A stretch of 64,000 bases of DNA from Coriaria nepalensis (lineage: Eukaryota; Streptophyta; Magnoliopsida; Cucurbitales; Coriariaceae). Location of the stretch: NCBI GenBank assembly GCA_027186245.1, contig CP114498.1, positions 6,703,501 through 6,767,500 of the forward strand, read 5' to 3'. The notes under the pieces are model-generated. The model had not been told where the DNA came from, made no database searches, and saw only the letters and a list, made by a program, of their open reading frames with translations. The position numbers and the translations under genes were made by a program. Each line of letters begins with the position of its first letter. Position 1 is the stretch's first letter. Shown here one piece after another: positions 1-64,000 of this stretch.

Positions 1-1030
1 TTAATTATAATTTGACATGTGGAACAATAACAAGTTGACAAGTGGACAAATAAGTAATATGCATGGGCGAATAATAACGGAACGCATGGTCTAATGAAAA
101 TATGAAAAACACATCAATGACAATTTGACGTGTGGCATTGCGTTGTTGTTTGACGATTGCAGCATTGAGTCCATGTGGACGTCTTGTCGGCATATTATAT
201 TATATTATATGTTTTACATATCGGCAGTATATATACTGCGGTCAGCAAAAAAATAATGTATATAACTTTTAGAAATGAGGCTAAAGACGATATTGATGTT
301 TATCACTTTTTCTTCAAATGCGAAGAAAAAATTTTGTAATGTTTATTAGTATCACATTTGACATGATTTATTTTAGTATTCTACCACTATTCCTACCTCA
401 TTCCTAGTTTTATAATAATAATAAGAATAATAATAACAACAATAATAAGGGCTAAAAACTCTGTACCCCCAAAACTTGATGAAAACTAGTATCTACACCC
501 AAAACTTATAAAAATCACTCTAAACTCCCCAAACTTAACTAAAACTATTATAAAACCAAAATCTGAATTTTTATTATAAAATGGTGACTAGACCTTCCTA
601 ATATTTTTTTCTTTTTAATTTCAATCCTCAGAAAAAAAAAAAAAAAAAAAAGAAGACTCAACTAAGAACACTCTATTTATTAATTTTCTTAGGTCTAAAA
701 AAAAAAAAGAAGATGAAATGAACCTAATCTTGATCGATATACTTGTATAATGAAAGGACAAAATTGGGTAATTTACAAAAATAGGTTGTAAAAAAGATGG
801 TGTTTTTGTTCTTAATCTTGACATCATCGGTTGAAGCTCCAAAGTAGAGGATATAGATTTTTTTTAAAAGTTATAGAGGAGGAGAGTCTAATTAAAAATG
901 AAAAAAAAAAAAAAGTTTAAATGGTATAAAAGGTAAAAGGGAATAAGTTTGCGAGGATTGAAACATAAAAAGAAAAAATAAGGATACTAATTTTCCTCAA
1001 ATTTTGGGGTGGTATAATAATAATACTTCC
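1..1030. other. AT-rich intergenic DNA, no gene seen
   Basis: This stretch holds homopolymer A/T tracts (about 630-660, 695-710 and 900-915) and a short TAT-rich patch near 190-235. Open frames here are low-complexity and lack splice or protein-family signal. I see no gene. Confidence 0.6.
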
Positions 1031-1065
1031 ACTGCCAGCACATATGATAATTTTTATTTTGACAG

Positions 1066-1405
1066 GCATGTTTTCTATTTAACTGAATTGAGTTCATGCT
1101 ATATTTATATGCCTCCAAAGTTTTCATTGGACTAAGATTAAAATGCAGGTCAGCTCTGAAATTATGACTATTAAAAGATTTAATTAAAATGAATCATGGT
1201 GATTGTCAACGAGTTTCTCCCTCCCTAAATGTGTATTTTGTGACAAATTAATTTTATGATACTAATTATTCTAATTATTATTCTAATTGTTATAATTACA
1301 TTTAAAAAGAGTATTAATATATGTTTAAACTTTGCAGCCCGTGCCCCTTTTGGCATTATTCTTACCATAACCAAGGACTTAACCAGACATTGAGGGGGAT
1401 CGCAT
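1066..1405 (+). pseudogene. Relic of an aromatic prenyltransferase gene (exons 5 and 6)
   Basis: Two blocks match consecutive exons of the intact prenyltransferase genes downstream. 1066-1148 follows a CAG acceptor and ends at a GTCAG donor, as exon 5 does in both intact copies, but it has small indels and in-frame stops. 1338-1405 follows TTTGCAG and starts CCCG; it ends with the codons for the end of the KDxPDIEGDR motif, followed by GTAAG exactly as in exon 6. Intron sequence after the second block (about 1424-1465, CTGCTGGTCTCACCATTT) also resembles the intron after exon 6 of copy 1. No exons 1-4 or 7-10 were found nearby, so this is a truncated, dead copy of the cluster. Confidence 0.82.
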
Positions 1406-1699
1406 GTAAGACTTGGACATGCATGTCGGCTGCTGGTCTCACCATTTGCTTCCTCAAATCTCTATCATGCACGCATGACTCCGTCCTATAAATTGAATCA
1501 ATCATTTTTATGGTCTTGAAAGTAAAAACTAATAATTGTGCACTACCTTGGATATATATTTTATCTTTATTAATATTTTTAATTTAATACTATTCTTATA
1601 CCGCAAGCATGATGCATGCACGAAAGCTATTGAACCTCTAAGACATACATCATTACTTAGCTCAACATAAATAACAATTTGCTTTTTTTTCTTTGGCAG

Positions 1700-1768
1700 G
1701 GGCGCTTTCTATTTAATTCTGGTTTATATTATGCGTCCAGATTTCCATCGGTCGACCATGAAATTGTG
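1700..1768 (+). pseudogene. Second prenyltransferase exon 5 relic
   Basis: After the acceptor TTTGGCAG, this block repeats exon 5 of the intact prenyltransferase genes: it codes for a degraded version of the segment ARFLxNxGxYYASR, followed by a decayed match to the exon end. It lies about 300 bases after the exon 6 relic, so it belongs to a different decayed copy or a local duplication. No other exons of this copy were found. Confidence 0.7.
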
Positions 1769-1854
1769 ATTAATAAATAATTATTCATCATCATTATCAT
1801 TAAAGTTTATTCATATTATTTTCAGAATCGACTATATAAATGTTGATTCTCTAA

Positions 1855-4150
1855 ATGACGCGATCTTTCAATATATTATCACATAATCATATAAGATCTA
1901 GGATGTTTTCTTTCACCACCTATATCCAAGTTTTCAATGGTCTATCCCTCCATCTACACCATTTACTTACTTGCCAATTTAAATTTTTTCGAATTAAGGC
2001 CGTATTTGATCTACTCTGCACATGGCCAAATTATGTTAGTCGTTTCTCTTTAAATTTGTCATCTGTAAGGACTATATCTAGATAACTCATAATCTTGTCA
2101 TTTCTAATTTTATCCTTATATGTTTTACCACACATCTATCCTAATGTATACATGTCTGCTACTGTCATCTTATGCATATGTTGTCCCATAATGGCTCAAT
2201 ACTCCGGACCATAAAGCAAAACAGATCGAACGATCATCTTATAACATTTTCCTTTCAACATCACGGGGGTCCTTCTATCGTAAGACTCTTGATATCATCC
2301 TCTATTTCATTCAACATATTTTAATCATATGGTCTATATACTCTCGAATACCCCTAGTCTTTTGTATAATAGCTATTAAATAACGAAAAGCTTCAAACTA
2401 TAGGACCTCCCTACCATGATCTCAATTGGATTACCTCTCATTCAAAATTCATGATCAAAATTACAAACTAGATATTCTATTTTCGAGCAATTACTTCTAA
2501 AACTGTTATTCTCTAGAGCCTCACATCACCTATCTAGTTTTCGACTTACGCATTCTCTAATTTCATAAAGTAAGACGATATCATCTGCAACAAAATATAT
2601 AAAGTAGCATCCTGAATATGTTTCGTCATCTTATCCATAACCAAAGTAAAGAGGCATGGACTTAAAGTCGGCCCTTGATGAAGTCCTACTATAATTGGGA
2701 TTCACCATATATCTCATCTACTGACAGAACACTGCATACAAATTCCTTAATAACTCTATCATTGAAACATATTCTTCCTTTCAAGTATCCACTAGATTAA
2801 TTCCTTAATAACTCTATCATAAGTTTTCTTTAACTCAATAAATACCATATGCAATCTCTTTTTGTTTTTCTCTATATTTTTCTATCATTTGTCTAATCAA
2901 GAAGATTACTTTTTTTGTAGATCTATCTAGCATAAACCAAATTGATTCTTTGATATGGTGGTGAGATTCCTAAGTCTCTGCTCTTTAACCCTTTCTGAGA
3001 GTTTCATTATATAACTTATAAGCATTATCCCTCTATAGTTTAAACAATCTTGGATGTCATCTTTATTCTTATAAATTGGTACCACAATATTATTTCTCTA
3101 TGATTCTGGCATTTTCATGGTATCTAAAATTCTACTTAAGTTTTATATTCTCACAACATTCTAAGGCTAATTGACCATCAAATATCTTATTTCTAAGAGT
3201 CTGAGATACATCTCTTTTCAAAGTTCACCACTTAATTCTTGCTTAATATGACCTTTGTCTACTTAATTCATGCTCCTAAGATAAATATCAAATATTAATT
3301 ACCTATGTTGGATTATCAAACACTCTCCTAATATCACCTTATAAATTTTACACCTGCCTATATCTCATCTCCTAACAAGAAAGTAATAAATTTGACTTCC
3401 ATTTTTCCTACTCATAAATGTCACTAAATGATCCTCCTTCTTCTTATAATGAATTTTTACTATCCCAAAATCATAAATTAAGGTAAATTCTAAAATAAAA
3501 AGCCTCATATTGTTTGAAACTCCAAAATCTTGACCTCTATGAACTCTGTCATACCCCAACTTTATCATTACCTACATGGCTATTTAAATCACCACTTAAG
3601 AAAATCTTGTCTGAAATGAGTATTCTATTAACTAACTCTCTCAAAGTGTCTCAAAAGTCTTAATCTCATTATCTAATCCCGCTTAGAGTGCATATACACT
3701 AATAATATGTATTATCTTTTATTTTAAAGCTAAAATAATGCTCATAATCATATCCCCAAACCTTCTAACAATAACTAATGAATCCATATAAACTTTATCC
3801 ACCAATATTCTCACCCATTCATAGTTTTATCCATTTCTGAATAAAAACGTTTGAACCATTTTCCTATAGTTTTAACCATGTTCCCCTTACACTTTGTCTC
3901 TTAAAGACAAGCTATATTTATCTTCCATCCATGCATAACATTCACTAATTTTTTTGATTTACCCATCAATCATCCTATGTTCCACAAGGCTAATCTAATG
4001 TTTCTAATTCTAGTTTGAACTAGTTTCTTTACTTGTCCGCATCTAGAATGATGCGAGAATCCTTGCCTATTTAACACTACAACCAAACACCACTATAACC
4101 CGCCTTACTCATTTGACATTGCACCCAAGCGTAGATAAACTACGTCGCTT
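1855..4150 (-). mobile_element. Decayed RTE-type LINE (endonuclease and reverse transcriptase remnants)
   Basis: Read on the minus strand, the stretch resembles plant RTE-clade LINEs. Near 3900-3990 it decodes to an endonuclease N-terminus-like segment with the pattern INIACLQETK, partly broken. At about 2560-2780 it decodes to reverse-transcriptase-like pieces: a G-L-H-Q-G-like region, then S-P-LF, a VMDKMTKHIQD-like stretch, and a degraded F/V-A-D-D-I box. Stops and frameshifts occur throughout, so it cannot make protein. The 5' end is near 4.1 kb and the 3' end near 1.9-2.1 kb; exact ends and target-site duplications were not resolved. Open frames read on the + strand here are shadows. Confidence 0.72.
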
Positions 4151-5510
4151 ATAGTGGGAGACGCCCTAATATTTCGCGTTAATCTTTTTTAATTAAATTT
4201 CATACAAAGGATGTGATGAGTTCTTTTACAGTTGGATTTAATAGACCTAGCACCAGCCCTCCTCCTTTATCCGAGTTTAGGACAGTTAGATTTTAATGCT
4301 CGGTTGAAGTTATAACGAGAGCAAGAGAATGGATAAAACAGGAGAGGTTTCTTTGCTTGTTCTATAAAAATAGAATTGTCTTACTTACTTTCCAATGAAA
4401 AATTACATGGCTTAAAAGGAAAATGTAAAATGATTACAAGTACACATGCAACCGTATTTAGATCTGAACAAAACATATTAAAAGTACTTAACATCAACCA
4501 CTAATCCGGCTAGAAAAACAAACTTGCTTTTACACATTGTTTTTATAGACTTTAGCTATCAAGAGGCAAATCTATCTATAATGCATTCTAAACGTTTCCA
4601 AAACTTCAAACCAGCTTTCACATGTTTAAAATCATAAACTTAACTTATTGGCATGATCAGATACATTGTAGAATTCAAATTTTGCTTATGACTTATTCTA
4701 TAAATAAACTAGAAACGTAAGAAAAATTGAGATTAAATTTATCATAACTTGAACTAAGATAAACTAATTTCAGTTATTCAAATTGCTATAGTTTGATATT
4801 GGAGAGAACTAACTAATAGTATAGGAGTCAAACGACAATGTAATAGGAAGAACAAAAGTCAATCTTGAAGTTAGATTCAAAAAAATAAGTAATTTCTGAC
4901 GAAGACCGGCTAACTTATTGATGAGGTGAATTTTAGGCATCGGAATTTCTATGAGGTTGCGATGGTATGAGCTGAGCAATTTAATTATATTAGCCATCAT
5001 TAATTCCGGGAGCATTGTCCCGAGCAGGGTGGGATTGTGTCAGATGAATTGTGGAAGTGCTCGGACCCTTAGCTTAGGTTGGAGCAATAACGTTAAGATA
5101 AGTTCATGTATGGAAGATACAAATAAGTCATATGACTTCGCACCTAGAGTAAGGAAACAATATTCAGCTGAGAATCTACCTTAAGGTTGTGGCATACCTG
5201 ATATTAAAGCTATCAATATTTATGGCGCAAGATCCTAAGAGAGGATAGGATCTATTCAAATAATAAGCGAGAGAACGAATCATAAACAGTGGCTGACAAG
5301 AAGGAACTCAGCAGCTCAAGCCACACAAGGACGTGATTACTGGCGTTATGAGCAGATAATAACGGCTAGTGAATGATGAGCGGAAGGGAGTAGATGATGG
5401 TAATGGGGGAAAACGTACGGGCACAAATTTCAGTCAACCATATGTCTGAAGGCGGAACTAACCCCAACCAAATCCCGTGGCTGTCCGGATTGGGCGACCG
5501 GAAAAAAAGA
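4151..5510. other. Unassigned intergenic stretch with a GC-richer patch
   Basis: From about 4930 to 5510 base composition is clearly less AT-rich than the surroundings and open frames are longer, for example 77 codons at 4951-5184. I recognise no protein family, splice pattern or RNA structure. It may be part of an old transposon or a decayed gene. Confidence 0.4.
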
Positions 5511-5519
5511 GGAAAAAAA

Positions 5520-5790
5520 AAATTTTAATTAATAAATATATAATTTGTGATTTAAACTTGCAATTTAAATTTATATTGTTTAAAGATTTATAAATTTTAC
5601 TTCAATTATTTAGCTTATCAGAAGTCACGTGTTCAATCCCTTTTATTTTTATTTTTCATAGTTTTCTTCATTTTTTATTTCTTATTCAATCTCCACTAAT
5701 TTCTTTAGCAAAAAAAAAAAAAAAAATCCCCACTAATTCTATTTTAGTAATTTAATTTAATTTATTACTCTACAAATTTAATATAAAAAA
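5520..5790 (+). repeat. AT-rich repeat with a tRNA-like B-box (possible SINE relic)
   Basis: The motif CACGTGTTCAATCCC near 5626-5640 resembles a pol III B-box. The surrounding sequence resembles the segment at 15.8-16.0 kb, sharing the order TTAGCTTAT, then TCA(C/T)G(T/A)GTT(C/T)AATC, then a T-rich tail. It may be a decayed tRNA-derived SINE. The A-box here is poor. Confidence 0.35.
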
Positions 5791-5933
5791 AAAAGGTTGA
5801 GCTTAATTCTGCCTTATAAAATAAAGTTTCCGTAGAATATATAAATTTGTTATTTTTTAATCAATTGGATTAATGTATATAGTAACGTATATACATATAT
5901 TATATAGATTGCATTCTTCTAATAAAATAACGT

Positions 5934-5943
5934 GCCACGTGGC
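5934..5943 (+). promoter_or_regulatory. Perfect palindromic G-box upstream of prenyltransferase copy 1
   Basis: GCCACGTGGC is a full ten-base palindrome with a CACGTG core, the binding site type of plant bZIP and bHLH factors. It lies about 150 bases upstream of the presumed TATA box of copy 1. Copy 2 has only a partial ACGT site (GCCACGTC near 20808). Confidence 0.55.
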
Positions 5944-6083
5944 AATCACTCTTCTACATCTGCATATACATTTTAGAAGTTATAAAAGTGAAAAGTCAGC
6001 CTTTGTAATAATTAATAACATGCATTAAAATGGCTTGTTCAGTACATGAATCCGGTTTATTGCCAGGTCGTCCAAGAAAATTC

Positions 6084-6091
6084 TATTTATA
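6084..6091 (+). promoter_or_regulatory. Probable TATA box of prenyltransferase copy 1
   Basis: TATTTATA sits inside TTCTATTTATACTC, about 75 bases before the start codon. The same block occurs at the same place before copy 2 (20826-20836), while much of the surrounding upstream DNA has diverged. Conservation between paralogues is the main support. Confidence 0.6.
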
Positions 6092-6165
6092 CTCAAAATT
6101 TCGCTCGCTTGTGTAGCCAGTCGCTCATTCAACGGGCAAATACTAGGCTCTTTGAACTAGCAATC

Positions 6166-9100
6166 ATGTCTTCCTCCTCCTTAATGTTCAGAAGCATGTT
6201 CGCATCGGATAGATCAGTGCTTGTCACCTCCCCTACCAGAATGCCCATTAAATATAGGTCACTATCCACAATACGCAAATATTTTTCTTCATATGGTCTG
6301 CACTCTGCAGGTTGGACATACAACGATACCGGAAGTTACTTAAAATTATCATCAATTTTGGGGCGACAGATTAGAGTTAATTCCAGTCAGGTCTCTCTCT
6401 TCTCTCTCTCTCCCCCTCAAACACACGATTAGCACATAATTGATAGTGTTTCTTACTCTCTGCTACTGATAGTAATTATTGTTTGGGACAAAATCTAATT
6501 TAGTACTTCAACTTCAAACTGAATTATTATGATATAAATTATTGTTATACTATCTAGATTACGTTTTTTTATCCTAGCCAGCACCTCCACGTGGGGGTCT
6601 GCCACGGTAACTCCCTCTCTCTCTCTCTCAAAAAAAATTAGATCGATTTACCTGCTTGCATTTGTTTTTATCTAAAATGGAGAGATTATTATGGCGGTGG
6701 TTGGCCAAAGCCGAGAGGTAGTGGTGATATTTTGGATCTTGTTAGGCACATGATATTTAAAATATTTTTGGCTGCAGTAATTAATTAGCTGTGGTAGAAA
6801 GGTTGATAGATGCGGTGGTAAATATGTGTAGAGATAAAATTTTGATTCAAAATATGAAGTAGGTTCAAAAATGCAAAAACAAAATATAGGTATGAAAAAA
6901 ATAATAAAGATTAAAATGGGGTCAATTTATTACTTTTGTCTAAAAAAACTGAAAAATTCATATTTACATGTGTGACGGTATGATAGGTACTGCTGTGTTA
7001 AAAACATGCCGGATCAGCTTCTTGCTTGTTCGAAGAAGTAACATGAAGGATCACAATTTCAAAATTAGACAATAAATGGATTAATTAGTATTTGTCGGAG
7101 TTGATATAATAACAAATTATGAATTACATAAAGATGAAAAACCCTCTTATTTTATACAAATTACAAAATACTCAAGACTCTTTTTTGTTGGCGCTAGGAA
7201 ATATAGATACGACTGATGTGTCCTACATGACTAAGTATTTATTTTGAAAATATAGTAATTTAAAAAAAAAAAAAAATTATATATATATATATATATATAT
7301 AGCGGTTACATAATTAATGAATAGAAAATAGTATATGAGTCAAAGTTAGACAAACATTTGATAAAGCGGAATGAGTTGGTATCCAAATTATCCACTTAAT
7401 TGATGAGTTGATAAGTGATAGTATGAATAGTTATCAACTCGTCTCATCATTATAAACTTTGATTTTAAACTAAAAGTTTAAAAAAAAAAATTTAATGAAT
7501 TACTATGTAACGTGTATTCAACTGTTCATTATTAAATATGAACTATGTACCAAATTACCATACAAAAATAATGGATAAAATTATATTTACCTCTTCTTCA
7601 AATATGTTTGTTTGTTTGTTTTTTGTTTGTTTTTTTTTTTTTTTTTTGGGTCAAGAATCTTGATTGTCTCTCTCAAATGTATCTGAATCATATCCAAACA
7701 TATCCGAGGCAATAACATATTAATTGGTTCGAGATACATATCGGGTACTTATTTTCACATATCTTTAACGAACCAACGTCGTATCCTTACCGATACTACA
7801 TACGTCACGGAGTTTGGTGTATTTGTGTTTCGAAAGCACTTAACGGTATGCTACTCTTGCCAAAACACGAGTGCAACCAAAAAGGGCTTTTAAAACTTAT
7901 GAAAACACCACTAGCACACTTGAATCATAGTACCATACTATAAGGGGCATAAAGTCTTGTATTTTGTTCTTTGGTTTGGTCGTTTGTTTCTCGCTTTTAG
8001 GTGTTATGTGTTTTCTCATTGTTTCTTTTCCACCCCTCTTTTTCTTTAATGAATTCATCAATATACTTTACAAGTTGTTAAACCTACTGTTAGCAACTGA
8101 TTTCCAGTCAACTGTATTCATTCAACTAGTTTTCTGATAAGCTTTCGTTAGTTAGTTTAGTTTCTGATTAGTTAAATTAACTAGCTCTAGTTTAGCTTTA
8201 GTTGAGTTAAGTACGTGTATAAACTTACATTGTAACCTCAGTTAAAGTTTAATAAAAAAGTTCAGGTGTTAATCATCGTTTTACACAAGTTATATATGTA
8301 ACTGACTTGAATTAGCAAATAATCATTTTGATGCCAGGCCCACATTCAAGTAGATCACTCCGAAAGATCTGATTCTAAGTTGGAAATATTTTCACGCTAC
8401 GCTGATGCAATCTGGACATTTATGAGGCCTTACGCCCTACTATATTATGCTTGGGCATCACTGTAAGCTATTACATGCCTGAAAATAGATTATAGAAATT
8501 CATGTGGTACCATTTTGATAGATTCCTCACTTGTAACAAATGTCAACGTACGTGGTTTGAGTTTTATTTAATTTCCTACAGGTCTATCTCAGCAAGAGTT
8601 TGGATCGAAAATCCGCATCTGATAAAGTGGTCAACACCGGTTGTGGCTATTATAATGGGCGCGATTACTTTGTGGCTTAGTTTTGGTTTTGTAAATGGCC
8701 TCAATCAAATTTATGATCTTGATATCGATAGGTATACGTATGACGTGCTAACAATATTTTTTAGAAGTATTATATTTAATGCATGTAACTAATAATGAAT
8801 GAGCCTGCTTGCATTGAATCTGCAGGATAAACAAACCTAACTTGCCTCTAGCTTCAGGGGCTATTTCCCTCAAGTCTATGTGGGGTATAATAATATCATT
8901 TGGAGTTGGTGGGCTATTGACTGTTGTGCTTAACAAGATGGGACCAGTGGTTACTTCTATCTATTGCCTCTATCTTTTAGCATTGGGCGTCTTCTATTCA
9001 GCTCCTCCATTTAGATTTAAGAGAAACCCTGTTACAGCTATGCTCTCTATAGTTTCGGTAAGAGAAGCAGATTCTTACACGTCTAAGACATACGATATTA

Positions 9101-10450
9101 CTTGGCTCATGACATTCGGTTTTGGCAGGCACGTTTTCTATACAACTTTGGTGTATATTATGCCACTAGAGTTTCCATTGGACTACCATTTGAATGGAGG
9201 TCAGTTATGACTATTGAAGTAATTGTCATCCTAGATAATTTTTTTTTTTGTGACTAGTTAGTTAAAATAATAAATTCCACTTATTATTATTATTATAATT
9301 GTTTTTTTAATATATATAATTAAACTTTGCAGCCCAGCTTTTGCCTTCATGGTTATGATGCCAATGGTAAATTCACTAGTTTGTGCTATATGCAAAGACA
9401 TACCGGACATTGAGGGGGATCGCATGTAAGATATTATAGTGTTCTATGATCACTTCGACATGTAGTTTACTGGTCTGACCATTTTGGTTTTCAAATCTGT
9501 ATTATGTTATATTATATAGTGATTGTTAATGTCATAAAGGTAACTCAATTAAAATTTTATTAGGTATGGGATATCCACTTTAGCATCGAAAGTTGGAGGT
9601 AGAAATGTTGCATTCATTGGCACTGGAATCCAACTCCTTGCTTATGTTGCTGCTATTTGCGCTTCCATTGTCATGCCTCAGGTCAGGAGTCTCCTAAGTT
9701 GAATGCTCATGTTAAGTTCTTCCTACATAATATTGTTTGAACTTCATCATATCTATTCTAATCGATCTCTTCTCTCTAATAGAATTGGAATGTTGTTGTA
9801 CAAAGCACGTGTACAGTAGTATTGTTTGAAGCTCATCCAAACTTCCATTTGGGCCAGCAATAGCAAAGTCAAAATATATTTTCTTAAAAAAAACCCTAAA
9901 ATTTGTTTAACAATATTTTACAAGAACACAATATGTATCACATAGGTGACTGCTATATGTATTCTACATCTCCCATGTTCATGTATGGAATTGAACTTGA
10001 AAATTAAGTATATATCTAATTATTACCTCATCATATGCAGGCTTTCAAGCGTAGCATCATGATACCCACTCATACTATTCTGGCTTTACTCTTGATATAC
10101 CAGGTTTCTATATGTTCTTCTACCATCATTAACACGCTGGATTTTTGTTTTTTTTTTTTGGCCTCTCGATGCTTTTGCATTAATGCGGTTTTGGTTTATT
10201 ATCAGACATGGATTATGGAGAAAGCAAAATATTCCAAGGTAAAGGAAAAATGGTCCTAAATATTAACTTCTTTTTTTTTTTTAATGTTTGGAAATTTAAA
10301 AAATACTCAAAAACAGCGTTTAATAACATAATAGATGATACGAATTTTTTTTTTTTTTTTTTTTTTGTTTTGCAGGAAGCAAGTACGGCCTTCTATATGG
10401 TTTTATGGAAACTCGCAGGTGCTGAGTGCATAATATTTCCTTTTATATAG
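6166..10450 (+). CDS. Plastid membrane-bound aromatic prenyltransferase, copy 1 (UbiA family, 394 aa)
   Basis: Predicted to move a prenyl chain from a prenyl diphosphate to an aromatic acceptor in plastid membranes, with Mg2+. Ten exons: 6166-6390, 8338-8462, 8582-8731, 8826-9057, 9129-9199, 9333-9425, 9564-9681, 10041-10103, 10206-10238, 10376-10450. All introns are GT-AG and the phases join without a stop. Residues 1-75 are Ser/Thr/Arg-rich and look like a plastid transit peptide. The first Asp-rich motif is NQIYDLDIDR, followed by INKPNLPLASG; the second is KDIPDIEGDR. Several hydrophobic helices follow and the protein ends WKLAGAECIIFPFI, like the homogentisate phytyltransferase family (about 390-400 aa). 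The family also includes specialised flavonoid, coumarin, phloroglucinol and xanthone enzymes. The diverged sequence and tandem copies suggest specialised metabolism rather than tocopherol synthesis; the acceptor cannot be read from sequence. Intron 1 is long (1.95 kb). Confidence 0.92.
7279..7300. repeat. (TA)n microsatellite in intron 1 of copy 1
   Basis: A run of alternating T and A follows a poly-A tract. It is a simple repeat in the enlarged first intron. Confidence 0.85.
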
Positions 10451-12743
10451 CACAGCTAGCTATCAAATCTATTCTTCTGAGGAGAAATCATGCTTATACA
10501 TGCTTCGTACATGTACTTTACACTGTTTGAAGGCTAATAAATAGAGGAGATTACATTCATTCATAATATGAAAGTAACATGCAATATTATCTTTCATCAT
10601 ATGATCAGGATCAAATTCTTAATACAGATTATAACAGAGCAAGCCTTCCTTTTTATTTTTATTTTCCTCTCTCCCTTTCTTCTTTCTTTCTACCATCACT
10701 TTCACTTGCTTGGGTCATTGTTTGTGAGCAAAAACTCTCAAGCAAGGATCCAGATTCTTTTCTTATCTTTCTATATATTTTTATTCTTTTTTTTTTCCTA
10801 AGAAGTTTATTTAGGTTTTTTTATTAAGATTTAGTTCTTCAATAATAGTATTGTTATGTTCGTTATTCAATCTAAAGTACTTTTTGGATAAATTTTTGGT
10901 CTCTAAACCCTGAGCATAGTAATAGTGATCTTTGGAATACTACAAAGAAGAAGAACCAATCATTCATGGTATCTCTACAGATAATATTGGTTGAATTTTT
11001 TCTTTGTATTGTTGTTTATGGGTTTTGTTCATAAAGACATGATATTTTGATTAGGTAGAATTTTCAGGGATTTATTCTCTCGTGTTAAAAAAGGATTTGA
11101 TGCTATATTCTTGAACAAATCTCAAGATTCAAGAAATGTAGTCCTAATGGATAGTGTATAAACTCTCATCCCCTTTTGATTTATTTTTAGATCCTTAGTT
11201 TGTAATCTCGTTACTAATCTTGTATTTTTCCCTTAAATAAAATCTTTACATTTGAAAAAAAAAATGATATACAGAAATGCACCTAGGAATTTGAACTTAC
11301 ATTTTTCCATCGATAATCAAAAAATGACATCAAATTTAAATATATGGTTGGCAAGTCCAGGGGGTTTAGTTTTCAATGTCCTAGACAGTTTGATATTTAA
11401 AGTTTAGATGAGGAAGATAGGAGGCAATTAGTAAGATGGGGGCAGGTTGTAGGAAGTTTATGTTTCTCTTTGATTCGTTTTGACAATTTATATTTCTGTT
11501 TGTTTCGGTGTTTGCTTCGCTTTAAGTGTCATAATAAGGTTCTTTTTATTGCATGTTTTACTATCTTTTTGGAGTTGGAGATCTTGTCATTTACTTGGTG
11601 TAGTTTTCATTATTGTGTGTTTAGACAACATACTTCTTGTTGCAACCCAAATTCCTGAAGAAACTTCTTCATTAACAAAGCTTCTTTGCCAGCCTCTCTC
11701 ATTGCAATATATTCAACTTATGTGATTGATAGAGCAACACAATTTTGTTGTTTAGATTGCCAAGAAACGACAGCCCCTATAAATATAATCACTTGACAAA
11801 TATTATTGGTAATTGTATTAACTGTTAATGAGATTTTTCTAGTTATTATGATACTTATGATTCTCATATTTGAAATCACTACAGTACTCATATATATGTC
11901 TAGTTATCATGTTTTATACGTGACCTTAATCAAGGGTTACTAAAGGATGAAGCATTGTCCTTTTGATGCTCTCTTTTATGTTTTCCCATGGTTTTTAGTC
12001 AATGAGAAATTGCTGAAAATTTTCTATTAATGAACCAAAAGGTGGCCTAGAGCTTTGATCTCAGAATCATAACCCGAAAGAAGGAAAAACCTATTGCCTG
12101 GTTTAGTAATGGGTGGTTCGTTTTGTGAGATGATTAAACTCCAAAAATATGTGGTCTCATAGAATTTTAATTAACAGTTTAAACTTTTGGTTGATTACAA
12201 GATTGTTTATACAAACTAAAAGGGATTACATTATGATAGATTGACATGAATATTTTTAAATGTTCTAAATGTTAAAAAGTTTAAATTTCATGACAATTAA
12301 TATTTGGCCCAATTCAATGATATTTAAAGTATTCAACTTAGAAAAATTGAGTATTACAAAATATTTGTAAAGTATCATTACAAAATGTTTGTAAAGTATC
12401 GTTGCAATATCTTTGTAAAGTGTTGATTTTTCATAAGAATTAAAATCCTTTGATGTTCAAATTGATTACCTATTAATGGACTAGGAGAATTTCAATTTAA
12501 TGAAAGAGTTTTTTGAATTGAAAGTTTTTATAAATTGAATTCTTTTGGATTAGAAAGAGTTTTAAATTGAGAGAAATTTTCCAACAACTAAACACTTCTT
12601 TTAAAAAATTTCAAAAATGAAAAAGTTGTTACTTCGTAGATATCTTTAAAGTATTAAGGAAATATCTAATTTGATTTTATATACTATAGTAACATTGAAG
12701 ATATCCTTAAAGAGTTAAGGAACTAACTTATTATATTAGTGTT
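10451..12743. other. Intergenic DNA after copy 1, no gene seen
   Basis: T-rich sequence. A stretch near 11165-11265 (TTAGTTTGTAATCTCGTTAC, then an A-rich tail) looks like the 3' end of an old LINE, but no coding part is left. Open frames at 10568-10827 and 11470-11725 are low-complexity or hydrophobic by base bias, with no family match. Confidence 0.5.
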
Positions 12744-12960
12744 GATGTTAGAATTTTCCGGACACATGGCAGAAGGTGGTCGGATAAAAAATTCAAATTA
12801 AATGCAAGTCGGTTAATAATATTAAATTGATCAATTAAATCAAATAATTAATATGACCGATTAGAGGTTTATTTTAACCAAATAGTAGTTAATTCTGATC
12901 GACCGAATGTGATTTAATTTAAGTAAAATTGGTTAAGCATAAGATTTATAATAAGGTGAA

Positions 12961-13196
12961 GAAATCATTTGAATTGATGATGTGGCATAAAGAATAGTCA
13001 TAGATCACTTACACAAGGATCATGGGAGGTGCAATCTTGACCGTCCGAAGAAAAGACAACCATCTCCACCCAATAATGAAATCACTTGGATTGATGACGT
13101 AGTGTAAAGAGTAGCCATAGATCACTTACATAAGGATCATGAGAAGTGTAATCTTGATCATTTGAAGAAAAGACAAAACTATCTCCACCCAACCAA
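12961..13196. repeat. Tandem duplication of a unit of about 117 bp
   Basis: Unit 1 (12961-13077) and unit 2 (13078-about 13196) share the order ATTGATGA(T/C)G, TAGATCACTTACA, AAGGATCATG, AATCTTGA, GAAGAAAAGACAA, CATCTCCACCCAA with scattered substitutions. It lies in a segment (12745 onward, starting TGTTAGAATTTTCCGG) that may be an old LTR; I found no clear 3' end. Confidence 0.8.
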
Positions 13197-13199
13197 GGA

Positions 13200-15800
13200 A
13201 TGAAGGGGTTTGGTTGAAACTTAAGAAAAAATGGAACATTTCGACCGAGATGCTCTCCTAGTCAAAAGAAACAAACAAATTTTCCCCTAAAAAGTGGATT
13301 AAAGTTGCCCACCCTCAACCAACACAACATTAAGCCAAAATTCAAAGAGTGAGGGGGAACAGATTCAGCCAAAATTGTAAAAAGGGGGGGAGAGTTGGTT
13401 TCAATGAATCTAGACCGAAAGACGACAAGATTAGACCGAAAGCTAAATTAATAACCATTCAACTAAAAAGGTGGTGCGACCTATGAAGTGGGGTGAGTGG
13501 CACGATATTTGAGGATGAAGTGGATGTCGACTTCAACTTATTTAAAAGAGTCTCATCAACATATTTGCCTAAAAATAGCAAGTTTGGGTGAAGGAAAAAA
13601 TTATCCTTTTGATCACCATGGAACACAAAGCTCCGGTGAAATTCTCTCGGTCTTTTAATATTTATCTCTTTTTAATTCCTCCAGGAATTATGTATTTCCT
13701 TTTAACCATTCTTTGAAATAATTATTAGAGCACCAAATTCTTATTTGAGTGAAATCTTGATATATCGTTCACAAACAAGATGCTTTCAATCTTCATTTTC
13801 TTCTTCTAAGTCATTTATCTATTGTTTTCATAGGACTAAAATTAATTTAGATTTAATTTCTTGCCAAAGATGATCCGCCAATTTCAATTCATTTTTTTTT
13901 ATCCAGTGTTATTTACTTAGTCATTTGTTTCCATCTTGTAACCTTTAATTCTACTTTCATTTATTACCGTTTTACTTTAGTAGCAGTTAGTTCAGTCTTC
14001 ACGTTAGTATATATGTTGAAAATATAGTCGAATCTAGATTAGCATTAATCTTTTCACCTATGTAGAGTCAGATTTAATTTCCAGACTATCTATTTATTCT
14101 ATTTTATTTTATAGTATGAAAGATACTATAACTTTCTGGCACACTCAGATTTAAATCTATGAAAGCCCACGCTCGACATTTAATCCTTTTAATTTTCTGA
14201 GTTTTCCATTGACAAATTTTTCTGACGTCAACAATTAGTTTTATCAATATTCCATGGACATGATTTATTTGATTAAAGAGGTAATCATATAAATTAGATT
14301 TAAAATTGTTTAGACAAACACATAATGAGGATAATGAGACGTTGAAAATGATTGATGGATTAAATGCATGTTTGATTGAAATGGTTTGATTTTGAAGTAT
14401 GTATAAAATGATTGATGCGTACATAAGGGTTTCAAATATAGATTCTCATTATGTTGAAAGTCATAAAGATTATGCATGCACGAAGATATCATGATGAGAT
14501 CCTAGAATAATAAATTTCTTATTGATACTATTAAAACTTGTAAGCTATGTAAGAATATCTTTTATAGTATCTTCTAAAACGTTACAATGAATTTAAAATT
14601 ATTTAATCATCTATGGACACATAAGGATTAATGGTTAATTAATCGGATTATGAAAAAAAAATTCATTTATGTAGAAAGAAAACCATAAAGAAAATCGGTA
14701 GAAGGAAACCCATAACGAAAATCAATATAGTTTTAGACTATATAAAGTAATTGGGTTTAGAGATCACACTTGAAAGATTTTATCTAATTTTCTTGATTTT
14801 CAAATATCTCTCAAAACAATTTATCATTTCACTTACAAAACGATTCAAAAGGGCTATTAGAAACAAAATAAAAATAAAATGAGCCAACACGTGAGAATTA
14901 TTAATCAAAAGTTCAAAGATAGTTCAAAACATATTAAGAAGCTTACCCAAAAGTTTAGGATACTTCTATAGTAATGCAGGTTACCGTTATTTTATTAGTA
15001 AGGAAGCGAGTATTAACGTAATTTCATACTCTTTTATTTTTCAGATAAGTAAGAGGACATTTTAATTATTTATATTTTAAATTAATTCTTTTATTTATTT
15101 ATTTTTTAAATAAAAAATAGACTAATATCATTAATAAAAAAGAAAGTGTTAATTGAACTTTTAATATTTTTTTCCTCTTGCAAATAGACCCTAATTAATA
15201 TTGGTATCTGCAGGTGATGAACATGCACGATGACGTGGGGATAAGATCGTGTGAAATATTTTAAATAATAAAAAGAAAAATCAACATAACTTATTGTATA
15301 TTAGACAATGACGATCCAAGACAAATATCTGTGGGTAGGAGAGACCCTCCCATGACATTGATCTACATAGACAACGGCAAACAAGTCTGGAACTAACTGA
15401 TAATTTTGTGTATCATGTATCTATATTTATCATACCTCTTTGAAGATTTTTTCACTGTAGATCTAACTTTTTATGGAAATATATGGAACTATATAATATA
15501 ATATAATGATGCAATTATAATTTGTGTATAATGCAATTAACATTCTTGTACAATGCACGATTACACGATCTAAAACCACGTGACGCAATTTTAATACACT
15601 AAAATTTAATAAAATAACATTTAAACTTTCTTGTTCAACGCACGACTAAAAGCTATTATTTCCATATAATTATATTCAATTAAATAATATAATTATATTC
15701 AATTAAATGAGGCAGATCTAACATCATCTGAACTGTGGCCGGGAAAGAAAATAATAATATATTTTTATTAAATAAATACATAATATTTTATTTAAACGTT
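13200..15800. other. Intergenic DNA, no gene seen
   Basis: AT-rich DNA without coding exons that I can support. The small minus-strand open frames at 14104-14492 have no recognisable motif. Confidence 0.5.
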
Positions 15801-16020
15801 TAAAGAAAATATAATATAGTTCAATGGTATAAGATATTTTTTAAGTTATTCAAGTTTTTTAGCTTATTCAAAGGTTTACTTAACTCTCTTAGCTTATTCA
15901 AAGGTCATGAGTTTAATCATTCCTACTACTTTTATTTTCATTCTTGTCTATTATTTTTCAAAGAAATTAATCCCTTTTTTTCCTTTTTTTTTTTTCAATA
16001 AAATTATTTTTTTTCTCAAT
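15800..16020 (+). repeat. tRNA-like SINE relic
   Basis: TAGTTCAATGGTATAAG near 15816 resembles a pol III A-box, and AAGGTCATGAGTTTAATC near 15899 resembles a B-box. A T-rich tail follows. The piece TTAGCTTATTCAAAGGT appears twice (about 15859 and 15889), a small internal duplication. The order matches plant tRNA-derived SINEs; the related piece at 5.5-5.8 kb supports a repeat family. Confidence 0.45.
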
Positions 16021-16299
16021 TTGTTACTAAAATTTTCTACACGTTAAGTCAATCAGATTTTGACCTGGATAAACACTTTATGTTATATTATTTTTATATA
16101 ATATTAGTAAAATATTATTTATTATCATAAATAAAAATCAAATATTATTTATTATGTTTATTAATTTTATAAGAATTAATTGTATATATCATATATATAT
16201 ATATTATAATAAAGTTTAATATCTTAAATTATACAATCATGATAAAAAAAAATAATTACATATATTCTATATTTCATGGGCAATGAATATGTGAAAGAT

Positions 16300-18140
16300 A
16301 GATCCAAGAATTAATGACTGATAGATAGTGGCTACACAAATCATATCACATAATGAAGGCATTTTCAAGTATATAGACAGAAGCTTTACAACCACAATCA
16401 CAATAATAAATGGGTAGAATTTGAAAGCTCATGGAAAAGGCATGGTTTCTGTGAAAACAAGGAAAGGCATATACTGATTGCAAATGTCTTCTTCGCCCCT
16501 AACTTGAAGTATAATCTGCTAAGTGTGGGATAACTTATGGGAAACGGCTACATGTTGTTATTCAAGAAAGATCACTTCATCATACCAGATTTCAAAAAGA
16601 TTGAGGTAGCTAAAGTTCCAATTTTAAACAATAGGCTCTCAGTATGTTGGAGTCATCATGCCTTCGTATGAAATGATGACATGTCTTGGAAGTGGCACAA
16701 GCAATTTGGCCACTTTGACCTCAAAGCTATCCAGAAGCTAAGCTTGAAAGGGATGATAAAAGATTTTCCCTAAGAATTGTCTACTTGGGAAGATGAAGAA
16801 AAAGTCATTCCCAAAGAATCAAGCTTACAACGGAGTAGAAAGGCTTGAGTTGGTACACTTAGATGTTTGTGGACCAATGAGGGAAGTCTCACTGAATAGA
16901 ACTAGATATTTTATCATATTCATTAATGATATATCCAGATTCTACTAGAATTTCTTCTTAAAGGAGAAAGTTGAAGCATACAATACCTTTTTGAAGTACA
17001 AGAGCTCTGTCGAGACTCAAAGTGGTAAAAAGTTGAAGGTGCTTAGAACAGATAATGGAGTAGAGTATACTTCCCTAGAGTTCAAAGCATTCCGTGAGAA
17101 AGAATGGATTCATCACCAACTCAAAGTTCTATACACTCCATAACATAATAGAGACTCTGAAAGGAATAATACAACTATCCTACAGTATTATGAGGAGCAT
17201 AATGGCAGAGAAAAAAATGCCAAGAAGATTTTAGGCTAAGGCAGCCAACACTTCAGTATACCTGCGCAATAGGCTACCTAGCAAAGTAATTGAAGGAAAG
17301 ACTCCTTAGGAAGCTTGGTTTGCAATTAAGCCTACTGTGTCTCACTTAAGAGTATTAGGGTCAATTTAATTCTCTCATAATCCAGAACAAAGATAGACAA
17401 GCTCTTAATTAAGGTTTAGAAAAGTGATTCTGATTGGTTATAGGAGTGAGTCTAAAGCATACATAATCTTCAATCCAGCAACCAATCAAATCTCAATATG
17501 TAGAGATATTATCTTTGATGAGGAGGCAATATACAATTGGGAGGAAGAAACGGTTGAGGAAGAATTATTGGAAACTGATGTTGGAGATCAGAATGAGACT
17601 TCTCAAGTGGATTCTGATGAAGACATGGAAGTTAAACCTATCAATCCAAGGTTCAGAACTTTGGAAGAAGTTTATCAAAGATGTAATGTTGTCATGTCTG
17701 AGCCTAGATGCTATGAAAAAGTAGAAAGCAATAGGCAGTGGAATAAGGTTATGGTCGAAGAGCTTGAGATAATTAACAAGAACAAAACTTGGTCATTGGT
17801 TTACAAACCAGAAAAGAAGAAGATTATAGGGTTGAAGTAGATTTACAAACTGAAGCTTAATCCAGATAATTCTGTGAACAAATTCAAAGCAAAATTTGTA
17901 GTGAAAGGATATGCATAACAGTATAGTGTAGACTATGCAGAGACCATTGCTCCAATAGCAAGGCTGACACCATCAGGTTACTTATTGCACTAGCTGTTAG
18001 AAGAGGTTGGTTAATCTACCAACTTGATGTAAATTTTCCTTTCATGAATGGAGTTCTAATAGAAGATGTGTATGAAAGCCAACCTGAAGGGTTTGAAATT
18101 ATAGGAAAAGAAAAAAAAGGGAAAATTAAACTTCTCTATT
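16300..18140 (+). mobile_element. Decayed Ty1/Copia retrotransposon fragment (protease, integrase, RT start)
   Basis: The + strand shows remnants in Copia order. A protease-like site reads D-S-G-Y-T-N-H at 16324-16344, with Tyr where the usual Cys or Ala lies. Then come a GAG-pre-integrase segment (NLLSVG-like near 16512; W-H-K-Q-F-G-H near 16690), an integrase core, and the integrase-RT linker. The linker is still open for 138 codons at 17424-17840 (ILIGYRSESKAYIIFNP). The start of the reverse transcriptase follows (YQLDVNFPFMNGVL, then EDVYESQPEGFE, near 18018-18098). Many stops and frameshifts are present, and most of the RT and all of RNase H are missing. LTRs were not identified. It is inactive. 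Confidence 0.88.
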
Positions 18141-18306
18141 GCAAATTTGAAAATCATTAGCAATGGTTTCAAGTAGGAGTGTTCGAAGTTCATGAAACCT
18201 AAGCTAATGAGGTATGAAATGTTGAGGGTTAACTTTGTGATTGCCCATTGAATTGGTGTTGACTCTCATACCATTAGTTATAAGAAGTTTTTTGGAGTTT
18301 GTAATT

Positions 18307-18470
18307 GTTAGAATTCAAATAGTTTGAGAATGGGTTGACGAAGTCAACAACTCAATGATTATACAAGTTGACGGCTCGATGGACCAACACTTAATGGCTC
18401 GAGGCCTCGATGGCTCGATCGGGTCGACAACTGCAATTTTAATTTCTTCTAGTTCACTTGAAGAAGAAGC
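18307..18470 (+). repeat. TGGCTCGA-rich block
   Basis: The core GGCTCGA or GCCTCGA recurs four times between 18370 and 18420, after TGTTAGAATTC at 18307. The TG start and the position after the Copia fragment allow an LTR remnant, but no end or partner was found. Confidence 0.3.
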
Positions 18471-18939
18471 CAGAAACTAATTTTGAATCTTATAATAAAT
18501 ATGATCATATTAGCAAGTATGACATGAAATAAATATTTCCTAGAAGCTAGTTTCATAAGCATTAAAGGCCTGGAGCTCAAATCAAAAGTTGAAGTTCTAT
18601 TATTTATTTTAATAGTTGTACTTTTTCAGATTTTCTAAACAAATTTACTTGTCCTTGTTTTATGTGATATATGTGAAGTATGGTAATAGAAACTCATATT
18701 TAATCTTAAGGATTATAAAAGTGCATTAATTAATGTATTATTCATATACTTACATTATTTATCATCTTATATTTAATCTTTTACTTTCTCAATTAAAAAA
18801 AAAGATTTCCTACGAGTATTATCAAACTACTGTTCTTTTTTTTACTACTCTCGACCCTTGCTTCAGGCTCGAATTCTCACAATACAAAGTACTAGATTCG
18901 TGGAACCTGATTTTACTGGTTCTCTTTTCACCTCTGTAA

Positions 18940-20393
18940 AAATAGGTCGGGTTTGGCACGTCAATACTCACGCTTAGACAAGATTCTTATTTCTCCCATT
19001 TTTTGCTCTACTTTTGAAGGAAGAGCGACACACTTACCAAGAGAATCTTCTGATCATTGTCCTTTGCTCTTCAACTCGACGGCTATGACTTACTCAGGTC
19101 CACGCTTATTTAGATTCCAACGTATGTGGACCAACCATACCTCTTACTTGGATCTTGTTCGTAGTGCATGGAATTCTACCGTTCTTGATCCCTTGGTCCG
19201 CCTTAGTATTAATATCATGCAGACTCGACATGCATTGAAAGCTTGGAGTAAAGAATTTTTTTGGCAATATTTTCATTGAATTAGATACATGGAGGGATAA
19301 GGTGGAGGCTCTTGACTCCGTCTTGCAAAACCACTGGTTGGATTCTATTGCAGAAGACCTTAAGGTAGCAAACAAAAATCGGTCTCGCTGTTTGTTTAAT
19401 GAAGAAATGTACTGGAAACAGAAGTCCTCGGAAAAATGGCTTCAAGAAGGTGACAAAAACACTCTTTTCTTTCATGCTTCTATCAAAGATAAACACAAGC
19501 GTCTTAACCTTACAGTGATTACGAATGAGAGAGGAGAATCTTTATCTGACCCACACGAGTTTCACAAGGCAGCAATAGAGTTTTACAAAAATCTTTATTC
19601 GGCTAGGCACACAGACATGCAGGAGGGTTTATTAGATGTTATTATGTCGTTGATTTCTGATTTAGTAAATGAGGGGTTGATGTCCCCATTTTACGTTGGA
19701 GGAACTAAAGGAAGTTCTTAAGAGTATTGAGGTTTATAGTGCTCTTGATTTGAATTCATTTTCTTCTTCTTTTTTCAGATCTGCTTGGCCTTTGGTTCAG
19801 GAAGATGTGCTGGCAGCGGCTAATGCATTCTTAAAAGGTCAAAAACTACCGGATTCTTATACTAGCACTCTTTTAGTGTTAATTCCTAAGAAGACTTCAC
19901 CTTCTTCATTGGGTGATTTCCGTCCTATAAGTCTTTAAAATGTGTTGCGAAATCTTCTCGAAGGCTTTGGCAATAGATTATCATTAATTTTACCTTCTCT
20001 GATTTCGGTTCAGCAACATGGTTTTCTTAAGGTAAGATCAACTGTGGAGGCGGTAGGTTTAGCTCAAGAGGTAACAAGGGATTTGGGTAAGAAATTCGTG
20101 GAAGTAGCGTAGTTTGATATGTGAAGGCGTATGATAGACAAGAGTGAAATTTTTTTTCTGGTGGTTTTGAAGAAGTTTGGATTTAATGAAGCGTTTATTA
20201 CGGTGAAGAATGTGTCTCAAATGTACATTTTTATGTTCTGTTTCAAGGGATGTATAAGGGTTGTTTTAAATGTGAGAGGCGTCTGCGTCAAGGGGATCCC
20301 ATTTCCCTGCTCCTTTTCATTTTGGAGGAAGAGGTTTTGAGTAGGGCTCTTTCCAAAGCAGCGGAGGAAGGTTTTATTTTGTCTAGAAGATGC
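18940..20393 (+). mobile_element. Decayed L1-type LINE fragment (endonuclease C-terminus and reverse transcriptase)
   Basis: Blocks in order match plant L1 LINEs. The endonuclease end has RLDKILISP, THLPRESSDHCPLL (the SDH catalytic motif) and FRFQRMW at 18968-19130. Next is the linker QKSSEKWLQEGDKNTLFFH near 19418-19475. The RT start has LLVLIPKKTSP and LGDFRPISL at 19875-19938. Another piece reads RRLRQGDPIS-LLFILEEEVL near 20277-20340. Stops and frameshifts separate the open pieces at 18953-19279, 19302-19721, 19696-19938 and 20131-20393. The YADD region and RNase H are gone. It lies directly upstream of prenyltransferase copy 2. Confidence 0.88.
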
Positions 20394-20700
20394 CTCTCAC
20401 ACCACCCTCCTCTACCACTATCACCACCCTCCTCCGCTATCATTATCTCCAACCTCCATCGCCATAAAAATTTTAAATTCTCTCTCTCACTCCCTCCCTC
20501 CCTCCCTCCCTCTCTTGCGCATTATATTTTTCATTCTTTACTTTTTTTTTTTTTTTTTTCAACCCAACTATCACCATCCACAAAAATACTATCACTTTTT
20601 CTGCCGTCGTTGACTTCTATTAAAAATCTCTCTCTCCAACAACCGGGATTGCATTACCTATTAGTTGTAAATATTTTATATAATTTTGGGAATTTATATT
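20394..20700. repeat. Pyrimidine-rich low-complexity block with (CCCT)n
   Basis: CACC/CTCC-rich sequence is followed by CTCTCTCTCACTCCCTCCCT-type repeats at about 20477-20512 and a T tract. Similar CCACCACC/CCATCG-rich pieces occur near 25030-25080 and 27660-27700. It lies between the LINE fragment and the copy 2 promoter. Confidence 0.6.
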
Positions 20701-20825
20701 AATTTTTCCCGTATATTTAAAGTAAAAGAGAAAGGTCAACTTTCATGTAATAATTGATAACATAAATTAAAAAGACAACAAATTGTTCACATGCATCCGG
20801 CTAATTGCCACGTCCTCCAGTGCTT

Positions 20826-20834
20826 CTATTTATA
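20826..20834 (+). promoter_or_regulatory. Probable TATA box of prenyltransferase copy 2
   Basis: CTATTTATA inside TTCTATTTATACTC matches the block upstream of copy 1. It lies about 80 bases before the start codon. Confidence 0.6.
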
Positions 20835-20910
20835 CTCCACTCTCCGCTTGGTTGAGTAATCAAGTGATTCATTCAACAGGAAAATATTTAGCTTCTTTGA
20901 AATAGCAATC

Positions 20911-23900
20911 ATGTCTTCCTACCTAATGTTCAGAACCATGCTCCCATCCGATAGAGTACTTGTCCTCCCTCCTACCAGAATACCCGTTAAGCCCACTACA
21001 GTTAAATCTAGTTCACTATGTACAATGCCCAGATATTGTTCTTCCTCCCGTTTGCACTCAGGTTGGACATCCAACTATCCCAGAAGTTACTTAAAATTAC
21101 CATCATCTTCTCCTCAAGAGCGACAGATCAGAGTTGATTCCAGTCAGGTTTCTCTCTCCCCTCTCTCTCTCTCTCAATTAATAGTAATTTTTCTCTCTGC
21201 TAACTACAGATATTTTTAGAACAAAATGTAATTTATTCCTTGAATTAATCGTGAACTGCAAACTATGATATATATTAGCCAATTGCATTGGCAAAACTGT
21301 GGTGTTGCCCGATATATTTCGGGAAAAAACGACAAGAAAACACAAATACAAAAAACTACAAGATCTGAAAAAAAAAAAAAAAAATACTCTCCAATACAAA
21401 ATGCTCATAATTTTGTTTCTTGGCGCTAGGAGTAATCATGTACTACGGTCCTACGGATATAGGCTGATGTATCCTACACGGGTAACCATCTATTACGGTA
21501 GTCAAGAAAAAGAAAAATAAATCTAAAGATACGGATCTTCTTAAATTATCATTCTCCTAATATAAGCAAAAGTTAGACTAACTTGTATTTTATTAATTTA
21601 TGTAATATTTATTTATCGAAGTTTTATTTCAGTAAAAAAGTTTATGTACTAACTTGAATTTAGCAATTTTGATGCCAGGACAACATTCAAGTAGATCACT
21701 CCGAAGGATCTAATTCTGTGCTGGAAAAATTTTCACGTTTAATTTATGCAAGCTGGAGATTTATCAGGCCTTACAGTCTTGTATATTTTGCATGCGGATC
21801 ACTGTAAGCTAGAACTTCATTCATATAAGAAATTAATTTAAAATTGCTTTTTTTTTTTTTAATGTCAAGAAAAAGACTAGCTTTCAAGCATCACCAAAGC
21901 AATTTACGTTATTATTGTTCAATCCATAATTAACATATTATAGAAATTATTATAGTAGCATTATTGTTAAAATGAAAAAAAAAACAAAAAAAATTGAGTG
22001 ATGTGACGATTCAATACGTTATTCCCGATTGTAACATTCATTTACCAAAAAATTAAATCCTACCTCTATAATCCTACCAATAAATTTTACGTTTTGAAAT
22101 TGTATTTTCTTTAATTTTCTCTATAGGTGTATTACAATAAGAGTTTGCACCGAAAATGCACATCTAATGAAGTGGTCAACACCGATTAAGGCTAGTATAG
22201 TGGGCTTCATTACTTTGTGGTGTTCTATCGGTTTTGTAAATGGCATCAATCAAATTTATGATCTTGAAAGTGACAAGTACGTCCTAACTTGGCCCCTTGT
22301 CTACTTCTTTAAATGTTTTAATATTATTTCATTTGTAAGAATTAGAATGAGTGTTTGACCCCTACATTGTAGTTAGAGGGATTACACACACTATGATTAT
22401 TTTAGACATTTTCAAGTAGCATTTAACGAATGAATCTGTTTGCATTGTATTTGTAGGATAAACAAACCTGACTTGCCTCTGGCTTCAGGGGACATTTCCC
22501 TTAAAACTTCATGGGTTATGGTAATATCTTTCGCAGTTGGTGGGATTTTGACAACTGTGCTAGACAGGATGAGACCAGAAGTTACTTGTATGTATTGCCT
22601 ACTTTTAATAATGGGTATCTTCTATTCAGTTCCTCCATTTAGATTGAAGAGATTTCCTGCTTCAGCTACGCTCATTATCGTTGCGGTAAAAGCTATAGAA
22701 TCTAAGCTCTAATAACAATCATAATAATTTAAAGAATTAATCACCCATCGCCGGCATATATGACAATTGTTTTTTGGCAGGCACGTTTCCTATTTACCTT
22801 TGGTGTATATTATGCCTCCAGAGTTTCCATTGGACTACCATTTGAATGGAGGTCAGTTATGAAAGAATTTCATTCTGGAGATATTTAATTTGGTGATTAT
22901 ATGTTTTCTTCATCGTCATCGTTTACGCTCATTTTCGAGGTCTGTTATACGTGACTGTGATTATATAATATTTTAAATATTTTAACTCCATACTAATAAA
23001 AAGTTAATAATAATTATTATTATTTTATTTTAATTTATTTCTACAAGCAGCGCTGATAGTTACATTGAACAATGCAAGCGTACTAATACATTTTTAAAAT
23101 TTGCAGCCCAGCTGTTGGCTTCATTATGATCATGTCAATGATGAACGCATTAGTTTGTTCCATAATCAAAGACATACCGGACATTGAGGGGGATCGCAAG
23201 TAAGATATCGTTCTATATATCACTAGGACGTGATATAGTTTACTGGTCTGACCATCTTGTTGACTAATTGCATAACATTTCATAATTAGGTATGAGGTAC
23301 ACACTTTAGCATCGAAAGTTGGAGGTAGAAATATTACATTCCTTGGCACCGGACTCCAACTCCTTTCTTATGTTGCTGCTATGTCTGCTGCTATTTTCAT
23401 GCCTCAGGTCAGCATTAGTCTCCTAAGTTCAATGCTCATATATGTCAACTTCTTCATATATAATGTTCTTTGAATCTCACCTTCTCCATCTCTTTTAGAA
23501 TTAAGATGTTATTCAATCGTTTTAATTATTGTTTCATTTATATACAGGCTTTCAGGGGTCGCATCATGATACCCGCTCATGCTACTATGGCCTTAATCTT
23601 GATATACCAGGTTTGTACATTTCATCCCATCCCCCCCTTCATTTGCATTCGCACTAATTATTATTACATCAATATATAACAATGCGGTTTTGATTTACTA
23701 TCAGGTATGGATGCTGGAAAAGGCAAACTATGCCAAGGTAAACTCTTGTGAGAAGGAAAAAAAAAAAAAAAAACTTAAACCCTAAACTTTAACACGTGTA
23801 ATTGACTTAAAAAAGAACTCTAGATATATGATACGAGCAATTTTCTTTGTGCAGGAAGCAATTGAAGCTTTCTATATGGTTTTATGGAAACTCGCTTACG

Positions 23901-23929
23901 CTGAATACATACTATTTCCTTTTATATAG
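20911..23929 (+). CDS. Plastid membrane-bound aromatic prenyltransferase, copy 2 (UbiA family, 397 aa)
   Basis: Tandem paralogue of the gene at 6166-10450. Ten exons: 20911-21147, 21679-21803, 22127-22276, 22457-22685, 22781-22851, 23107-23199, 23290-23407, 23548-23610, 23705-23737, 23855-23929. All are GT-AG and the frame is open to the TAG. Exons 2, 3 and 5-10 have exactly the same lengths as in copy 1; exon 1 is four codons longer and exon 4 one shorter. A Ser/Pro-rich transit-peptide-like start (about 79 residues) precedes the membrane domain. The Asp-rich motifs are NQIYDLESDK and KDIPDIEGDR. After the second motif copy 2 reads KYEVHTLASK where copy 1 has MYGISTLASK, an unusual change in a normally conserved stretch. 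The gene is intact, so probably functional, perhaps with altered substrate or prenyl-donor choice. The acceptor is unknown. Confidence 0.92.
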
Positions 23930-26050
23930 CAACTAGCTACCAACACTTTTTTTTTTTCTTAAGAGAAATTGTTAATTAGAAGAAGCAAATAATGTGTTAT
24001 TAGGTGCACCGTTCAAAAGTGTCTCCTTTCATGTGTTATTAGGTTACACGTGATGGTCATGTGATCACTGATCATCATACAGCATTTGTGACCTATTTAA
24101 ATGTAACAGTATTCAATTTATCCATGGGGAAAGTTTGAAACAACAAGTAGGTATGTTGTCACATAAATTTGTACCTATGGCATCCAACGTAACAATTGTT
24201 TCATCTTCATCTGATCTGAAACAAATTTCTCCTTATAGAGCCCTTCAGAAAACAAAAATCTCAATTTCACTTTTCTTCAGTCCTAATTTCAGCTCCAATT
24301 TTTTCGACCCTCTAGCCCTAATTTCTCCAATAGGCATAATTTCTTTAACCCTTAACTTCTTCAATCTCTCAGTCCTAATTTCTTCGTCCCCTTTTTTTTC
24401 CCTTATTTAATCATTTCCTTGATCTGTAATTACTGTAGGAATAAAAATCATCGTGAATTCTTGAAAGAGGTAAGTTATGAGCTTAAATTGATCTTAAAGA
24501 TTATCATTCTTCCAATTTGGTTTTTTTTTTTTTTCTTGAGAATCTAAATATTTTATATTGCTGGGTTTGTATTATGCACGCTCACAAGGGTGATAGATTC
24601 AAACTGTTATGATCTTTTGGTTGTAGAGGCATTGGACAAGAGGCTTTGTATTATGTGCGCTCTGGTTGTAGAGGCTTTCATATTATTGATCATCCAATTC
24701 CAAAAATGTGATGCTTTATTCTCATAAGTAATGATCTAGCTATTAATTAGAGGCGTTTCATAAATAATTATGCTAGATCATTTTATGTAAGGAACATGAG
24801 TTATCCGTTATTCAATATCTACACCCATGAACATATATTAACCATTAAATTGACCTATGACATTTGAACCAAAGAAAAACTACTAAGATACGGGGTTTGA
24901 TATTATATGCTTTGCACATCTAGAATCATAGACTATTTTTAAATTCAAAATTCAAAAATAAAAGTGAAGGGGAGTAGTATACTTAGCCCACAATCTTCTC
25001 TAAATCCCGTACGAAATTTCACCCCTTTCTCCTTTTACCACTGCCACCACCGGAGCACAACGCCATCGCCACTTGTACCAGATCCTCACCGTCACCTGAC
25101 CGCTATCCTTGATCCACACTATCAACAACTAAAGTGATGGATTACAATGAGAATTAATTCAACACTTGAAAAAAAGATGATATTCTCTCTCCCTCTTTTC
25201 TTTGTGGGTGGCTAAGGATGCTTGGTAGGAATCCTAGGGTTTTGTACCCTCTATATACAGGACATATCCCTCTTGGGCCTAGCCTAGTTAGGCCATTATG
25301 GCCCGTTTAATCTAATTAATATTATTTAGATTTTTGATAGTTTATTTTAATTCACGTCTCTAATAAATTAAATCAATTTTAATTTAAGCTTTGTTCATGG
25401 GCCCATTTAGGCTCTTTAAAATTTTAATGACCTAACAAGCCTTCATTTGATTCAAAAAATATTATGACTTAATAATCAATTATATCTCCATTTAATAATT
25501 ATATTTGTCAAAATAATATTTTTCTAATTAATTATTTAATTTATAATTAAATATATATCATATTTTGGTTGTGCAAGCAATGCGGGTGTGACTTAGATTT
25601 AACAAATTAAACTAATTAATGATTTAATTTTTAAATTAAGTTCACTATGAACAAGTTAAAATTATGCAATTTAAAATCTAACCTCAATCCAATTAACCTT
25701 TTTATGTATGACATGATAGATTTTACATTCATATGGCAGGTGGGCCCCACAACGAATTCATTCCTTACGAATGGACTTATTAACTTTCAAAATACTTTTC
25801 AAAACAAATAGTCAACATGATCATCTTTTATGATCAAGTTGATTTAAACGACCAAATCCACATTGGCTTCTTACAAGGTGTGTGGTCGCACGTATAATGA
25901 AAAGTACGAGAAACTTCTACAAAAATCATCGATGACTATTACCATATCATATTGGCCTTCCATTTGTATGTGTTTCTAGAAAATCCTAAAGTATTGTTTC
26001 ATTGTTAAAGTTTATTAAACTTTTTTTATGAATGTCATAAACTCTTATTC
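23930..26050. other. Intergenic DNA with LTR-like pieces, no gene seen
   Basis: The part at 25150-25310 (ATCCTAGGGTTTTGTACCCT, TATATACAGGACATAT, TTGGGCC) has the look of an old LTR or its leader, but no ends were found. The small open frame at 24135-24410 is Ser/Leu/Phe-rich, has no splice context and matches nothing I know. Confidence 0.4.
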
Positions 26051-26059
26051 AATTAAACA

Positions 26060-26600
26060 ATATATTTATAGAAAACTCATTTTCAAATCATACTACTTTT
26101 TATTTTATATGACTCATAGAAATATATCGTCTAATATATAGGTGATGGATACCATCTTATCACCCTACAGACTGTACATACTCGAACACATGCCTAACGG
26201 TTCACCCTTTTAGTGGCCTCTAGTGAAGACCATGTGGAGTGATATCAAAACATAATATCTTATATACTAGTACTATGGTGATCTCGGATTTGAGCATCAT
26301 AAGTATCATAGTTACAGACAAAACTCATTAACAATTAATATTATTACCATTAAGTTGTTGTCAAGTGATCACGTTCAATAATTAAGTCTTTACCAATCAC
26401 CTATATGTCTATCTTGGTGTTCCCCAACATCGATAACTATGAGATTATCATTCTTCTCTTTGAAGTGGATAGCGCATGTAACAATCTCTCCAGACTGTCG
26501 TTATCCCTATCATGACCATCCCATGACTATAAATAATTTTTGATCTCAGACTTAACCATCTTTGATCTCATCCTTCCAAAATCTCTATCATGAATCCAAA
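26060..26600. repeat. Probable decayed LTR-type repeat
   Basis: Non-coding sequence with mixed composition (GATGGATACCATCTTATCAC, TAGTGGCCTCTAGTGAAGAC) unlike the AT-rich flanks. It resembles plant LTR non-coding DNA in texture only; neither terminal repeats nor a target duplication were seen. Confidence 0.3.
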
Positions 26601-26756
26601 TGTATGTCTGAGAATTGGGAATCTATAAAGTATGCAAGCAAATTATTATTTCCAACTTAGTAATAGCATGACATATTATATTTATGCTTTAATTGAATGC
26701 TATGAAATCAATTATATTGATGATTCGTATATTTTAATATTGATTCGCATAAGTGT

Positions 26757-26835
26757 ATGACCCGATTGGCTTAACGGGCAGTACACTTTCATTGAGGTCA
26801 CGGGTTCAAATCATGGTTGCTCCCCATGTTTGTTA
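26757..26835 (+). repeat. tRNA-like pol III promoter (SINE head)
   Basis: GATTGGCTTAACGGGCAG near 26764 resembles an A-box and GGTCACGGGTTCAAATC near 26797 resembles a B-box, spaced as in tRNA-derived SINEs. It does not fold as an intact tRNA that I can recognise. It leads straight into the TRIM/LTR-like repeat that follows. Confidence 0.45.
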
Positions 26836-26869
26836 TTTCTACATATGATATGTTTCTTTAGCTTGCTTG

Positions 26870-27210
26870 CCATTTTTGCACGTGCATGACCCATATCAGT
26901 ATGAGCTTGCATGTGAGGGAGAATGTTAAGAGTCTCAATCATAGATAATATAATTGAGTTTATTTTCTAACAGTTCGGATTTTTAGGACAATCGGTAGTT
27001 TAACATGGTATCAGAGCTGAGGTTTCGTTCCACTAATATGCTTCTTGGCTTATTTATGCACTAATATCCACGTGCAAGACCCACATCATTATGGGCTTAT
27101 ATGTGAGGGGAAGTGTTAAAAGTCTCAATAATAAATAATATAATTGAGCTCATTTCCTTACAATTCGAACTTTTAAGACAATCGATAAGTTAATGTGGTA
27201 TCAGATTCAA
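26870..27210 (+). repeat. Two tandem copies of an LTR/TRIM-like segment with a primer-binding-site-like motif
   Basis: Copy A (about 26880-27020) and copy B (about 27065-27210) share the order ACGTGCA(T/A)GACCCA(T/C)AT, TATG(A/G)GCTT, TGTGAGGG, GTTAA(G/A)AGTCTCAAT, AATATAATTGAG, ACAATCG and TGGTATCAGA. Copy A contains TGGTATCAGAGC (27007-27018), the complement of the initiator-Met tRNA 3' end used as primer-binding site by many plant LTR elements. Copy B has it decayed. No coding sequence lies between them. Confidence 0.55.
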
Positions 27211-28037
27211 GTTCAGTACTCGACATCACCCAAAAAGAAAAATTCATATATATGCCAAAAAATAATGTCTCACGTGATGGTGCGTGTTAGAAATATTTCA
27301 CATCTTAAAGGGAACACTTGGAAACTAAGTATATAAAGAAACATAGGCCACTCCTTTTATTGTCAATTGGTTTTGAGATAAAAATTCAAATTTAACATAA
27401 AAGATTATATCAATGGACATTAATAGTGACATAAGATCCTTTGAATTGCCTAGAGGTGAAATTAGGATTAACCCTCCGAACTTTGAAATAATTGTAATAA
27501 ATACCCTAACCTTTCATAATTATAATGAGCCCCTTTATTTCATACAAAATAATATGATACTTTAAAATTTACTCCAAATTAATTTTTTTTTTTCATTTTC
27601 AGCTTTTTTTTTAACACTTTTAACCCACTTTTTTTAAATCAAATTTTCTTCTCTACATCCTATCACCTCCATCTCCACCTCCACCACTAATCCTTTCACC
27701 GCCAATTTTGCCGACTCTCACTACTAGAAGTATTCTAAAATTATAAATTTAACGAACTACAAATTCTATATTCATCTTAAACCATTTTCACCTTATATTT
27801 TCAACTTCACCTTCCTCCATCAAAATAAAAAAATTATTTTTTCACTCTTCATTGCTGTTATCATTCTTTTCTAGAAAATCTCTCATTTTCTTTATGACTC
27901 TTAAGTTTCGAAAATTAGTTTGTAACATCTTAGGATTAACTTAAAAATAAATATAAAAAATTTTAATCTGTAAAATTTAGATTTTTAGAATGCTTTTGAT
28001 GGAGTAGTCGAACGGGTCATTAATATTAAAAATAATA

Positions 28038-28283
28038 TTTTAAGATTGAAAATGAAATAAAATATTATTTTAAAATAAATTTTAAAATTTTAAATTATTT
28101 TACGATAAAAAATTAATTATAATTTAAATTTAAAATAAAATTTTTTTTATATTTATAAAATTTTAAGATTGAAAATGAAATAAAATATTAATTTTAAATA
28201 AATTTTAAAATTTTAAATTATTTTACGATAAAAAATTAATTATAATTTAAATTTAAAATAAAAATATTTTTTATATTTATTAT
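28038..28283. repeat. AT-rich tandem duplication, period 123 bp
   Basis: 28038-28160 and 28161-28283 are near-identical: both run TTTTAAGATTGAAAATGAAA, then TTTTACGATAAAAAATTAAT, then TTTATATTTAT, with only a few base changes. The high identity suggests a recent duplication. It lies about 270 bases upstream of the MDH start codon. Confidence 0.88.
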
Positions 28284-28552
28284 AATTTAAGATATTTATT
28301 ATAATTTTCTCCAAATTTATAACGGTAATCATAAGAGATGCGGATAACACGTACAATTACGTAACTTTCCCCTTAAATTTCTTGCATGCTGACGCGTATA
28401 TATATATATATATTGCTAGATGTATATATATATCTTGATCGCACTTTATCTCTATTCTCGATTGCCGTCACGCTTCACTCTTGTTCTCTTTACGATCATC
28501 ATCTCACAATCTCAAGCTTGAAAATCTCTCCATTTTCATTTGATAAATAGCA

Positions 28553-31592
<3,040 letters not shown>

Positions 31593-31665
31593 AAAGCAAG
31601 CTAGCTAGCTCTTGTCACAAAGGAAATTGTAAAATGGGGAACCTCATGAAAGTTTCCTAGAAAGA

Positions 31666-31671
31666 AATAAA
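31666..31671 (+). terminator. Polyadenylation signal of the MDH gene
   Basis: AATAAA lies 74 bases after the stop codon, at a usual distance for a plant near-upstream element. Confidence 0.45.
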
Positions 31672-31750
31672 CAAGTTCATATTTCTATATGTTAGTTCGC
31701 ACTCTTTCTTTATTGATTGTGGTTTAAACATGTGAGCCACGTGACATGGC

Positions 31751-31892
31751 AATTAGATATTTTTCTTTTCATTCGGTCGGCAAATAAGAGGCAGAATGTG
31801 CTGAATTCGTGATGTAATTCACTTGTTTTTCCAATTAGATATTTTCTTTTCTTTCGGTCGGAAATTAAGAGGCGGAATGTGGTAAATTAGGA
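31751..31892. repeat. Short tandem duplication after MDH, period about 81 bp
   Basis: The order CAATTAGATATTTT, CTTTTC, TTCGGTCGG, AAGAGGC(A/G)GAATGTG occurs at 31751-31811 and again at 31832-31890 with small changes. Confidence 0.7.
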
Positions 31893-34720
31893 ATGAGCTA
31901 TAAACATTAATAAGAGTATTAATAAGCGACGGTCGTTCCTAAATTATTATGTCTTAATGTAAATAACCTATGAAAGTTATAGGCACTTATACTATAAATT
32001 TGTAAAAAGTAGTTATAATAAACAACATCATTTTAGTATATACTTAATATAAATAATGATAAGATAAGCATATTATACATATCTCGAGAGTAATTCTTTT
32101 CATACATATTATGCATGACTTGAGTACTTTATACACGTGTTTTGTGATATATTTAAAAGTACAGCAGTGACAAAAGCAATAATTTTAATATTAAATATCT
32201 GATTGATTTATAATATTTTAACTTTAACTTCACACACGATAATATCTAAAATATATCTATCTATTACAACATCTTTAACTTACATTCTCATCACCTTTTG
32301 CATCTTCATACTTGCATGTTATACGGCATGCTCATATATATTCATCATAGTCAATCGCCAAGATCATATTCATCATCATATATTAAATTAAATTCATCAC
32401 CATATTGATTAACTAAATTTATCATATTTATATTTATTCATACACTCAAAGCATAAGCCTACACAAATAATCATCAATATATATAATATATACAATATTC
32501 ATATTAATCATACATAAAATTTACTATATTATAAAATAATCATCATTTACTTAATATCCAAATACTATTTAACTTAAATATGTTCCCTTTTCAATCTTTT
32601 GACAGTCTTAAATTTCAGGATATATTGAAAATTTTCATAAAATTGAGTATCCTAACTTTCCGCTCTCATTTATTTTATTCCTTACCTCTCTTTTAAGTTT
32701 TCTCTTTCTATCTCTTTCTCATTTATTTTTAGACGAGTGTTATGGGTTTGACAAATGGAAGAGGTAGTAAGGTGGCATGTGTAGTTTAACGTGTACTTAT
32801 TTCATTTTATTTATTTTTTTACTAAATTAAATTAAAATCCTTCAAAATTTAAAATGTCTCCTTTTATTTTTATTTTTATTTTTATTTTTATTTAGAAATT
32901 TAACAATTATTAAAAATTCCCTTTCTATTTATTTTATGATTATTTTGCATAATTTGGAAATTTATAGAGTTCATAACATTTCTTATCAAATTATTTTTTT
33001 GTTATTGTCAAAAAAGAAGAAAAAAAAAATAGAAAAAAAACTAGTTATTGGCTCATTTTGTCCAACAATCAGATTGGTCCGAATTGTAATTATGCATTAA
33101 GATTCATTATCAAGAATCACCGGAACGACACGTGGAGTTTATTCTTTTTTCAGATGATTCTACTTATTTTTTACCATTTCTTAGAAAAATTAATAAAATC
33201 AATTTTAATAAAGAATGAAAAAGTGAATTCTACCATTTCTCAAAATGATTGAGCAATAAAATGTGAATATTCTTCGTTCCAATAACCAAACATGTAACAC
33301 TATTTTCATATCACTAACTTAATAAAAATATAATTTTTAATGTCATTAATTTAGAGATTTACTTCAAATATTATTAAGAACTTAGTTTAAAATGGGTCTA
33401 ATTTAAATTTTTTACATACATTTTATTTTCCTAAGTATTTCAAAACATTAAATATTTACAAATCCATCTCATTGTTTCAAAGTGACTGTATTATCTTTCT
33501 ATTTATCTACGATATGAAAAAACTAAGAATGAGCTATAAACTTCAATAAGTGACAATCGTACTTAAAATATCATGTTGTAGTTCAAATAATATATAAACA
33601 TCATAAACACTTATACTATAAACTTGTAAAGACACTTATAATAAATAACATCATTTCATCGTATATTTAACATAAACAATGATATTATAAGTATATCATA
33701 TATCTCGCGAGATTAATTCTTTTTATGGGTGTTATGCATGACTTAAGCATTTTATGCATGTACCTTGTAATATATTCAAGCTCAATAATGGCAAGCAATA
33801 ACTATAATATTAAATATATGATTGACTTACATCACTTTAATTTTAACATTAATTTTACATAAGAGTATTTTAAATACATTTATTTTATAATATTTTAACT
33901 TTAATTTTATATAATTATATCTTAAATATCATCGTTTTACAACATATTTAACTTATATTCTCATCACCCTTTTTATCTTCACGACTACAATTATATGACA
34001 TGCTTGTATATATACATCATAGTCAATTATTATCAATATTATATTCATCATCATATAGTAAATTAAATTCATTAATATAGAAATTAATTAAATTTATATT
34101 CAATAAACATTCATAGCATAAACTTACATATATAATCATCAATACATATAATATATACAACATTCATATTCATCATCCATAAAATTTACCAATATTATAT
34201 ATGGATCATCACTTACCTAATATCTAAATACTATTTAACTTAAATCAATTTCTTTTTCAATTATTTGATAATTTTAAATTTTAAATTATACTAAGAAATT
34301 CCGTGAAATTGAGCGTCAAACTTTCCTCATTTATTTGTCTCTTTCTCTCTCTTTAAGTTGTCTCTTTATCTCTCTTAAAATTTTAAGTTGTCTCTTTATC
34401 TCTCTTAAAATTGAGTTTCCTAACTTTTTCTCCTCTCCCTCTCCCACTTTGCTGCTTTTTTTGTTCTTTCGTGTTTAGCCGAGAGTGTGGGCGAGGTTTA
34501 CATAGGAGTAGGAAGTGTTAATTTTTTTTTATAGACCAAGTGTTATGGAACTGACAAAGGAAGAGGTAAAAGGTGGCACGTGTACTTTAAAGTGTCCTTA
34601 TTCTTTTTTTTTTATTCTTTTTTTTTTTTATTAAATTCAATTAGAATTCCTTAAATTATAAAAATTGTTAAAACATCACTTTTTATTTTTATTTTTATTT
34701 TTATCTTTATTATTATTATT
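31891..34720. repeat. Pair of diverged AT-rich direct repeats, about 1 kb each
   Basis: Copy A (31891-about 32890) and copy B (33527-about 34720) run in parallel. Both begin GAATGAGCTATAAAC; both continue with ACTTATACTATAAA(T/C)TTGTAAA, ATCTCG(A/C)GAG, TATGCATGACTT(G/A)AG, TTCATCATAGTCAAT, GACAAA(T/G)GGAAGAGGTA and a (TTTTTA)n tail. The offset grows from about 1636 to 1803 bases, so copy B has gained insertions. DNA between the copies (32900-33520) is unrelated and AT-rich. No coding frame is conserved between copies, so this is a non-coding repeat family or a segmental duplication. Confidence 0.75.
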
Positions 34721-34808
34721 ATTATTATTAATTTCCAGTTGAAATTAATACTTTTTGACTAATTATCTTCATTCACTTGATAGTCTCAAATTCAAGTGAG
34801 AATTAGCC

Positions 34809-35685
34809 ATGGATGAGACTATGAGCAGTTCAAGCAGAGCTTAACCGAACTTGAATTTGAAGCCGATCATCTTCTTCTAGCTCGAAACAAGGTAAGATTC
34901 GGTATCGACAAAGTAAAAAATAGTTGTTAAGTGAATTCAATTGTTTGCTTCAAAATTGCATACAGGTTGTGGAGATTGACAGAATGAGGAATGGGAACAG
35001 GGAACAGGGAAGCACTTAGTGCCCTTAGGAAGAAGGCTCGAACGGCAAAGACCAGCGTTCCGTCCGCATTCGAATCGGTCATGAAGGAAATTGAGGGCCC
35101 TACATCAAGGCCCTTGGTGATGGAGATGTGCTCTACCTGCGTAAACCATGACTCTAATGAGCGGACATGGATGATTTTTCCTGGAACTGATGTTTTCGCT
35201 AGGATTTCATTCCATGTTACTCATGCTATCCTTGAGACATGTCCCATTCTGCAAATTTCCTTTCTCTCATTTTCCTTGTCAAAATTCAGGTATCAAATTC
35301 TGCTTGTTTGCATTGTTTTAAATCTGTTTTTTGACAAGCTCTCACTTTTATGTGTTTGTTTTGTTTTCTTTTGTTGTATTCCCTTGCTAAGCTTGAAAAT
35401 AAGTGCCCTCGAGAGAGAAATGATAAAAGAAAATGGGGCCTTCTGTTCTTAACCTAGACCGTTAGATTGGAATTTTTGACTCGTTCGGTATGAAAACACT
35501 CGCTTAATCCATATTGAATAATGCAGATCAAGAGAGACCGGACTTTGTTACAAAGAAACTACAAAGCAATTGTGAAGGATAAATCCTTTTTGCTCTCAGA
35601 AAAGAAAAAAAAAAAACAATTGCCGATGAGATCAGGCCCCAGTGTGCTCAAGTCGCTGGTGACCGTAACCGATAAACCAGACTAA
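34809..35685 (+). pseudogene. Pseudogene of a PDRG1-like (p53/DNA-damage-regulated) prefoldin-type protein
   Basis: Exon-like blocks match a small plant protein of the PDRG1 family. 34809-34891 starts ATGGATGAGACTATG and ends AAG before GTAAG. One base is missing near 34822, which brings a stop after 11 codons. 34966-about 35245 follows TACAG and reads DRMRNGNRE, then REALSALRKKARTAKTSVPS, EIEGP-SRPLV and WMIFPGTDVFARI. It holds a 7-base tandem duplication (CAGGGAA twice near 34997-35010) that shifts the frame again. 35527-35685 follows GCAG and reads a DQERPDF-like start, KKLQS, VKDKSFLLSEK and KSLVTVTDKPD in differing frames. The donor after block 2 is lost. Several frameshifts make it non-functional unless heavily edited; the open frame 34991-35452 is only a leftover piece. 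Confidence 0.85.
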
Positions 35686-35826
35686 CCGTGGACAAGGAAG
35701 CAGATGATCTTTCTTTCACATCATTATCCTTTAGTGACTTAATTGTAATTACAAGGCTGTATTGCGCACAATTACTACTTATTAGTAATGATAAACTTTT
35801 TTTATATATAAAATTACAAGATGGGA

Positions 35827-37543
35827 TTAATTCTGAAATGAGTTCCAGAAAGGGGTAGAATCATGATCCTCTTGGTTGGATTTTCCCTGCATAAGCTCGA
35901 GAGTAAGATGCCCATCATTATTTTCATGGAAGCTTCTATCCCAGATATGATCACAAGGATACATAATGGAATGATCCATTTCAGGCTGTTCATGGCCATT
36001 ATTGAATTCCATGAACCCTTGAATGTTTGAATAAGGAACCCATTCCTGCTGCTCCTGGTGGTGCTTAGAATGGATGAATGCTGTTGCTGCTCGGTTTTCT
36101 GCTATAAGTTCTCTTAGAGCAGCACTGGATCTTGAAGATAGATCATCTGATGGAGATATTGGACATACTTGAGATTGTGATGTTGCCCAGTTATTAGAAT
36201 AATCACTTGACAGAAGAGAGAGAGCACGTCCTGTTGGTGATGGTATGTATGGAAATATTCTCGATCCCATTGATCTATCATCTGCAACTAAGAAACCCAG
36301 ATTATAAACATAGTTTCCTTTTCAGATTACCATTCTTTTAAATATTGATGCTCCTTTTATTCGACCCAGTTTACCTGACCATTTATCTGGCAAAAGGGCA
36401 CAAACTGGTATCTTTTTTCTTTTATTTTTTTTTTTTTGGCGATTTCAATTAAATAAGGGGAAAATATAAGGTCAGTAAGAAAAATTACAAACCAAAGATC
36501 GTTAAACAGATAAAAAAAATGATGGGAAACATATATGCCCATCTGTTATGATTAAGATCGCATTCATTCAATCTTGAAATTTGCTAATACTTTATTATTG
36601 TCCCTACAAAAAAATTACTTAATTCAAATTCACTCCCTCCTTTATGAATAAAACACAAAAACACCCGAAAGAAATATCCAACTAATAATAGTCGAAAGAA
36701 AAAATTCCAACAATTACATTCGTACGTACCGTATTGTAGAGAGTTTCTAGGAATAGAATCGTTGAAGCTCTTTCTTCTTCTCTCATTATGCCCTGCTAAT
36801 CTTCTCCGACAACTCCTCTTTGAATAATCAAACTCCGACACCACATGAAACCTGTATGAATATTCATCTCACCACATGAAAAAGAAAGGACTAGTAGAGA
36901 ATTAAATTAACAAGTGGAAATGATGAAGAGTGACTGACCTGCTACACTGCTGACAAAAGCGCTGCTCTAACCCATACACAAACACCTTAGGAGCCTTGGA
37001 GTGCATCTCGCAGACCTTATGCCTACGGTGGTACTCCTTGGCGTTCCCCAGCGCCATGTGGCACCCCTCCACTTGACAGCGTGGCGTCGACGATGACTCG
37101 GATGGCCCACCCGCACTGCGATACAAGCAGCTGGGTTTTCTTCCTCTCTTCCCTGCCGCACCCATCAACACGTGTCGCTCCCCCAGATGCCCTGATGCTG
37201 CCGTCGCCGTAGCAGCAGCGGCAGCATCCTCGAAGTAGTGCCTCTTGCCGAGCTTCAAGAACATCAGGTGTGAGTCCGGGTGGACGTGGGCCCCATCGCC
37301 GCAATATAACGAGTGATAATCCTCGGAACCACCGTGAGGAATCCAAAAGGCTTCATGTCCAAGACTAGTATTCGCTTCCGTCGTGGCGGTGGCGTCGGTT
37401 TCGTAAATTGAGCCGTTATTATCAAACTCCAAAATTGTTGAAGAAGAATTGAGGTCCCCCCACCCCCATATATAAGGAGACCATTTAGCAACGCTGCTGT
37501 GATTGATGCTATTATCACCATTACGCCCCCTGATTTCCATCAC
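35827..37543 (-). CDS. SQUAMOSA promoter-binding protein-like (SPL) transcription factor, 393 aa
   Basis: Nuclear DNA-binding regulator of phase change and shoot development. Three minus-strand exons: 37543-36939, 36851-36730, 36281-35827; they join to 394 codons with stop. The SBP domain spans the first intron. Zinc finger 1 is C-x4-C-x16-C-x2-H (RCQVEGC to CEMH); finger 2 is C-x2-C-x3-H-x11-C (CQQCSRFH to KRSC). A nuclear localisation stretch [17 protein letters not shown] follows. The intron splits the Arg of CSR-FH, as in other SPL genes. The N-terminus has [11 protein letters not shown] followed by Ala/Thr runs. The last exon carries the peptide ALSLLS, encoded by a miR156 target site, then [18 protein letters not shown]. 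The closest family branch is uncertain. A Tyr (FDYSKRS) replaces a more usual acidic or small residue. Leader DNA upstream (37560-37940) is GA/CT-rich. Confidence 0.95.
36208..36227 (-). promoter_or_regulatory. miR156 target site in the last SPL exon
   Basis: On the + strand the site reads TGACAGAAGAGAGAGAGCAC, which differs from the miR156 sequence I know (TGACAGAAGAGAGTGAGCAC) at one base. The mRNA therefore carries the standard target and codes for ALSLLS. This places the gene under age-dependent miR156 control. Confidence 0.93.
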
Positions 37544-39850
37544 TCTTGAGTATCTGACGTCCGTGCGGTTATGTGCTACGATTGATGTATATTTGGTGGG
37601 TGCGCTGATCTTGGTTTTGGCTATAATAGAAAAGCATAGGGGGAAATATTACTCCACATTTCTGGACCTTCTTTTTTTTTTTTTGGTGGGAAAAGAAGCG
37701 ATTTAAGGAACCGTAGGGAGAAGATTTCTCTTTTTTTTTGTTGGGGCCAAAGGGGGATAAGGGGCCGAGTCAGAAAGGGAACAGTGGAAAAGTTGAAGAG
37801 CGTCTGCAATTTTCCTTCCTCCACTCAAATGGGTTTAAAGTGCGTTAAAGAAAAGCTGCAGAGTGGCAGAGGCGAGAGAGAGAGAAAGAATGTGAATAAT
37901 GCTGAATGTGATGAGAAAGGATGAATGAGCTTGCGACATTATACATATACATTCACTCATTTTTCAATCGGAAGTCGTCTTAAATTAATGGGAGGACAAT
38001 GAATTCCTTGTCAAATTAACGCTGGCCTTGATTCGGTTTGAAATTTTATATATAATGTTTAGAATTATATTTTAAATTTATTTAATGGTGTTGTGAATTT
38101 AATTTTTTTTTAAAAAAATTTATAACCTATCGATATAGACGCGTATAATAATTATCCAAATTTAAAAAAAAAAAAGTTGCAACTTGCACCAGCAATTGAG
38201 TAGAGTATGGGTGACTCTAAATTTAGCTAAGATTTAAACCTTTGCATTGTAGGATTTATATATAATAAATAGAAAATAGTAAATAGTAAATAATTTATAG
38301 AAATGGAATACAATAAATAGTAATGTAGATTATACAAATATAATATGTAAACAGTAAAATAGTAAATATAAATAGAATTTATAAATAGTAAATAGAATTA
38401 AAATATATAAAATAGAAATATAGAATAATCTATGTAAATAATTTACGTACTGAAATTTATAATAACAAACAAAATATTAAACAATCATAAATTGAATAAA
38501 TAATTAAACATAAGATTGAAATTAGAGAGATAAGAAATTGAAAATCAAAATTAGACTTATTATGTAATAGTTTTCTTAAAATAGATTCACTCTCTTATGT
38601 CAGTGCATAAGGTGGAACGGCATCGTGTTACAGGATACAACGAAGATTAATAACAACGACGCACTATTGATACTATTCTAGCGAACTCAAAATTGGTTTG
38701 AATTCTAGCACACTGGAAATTTAGAACTCTAGAGATAAGGAAAACAAAGAGAGATTACATTTTCTTGGTGTGTTTCTAAATGGAGGAAGGCTGCCAATTT
38801 ATAAGCTTATGAGAGAATATGAGATTAATAAAAATTGAAGCCAAATTTTAATATAGGTTTAATACATAATTAAATATGAAAAAAAACGAAAATTAAACTC
38901 TTTCCTGTCATCTTTATACGTTTTGCATGAGAGAAAAAAAAAATTCAAGAGAGAAGAAAATAAAAGAAAATATTCTGCACGCACAGGTGTGAGTGCATGC
39001 GAGCCAAGCTCGATCAGTTCCGAATTTGCACCCACCCTTGTAAAGATATGCAAGAGAGAGCATTTTAACTTATATTTTATTATCCGTTAACAAATATATA
39101 ATTTTATATCAACATTCTCCTACTTGTTCATATTTCCAATATGAGACAAAAAATTTTTCTTTTATTTTTTTTACTTCAAACCATTCAAATTGTTGTACTT
39201 TGAGATTGAATTTCTTATCCACCAATTAATCATTTTGAGCATACTATATACAGATTCAAAACTTTCTCGGAAAAAAATCTGAATCAACTTTAACTTTTTA
39301 TTTATATAAATTATACCATATTCAAAATCAAACATAAACCTAATATGTTGAAATATTATTTTCCAACCTACATAATATTTAATATCATATTTTAAATTTA
39401 TTTAATAATATTATGAATCTATTTATTTATTATAGTTATTATATTTATTATAAAATTTATAACTTTTCATCGAAAATATATATAAAAAAAAACTCTGAAA
39501 GAGTATTTAGAAAAAGAAAAAAAAAAGCTTGCAATCGGCACGTAAAATGAGTTGAAGGAGCTAGCATTTGACACGTGGGAATAGTAAAAGGTCGGGCCAC
39601 GGGCCATTTTATGTGATTTGATTGACGGGGGAGTAATAATTTTATATGACGGGAGGGGTTCAAGAGAAGGCAGGAGCCGTGGTTGCGGTGGTGGCTTGGA
39701 GGGTGGAGAATTGGAAAATGGTGATGGTTATGAGGTTTCCTTTATACCGGTTTGGGCCGGTCGTGCCATCTCAACCTTTGAGTACAATCCAATCGTTATA
39801 AATGGGGCCACGTCAAAAGCCAAGACAAATGACCGGGTATGAAGATAAAA
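37544..39850. other. SPL upstream region and AT-rich intergenic DNA
   Basis: 37560-37940 is probably SPL leader and promoter (minus strand), with a TATA-like GTATATGTATAATG on the minus strand near 37937-37950. 38265-38420 is a degenerate run of AAATAGTAAATA-type units. 38560-39130 is mixed sequence with TCAACATTCTCCTACTTGTT near 39110, followed by a line resembling plant LTR ends; it may be a solo LTR read on the minus strand, but the ends are not clear. No gene was found. Confidence 0.45.
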
Positions 39851-39872
39851 GTATATATATATATATTGAGCC

Positions 39873-39879
39873 GTATAAA
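39873..39879 (+). promoter_or_regulatory. Possible TATA box of the small three-exon gene
   Basis: GTATAAATTCCC lies just before a long CT-rich stretch (TTCTCTCTCC and repeats, 39885-39990) of the type found in plant leaders. The start codon is 440 bases further on, so the leader would be long or spliced; AGGTAAATT near 40275 could be a leader donor, but the matching acceptor is not clear. Confidence 0.35.
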
Positions 39880-40318
39880 TTCCCTCTTCTCTTGCTTTTC
39901 GCGTTTCATTTCTTCTCCAGATTGCAAATCACGCAGACCTTCTCTCTCCTCCTTTACTTTTTCTCTCTCCTCATTCCCTTTCTTCTCCAGAAATCGGGAC
40001 ACGCAAATTGAATTGACGACCAGTGAGGTGGCTTATACTTTGTTGGGGCTTTAGGTTAAATTATAATTTATTTGGACTTTGGACCACATTATATATATAT
40101 CATCAAAATTTAAGGGCCCACTTTTTAGTAAGAGTCTTCAGCAATTTCCTCCGAGCAAGAGCTGGCATGACAACCGCCATTTTTTTCTCCAGAAAATTTC
40201 ATTTCATTTCATTTCTTTCTCACGTGAAGAAATGCTCGATACGAAATCCGTTCTTTAAGTGCATTCGGATTCCTAGGTAAATTCAAATTTAGGTTTTTTT
40301 TTTCCCTCCCTTCCATTG

Positions 40319-41701
40319 ATGGATAATGAAGTAATCAATGGGAAAAAAAAATTGAACGCAGATCATGGGAAGAAGATATCCAAGCAAGGTCGACTGCCAT
40401 TGAATATACTCGGTTTGCTTGATTTTGCTTCCTTTTGTATACTTACTTTCATAAATTTTCGATTTATGGCATAAATTTAGGGATTTTCAATTTAGGGGAT
40501 AAATTTTGGTTTTAGGGAATGATGGAAAGAGTAGCATTCTGGATGTAGATAAAATTGATCTATGGCATGCCAGAGAAACACGACAAATAGAATAACAAGT
40601 TATTCAACAAATTGATCTCTTTTATCTACATAAATTTTGTCATTCCAGAATCTTTATCTACATCCAGAATGCAGAATTCGAAGATTTCTGGCATGAATCT
40701 TGAACGTGGAAGGAAAAAATTGATCTAGTATAAGTTTGGGGTTTACTCTGTTTCTGAGTTAATGATCATATTGATGTTATTTTCCCTTCTAATTAGATCT
40801 TTCATTTTAATTTCATTAGATAGTACGTTAATCTCACAGGCATTGTATGTTTGATGAGAAATGTAATCCTTCAAAACCTTATCTGTCAAAGGCTCTCTAA
40901 AGATATTTGTATGAATCGTCTCCTAGTTCTCTATTTTTCTGAAACTTAAACATATAATTTACGTGGAAAATGTTCCCTGTGACTTTATGAAGCATCTAAA
41001 TCTTTGAAATTTGAATGGATCTGAGGCTGAGAGCTCTGACTTTGGCCATCTTGAGTATGCCTTGTTTCCCAGAATTGTATCTTATGTGCTGTGCTATATT
41101 GAAATGCTTGTTTTCTAAGAGAATAAGATGTATTATTTTCCTTTCTATTGGCATACAATTGTTGTACTGACTTATGTTATTATTCTGTGTTGATATATTC
41201 ACATTCTCACATTTAGTTTATTTTAGCCTTACTTCTTGCCATTCGTTTTTTAATTTAACTGTTGATTGCTTTATTTTTATTTTCTAGGTGCTGAATACGT
41301 CCCCTACTTCCTTTCAGTTGGTGGTTGTGATAAGCAAGATGGTAATGATTCAAATTTTAGAATTTCTATTATTTTCTCAATGGCATTCTCGTACTAGATT
41401 TTGAGTTGGGCAGCACTTCTTATATAACGTTTCTCCTTGTAATAATATTTTGATAGACTTCATTGCTGCACCCACTTAAAGCAACTCTTTTTATTGATTC
41501 CTTTTCCTAGTTAGCACCTGCGAGTTCTTTGTAGATAATTGTAATAAGGTCCCCCAATTTTCATCTCCCAATTAAATAATTCATATCTTTTGACCTCTAG
41601 ATTGGCCTTTGGTAAATTCCGGTTTTCAAGGCCAAGGAGAAGAAGCAGAAGCACCAGCGGATCCTCAAAACGAAGAATATTATGAAATAGATGTATTGTA
41701 A
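40319..41701 (+). CDS. Small three-exon gene of unknown function (82 aa)
   Basis: Exons 40319-40412, 41288-41341 and 41601-41701 join in frame (94 + 54 + 101 bases, phases 1 and 1) to an 82-residue protein with a stop. All introns are GT-AG. The N-terminal third is basic (NGKKKLNADHGKKISKQGR). The middle is LPLNILGAEYVPYFLSVGGC, then DKQDDWPLVNSGFQ. The C-terminus is acidic (GEEAEAPADPQNEEYYEIDV). No signal peptide or membrane helix is seen. I do not recognise the family. The three short exons join cleanly, in a charge-structured protein, after a CT-rich leader, which argues for a real gene. No single open frame would reveal it. It could act as a nuclear or cytosolic adaptor, but that is a guess from charge alone. 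Confidence 0.66.
40534..40672. repeat. Perfect 20-bp inverted repeat with 99-base spacer in intron 1 of the small gene
   Basis: Left arm GCATTCTGGATGTAGATAAA (40534-40553) is the exact reverse complement of the right arm (40653-40672). The spacer has a weaker second pairing (GATCTCTTTTATCTACATAA near 40615-40634 against the left arm). The transcript would form a hairpin. Confidence 0.9.
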
Positions 41702-42630
41702 TAAGAAAATATTATAAAATTTTGTATGTTTTAGATATTGTTGTTGTAATTTGGTATTGAACTATTTTAGTTATATGATAATTTGAATTACGGCTGTATG
41801 AACTCGAGGTAGTAATGTATAATTAATATTGTATAGATTAATTCTTGATCATGAGTACATATTATTATTGTTCGATGCTTAAAAATCAAATTAAAGCTTT
41901 AAAAAAAATATATCATAACATCTTAGTTCTTGATCATGAGTAGCTTGTCGAAAACCAACATCGTAAGTAAAATATAACCAACTCAAAATAACACAACATC
42001 AAATATATAAGATGCATGTGATTGTAATGTAAGAATAGCTTCTATATTGTCTTCCAAAAAGTTGCAAAAGAACACATACAGGATTACTATGTAAGAATTC
42101 AAAAGATATGAATTAGATAGCTTACTATGCCTTGTAGAAGAATTCAAAAGAATGTCTTGTATAGTGACATTCTTACATAGCTTACAATGTATGTATCGGA
42201 TGGGAAAGAAAAAAAAAGAATTCAAAAGAACACATACATAGTAAGCTATGTAAGAATATCTTGCATGCGATCAGATGTGTCTCACTAATTAAAAGAATTC
42301 AAAAGAATATCTTACATGCCTTCCAAAAGAATTTAGAAGTGTGTCTTGCATAGTGACTTTCTTACATAGCTTACTATGTATGCATGTGTCACACGAAAAA
42401 AACTATATGGATATATTGAGTTAAAATAGATATTTTATTCATCGTCTTGTAAGCATCCATGCTCTCATTTTGTCCAACTTATCAGTAGGAACATTCCTCA
42501 TAGCCACTATAATATAGTATAAAACTATAAATAAAGAACGTAAAAATTATAAAATAATATTTAATTAATTAATTAAATGATTAAATCCTTATATATATAT
42601 ATATATATATTTCAATATAATATTCTCAAA
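41702..42630. repeat. AT-rich DNA with a family of palindromic CTTACATAGC repeats
   Basis: CTTACATAGCTTACAATGTA (42172 on) is followed by its inverse at 42232-42254 (one mismatch over 23 bases) and by a third copy in the first orientation at 42361-42382. AGAATTCAAAAGA recurs near 42092, 42129, 42217 and 42293. A (TA)n run lies at 42590-42610. The pattern suggests a decayed MITE or nested inverted repeats. No coding sequence was found. Confidence 0.7.
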
Positions 42631-43510
42631 GTACCTCGTGGCCATGTTGTAATTGCAGTTCCCAAGCGACTAGTTGGGACAACATGTCTTCGCCTTGCAG
42701 GGATGATGACCCGCTTGAAGGTCTTCTATGTCTGAGGACGCTCTTCATCTGTTTGTTTTCCTATTGTCTTGTCTTTCACTTTTTGAATTCTGATGTAACT
42801 AGTTCAAGAAGAGGATCATTCAATATCTTAGTAGGATACCTTGCTCCAATTTCAAACTAAGGTTGACTTGGAATAATCGATTGGATAGGATTCCGTGGAC
42901 GTTAATGATGTGAGGTCATGTTTTCAGCTCCACCTTGAGCCTTTTTAATTTCGATGTGAACATATTGATGTCTCCTTTGAGTTGTAGCAACCACGTTATG
43001 TGAATCTTCATTCTATGTTGATGCGGAAGACTCCGTAAACTCTTCTCTTACCTTCCTCATCCATCAGCTTAAAATATATCCTTCTACTATGTTGAAGTAA
43101 TTCAGCTATCTAAGTTTTCAATAATATGGGCATAGGGAATGCCTATATATTCAAAGAATTTGCATGAGCACTGGTGAAACCCATTTTGTAGAGTCTCGCC
43201 ACAATATTGCTTCGTCCTCATACATTCGTGAAATGGGCCATTACTATGTAAGAGCAGCAAGACTTGTTCACAACCTAAAATCACACAATAATCATCATCG
43301 TTTAACCAGTTCAATTTTGTGATTTCTTCGTTGAAATAGGCATAGACTTTTGGTGTATAGATTTGTCAAGCATGTATGGAGAAGGGGTCATTCGCTCTCT
43401 CAATGGCCAAAGTGTTCTTCATATAAAAGTCCAACTTCAGCTCCTTGTAGCGTAGGTCATCCGTAACATCTTTGATTAGTTTCTTAAGTTTGGGTGATGA
43501 CTACTATTTT
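42630..43510 (-). pseudogene. FAR1-related / MULE transposase relic (C-terminal part with SWIM zinc finger)
   Basis: The minus strand reads LRYKELKLDFYMKNTLAIER, then QIYTPKVYAYFNEEI, then the open piece at 43314-43102 with HQCSCKFFEYIGIPYAHII. This order is typical of FAR1-RELATED SEQUENCE proteins and the Mutator-like transposases they came from. The SWIM finger (CxC...CxH) has Tyr in place of its third Cys (GIPYAH). A stop (HA-stop-QIYT) and further frame changes occur, and the FAR1 DNA-binding N-terminus and transposase core are missing. A tail-like piece (DPLLELVTSEFKK) lies near 42800-42840. It is non-functional. Confidence 0.75.
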
Positions 43511-43514
43511 AGAA

Positions 43515-45650
43515 GGACAATAATTACCAAGAAGTTTCGTCATATCTCTTAATAAAAGTACTTATAATAGTCAACCGGGTAAACTTGACTTATCTATCGA
43601 TTATGCATACTTAGGAACTTTGTGGGTGTTTTATACTTTAATCGATCTAGGCCGATCATTACTCGATGTTAAAGGGATTTACAAGTTAGCATGAAATTTG
43701 ACCCACCAAAATTAATTTGGTTTTTCTAGAATAATAACTTAAATATTTTCCTTAAGATATTTAAGCTACAAATTATCCAACTATGGGGACATCTAGACAG
43801 GATGTTACATAATGCATGCAAGGACCTTGGGCCAATTCAGTTTGAGTCATTCTCCTATCTTTGTATCGGTCGAGCACGTCTCTAGTACATATGTAAAGCC
43901 GAAAATAAGAAATAATAACAAAGTATAAGAAAGAATGAGAATATGAAATGAGATTTTCATAACATTTGAAATTATTGAATAAATTATATATATCATTATC
44001 TGTAACTATTTTATGAGGTATATTTATACTTATTTACCAAAAGATCGCATCTTACCTTCGTATTAAAAGCTAGCTTCTCTGAGGGAGTTGCCAAGGAGGT
44101 GTGATGGTAGTGGAGGTGAAAGTGGTATCAAGACAAAGGTTCCTATCAGTCTTCCGCTAATATATACACGTAAGTATATATGTCTATATAACTATTTTTG
44201 GTAGCATCGCAAATGACATGGTTTAAGTTTTATTATACACTTCCTAACCACTTTCTTTAGTATGTCGTATATTTCTATTAGCACGAAACCTTCTTGAAAA
44301 CAAGGTTCTTATAACCCTTTCTTTGAAACAATGATTTTAGTAAACTATTATCATACTAAATAAAGTAATGGTTCAAACAATATGGTTCATTACAATTTAG
44401 CAATTTTGGATGTAATGCACTATAGAAAATGCCAGTTATTTTCATATTTTAATAAATTTATACTATTTTCTCTAATTGAATCATTTTCCACCATCTAATC
44501 TCTAAATTTGATATCACAATCTTTCTAATACCCTAGGTTATAAATATTTACACTTCTAGTATTTAAAATGTATAGATTAATTTTGTGAATCTATCTAAAC
44601 ATCACCGTCATCTTACTCCACTATAGAATATTTTCTTCTAATTCTCCTATATTTGCATGTTTCTCAGTGGCCAACTCATTTGATGGCATGGTAAATTATT
44701 TAGAAGAAAATTATTAAAGATGTTTATTTAAGATTGAATTAATTCTTCTATTCTTTTTTTTTTTTTTTTTCTGTTCTTCATAATCAGATTCATATTGGTG
44801 GGATATGAGTGTGTTGGAGGGATGAACTCCTTATGATTGTGACTCTTTGTATAAGTTTACTAAATATGATAAAAATTATATTTGAAAATACAAAAGAATG
44901 ATAAAATGGTCAGTAATTTATTACCATATTCAACAAACTTGTACAAACTAATACAATCTTCAACTTGAGACAAGCTCGATTCATTTTGGAGACTATAAGT
45001 GATCGATGGACAACAATGAGGGCATGCAACTACTGGTTTCAGCTTGCATAGAGTCATGATCTTCACGTCCAAAACTAGGCCCATTTGGTCACAAGTTTAT
45101 AAATCCATTTTTACATTTCAAAATAAATTTCTATATTTTAAAATATAAAAATAATTACCAAATGAGTGTAAAAAGTAATAAAATACGAAAATAATTATCA
45201 AACGAGCACGCTAAAATAAAAATCATATTATTGAAAGAGACAACTAAATTTTTAAGAGTTGACCACTTGAACAGTCCTTTTGGGATTTATCTATCTATCA
45301 CAATTAGGTATTACAAAGTTTGAACCACATAAATATATGTCAGGTATATACTATCTGTGTTTTAATTTGATTGATTTACTATCATAGAAGAAACCCTTCA
45401 AATTACGTGAGGATCAACCAATGAAAAGACCTATGTTATGAAGAACTTTGTGAAACGTACCATTATTTCAATGACACAGGCCTTTTCGCCCTAATGATAC
45501 AATCATCAAAACGTTATGATACAATCATGACAATCAGAATTAGGTCGCTTATCATTCGAGCCAACCCTGTCATAATTAAACCCCCTCCTTCCTTTATAAT
45601 AACGTTTCCACCTTACCTCTCCGCCCTCGAATTCTTACTTGTAACTACCC
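43515..45650. other. Intergenic DNA, no gene seen
   Basis: AT-rich DNA. The minus-strand open frame at 44860-45084 and the plus-strand frame at 45494-45751 show no recognisable motif. The second overlaps the start of the matrixin pseudogene in another frame. Confidence 0.5.
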
Positions 45651-45657
45651 ATCGGCC

Positions 45658-47044
45658 ATGTTTCTTTCCTCCTCTCATTCTCTTTCCCTTCTCTTCACCA
45701 TTTTTCTCTTCCTCTCACCTCCATGCATTCTGGCCACCCGAACAATCCTAGTTCATCATGGTTTTCATGCAACGCAACTTTATGTCTATTTTCCCGACAA
45801 ACCTCGGTGGACACATCACATGCCAATGATGCTAACATACGCGTTATGTACGGACACGTGGCTTTGTGATTTGAGCTTATTGAGCGTAAAACAAGTCTTC
45901 AGACGAGCTTTTGCAAGATGGGCTTATGTGATTCCGTTGAGTTTCATAGAATCCGATGATTATGAATTCGCCAACATACGAATAGAATTTTACAAGGGCG
46001 ATCATGGTGATGGCGAGCCGTTTGATGGGGGTGCTTAGAGTGTTGGCCCACTCGTTTTCACAGGAGAGCCGGGCGGCTACAACTTGATGCAATGGAGACA
46101 CGGCCGTGGATTTTGGAATCTGTGGCAACGAATGAAATTGGACATTTGTTGGGCCTGGCACATAGCATGGTTAAGGAAGGTGTAATATACCCTCGTTTGA
46201 AGCCCATAGAGAAGAGAGTGTTGGACTTTTTCCTTTGGCTAAAGTGAAATGGATTAAAGATCCAAAGCCCAAAAAATGTTTAATAAATGCAATTAAATGC
46301 ATCCCACATTGGAAAGGGAGAAACATTTTCAAGCATTTATAAGTAATTACAAATAGTAAATATTTGTAATAATAAATAAGTATTGGGGCTTGGCTGAGAC
46401 TCGCGCGCGCGGCGTAGGTGTGAGGCGCTTATTAGGCACACTTGGCACTTTTGCAACGTGGCGGCCCGTGGCGGCCAGCCACCACGTGTGGTGATTGATC
46501 GACTACTTAAACGTTTAACAGTTAAAACGGTTAGTTACCGTTAGAGTTTGAATTTCAGGAATTCAAATATTTGACTGTTAAAGCAGTTAAACTATTTTAA
46601 ACAAAGAAGTGTGACTGTTTGTGAAACAGTATACTGTTTCACGAACATGTACCAAAATTTGCCTATAAATAAGAGAAACCTGAAGAGAGCTGTGATACCA
46701 ATCTTCTTCTCAGTTTTCGTACTGTCAGAAACCGAATATATTCCATAACAAAATTTCACTGTTGCTTGTGATCTTTTGTAAAGACTTGTCATATCCCGAA
46801 AACTATTTTCACAGTAACCTAAAGCAATCTAGGAGGGTGAAAATATCGTTTTTTGGAAAATGTATCTGTTATGTGTTTCAAGTCTTGATCCTTTTATATT
46901 CAAGAGAGAGGTGATTTGCAACCTGATGATGTACAAGGAATACAAGCTCTTTATGCATCAAAGACTTATTTTGGGTCAGGATATTTGTTAGAGTCTGATA
47001 CTTCGACCAGTCAAGCCAATGATTTGAGTTCTCATTTTGGATAG
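45658..47044 (+). pseudogene. Plant matrix metalloproteinase (matrixin) pseudogene split by an insertion
   Basis: Plant MMPs are secreted or membrane-tethered zinc endopeptidases, usually encoded without introns. From ATG 45658 the frame gives a signal-peptide-like start (LLFTIFLFLSPPCILA), then the catalytic domain: FPDKPRWTHHMPMMLTYAL, VFRRAFARWAYVIPLSF, GDHGDGEPFDG. The propeptide with its cysteine switch is absent; the signal peptide runs almost straight into the catalytic domain. A stop at 46036-46038 and frameshifts follow. The zinc-binding region (46131-46163) reads NEIGHLLGLAH: the first His of HExGHxxGxxH is Asn. The upstream part ends at RLKPIEKR (about 46218) and the C-terminal part resumes at about 46911 with GDLQPDDVQGIQALYASK and runs to a stop at 47042-47044. 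Between them lies a probable solo LTR. The gene is dead as a protease. Confidence 0.9.
46219..46902 (+). mobile_element. Probable solo LTR inserted in the matrixin pseudogene (684 bp)
   Basis: The insert begins TGTTGGACTTTT and ends TTTATATTCA, so it has TG...CA ends, and AGAGAG occurs directly on both sides (46213-46218 and 46903-46908) as a possible target duplication. Inside are CCCACATTGGAAAGGGAG (46301-46318), common in plant LTRs, and a TATA-like CCTATAAATAAG near 46661. Because the flanks are AG-rich, the exact duplication length is unsure. No retroelement coding sequence is present. Confidence 0.65.
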
Positions 47045-48221
47045 GGCCATCCTAGTGTTGTTTTTTATCATGTTTCACTCACTCATCTGAATTTCATTCT
47101 CCCGGCCTCATCAACATTAACTCCTTGGCTAGAATGACTCATTTGACTGTCCTTTTTTATTTATTATTTTTTTTGGGTACATATAGACATAGCTAGTTGG
47201 ACTTTTCTGAATTTAGAGTCCGTGACTCTAATTACAAATAACAATACAAAGAAATTTTTCAAGGTTTTCATTATACGTGTACACAGTAGATTACATCAAG
47301 TGAATATTATAGTCAATAAACAAGACATGAATTGTTAGAATAGGTATTGTGAAAACAATGTTTGTGGATTAAAAGTAGAAAGTTGTGATAATCAATATAT
47401 GTGTGCTCTATAATAAGTTTATTTTAAATAATAAATAATAAAAGTACGTACAGTTTTTATAGTTTATTGTTATGCATGGAATTTAAAATTTTACACGTTT
47501 ATCATAAGCTAACATTAATGGGGCTCTTTTGGTTCGGTGTTAATGAGAACGACCACGACGTGTTCAATCCGAGTTCTCCGCGGCTTCTATATTTATCAAA
47601 CGTCATAATCAAGATAGATTAGTACTGCAAAACCTAATAATTAAGCATGAATTAACTAATAACTGAGATGTAGAAGTGGAATCAATCTTGGAAGTAGAAC
47701 TAACTAATACTTAATTAGCGTCGTAATTATCGTCTTGACCTTTGCGATTTAAGATCCAGCATTCTAACAGAACACATGTTTCAACATGTATGTATATGAT
47801 GCTCGGTTGTGTTGTGTTCTCTTGTCTGGGAAAACAGTTATTTTAATATTTATTAATTATTTTATTTTATTTTTATTTAAATTTTACTTAAATTTAATCT
47901 CCCTATATAATTATACGAAAACAAAAATATCATAGGTTCAATATTTCTTTTTTGTCATTATTTTTTATTAAAAAAATATCCAATAAATAATTAAATAAAT
48001 AAGAGAAAACGATAGTTTTGAATGTAGGTGTGGGAAAAGCAAACTCCGAACTTGAAATCAATCTAAAAATGGAGGTAACTATAAAGCTCACCATTTGTCC
48101 CTAAAATTCAAAACATTTAAGGGAATGGTACCGGTGCCCTTAGATACCGGTACCCGTGGTACTTTTGGCCACTCCTATTTAACTACTTAGCTTAATTTTA
48201 AATGCCTACGTTACTAATCAA

Positions 48222-48260
<39 letters not shown>

Positions 48261-49150
48261 GCTAAGTGACTTTTACAATAAGCTATTATCATAAGAATTC
48301 TTAGACAAGAAGGAAGCAATTCAAGAGACTTTGAATGAATTCCCACCAATGGGTAGAAAGAAAAATGCCAAATTAACAAATAAATGAATTTCTATACACA
48401 AATAAATAATTAATTAATTAATTAGTTAATTGAATAATTAGAAAATAACACATACACGTAATCAACTGCGAATAAGAGATTCTCAACCTTGGATCTAAAG
48501 AATATCTCTCCAACTGTTTACATAACTGGATGTAATATGTAAATAATATTGAATCAATTTGTATTAGCCAAGCAATACTTTATTATATGCAGAAAGTGTG
48601 TCTACTTTGTCCTAAACCCAACCATTGAAATTTAGGTTATATAGATCATTTCCGGAGAGCAATCTTTGTATAGAAATGTTCTACTACGCCAATTAATTAC
48701 AACCACAACCGCATCATCCATCAATCATATACATCGCATCATTCACCCGTTATATTATTTCGTGAATGGTCGTGATTGATCAGTAATCAATGATTGTTTC
48801 GTGAATGGTCGTGATTGAACAGAATGATTATAAATGATCCGTGCATTAGGCAACGTATGTAGTCCTTATAGCCAATGATCCTGATTACTTGCGTCCTAAT
48901 TAACAACCTTAACGCAGAAAAGGGGTGGTTGCTTACTCATGCATTATGAATACCAGAAACTATGCCTATATATAGAAGAGTACTCTTCAAGTAACAATTA
49001 TTCGTTTTATATATTAAAAAAAAACACTCGGAAACTACTAATTATACATAAGGACACAAACCCTTCACAAAATTAAGGCTAGCTAGCTATAATGTCTCTT
49101 CTAATGATAATAACGTTTATACTCTTGCCTTTTTATTTGTCTGATTGAGT
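47045..49150. other. Intergenic DNA, no gene seen
   Basis: AT-rich DNA with T-rich and A-rich runs. It includes a (TA)n microsatellite (about 48222-48257), a GGTACC/CCGGTACC-rich palindromic patch (48127-48160) and a 22-bp direct repeat (48758-48779 and 48797-48818). I found no exons. Confidence 0.5.
48758..48818. repeat. 22-bp direct repeat, period 39
   Basis: TTTCGTGAATGGTCGTGATT plus GA occurs at 48758-48779 and again at 48797-48818. Confidence 0.9.
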
Positions 49151-49152
49151 AA

Positions 49153-49649
49153 TTAACACATTACATCCTTAAGAAGCTTGTACCTGCGTGTGGTGGGCCT
49201 TGGAGATGGACCCCCGCTTGAGTTCTTCTCCGTCTCCGTGTCGCCGCTGCCGCCACCAATACGGTGATGATCGATAACGCTCGGATGCTTCACCTTTTCA
49301 CCGGAACACTCCGACCGGTTGCTGATTCCGGCCGTGACACCAAATTTCTTTGATGTAATATTTCTTGTGCTGATTCTTTCGCTTTGAGCGCACCAATCGC
49401 ATACTTCAATTGGCCCCGCTATTTCTCCATAGTAGTTGCTGCAGTATCTGTAAATTATCCATTAAGAAAATAAAAGCAATACAACTTCTAGCCCCAAAAT
49501 TATAATTAACAAGAAATTTTCATATGGGTAAATGTATAAGGGGCGTACGAGTGTTGGAATCGGGTGTGGCACTTATAGCAGCGGAAGAGCTTGTCGGGAA
49601 AACCTATGTCGCCGCACATGCAGCATACCGTGCTCTCAAGATCCACCAT
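49153..49649 (-). CDS. Small plant PHD-finger protein (131 aa)
   Basis: Two minus-strand exons, 49649-49549 and 49447-49153, join in phase 2 to 132 codons with stop; the intron is GT-AG and 101 bases long. Residues 9-53 form a complete C4HC3 PHD signature: C9-x2-C12, C24-x2-C27, H33-x2-C36, C50-x2-C53. The N-terminal motif reads CCMCGDIGFPDKLFRCYKC and HSYCSNYYGE. The C-terminal half is disordered, rich in Ser, Lys, Gly and Thr. It ends RRYKLLKDVMC, a short basic-hydrophobic tail. PHD fingers usually read histone tails in the nucleus; this short plant family has no function known to me. The start is the first ATG, four codons before the first acidic residues, with GA-rich leader DNA upstream (49680-49740). 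Confidence 0.88.
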
Positions 49650-49677
49650 TTTTTTTTTCTGAAGCTTTTTAATCGAA

Positions 49678-49830
49678 ATGGATTACGAGAGAGAGAAAGG
49701 GAGGAGAGAGAGAGAGAGAGAGTTGATTGTTGGGAAGAGTGGATTTGAGTCGGTGTGTATATATATATATATATACGTGGGTATGTTGTATATATGCGTA
49801 TATGCTATAATATATATATGCACGTGTGTG
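49678..49830. repeat. (GA)n and (TA)n microsatellites in the PHD gene leader
   Basis: GAGAGAGA-type repeats (about 49687-49722) are followed by (TA)n (49758-49776). On the minus strand this gives a CT-rich leader for the PHD gene. Confidence 0.8.
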
Positions 49831-49839
49831 AATGTAACT

Positions 49840-51400
49840 CTGTATAGACAGGTAGACCATAGGTTGATTGGAGTCGTTATCCGGAGAAACTAAGAGGAGA
49901 TTATTATTACACTGATGTCCTTAGAGTAACATTTGTTATTTTATTTTATTGGGTGAGAATATTAATAAAAAAATATTTCATTCCTTGGTGTGAGAACTAT
50001 TCTTTAATCATATTAAAATGAAAAAAGTCATTTTTCTATTCATTTTTAAATATATATTTTCAATATGAATTAACTTTATAATTTATTTATATAGAGTTTT
50101 TTTAATATATTTTTAAATTTTATTATGATATTTAGATAATTTAATTAGAAATCGATTATTTAGGATTTTTTTAAGTAATTAAACATATGATTTAGTGAGG
50201 AATGAAATTAAAATCAATCATTTATACATATTTTATATATAATTAAATAGACATAATAAAATTATCTTGATTTATCATAGGCCATAATTAAACTGCTAAA
50301 TCCTACTAAACAAAAAATAAGAATTATTATATTTTCATGTAACTTAGAGAATAGATTTTATAGGCAACTTATTTTCATATTATTTCACTTTGCAAGGATT
50401 TGCATATTATTGTAAAGCATAAATTTCATAGGATTTATTCTCCTTAATACAACAATAGTGAATTTCATCGTAACCATTCACAATATTTGTACATTTCCCA
50501 ACAACTCACCTTTCGCAATCTTTGGTTATGATTTTTTAGAGTGATGTCAAAGTATGAAAAATTTATACATTAGATTTTATGATGATCTTAGGTCTTAGAT
50601 CACAAACACTACAATCATTAGTGAAATTTATATATCCGTCAAGCCAAACGGTTAGACCCGATAAGGCATATTAGTTTAGTAAAATAATCTTTTTGTTATG
50701 AATACTAGCTAATTTAATTTTAATGTTTCATTTAATATAAGGCATTTAATTATCATATTTATTATTCATGTTGGAAATTACTATTATATGTTTATAATTA
50801 CATATCATGATAAAGACCTAAAAATTTAGGTCATGCTCTTACAACCATGATAGAGATTATGCTACTTAATATTTAATGAGCTTAAACCCTAAAGATTTAA
50901 ACTGTTAATGGTTGTAGGTTAAGGATAATTGATCTCATCATTATTGATGTTGGTGAACATCGATATCGTTATCGATATTGATACCAAAGACATTATATCG
51001 AATCATAACTTAACTTTATAGTACCGATACCAATATTAGTATCCACGGTGCTATTAGCCACTCCTAAAATGACCTAATATAATTTAATAGAAAGAAGTGT
51101 GTAGGCTTACGCATAAGCGATTGAGCCTCAAAAAGTTCCTCCACATAGTGGATTTTTAGCTGCAGATTCCTAAAATTTAATGGCCCACGTGACGCTTATC
51201 AGCTACTTCACTATAGTCTTAGTGTATACCTGTAAAATTTAAATTTATAAAGTAATAACAAATATTAAATTTAAATAAATTTCAAGTAAAATATAATAAA
51301 TTGTTAATTATATATTATTATTTTTTTATTTTTTAATTAAGTAAATGAAAGAATAGAAGAGATAAAAATAGGGTTTGTATTATTAAAGTTTATGTTCGTT
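49840..51400. other. Intergenic DNA, no gene seen
   Basis: Very AT-rich. It includes a patch of GATA/ATCG alternation (50950-51060: GATATCGTTATCGATATTGA) ending GCTATTAGCCACTCCTA, similar to the end of the patch at 48160-48178 (TTTTGGCCACTCCTA). This may be a MITE-like end. Confidence 0.4.
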
Positions 51401-51449
51401 AGGTTACAAAGATCATATATATATAAGAAATTAGGGTTACAATTTTAGT

Positions 51450-53820
51450 GCAATTACTATTGTGTCATTTCATCCTCCTGCAAGCGAAACTAGAGAATGA
51501 ACAGTGAGCTTGGAATGAAGATCATGGAACCTAATACGAGAAAAACTTTCAGTTAGAGCACTGACTATTTATTCGGCGGTGGAGAGGTGTCAAACAGTGA
51601 GCAAGCGCTTTGAGACTAGATCATGTACGAAGTGCACATCAATTTCAATATGTTTAGTCCAATCATGAAATATCGGGTTGGCGGTAAGGTATGTAGCACC
51701 CATGTTATCACACTAGAGAGTATGGGTAGTTGCAACGGGTACATGGAACTTAGCAATAAGGAAGGAAGACCAACGAAGTTGAACATCAGTGAGAGCAACA
51801 GAGCAGTATTCAGACTCCGTACTAGATTGAGCCATAGTCCGTTGCTTTTTATAAACCCAACTGAGGAGATTGCCTCCGAGGAAAATACAGAAACTAGTGG
51901 TAGATTGACGATCATCTGGACACCCAGCTAAATCGGCATAGGAGAAGACTTATAAAGGGGGAGAGGCAGATTTGGTGATGTTTACCCATGGGAGATTGTG
52001 CCTTTCAGATAGCGGAGAATCCATTTAACAATAATTTAGTGATTCTTAGTTAGAGATTGTAAAAATCGAGCAACTTTATTGATAGAGATCTAAATGTCAG
52101 GACGGGTGAGAGTAGCATACTAGAGAGCTTCAACAATACTGTGATAAATGGAGGGATCAAAGATGTGATCTAGACAAACGAGACAGTTGTTGGCTAGTAA
52201 CTATAGGTGTGAGGAACGATTTTGCTTTAGTCAAGCCAGTATGTTTGAGGAGATCATCAATGTATCTGGATTAAGTGAGAAGCATTCCATTGGATGTAGG
52301 GGTGGCCTCAATGCCAATAAAATACCGAAGGGAACCAAGGTCATTCAAGCGAAATGAGCTATTGAGGTCGGAGATGAGGCGGGAAATAGTTATAACGTCA
52401 GTACCAGTAGAATAAGGTCGTCGACATAAACCAATATGTACTAGATAGAAAAACCATGCTTGTGAGTAAAAAGAGAGGAATCCAAACGAGAACCAACAGA
52501 ACCAAGGTCAAGAAGTTGGTGGGTGAGCCAATCAAACCATGCCCGGGGAGTTTGTTTTAGGCGACAGAGGGCCTTCTTGAGATGATAGACCCGATTGGAA
52601 AATCGGGAATCGACAAAACTAGAGGTTGAGCCATATACACCTCTTCATCTAGAGTTCCACGAAGGAACGGAATGTCGACATTAATCTGCCTAATGGACCA
52701 ATTATGAGAAACATCAATTAAAAGAACAGTGCAGATAGTGGTCAGTTTAACAACCAGACTGAAAGTGTATGAGCGAAGATGATAGCCCTCGATTTAACAG
52801 CCCTCGAATTGATGATTGTCATTCGCCACTAATCGGGCCTTATAGCTAAGAATAGAACTATCCGGATTTCTCTTTATGTGGAAGACCCAATTCCATCAGA
52901 TTAGGTTGGAGCGGTGGGGAAGTTGGTGAGAGCCCAAGTATTGATGGAATGGAGAGCACGGAGTTCCTCAGCCATGACCATGTGCCAAACCGAATAGTGG
53001 TTAACCTTGGCAAAAGTGATGGGTTCAGAATTTGGTGGAGAGTCGGCAATGGCAAAGGCTAGATTGTTAAGGTGAAGCTTAGGTTGTAGAGAATGGGTTT
53101 TGGTTCGGGTAAGCATAAGGTGGAGAGATGAGATAGTGGATGGTGGAGGGGAGTTTGTGTTTGAATGGGGAGATAGAGTAGTAGAGTTGTGCGGCGTAGA
53201 GGAGGGGGTGCTAATAGGGTAGGAGAAATAGAGAATTAGTGAGGTTGGGGTGATGGGCTGCTAATAGGGTAGGAGAAATAAGGACTTAGTGAGGTTGGGG
53301 TGATGGGCTGCTAATAGGGTAGGAGAAATAAGGAATTAGTGCGGTTACGGTGATGGGATAAATGGATTGGGAGTGGGAGAGGTAGACCCAAAGTTGAAAA
53401 TGTGGGCGGAGATGGAACAGAAGGTATAGGGAATGTAATGGGCTGGAGGTTGGAGTTTCATGTTAGAGAAAAAGGTGTGAGGGTGTAGAGTGAGTGGAAG
53501 GGTGGGCTGGTGGTAGTGGTTTATTAGGATAGGAGATGGGCTGGGCCAGAAAATGAAGGTAGGTTGGGTAGAGAAACGTAAGGATGGGCTAGTGAGGTGT
53601 ACAACAAATGGTAGAGGAAGAATTAGAGGGAGTGATGTGGTGTGGTATTTTGTGGGTTTGAAGTGGGCCGAGAGAGATCTTGAAAAGGAAAGGACGTTTC
53701 ATCAAAATGAACATAACGGAGAGATAGACTCGAAATGAGAGTGGATTGAGACATTTACAACCTTTGTGATTAGGAGAATAATCGATGTACACATATGCAA
53801 TATATTTTAGACTAAGCTTA
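51450..53820 (-). mobile_element. Decayed Copia retrotransposon A (linker, RT and RNase H remnants)
   Basis: On the minus strand the 3' part carries RNase H remnants: LAGCPDD-like, [44 protein letters not shown] (51650-51930). Upstream pieces include an MAEELRALHSINTWALTNF-like linker (52910-52990), a Thr/Ser/Pro-rich linker (53030-53200), and integrase-linker remnants to about 53820. Stops and frameshifts are frequent. No paired LTRs were identified. The RT core is partly readable but broken. It runs in the same direction as the element at 57.4-59.9 kb but is only distantly similar. Confidence 0.85.
53210..53359. repeat. Three tandem copies of a 50-bp unit inside Copia A
   Basis: CTAATAGGGTAGGAGAAATA starts at 53211, 53261 and 53311. 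Each unit continues AGGA(A/C)TTAGTG(A/C)GGTT(G/A)(G/C)GGTGATGGG. Units 1-2 differ by few bases; unit 3 has a few more changes. On the minus strand it lies in a Pro/Ser-rich linker of the element. Confidence 0.92.
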
Positions 53821-53824
53821 TCAA

Positions 53825-56800
53825 TACGAGTAGAGCCTAAAAAGGGAAAACACTTGAAACCAAAGATGTGAAAAGATGAATAATCTAGAGGCCGATAGAA
53901 TAAAATTTAAAATGGAGATTTGTGGCTGAGAATTGGAGATAGGAGACTATGAATGAGATACGAGGTTATAGAGAAGTTATCATACCATAAAGTTTTGGGG
54001 ACGTGAAATGATAAAAGGAAAGCGATAGCCATTTAGGAGAAGTGGCGATTTTTTCTCTTGGCAATGTCGTTTTGTTGGGATGTATGCGGACACAAGATGT
54101 GATGAGTTTTGCATAGATAGAAAAACAAAAAAACTAGTATATAATAAAAATTGAGCTTAGGTATAGAATTATGCTACACATACATTTTTAACTTCCTACA
54201 GTATTATGCCACATGACAATTTTGCCGCAAAACTTCTTAAAATACTCTCATTCCATAATAAATTTTATACTTTAATTAAATTGTATCATAATCTTTGTTT
54301 TGATAATCACTATAATCTTATCATAATTATTATTTAATAAGAGATAATCTTATGTAAATGAAGTTGAATTTGAAAATCCATGATAGACATAAAATATTAC
54401 TTGAATAAAAAAAAATTAATGAAATAATCTTTTAGGTTAATTTTTTTCTTAATTTTATCATAATTTTGTTTTGATAATCACTATAATCTTATCATAATTT
54501 TTGTTTGATAAGATTATAATATTATGTAAATGAACTTTAATTTAAAAATCCATAATAGAAACAAAAATATTAAAAATATACTTATTATGAAATAATTATT
54601 TACATTAATTTTTTTCTTTTTTTTATTAGTAAAACAAAAAACAAAAAACCATCTATAAATAAGTAACTCCCAGCTCGTCTCACTCTTAACATTCACATCT
54701 CTCATATATATTTTGATTTCACATCTCTCTAATGTTTCGACTTCATATCTCTTCATACAATCTTCATACTTCTAATACTATTACTTTCTAATACGGTAAA
54801 AAGTCAACGTTATATTTATATAAGAGATTTCCATAATCAAACTGAAGATTGACATATAAAAGTGAAAATTACAAGAATTTGAGATGTTCTTAATCTCAAG
54901 ATAAATAATGAGTTTATTAGTTTCAATATGGTTCTACTTGATGAGAATGTGACTCTACTAGAATTTAACTATTAAATGAGTTTACATAATTGATGATTTC
55001 TCTAAATTTTTTTCATACTATTTATAGAGGTATCATATTTATACTATTGTACATTACACGGATTAGACAACTAGTATATATATAAAAAATAAAATCGAGG
55101 TTAAGTACGTAATTATGTCATACAAAAATTTTTAAATTTTAATTTCTCACGACATACTATTTTGCAGATATTACAAATAAACTTCATAAAATAAACTTAT
55201 TTCATAGTAAAATTTAATAACAAATATAAATTAATAATTAACATAATATTTTCCTAAAAGAAAGAAAATAAGAAAATAAAAATATGTTATTCAGTATCAA
55301 TTTTAAATTTTTTACGGCATGCAACTTATCAGATTCATAAATCAAATTTCTTAAAATATACTAACTCTATAATTTATAATCAAACTTATTATAATACTCA
55401 TATTTCATAATAAATTAATAATTACTATAATTTATTATTAATTATTATCTTCATTATTACTGGTATTATTAACTAAATATATTTTAACTTTTTTTATAAG
55501 CCGTAAGTTTTCTCATAATATTATCAATGATAATTTAAAATACAAATCAAATTAACTATTATTTATATAACTTTAAACAATTATTATTTAATTTATTAAT
55601 AAAAAAATTATGTTTATAATATAATTATATAAATAAAATCTCGTGCATATTATAGATAAAAAAAAAAAAAAAAGATCCCTATTCCTTGGGTTGATGAAAA
55701 AAATACAACTTTTTTAGAGGGTGAGAAGGATATTATTATTTAAAATAATCAGGTAAAAAAAAAAAACCTTATCTAATCCATAGCATTTAGTTGAAAGAGT
55801 AGATTTTGAACTGGAGCTGCCGTAATCGGAAGCAAGAACAAGGGCATGCTGGCTTCGCGCTCAAATTAAGGCTCAGAAACAAGAAAGCCCCATTACAAGG
55901 CCCACATTGACCATCTGTCACCCTCAGCCTCATCTGCCAGTTCATGTTTCAAATTTTTCAAAATTTTTTTTTTCCCCCTTTTTCTTCTAGGACATACTCT
56001 AAATTATAGAAGTATTGTATGAATATAACGAGGCATCATTTAAAGAAAATAAAAAATAAAAATAAAGGGGTGGGCCAAACTGACCAACAAGGTTGCTAGT
56101 TAAAGAGGAGGTCCACCGTACACCAATTTTAGACAATTGAACTACGAATTTTTTAAATTTATTGTCAAAATGACCCATTGACGTGGAAAGCATGAGAAAC
56201 ACCCACCAAATAGAGGGCCTCACTGGATTTGAGGGCCGGGTCCAGATCTTCTTCATGTACAAAGCCCAAGAGTTCTCAACAACCTCCGACTGAAAAGTAA
56301 ACTACATGTACTGTTTTCTTTTTACCCGTCACAAATGCTTAAATGGTTCCATATCTTGTTGTCAAATTTAATGTTACGGCTCTCTAAAGTTTACTATGCG
56401 CGAATATTTCAGAATGCAAATTAATTAGATACAACCAATATCTCCATCGTCACATGATTTTATAGTTTCACTTGCACCTCGAGAAAAAAAGTTGATTTGG
56501 GTTTAGCAACAAGTTAATATGTTCTGTTGCTAAATGCTAAACCATTATTAAAATCAACCAGTGACAATGGAAACATTCGACTAAACTTTAGATTAGACAG
56601 TACTACTGTCATGTAACTCTTAATTACATCTATTGAACATAACATGAATTGGGTTTACTTCTTACAAGATAGTTTGGTTCTAACTGAAGATGAGCATAAC
56701 TAAATCAGCATATATAGAAAGTGACAACCATATTTACTTTAAGCTTGATTACATATAGGGTAGCAAATACAAAGTTGGAAACAAAAAATGTAAAAAGAGC

Positions 56801-57390
56801 TGAGCTGTTACATGATTGAAGATATTGATTTCACAACGAAGACATTTCCGCACCTGAATTCTGAATCCTGAGTAGAATCATGGATTATTAGGCTGCAAAC
56901 AAACTGATAAAAGATGACAAACTAACATCTTGAATACTTCACTGACTTGAAAACATTGGCTAGGAATGGATCTTGAAAACCGTATAACAACTAAACGCCG
57001 TACGTGCTTCGGCTTTGGCTAGCGACTTGGAAGCTCAATCAACATATTTTAATATATTATCTGAGTATTTGCTACCAATATCTATGATCAAGTCATGTCA
57101 GCATTTTCAGCACGTGCATAACCATTAAGAGTAAACAATCCTCATAATATGGATAAAGAGCAAAAAACGTCAAGTTAAGAAGCATTGCTCACTATGTTCC
57201 TCAGATCACTCATACAAGTAAAAAGAGGCCTTAAAGATTTTAGTTAACAATTACCAGTTGAAATGAAAGATATAGAGAATCAATCTTACTTTGTATTATT
57301 ACCGTAGTGAGTTACATGTAGGCAGGAGCTTTACGAGTATGGTATGAACTAATAAATAGTGTAATTAATTACAAAGTATAAAAGGTAACA
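53825..57390. other. AT-rich intergenic DNA with repeats, no gene seen
   Basis: Contains a tandem duplication of about 171 bp (54301 and 54472 starts; TGATAATCACTATAATCTTA). Related pieces near 54135-54240 and 55070-55180 share ACTAGTATATA at their start and TTTTAA(C/A)TTC...(A/G)C(A/G)(A/T)ACT. 55190-55650 is nearly pure A/T. 55790-56300 is less AT-rich, but its minus-strand frame (55999-56262) has no known motif. 56300-57390 has nothing I can name; it may include the 3' LTR of the next element. Confidence 0.45.
54290..54630. repeat. Tandem duplication, period about 171 bp
   Basis: TGATAATCACTATAATCTTA starts at 54301 and again at 54472. In both, the order ATCATAATT, TTTG/TTTAATAAGA, ATGTAAATGAA(G/C)TT, AAAATCCAT(G/A)ATAGA, AAAATATT follows. 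Confidence 0.8.
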
Positions 57391-57429
57391 AAGTGACTAT
57401 GCTACTACAGGTGAGTACGTAAATCATGG

Positions 57430-59880
57430 ATGATGATTATTCCTTTATACGCAAAATGGGTGACCTGTCGGTGACGGCGATTTTAGACCTAAGAAGTTGA
57501 AAACATGATCGAGAAAGGGGTTTGGCTATGAGATCCGCAAGCTGATAAATGGTGCCAATGTGAGAAACATGAATAAAATCTTTTGCAATGAGATCTTAAA
57601 TAAGTGTACATCAATGGTGATTTGTTTCATGCGTGAGTGCATGAAGGGATTAAGTGACACCTACACTCTTTTGCGACAATGGACGAGCGACAACATTAGT
57701 GTCGGTCATCAGGGTTGCCGACACATGACGCATGAAACACTCTGACGAGCGTTTTCATATGCAACACATGCTAAGGTACGATATTCGGCTTCAATGGACG
57801 AGCGAACAAGGAATCATTATTTGCGAGTGCTCTATGCAATGAGATTTGGGCCAAGGAAAAGAATAAAGGCCAAGGTGGATGAATGGTCATCAAGGTTGCC
57901 GGCCCAATCAGTATCATAGTAAGCGGTAAGTGTATGAAATGGTGACCAACGAAGGAGAAGACCGTATGATAAAGTACCCTTCAAGTATCGTAATAGTCGT
58001 TTAGCCGCTAACCAATGTGTGGAGATAAGACACTGCATGTATTGTGACAAACTATTGATAAGGAATGCAATGGCCGGACGAGTGATGGTTAGGTAATGAA
58101 GAGCTCCAATGAATTGGCGATGAGGAGTAGTATTAGGTAGCAGGACATCATCGGGCGGCGTGGTGGAACTTTTATGTTGCATAGGAGTGTGCAACGGTTT
58201 GGTACTGTCCATATGGTTGCAACATAAAATGGAGATGTAGTTATGTTGGCTTAGTCAGACCCCTTCAGAGCAGTGAATGATTTCTACATCGAGAAAGTAT
58301 GATAAGGAACCAAGATCCTTAATAAAAAAAAGACCACTTAACTTCATAATCACCTGAGTAATGAGAAGTGAATTATTGCCGGTAATTAGTAAGTCATCAA
58401 CATAGATGAGAAAGTAGAGAGTGGAAGACCCTGTGTGGAGGATAAAAATTGATGCATCAGACTTAGCTTGACTAAAGCCAAAGAAGAGGAGAGTTGCACT
58501 TAGCGATTGATACCACGCACGGGGGCTTGTTTTATTTCATAGAAAGACTTTTGAAGACAACATACAAGCATAGGGTTAGCCGACTCAATGAAGCTCAAAG
58601 AAGCATTGGTCACATCAAGCTGCCAACCATTCATCACGATAAGAGAAATAATAATGCGAATGGTGACTAGCTTGACAACAGGACCGAAGTTTTCAATGTA
58701 GTCGAGTACGGGTCGTTGATGAAATCCCTTAGAACAAGATGAGCTTTGAACCTGTCGGTGATGCTATCAAGTTTCTATTTGATACGGAATGCCCATTTAC
58801 AACCAACAAGATTATGTGCAATAGATGAGGGAACTAGTTCCCCCATATCATGGCGGAGGAGAGCATTGAACTCGTCCGACATAACTTGCCGCTATCTCGG
58901 ATCCTTAAGCGCTTGAGAGAGACAAGTAGACTCATGTTCAACAAGTGGGGGATACTTGGTGGCTTGATTTAATGTCTCTAGGCCGAATATGTTGTGCATG
59001 GACCGTGTGGTCATAGAGTGAAGTTGAAGAGGAGGCGGAGGAGACGTTTGAGGGGAAAAGGATGTTGTGGGTGATGCCGTAGATACAGGCCCAAGAAGAG
59101 AAGAACCACTTATTTCATAGGCCAAAATATTTGAATCGAGGAGCGACCCAACATTAGGAGAGGTAGGAGTGGGTCGTGCGGTTTGGGCCCTAAAGGTTAC
59201 ATGCCGGAAGGTGTGGCCCAGACAGAGTGGAGGATCTGGAATAGAATAATGACCCATTATAGGCTGGAGTCTTTTGTGCTTCAGAGGTCCCAAAATGAGA
59301 CAGGCTGTAGGATGGGGAATGTCCCATCAAGCGCTTACTTGGACTAGGTGAAGTATGGGTTGAATTTTGCCCAAAGGATATAATGTCCTTGTATAGAGAA
59401 AATTAAGTGAAGAGTGATTGTGCAGTGGGCTAATCTCATGGATGGGCGGATGTGAAAATGGAGGATCTACTGGTGGTGGTGTTGGAATAGTGTCGGAGTA
59501 GTGGCGAGATGCACACTGAAAATGGGGGGAAGGCATGGATGGCATGGAGGGTCTTTGAAAAGGAAAAGTAGACTCACAAAACTTCACATGCCGAGATATA
59601 TATATATCCAAAAAGTGTCAAGATCCAAACACTTGTAGACACTGTGAGTAGTAGAGTAACCAAGAAAGAGACATGAATGGGATGTTTGATCTAGTTTGTG
59701 ATTTATGTACGGCTTAAGCCAAGAAAAGTATAGACATCCGAAAGTTCACAATTTTAAATAACTGTGTCAAAGGTGAAATAGAGTCTTAAACGGGCTTTTG
59801 GATTGGAGCAGCAGCGTTGGTAGAGGATTAACGAGCTAAACAACAGCTTTGAATGCATAGGCCCAAAATGAATAAGGAAG
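57430..59880 (-). mobile_element. Decayed Copia retrotransposon B (integrase linker, RT, RNase H)
   Basis: On the minus strand, in order: YISRHVKFCESTFPF (59575-59610), the end of the integrase-RT linker; a Pro/Ser-rich linker; MTTRSMHNIFGL and YPPLVEHESTCLSQALKDPR (58895-59020); RT pieces around 58300-58850, including a Y-DD-like box; then KPLHTPMQ, YLTITRPAIAFLINSLSQYM, LLRYLKGTLSYGLLL and YDTDWAGNLDDHSSTLAFI (57835-58205). The last motif is the start of Copia RNase H (usual Y-S-D-A-D-W-A-G changed to Y-Y-D-T-D-W-A-G). Stops and frameshifts occur at many points. Gag and protease are absent or beyond recognition. LTRs were not resolved. Confidence 0.88.
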
Positions 59881-59928
59881 GTCGGCTTGTTGCAGTAGTA
59901 TAAGCCTCTTGTTTGAGCAATCGATTAG

Positions 59929-60170
59929 AGGTGTCAAAACAGGCTGCCCGGCCCGGCCCTTTCAGGGCTTTTTACTATTTAGGACTGGGTCGGGCCCGGC
60001 TTGGAAAAAAAATGGGCCGGGTTGGGCTTGGCCCGTTTTTAAAATGTATATCCAGGCTCAGTCCAAAAAGCCCTGTGGGTTTATCCCGGGCCCATCCGGG
60101 CTTAAAATGGGCCGGGTTCGACCGGGCCTTACAGAGCCTAAAATGAGTCCGACCCTTTTTAAATAAAATG
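59929..60170. mobile_element. GC-rich hAT-like transposon end
   Basis: TAGAGGTGTCAAAACAGGC at 59929 is followed by dense GGCCCGG/GGGCCGG/GGGCTT repeats. In plants this combination marks the ends of a common hAT-type family with TAGRGGTGTCAAAA tips. No matching inverted end (TTTTGACACCYCTA) was found downstream in the window, so it is a fragment. It lies against Copia B. The overlapping open frames at 59909-60175 are products of base composition, not genes. Confidence 0.5.
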
Positions 60171-60174
60171 TTCA

Positions 60175-60840
60175 TAATAAATTATTATTAAAGTAAGAGA
60201 GATTATTTTGAGATTATAAGTCCTAAGAAAATACTCTTGTTAGTTTACTCTACGGGTTGAATGAATCAAATAAATTACACATATATATAACTAAGAGTCT
60301 ATGAACATCTCAAATAAAGAATAAACTTTTGGCCAAATAAAGACTTCATTGTGTATTATTAAATAATGAGTCCATCAAAAAAACCTTCCGACCTTAAGGA
60401 GGAAAAAACGGACCTTACAATGAAGCCATAAACAAAACAAAAAAATAATAATAAAAATTTGTTAATACATTATAATATATTTATTATCTATCATCTATTT
60501 ATTAATGGTGGTCGATCATTGGTGGACCGCAAAACTGCTTTCCACTGTAGAATGATTTTCATCTAAGAACATATTTTAAAAATATTCCACCAAATTTTCA
60601 TTATAAATTATATGTTGACCTTGATTAGGGGCTACGGGGCAGACCCATAGCAGTCGGGGAGTGAAAGTGATTTCTTCCGGCAGTTGAAAATTAGGGGCCA
60701 AAGTGCGGACCACGTTCCAAAATTAGCCACGTAGTCTTGACCCGTTTTCCGCCCTCTCGACCCGTATTATTGTATAAAATAATTGACAGGCGAAAACCGC
60801 TGGACCCGCCCATTGGGTACCCCTAATTAAAACGCGGAGA
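60175..60840. other. Intergenic DNA and CCT1 upstream region
   Basis: 60175-60620 is AT-rich without a gene. From 60630 the DNA becomes GC-richer (GGGGCTACGGGGCAGACCCA; TTAGCCACGTAG near 60722), in keeping with the promoter of a housekeeping gene. No clear TATA box is visible. Confidence 0.45.
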
Positions 60841-60845
60841 CGGCA

Positions 60846-60977
60846 ATGCGATTCCGCCCCCTTGAATCCTCTACGTTCTTCTGCATTGACATAGGGTTTT
60901 TGCTCTCTTCAGCTTCACTTCCACTCTTCAGATCGATTCCAGTAGTCGGGAATGGCGTTCGCATCGCAAGCACCTGA
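60846..60977 (+). other. Possible upstream open reading frame overlapping the CCT1 start
   Basis: ATG 60846 opens a 43-codon frame that ends at TGA 60975-60977, overlapping the CCT1 start codon (60952) in the +1 frame. It counts only if transcription starts before 60846, which is not known. The leader also contains a telo-box-like TAGGGTTTTT (60892-60901). Confidence 0.35.
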
Positions 60978-63284
60978 TATATTGGGCGATCGCCAGTCTG
61001 GTCAGGACGTTCGGACTCAAAATGGTACTGTTCACACACTCTCTCTAAGCTCGTACTTTCTCCTCCGGCTATGAATGCTTGAAGCATGGAGGCCTTTCTC
61101 TGTTGGTTTCAGCTGTTGTTTCTCAGAGAATTAATAATGGCTGCATTTCGTTTCTTTTGGTTGATTTGTTGGCTTTTTAGTGGTGGCTTGTCAAGCAGTT
61201 GCCAACATTGTTAAATCTTCGCTTGGGCCCGTTGGACTCGATAAGGTACCTCTTTCTTTCTGAGCTTTTGGATATCCTAATAACTTATTGAGGGGTTTGA
61301 GGGGTGGGGTTGGTCCGGTTACTTCTATTTTGCGATCTTTGTTCTTTCAGAAGCCTGAAATTTCTGATTTCTGCAAGAGCTAAAAAGGTCAAGTTGTTCT
61401 GTTTATTTATTTATTTTTGGTGCTACAATTGCATTCTCTTTTTGATTTACTTCAATTTATATGAATTCAGTATGAATTAGTGGAAACATGTTATTCATGA
61501 GAAAGTTACTATGGTTTCTCCTCTCTCATAGATGGTATCTATTTAAAGGTTTGATTTTAAATTACCGTTTTCTATCTTGCTGATGGATTGTTTCAGATGC
61601 TTGTTGATGATATTGGAGATGTTACAATTACTAATGATGGTGCTACGATTCTCAAGCTTTTAGAAGTTGAGCACCCTGCTGCCAAGGTGAGATTTTATTT
61701 ATTTAGATAAGTACATATCTTTTTCTTATTTTTCGTTTTCTGATTTCCCACTCAACTTTGGTTCATAGGTTCTGGTTGAGTTGGCTGAGCTCCAAGATAG
61801 AGAGGTTGGAGACGGGACCACTTCAGTTGTCATTGTAGCAGCTGAGTTACTCAAGGTAAGTGCACTTTGTGGATCTTTTTTGCAATTAATGGAAGGAATG
61901 TCTCATCTTCTTGAATTTAATGTTTTGAGGTATTTGACTATCCTTACAGAGAGCAAATGATCTAGTGAGGAATAAGATTCATCCTACCTCAATAATCAGT
62001 GGATACAGAGTAAGCTATTTAGAAAAAAAGAACTAGTTTACCTCTCTCTCTATCTCTCTCCTAGAAAAGAATGTACAGCATGCCAAATTCTTGCAGTCTA
62101 TAATTGCATGCTACTCATTGAATTGATTTTCTTGGTACCGAACAGCTTGCAATGAGAGAAGCGTGCAAGTATGTTGAGGAGAAGTTGGCAGTAAAGGTGA
62201 GGATTTTTGCCGTGATTTTTTTTTGTTATTGAAGCGGTTGAACTTGAATTTTGGTTATTCATTTAAGTTGCATGTTAAATTTGACATCTTTCTTCATAAA
62301 TTTATGTACGATCCTTCTGGTATGCATGATATACGCGCTCGTCATGCTATTCAAGATCTTTTTTTTGGGGGGTAACTTTTGCATTTTTATAATTCCAGTA
62401 TTTTATAACTTGCAATATGCTGAGATGTTCATCATCTTATCTTGATTAATAGGTTGAGAAGCTGGGAAAAGAGACTCTATTAAACTGCGCCAAGACAAGC
62501 ATGTCTTCGAAATTGATAGCTGGTGATGGTGATTTCTTTGCTGGTTTGGTAAGCTTGTTCACGAGTTTCGATACCCAAGAGATGACTTTCGTACCTTTTA
62601 TATGATTTATTTTTATTTTATTTATTTATTTTTTCCATTTAATTTCTGTTTCTAGGTTGTAGAAGCTGTACAGTCGGTTAAAATGACCAACGCAAGGGGG
62701 GAAGTCAAATACCCTATTAAGGTTCGTATTCTTAGCTTTTTATAATCTTGTCTATCTAATTTTGTTTTATTTATTAATACTTTTTGCTGATTGGGCCGAG
62801 ACTCTGAAGTGTAATGCTTGATTGAGAGTTGCATGGATTTTCACTTCTGCAAATGCTCTTCTAATTTTAGGATATTGCTATGTCAGTTATCCCTATGAAT
62901 TTTTAATTTTCCCCTTTTTCACTAAATAGGAGTAGCTATTTCTTTTTCTTTTTTTTGGTCCAGAAAATATGAGTAGCTATTTCTTTGATCTGTGTCAATT
63001 CTTTCACTCTTTTCATACTGCTTATACAAGCACAAAGAGCCCCTAATTACTCGTATTTTGCACTAGGGAATCAACATTTTGAAAGCTCATGGAAAAAGTG
63101 CAAAAGAGAGCTATTTGTTGAAGGGATACGCCTTAAATACCGGCCGTGCTGCACAAGGGATGCCTGTTAGAGTTTCTCCAGCTAGGATTGCCTGTCTTGA
63201 TTTTAATCTTCAGAAGACAAAAATGCAGTTGGGTGTGCAAGTTCTTGTCTCTGACCCTAGAGAGCTTGAGAAAATTCGTCAAAG
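60952..63284 (+). CDS. CCT1 / TCP-1 alpha chaperonin subunit, 5' part (partial)
   Basis: Subunit alpha of the cytosolic CCT (TRiC) ring chaperonin, which folds actin, tubulin and other proteins using ATP. Nine exons are visible: 60952-61024, 61181-61245, 61597-61686, 61769-61855, 61950-62009, 62146-62196, 62453-62548, 62656-62721, 63067-63284. Together they give 268 codons plus two bases, about half of the usual 545 residues. The protein starts [20 protein letters not shown]. It carries [20 protein letters not shown], the nucleotide-binding TNDGATIL, and [12 protein letters not shown], all intact, then the TSMSSKLI and [10 protein letters not shown] segments into the apical domain ([10 protein letters not shown]). 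The next exon should begin by finishing the Arg codon after REKIRQ-like residues and is outside the window; 63285-64000 is intron. Confidence 0.96.
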
Positions 63285-64000
63285 GTAATGAAAAAATATA
63301 CCTCAATTAGCTTTATTGTATTCTCCAGAGGATAAGAACTGGTGGCTCCTTGTTATCTCCAGCTTTATAGAATGAAAATTTCATGGGTCATAAGTAAAAA
63401 AGAAAAAAAAAATTACTTTTGAAGTTAAACCGTCTTTTTATTTTATGGTATCTGGAGAAGTCTAATATTGTAGGTTTTTTTGTTTTACTTGTTTCACATC
63501 AGTTTTAAGTTTACTGGAGTCCTGTAGGCTTATGAAGTGGGCTTCGGATAATTTTTACACTTACTAAAAAGGATTGTTTGATAATGCTAGCAATTTTTTT
63601 GCTACATGCTGGAAATAAATGTTATTATTTTCTCCCGAAAGTTTCATAATGTAACTCATTGATCTATATTCGAACTAGTATTCTTAAACTGAAAGAAAAA
63701 GGTTGCTCCGTTTGCAATTTTTTCTGAAGTAGTTTTTTATTTATTCTTAAACACAAATGAAGAATGTGGAGATTAAAAAAAATTGAGAGATTGTGGCATA
63801 ATTATAGTAGATTTTTCAATGTTCTGTGATTTTAGAGTTGTTATTAGATTGATGAGGCATCTCTTTTGAATACATGTTCTGGCAATCCTATACTAAGTGT
63901 ACTTCTCGTGTTTTATTATTTATCTTGCTTTCTGCAGCTTTCAACTACTTGTGATCTCTTAAATTGAATATGTCATTGGCAGATAATTTTTTTCCCTAAT
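63285..64000 (+). other. CCT1 intron 9 to the window edge
   Basis: AT-rich DNA after the donor GTAATG. No exon resembling the next CCT1 block was found, so the intron is at least 716 bases long. Confidence 0.7.

What the first reader, a model, noticed from the sequence alone, without database searches (positions are those of the whole stretch)
1066..23929. Birth-and-death cluster of aromatic prenyltransferases: two live genes, at least two dead ones
Two intact ten-exon UbiA-type plastid prenyltransferases lie in tandem, and relics of exon 5 (twice) and exon 6 (once) lie upstream in the same orientation. Dead LINE and Copia elements separate the units. Tandem, diverging prenyltransferases outside the tocopherol pathway usually serve lineage-specific prenylated phenolics (flavonoids, coumarins, phloroglucinols, xanthones). 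The acceptor here is unknown, so this is the best candidate for an undescribed activity in the window.
Basis: partly seen in the sequence, partly recalled or inferred. Interest (0 to 1): 0.8.

Follow-up and report, generated by a model that had tools for sequence, protein, structure and literature searches.

The report
Tandem pair of diverged plant prenyltransferases
A plant chromosome segment carries two intact, fast-changing copies of a plastid enzyme gene, beside fragments of dead copies, that descend from the plastoquinone enzyme but have probably switched to attaching prenyl groups to some other plant phenolic compound.

Summary
Two intact ten-exon UbiA genes (A, 394 aa; B, 397 aa) lie in tandem. 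The relic order 5-6-3-5 points to two dead head-to-tail units. The proteins descend from homogentisate solanesyltransferase (HST, VTE2-2; plastoquinone) but do not look like HST orthologues. In trees they nest within the HSTs on a long branch, near specialised prenyltransferases of Moraceae, Cannabaceae and Hypericum; their exact neighbour is unsettled. A and B keep 33 and 32 of 34 family-core columns but only 84 and 92 of 150 columns invariant in HST. They lack the RPHTIRGT signature found in 77 of 78 HSTs. A versus B dN/dS is about 0.83, not distinguishable from 1, while the core stays conserved: fast divergence with catalysis kept, or relaxed constraint. Best reading: a small birth-and-death cluster of VTE2-2-derived plastid aromatic prenyltransferases with an unknown phenolic acceptor. 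It is a new member of a known kind. Plant identity is unresolved (probably a rosid); expression and activity are untested.

The parts
6166..10450 (+). gene A, ten exons (6166-6390, 8338-8462, 8582-8731, 8826-9057, 9129-9199, 9333-9425, 9564-9681, 10041-10103, 10206-10238, 10376-10450), 394 aa UbiA prenyltransferase
   Evidence: gene model; PF01040 E 1.3e-30; NQIYDLDID and KDIPDIEGD present
20911..23929 (+). gene B, ten exons (20911-21147, 21679-21803, 22127-22276, 22457-22685, 22781-22851, 23107-23199, 23290-23407, 23548-23610, 23705-23737, 23855-23929), 397 aa UbiA prenyltransferase
   Evidence: PF01040 E 1.9e-30; NQIYDLESD and KDIPDIEGD present; 259 of 390 aa identical to A
1034..1161 (+). 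dead unit 1: end of intron 4 and exon 5 relic (12-bp insertion)
   Evidence: gene B match 1034-1161, 75% over 128 columns, 1.2e-16; alignment
1353..1411 (+). dead unit 1: exon 6 relic with splice donor (deletion and 1-bp insertion)
   Evidence: gene B match 1353-1411, 83%, 1.3e-9; 0 of 200 shuffles
1489..1531 (+). dead unit 2: relic of the end of exon 3 (the stretch that encodes NQxxDxxxD); not in the finding
   Evidence: B exon 3 to 1489-1523, 86%, 4e-6; gene B to 1489-1531; 0 of 200 shuffles for B3, 2 of 200 for A3
1686..1759 (+). dead unit 2: exon 5 relic
   Evidence: gene B match 1686-1759, 80%, 9e-12
1900..4250 (-). LINE reverse transcriptase relic between the dead units and gene A (limits are those of the stretch translated)
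   Evidence: RVT_1 E 1.4e-10
16400..18250 (+). Copia relic between A and B (limits are those of the stretch translated)
   Evidence: RVT_2 3.5e-11, SH3-like 2.4e-10, rve 7.5e-6 (rve below its curated cut-off)
18911..20400 (+). LINE-like relic just upstream of B
   Evidence: by eye from open frames; no Pfam match at 0.001 for three pieces
5983..6165 (+). A promoter and leader stretch homologous to that of B (B 20723-20910), with a shared CTATTTATACTC TATA-like box
   Evidence: B region matched from 5983; alignment

Best explanation
A small birth-and-death cluster of plastid membrane aromatic prenyltransferases that arose from a duplicated homogentisate solanesyltransferase (VTE2-2) gene. A and B probably bind a short prenyl diphosphate (DMAPP or GPP) through Mg2+ held by NQxxDxxxD and KDxxDxxGD, ionise it, and alkylate an activated phenolic ring other than homogentisate. 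The two copies have diverged quickly, perhaps towards different acceptors or ring positions. Shown: gene structure, intact catalytic motifs, VTE2-2 descent, loss of HST-specific residues, dead sister fragments. Inferred: plastid location, donor, acceptor, expression.
For: VTE2-2 descent: after a two-domain Morus protein (P0001, 43%), the best hits of A are mostly HSTs at 45-52%; the best hits of B are HSTs at 47-52%. Trees place A+B among the angiosperm HSTs; keeping the 22 HST-labelled rows apart from the diverged rows plus the alga is rejected, p 0.002, so the diverged set nests within HSTs (no test of A and B alone). Neighbours: Moraceae+Cannabaceae enzymes at 95/86 when the long Hypericum row is left out; the Hypericum enzyme at 98/77 when it is in. 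Retention of 150 HST-invariant columns: A 84, B 92; Moraceae, Cannabaceae and Hypericum rows listed 51-61%; HSTs at least 92%, median 100%. Family-core columns: A 33 and B 32 of 34. RPHTIRGT in 77 of 78 HSTs, in 0 of 29 diverged rows, not in A (RPYALLYY) or B (RPYSLVYF). Constraint: A and B differ at 2 of 34 core columns against 117 of 320 others, p 1e-4. No stop in either frame; 0.35% of 2000 neutral simulations stay stop-free. Known VTE2-2-derived relatives: FcPT1 of fig (PMC7028039, passages); HcPT of Hypericum, 396 aa, most similar (38%) to a poplar HST (PMC6332024, passage).
Against: No expression or activity data. Pairwise omega A versus B is 0.83 (0.91 in the mature part), not distinguishable from 1, which relaxed constraint would also give. 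The place beside other fast-evolving enzymes may partly be long-branch attraction: AU tests do not reject A+B with Cannabaceae (0.26), Moraceae (0.18), the Cucurbitaceae second copies (0.42) or the Sapindales copies (0.07). Hypericum P0190 reads RPHIMLGT and the cucurbit second copies RPHTFYGT, so loss of the full signature alone does not define the class. Replacements between A and B are not concentrated in the region reported as decisive for regioselectivity: 25 of 75 against 81 of 242. Derived residues shared by A and B are not shared with one relative above the rest (Hypericum 11 of 40, Morus_b 11 of 39, P0072 12 of 32).
Confidence: 0.72

Rival explanations
1. A and B are drifting, redundant copies: the whole cluster is on its way to death and the two open frames have survived by chance.
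For: omega 0.83 overall and 0.91 in the mature part, 2dlnL against omega=1 of 1.1 and 0.25; dead sister fragments next door; no listed transcript or protein above about 55% identity in the database (best 120 of each shown).
Against: Core columns are protected (2 of 34 differ against 117 of 320, p 1e-4; omega 0.34 in core from about 6 changes). No stop in either; 0.35% of 2000 neutral simulations stay stop-free. Only one in-frame indel in the mature part. Matched promoters with a TATA-like box. A and B branch lengths are similar (0.29-0.32), though A is longer (0.35, 0.25; 0.51, 0.40).
Confidence: 0.13
2. One or both are the plant's working plastoquinone HST, just fast-evolving.
For: Most of the best hits are HSTs, the trees put A+B within the HSTs by descent, and no other HST could be looked for in the genome (genome search not answered).
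Against: RPHTIRGT lost in both; 56% and 61% of HST-invariant columns kept against at least 92% in HSTs; long stem. Cannabis and Humulus hold proteins that align as ordinary HSTs (P0002, P0005) besides diverged copies.
Confidence: 0.07
3. VTE2-2-derived enzymes with a non-phenolic acceptor or an O-prenylation activity.
For: HST-specific residues replaced; O-prenylating and reverse-prenylating plant UbiA enzymes exist (PMC12172877, passages).
Against: Nothing specific supports it; the nearest characterised relatives make C-prenylated phenolics (partly recalled).
Confidence: 0.08

Closest known systems
Homogentisate solanesyltransferase (VTE2-2, AT3G11945 type)
   Same: UbiA family, both Asp-rich motifs, about 45-52% identity for most top hits, phylogenetic origin
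   Different: lost RPHTIRGT; 56-61% of HST-invariant columns; long branch; tandem copies
VTE2-2-derived specialised enzymes of Moraceae and Cannabaceae (FcPT1 type, HlPT2, Cannabis 2-acylphloroglucinol 4-prenyltransferase and related copies)
   Same: VTE2-2 origin, same level of HST residue loss, RPY instead of RPH in most, several copies per species; starred sister group when Hypericum is left out
   Different: only 34-46% identity in the listed alignments; A and B outside the Moraceae+Cannabaceae clade in the best tree; no acceptor known
Hypericum aromatic prenyltransferases (HcPT, xanthone type, by paper; P0190 by sequence)
   Same: 396 and 416 aa, HcPT most similar to an HST; P0190 groups with A+B at 98/77; shares 11 of 40 derived A=B residues, no more than some Morus and Cannabis rows
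   Different: very long branch; 36% identity of P0190 to B; reads RPHIMLGT; HcPT's own sequence was not compared

Membership tests
UbiA prenyltransferase family (homogentisate type) | PF01040 above gathering score | tested here: met
   106.9 and 106.4 bits against 34.2
UbiA prenyltransferase family (homogentisate type) | NQxxDxxxD and KDxxDxxGD | tested here: met
   NQIYDLDID / NQIYDLESD and KDIPDIEGD in both
UbiA prenyltransferase family (homogentisate type) | plastid transit peptide and up to nine membrane helices | tested here: inconclusive
   N-terminal 75 aa rich in S/T (23 and 21), 10 and 11 R/K, 2 D/E; several hydrophobic stretches by hydropathy; no dedicated predictor run
Homogentisate solanesyltransferase (VTE2-2 orthologue) | RPHTIRGT signature shared by HSTs (derived here) | tested here: not met
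   77 of 78 HST rows have it; A RPYALLYY, B RPYSLVYF
Homogentisate solanesyltransferase (VTE2-2 orthologue) | HST-like conservation and branch length | tested here: not met
   84 and 92 of 150 invariant columns against 0.92-1.0 in HSTs; stem 0.63 and 0.70 where most HST end branches are 0.02-0.4
Homogentisate solanesyltransferase (VTE2-2 orthologue) | homogentisate plus solanesyl diphosphate activity | not testable with these tools
   needs assay
VTE2-2-derived specialised aromatic prenyltransferases | nested in the VTE2-2 clade, diverged from HST | tested here: met
   nesting; divergence
VTE2-2-derived specialised aromatic prenyltransferases | exon structure of VTE2-2 | not tested
   PMC7028039 reports a conserved VTE2-2 exon structure (passage); exon lengths were not available to compare
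VTE2-2-derived specialised aromatic prenyltransferases | prenylation of a phenolic acceptor | not testable with these tools
   needs assay

The most novel reading that the evidence does not exclude
A and B represent a separate recruitment of VTE2-2 into specialised metabolism, in a rosid lineage with no characterised aromatic prenyltransferase, with an undescribed acceptor and the two copies already split into different specificities under diversifying selection.
Probability: 0.35. Interest if true: 0.55.

Novelty: new member of a known kind. Interest (0 to 1): 0.36.

Why it matters
VTE2-2-derived enzymes make cannabinoid, hop bitter-acid, furanocoumarin and xanthone precursors in a few families (partly recalled; fig and Hypericum). 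A further pair with dead neighbours would show how a plastoquinone gene is turned into a defence-compound enzyme, and would give two candidates for a prenylation step in a plant whose identity and chemistry are not known here.

Tried and rejected
The species was sought by one search with the neighbouring SPL gene and two trees, 51 and 31 rows. It is probably a rosid (a 40-row set at 96/94), on a very long branch. The second tree put it in a starred 12-row set whose members were not printed. AU tests by order: Malpighiales 0.051, Rosales 0.14, Fagales 0.25, Cucurbitales 0.32, Celastrales 0.11, Oxalidales 0.18, Ericales 0.052, Vitales 0.046, Malvales 0.02, Saxifragales 0.011, Sapindales 0.008; Fabales was already its neighbour at 43/61. 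The order is left open and I do not claim Hypericaceae or Rosales.

Rooting on cyanobacterial and Asteraceae rows was set aside as distorted by long branches; searches use algae or a conifer.

Enrichment of A-B replacements in the regioselectivity region was tested and not found. Rfam found nothing in the window. Paper steps that led nowhere: searches (0 papers), 42 and 54, and passages of a Calophyllum transcriptome paper (PMC4986372).

Full report
WHAT IS THERE. Genes A and B each have ten exons with canonical junctions and open reading frames of 394 and 397 aa. Their exon lengths agree except exon 1 (225 and 237) and exon 4 (232 and 229). Both hit Pfam UbiA at about 1e-30 and carry NQxxDxxxD and KDxxDxxGD. 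By sequence, B matches three distinct solved chains at E up to 1: an archaeal digeranylgeranylglyceryl phosphate synthase (3.5e-8) and two chlorophyll a synthases (about 3e-5) (A was not searched). The N-terminal 75 residues have 23 and 21 S/T, 10 and 11 R/K and 2 D/E, as expected for a plastid transit peptide (inference). The two genes share about 180 bp of upstream sequence with a common TATA-like box.

RELICS. Of 20 exon queries, blastn over 64 kb found relics only between 1108 and 1759 at E<1e-3 (from 1034 at gene level): exon 5 twice, exon 6 once, and the end of exon 3 once, all + strand. In 200 dinucleotide shuffles of window 1-6000 none reached the scores of A5, B5, A6, B6 or B3; A3 was reached in 2 of 200, B1 in 3 and A4 in 6, and the last two score no more than the 95% level of the best of all exons (29.2), so they are not claimed. 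All four relics score higher with B than with A. The order exon 5, exon 6, exon 3, exon 5 needs two head-to-tail copies or an internal duplication or rearrangement; I favour two copies. Each relic except the short exon 3 piece shows insertions or deletions within the exon against B.

TRANSPOSONS. A LINE relic on the minus strand lies between the dead units and A. Copia pieces lie between A and B. The LINE-like relic upstream of B is my reading of open frames, not supported by Pfam at 0.001.

DESCENT. Two protein searches found 393 and 182 proteins at E<=0.001, the best 120 of each listed. A's best hit is a two-domain Morus notabilis protein (P0001, 43%); the next are mostly HSTs at 45-52%. B's best hits are HSTs at 47-52%. 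No listed relative is above about 55%. Four trees were built from chosen rows: 47 rows (set aside for rooting), 160 rows, 43 rows and 43 rows without Hypericum. In some searches, A and B are sisters (100) among the angiosperm HSTs on a long stem (0.81, 0.63, 0.70). With Hypericum P0190 in, A+B join it at 98/77 and the whole specialised group is 87/70. Without it, A+B are sister to Moraceae+Cannabaceae at 95/86, starred. AU tests leave other placements open: Cannabaceae 0.26, Moraceae 0.18 and Cucurbitaceae second copies 0.42; Sapindales copies 0.07 and Moraceae+Cannabaceae without Hypericum 0.16. Holding the 22 rows labelled HST (one diverged Cucumis copy among them) apart from the alga and the diverged rows is rejected at 0.002. 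That shows that the diverged rows as a set nest within the HSTs; it does not test A and B alone and does not speak against HST function.

RESIDUES. From the 160 rows, 32 (algal-like, very diverged or partial) were dropped and 128 aligned; 31 were set aside as diverged copies by hand, and 78 of the 95 others are over 340 aa and serve as the HST set. Of 150 columns at least 97% conserved in HST, A keeps 84 and B 92. The same count gives 0.51-0.61 for the Moraceae, Cannabaceae and Hypericum rows listed, 0.68-0.72 for Sapindales copies and 0.79-0.82 for Cucurbitaceae second copies (which stopped before the last rows); HSTs are 0.92-1.0, median 1.0. Of 34 columns conserved in HSTs and diverged copies alike, A keeps 33 and B 32. 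RPHTIRGT occurs in 77 of 78 HSTs, 14 of 17 short other rows and 27 of 32 dropped rows, and in 0 of 29 diverged rows listed. That it touches the acceptor is inference from its place about 50 residues before motif 1; the stretch from 55 residues upstream to 10 downstream of motif 1 is reported as most influential for regioselectivity (PMC12172877, passage).

RATE. A and B are identical at 259 of 390. NG86 dS is 0.245, dN 0.199, ratio 0.81; in the mature part 0.89, bootstrap 0.63-1.33. ML omega is 0.83, and 0.91 for the mature part, not different from 1. By column class: family core 0.34 (about 6 changes), HST-invariant non-core 1.22, HST-variable 0.66. So the shared catalytic core is held, while the constraints particular to HST are no longer visible. 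Of 2000 neutral simulations with 200 substitutions in the mature part of A, 0.35% stay free of stops. Diversifying selection is one reading; relaxed constraint on the rest of the protein is the other. Pairwise data cannot separate them.

LITERATURE. FcPT1 of fig and other Moraceae and Cannabaceae enzymes lie near VTE2-2 by tree, FcPT1 also by exon structure (PMC7028039, passages). HcPT of Hypericum is 396 aa and most similar (38%) to a poplar HST (PMC6332024, one passage). Hypericum reverse and cyclising enzymes show how varied this family is (PMC12172877 and PMC11133429, passages). Only 4 papers in the held library contain both 'VTE2-2' and 'prenyltransferase' (listing). None of the titles and abstract starts listed visibly describes this locus, but the species is unknown, so a published description cannot be excluded.

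VERDICT. An ordinary but good candidate: new members of the known kind 'VTE2-2-derived specialised aromatic prenyltransferase', with visible birth and death. Acceptor, expression and species remain open.

Noticed in passing
window 28553-31592 (+): Malate dehydrogenase gene; exons joined by eye give a 332 aa frame without stops (Ldh_1_N and Ldh_1_C).
   Followed up: partly
window about 35830-37540 (-): SBP-box (SPL7-like) transcription factor on a very long branch in the trees.
   Followed up: partly
window 45660-46980 (+): Matrixin-like metalloprotease relic, by eye: one in-frame stop, and the last part of the gene separated by roughly 0.7 kb of unrelated sequence (frames).
   Followed up: no
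window about 49160-49650 (-): PHD_pln zinc finger protein.
   Followed up: partly
window 53200-53350: About three tandem copies of a unit of roughly 50 bp inside a stretch that looks, by eye, like a reversed Copia relic; a second such stretch lies at about 57.4-59.9 kb.
   Followed up: no
proteins P0007, P0008, P0021, P0023, P0026, P0028: Cucurbitaceae (Cucumis, Benincasa, Momordica, Cucurbita) carry a second, diverged HST-like copy with RPHTFYGT and about 80% of HST-invariant columns.
   Followed up: partly
proteins P0162, P0165, P0189, P0193, P0199, P0201: Sapindaceae (Xanthoceras, Acer, Dipteronia) carry VTE2-2-derived diverged copies; P0162, P0165 and P0189 read RPFSLYGN, P0193 RPYSLYGN; P0162 and P0189 have adjacent Xanthoceras locus numbers. 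None bears a name that states a function.
   Followed up: partly
protein P0001 (Morus notabilis LOC112093398): A 637 aa partial gene model holding two prenyltransferase domains, probably two tandem genes merged by annotation.
   Followed up: no
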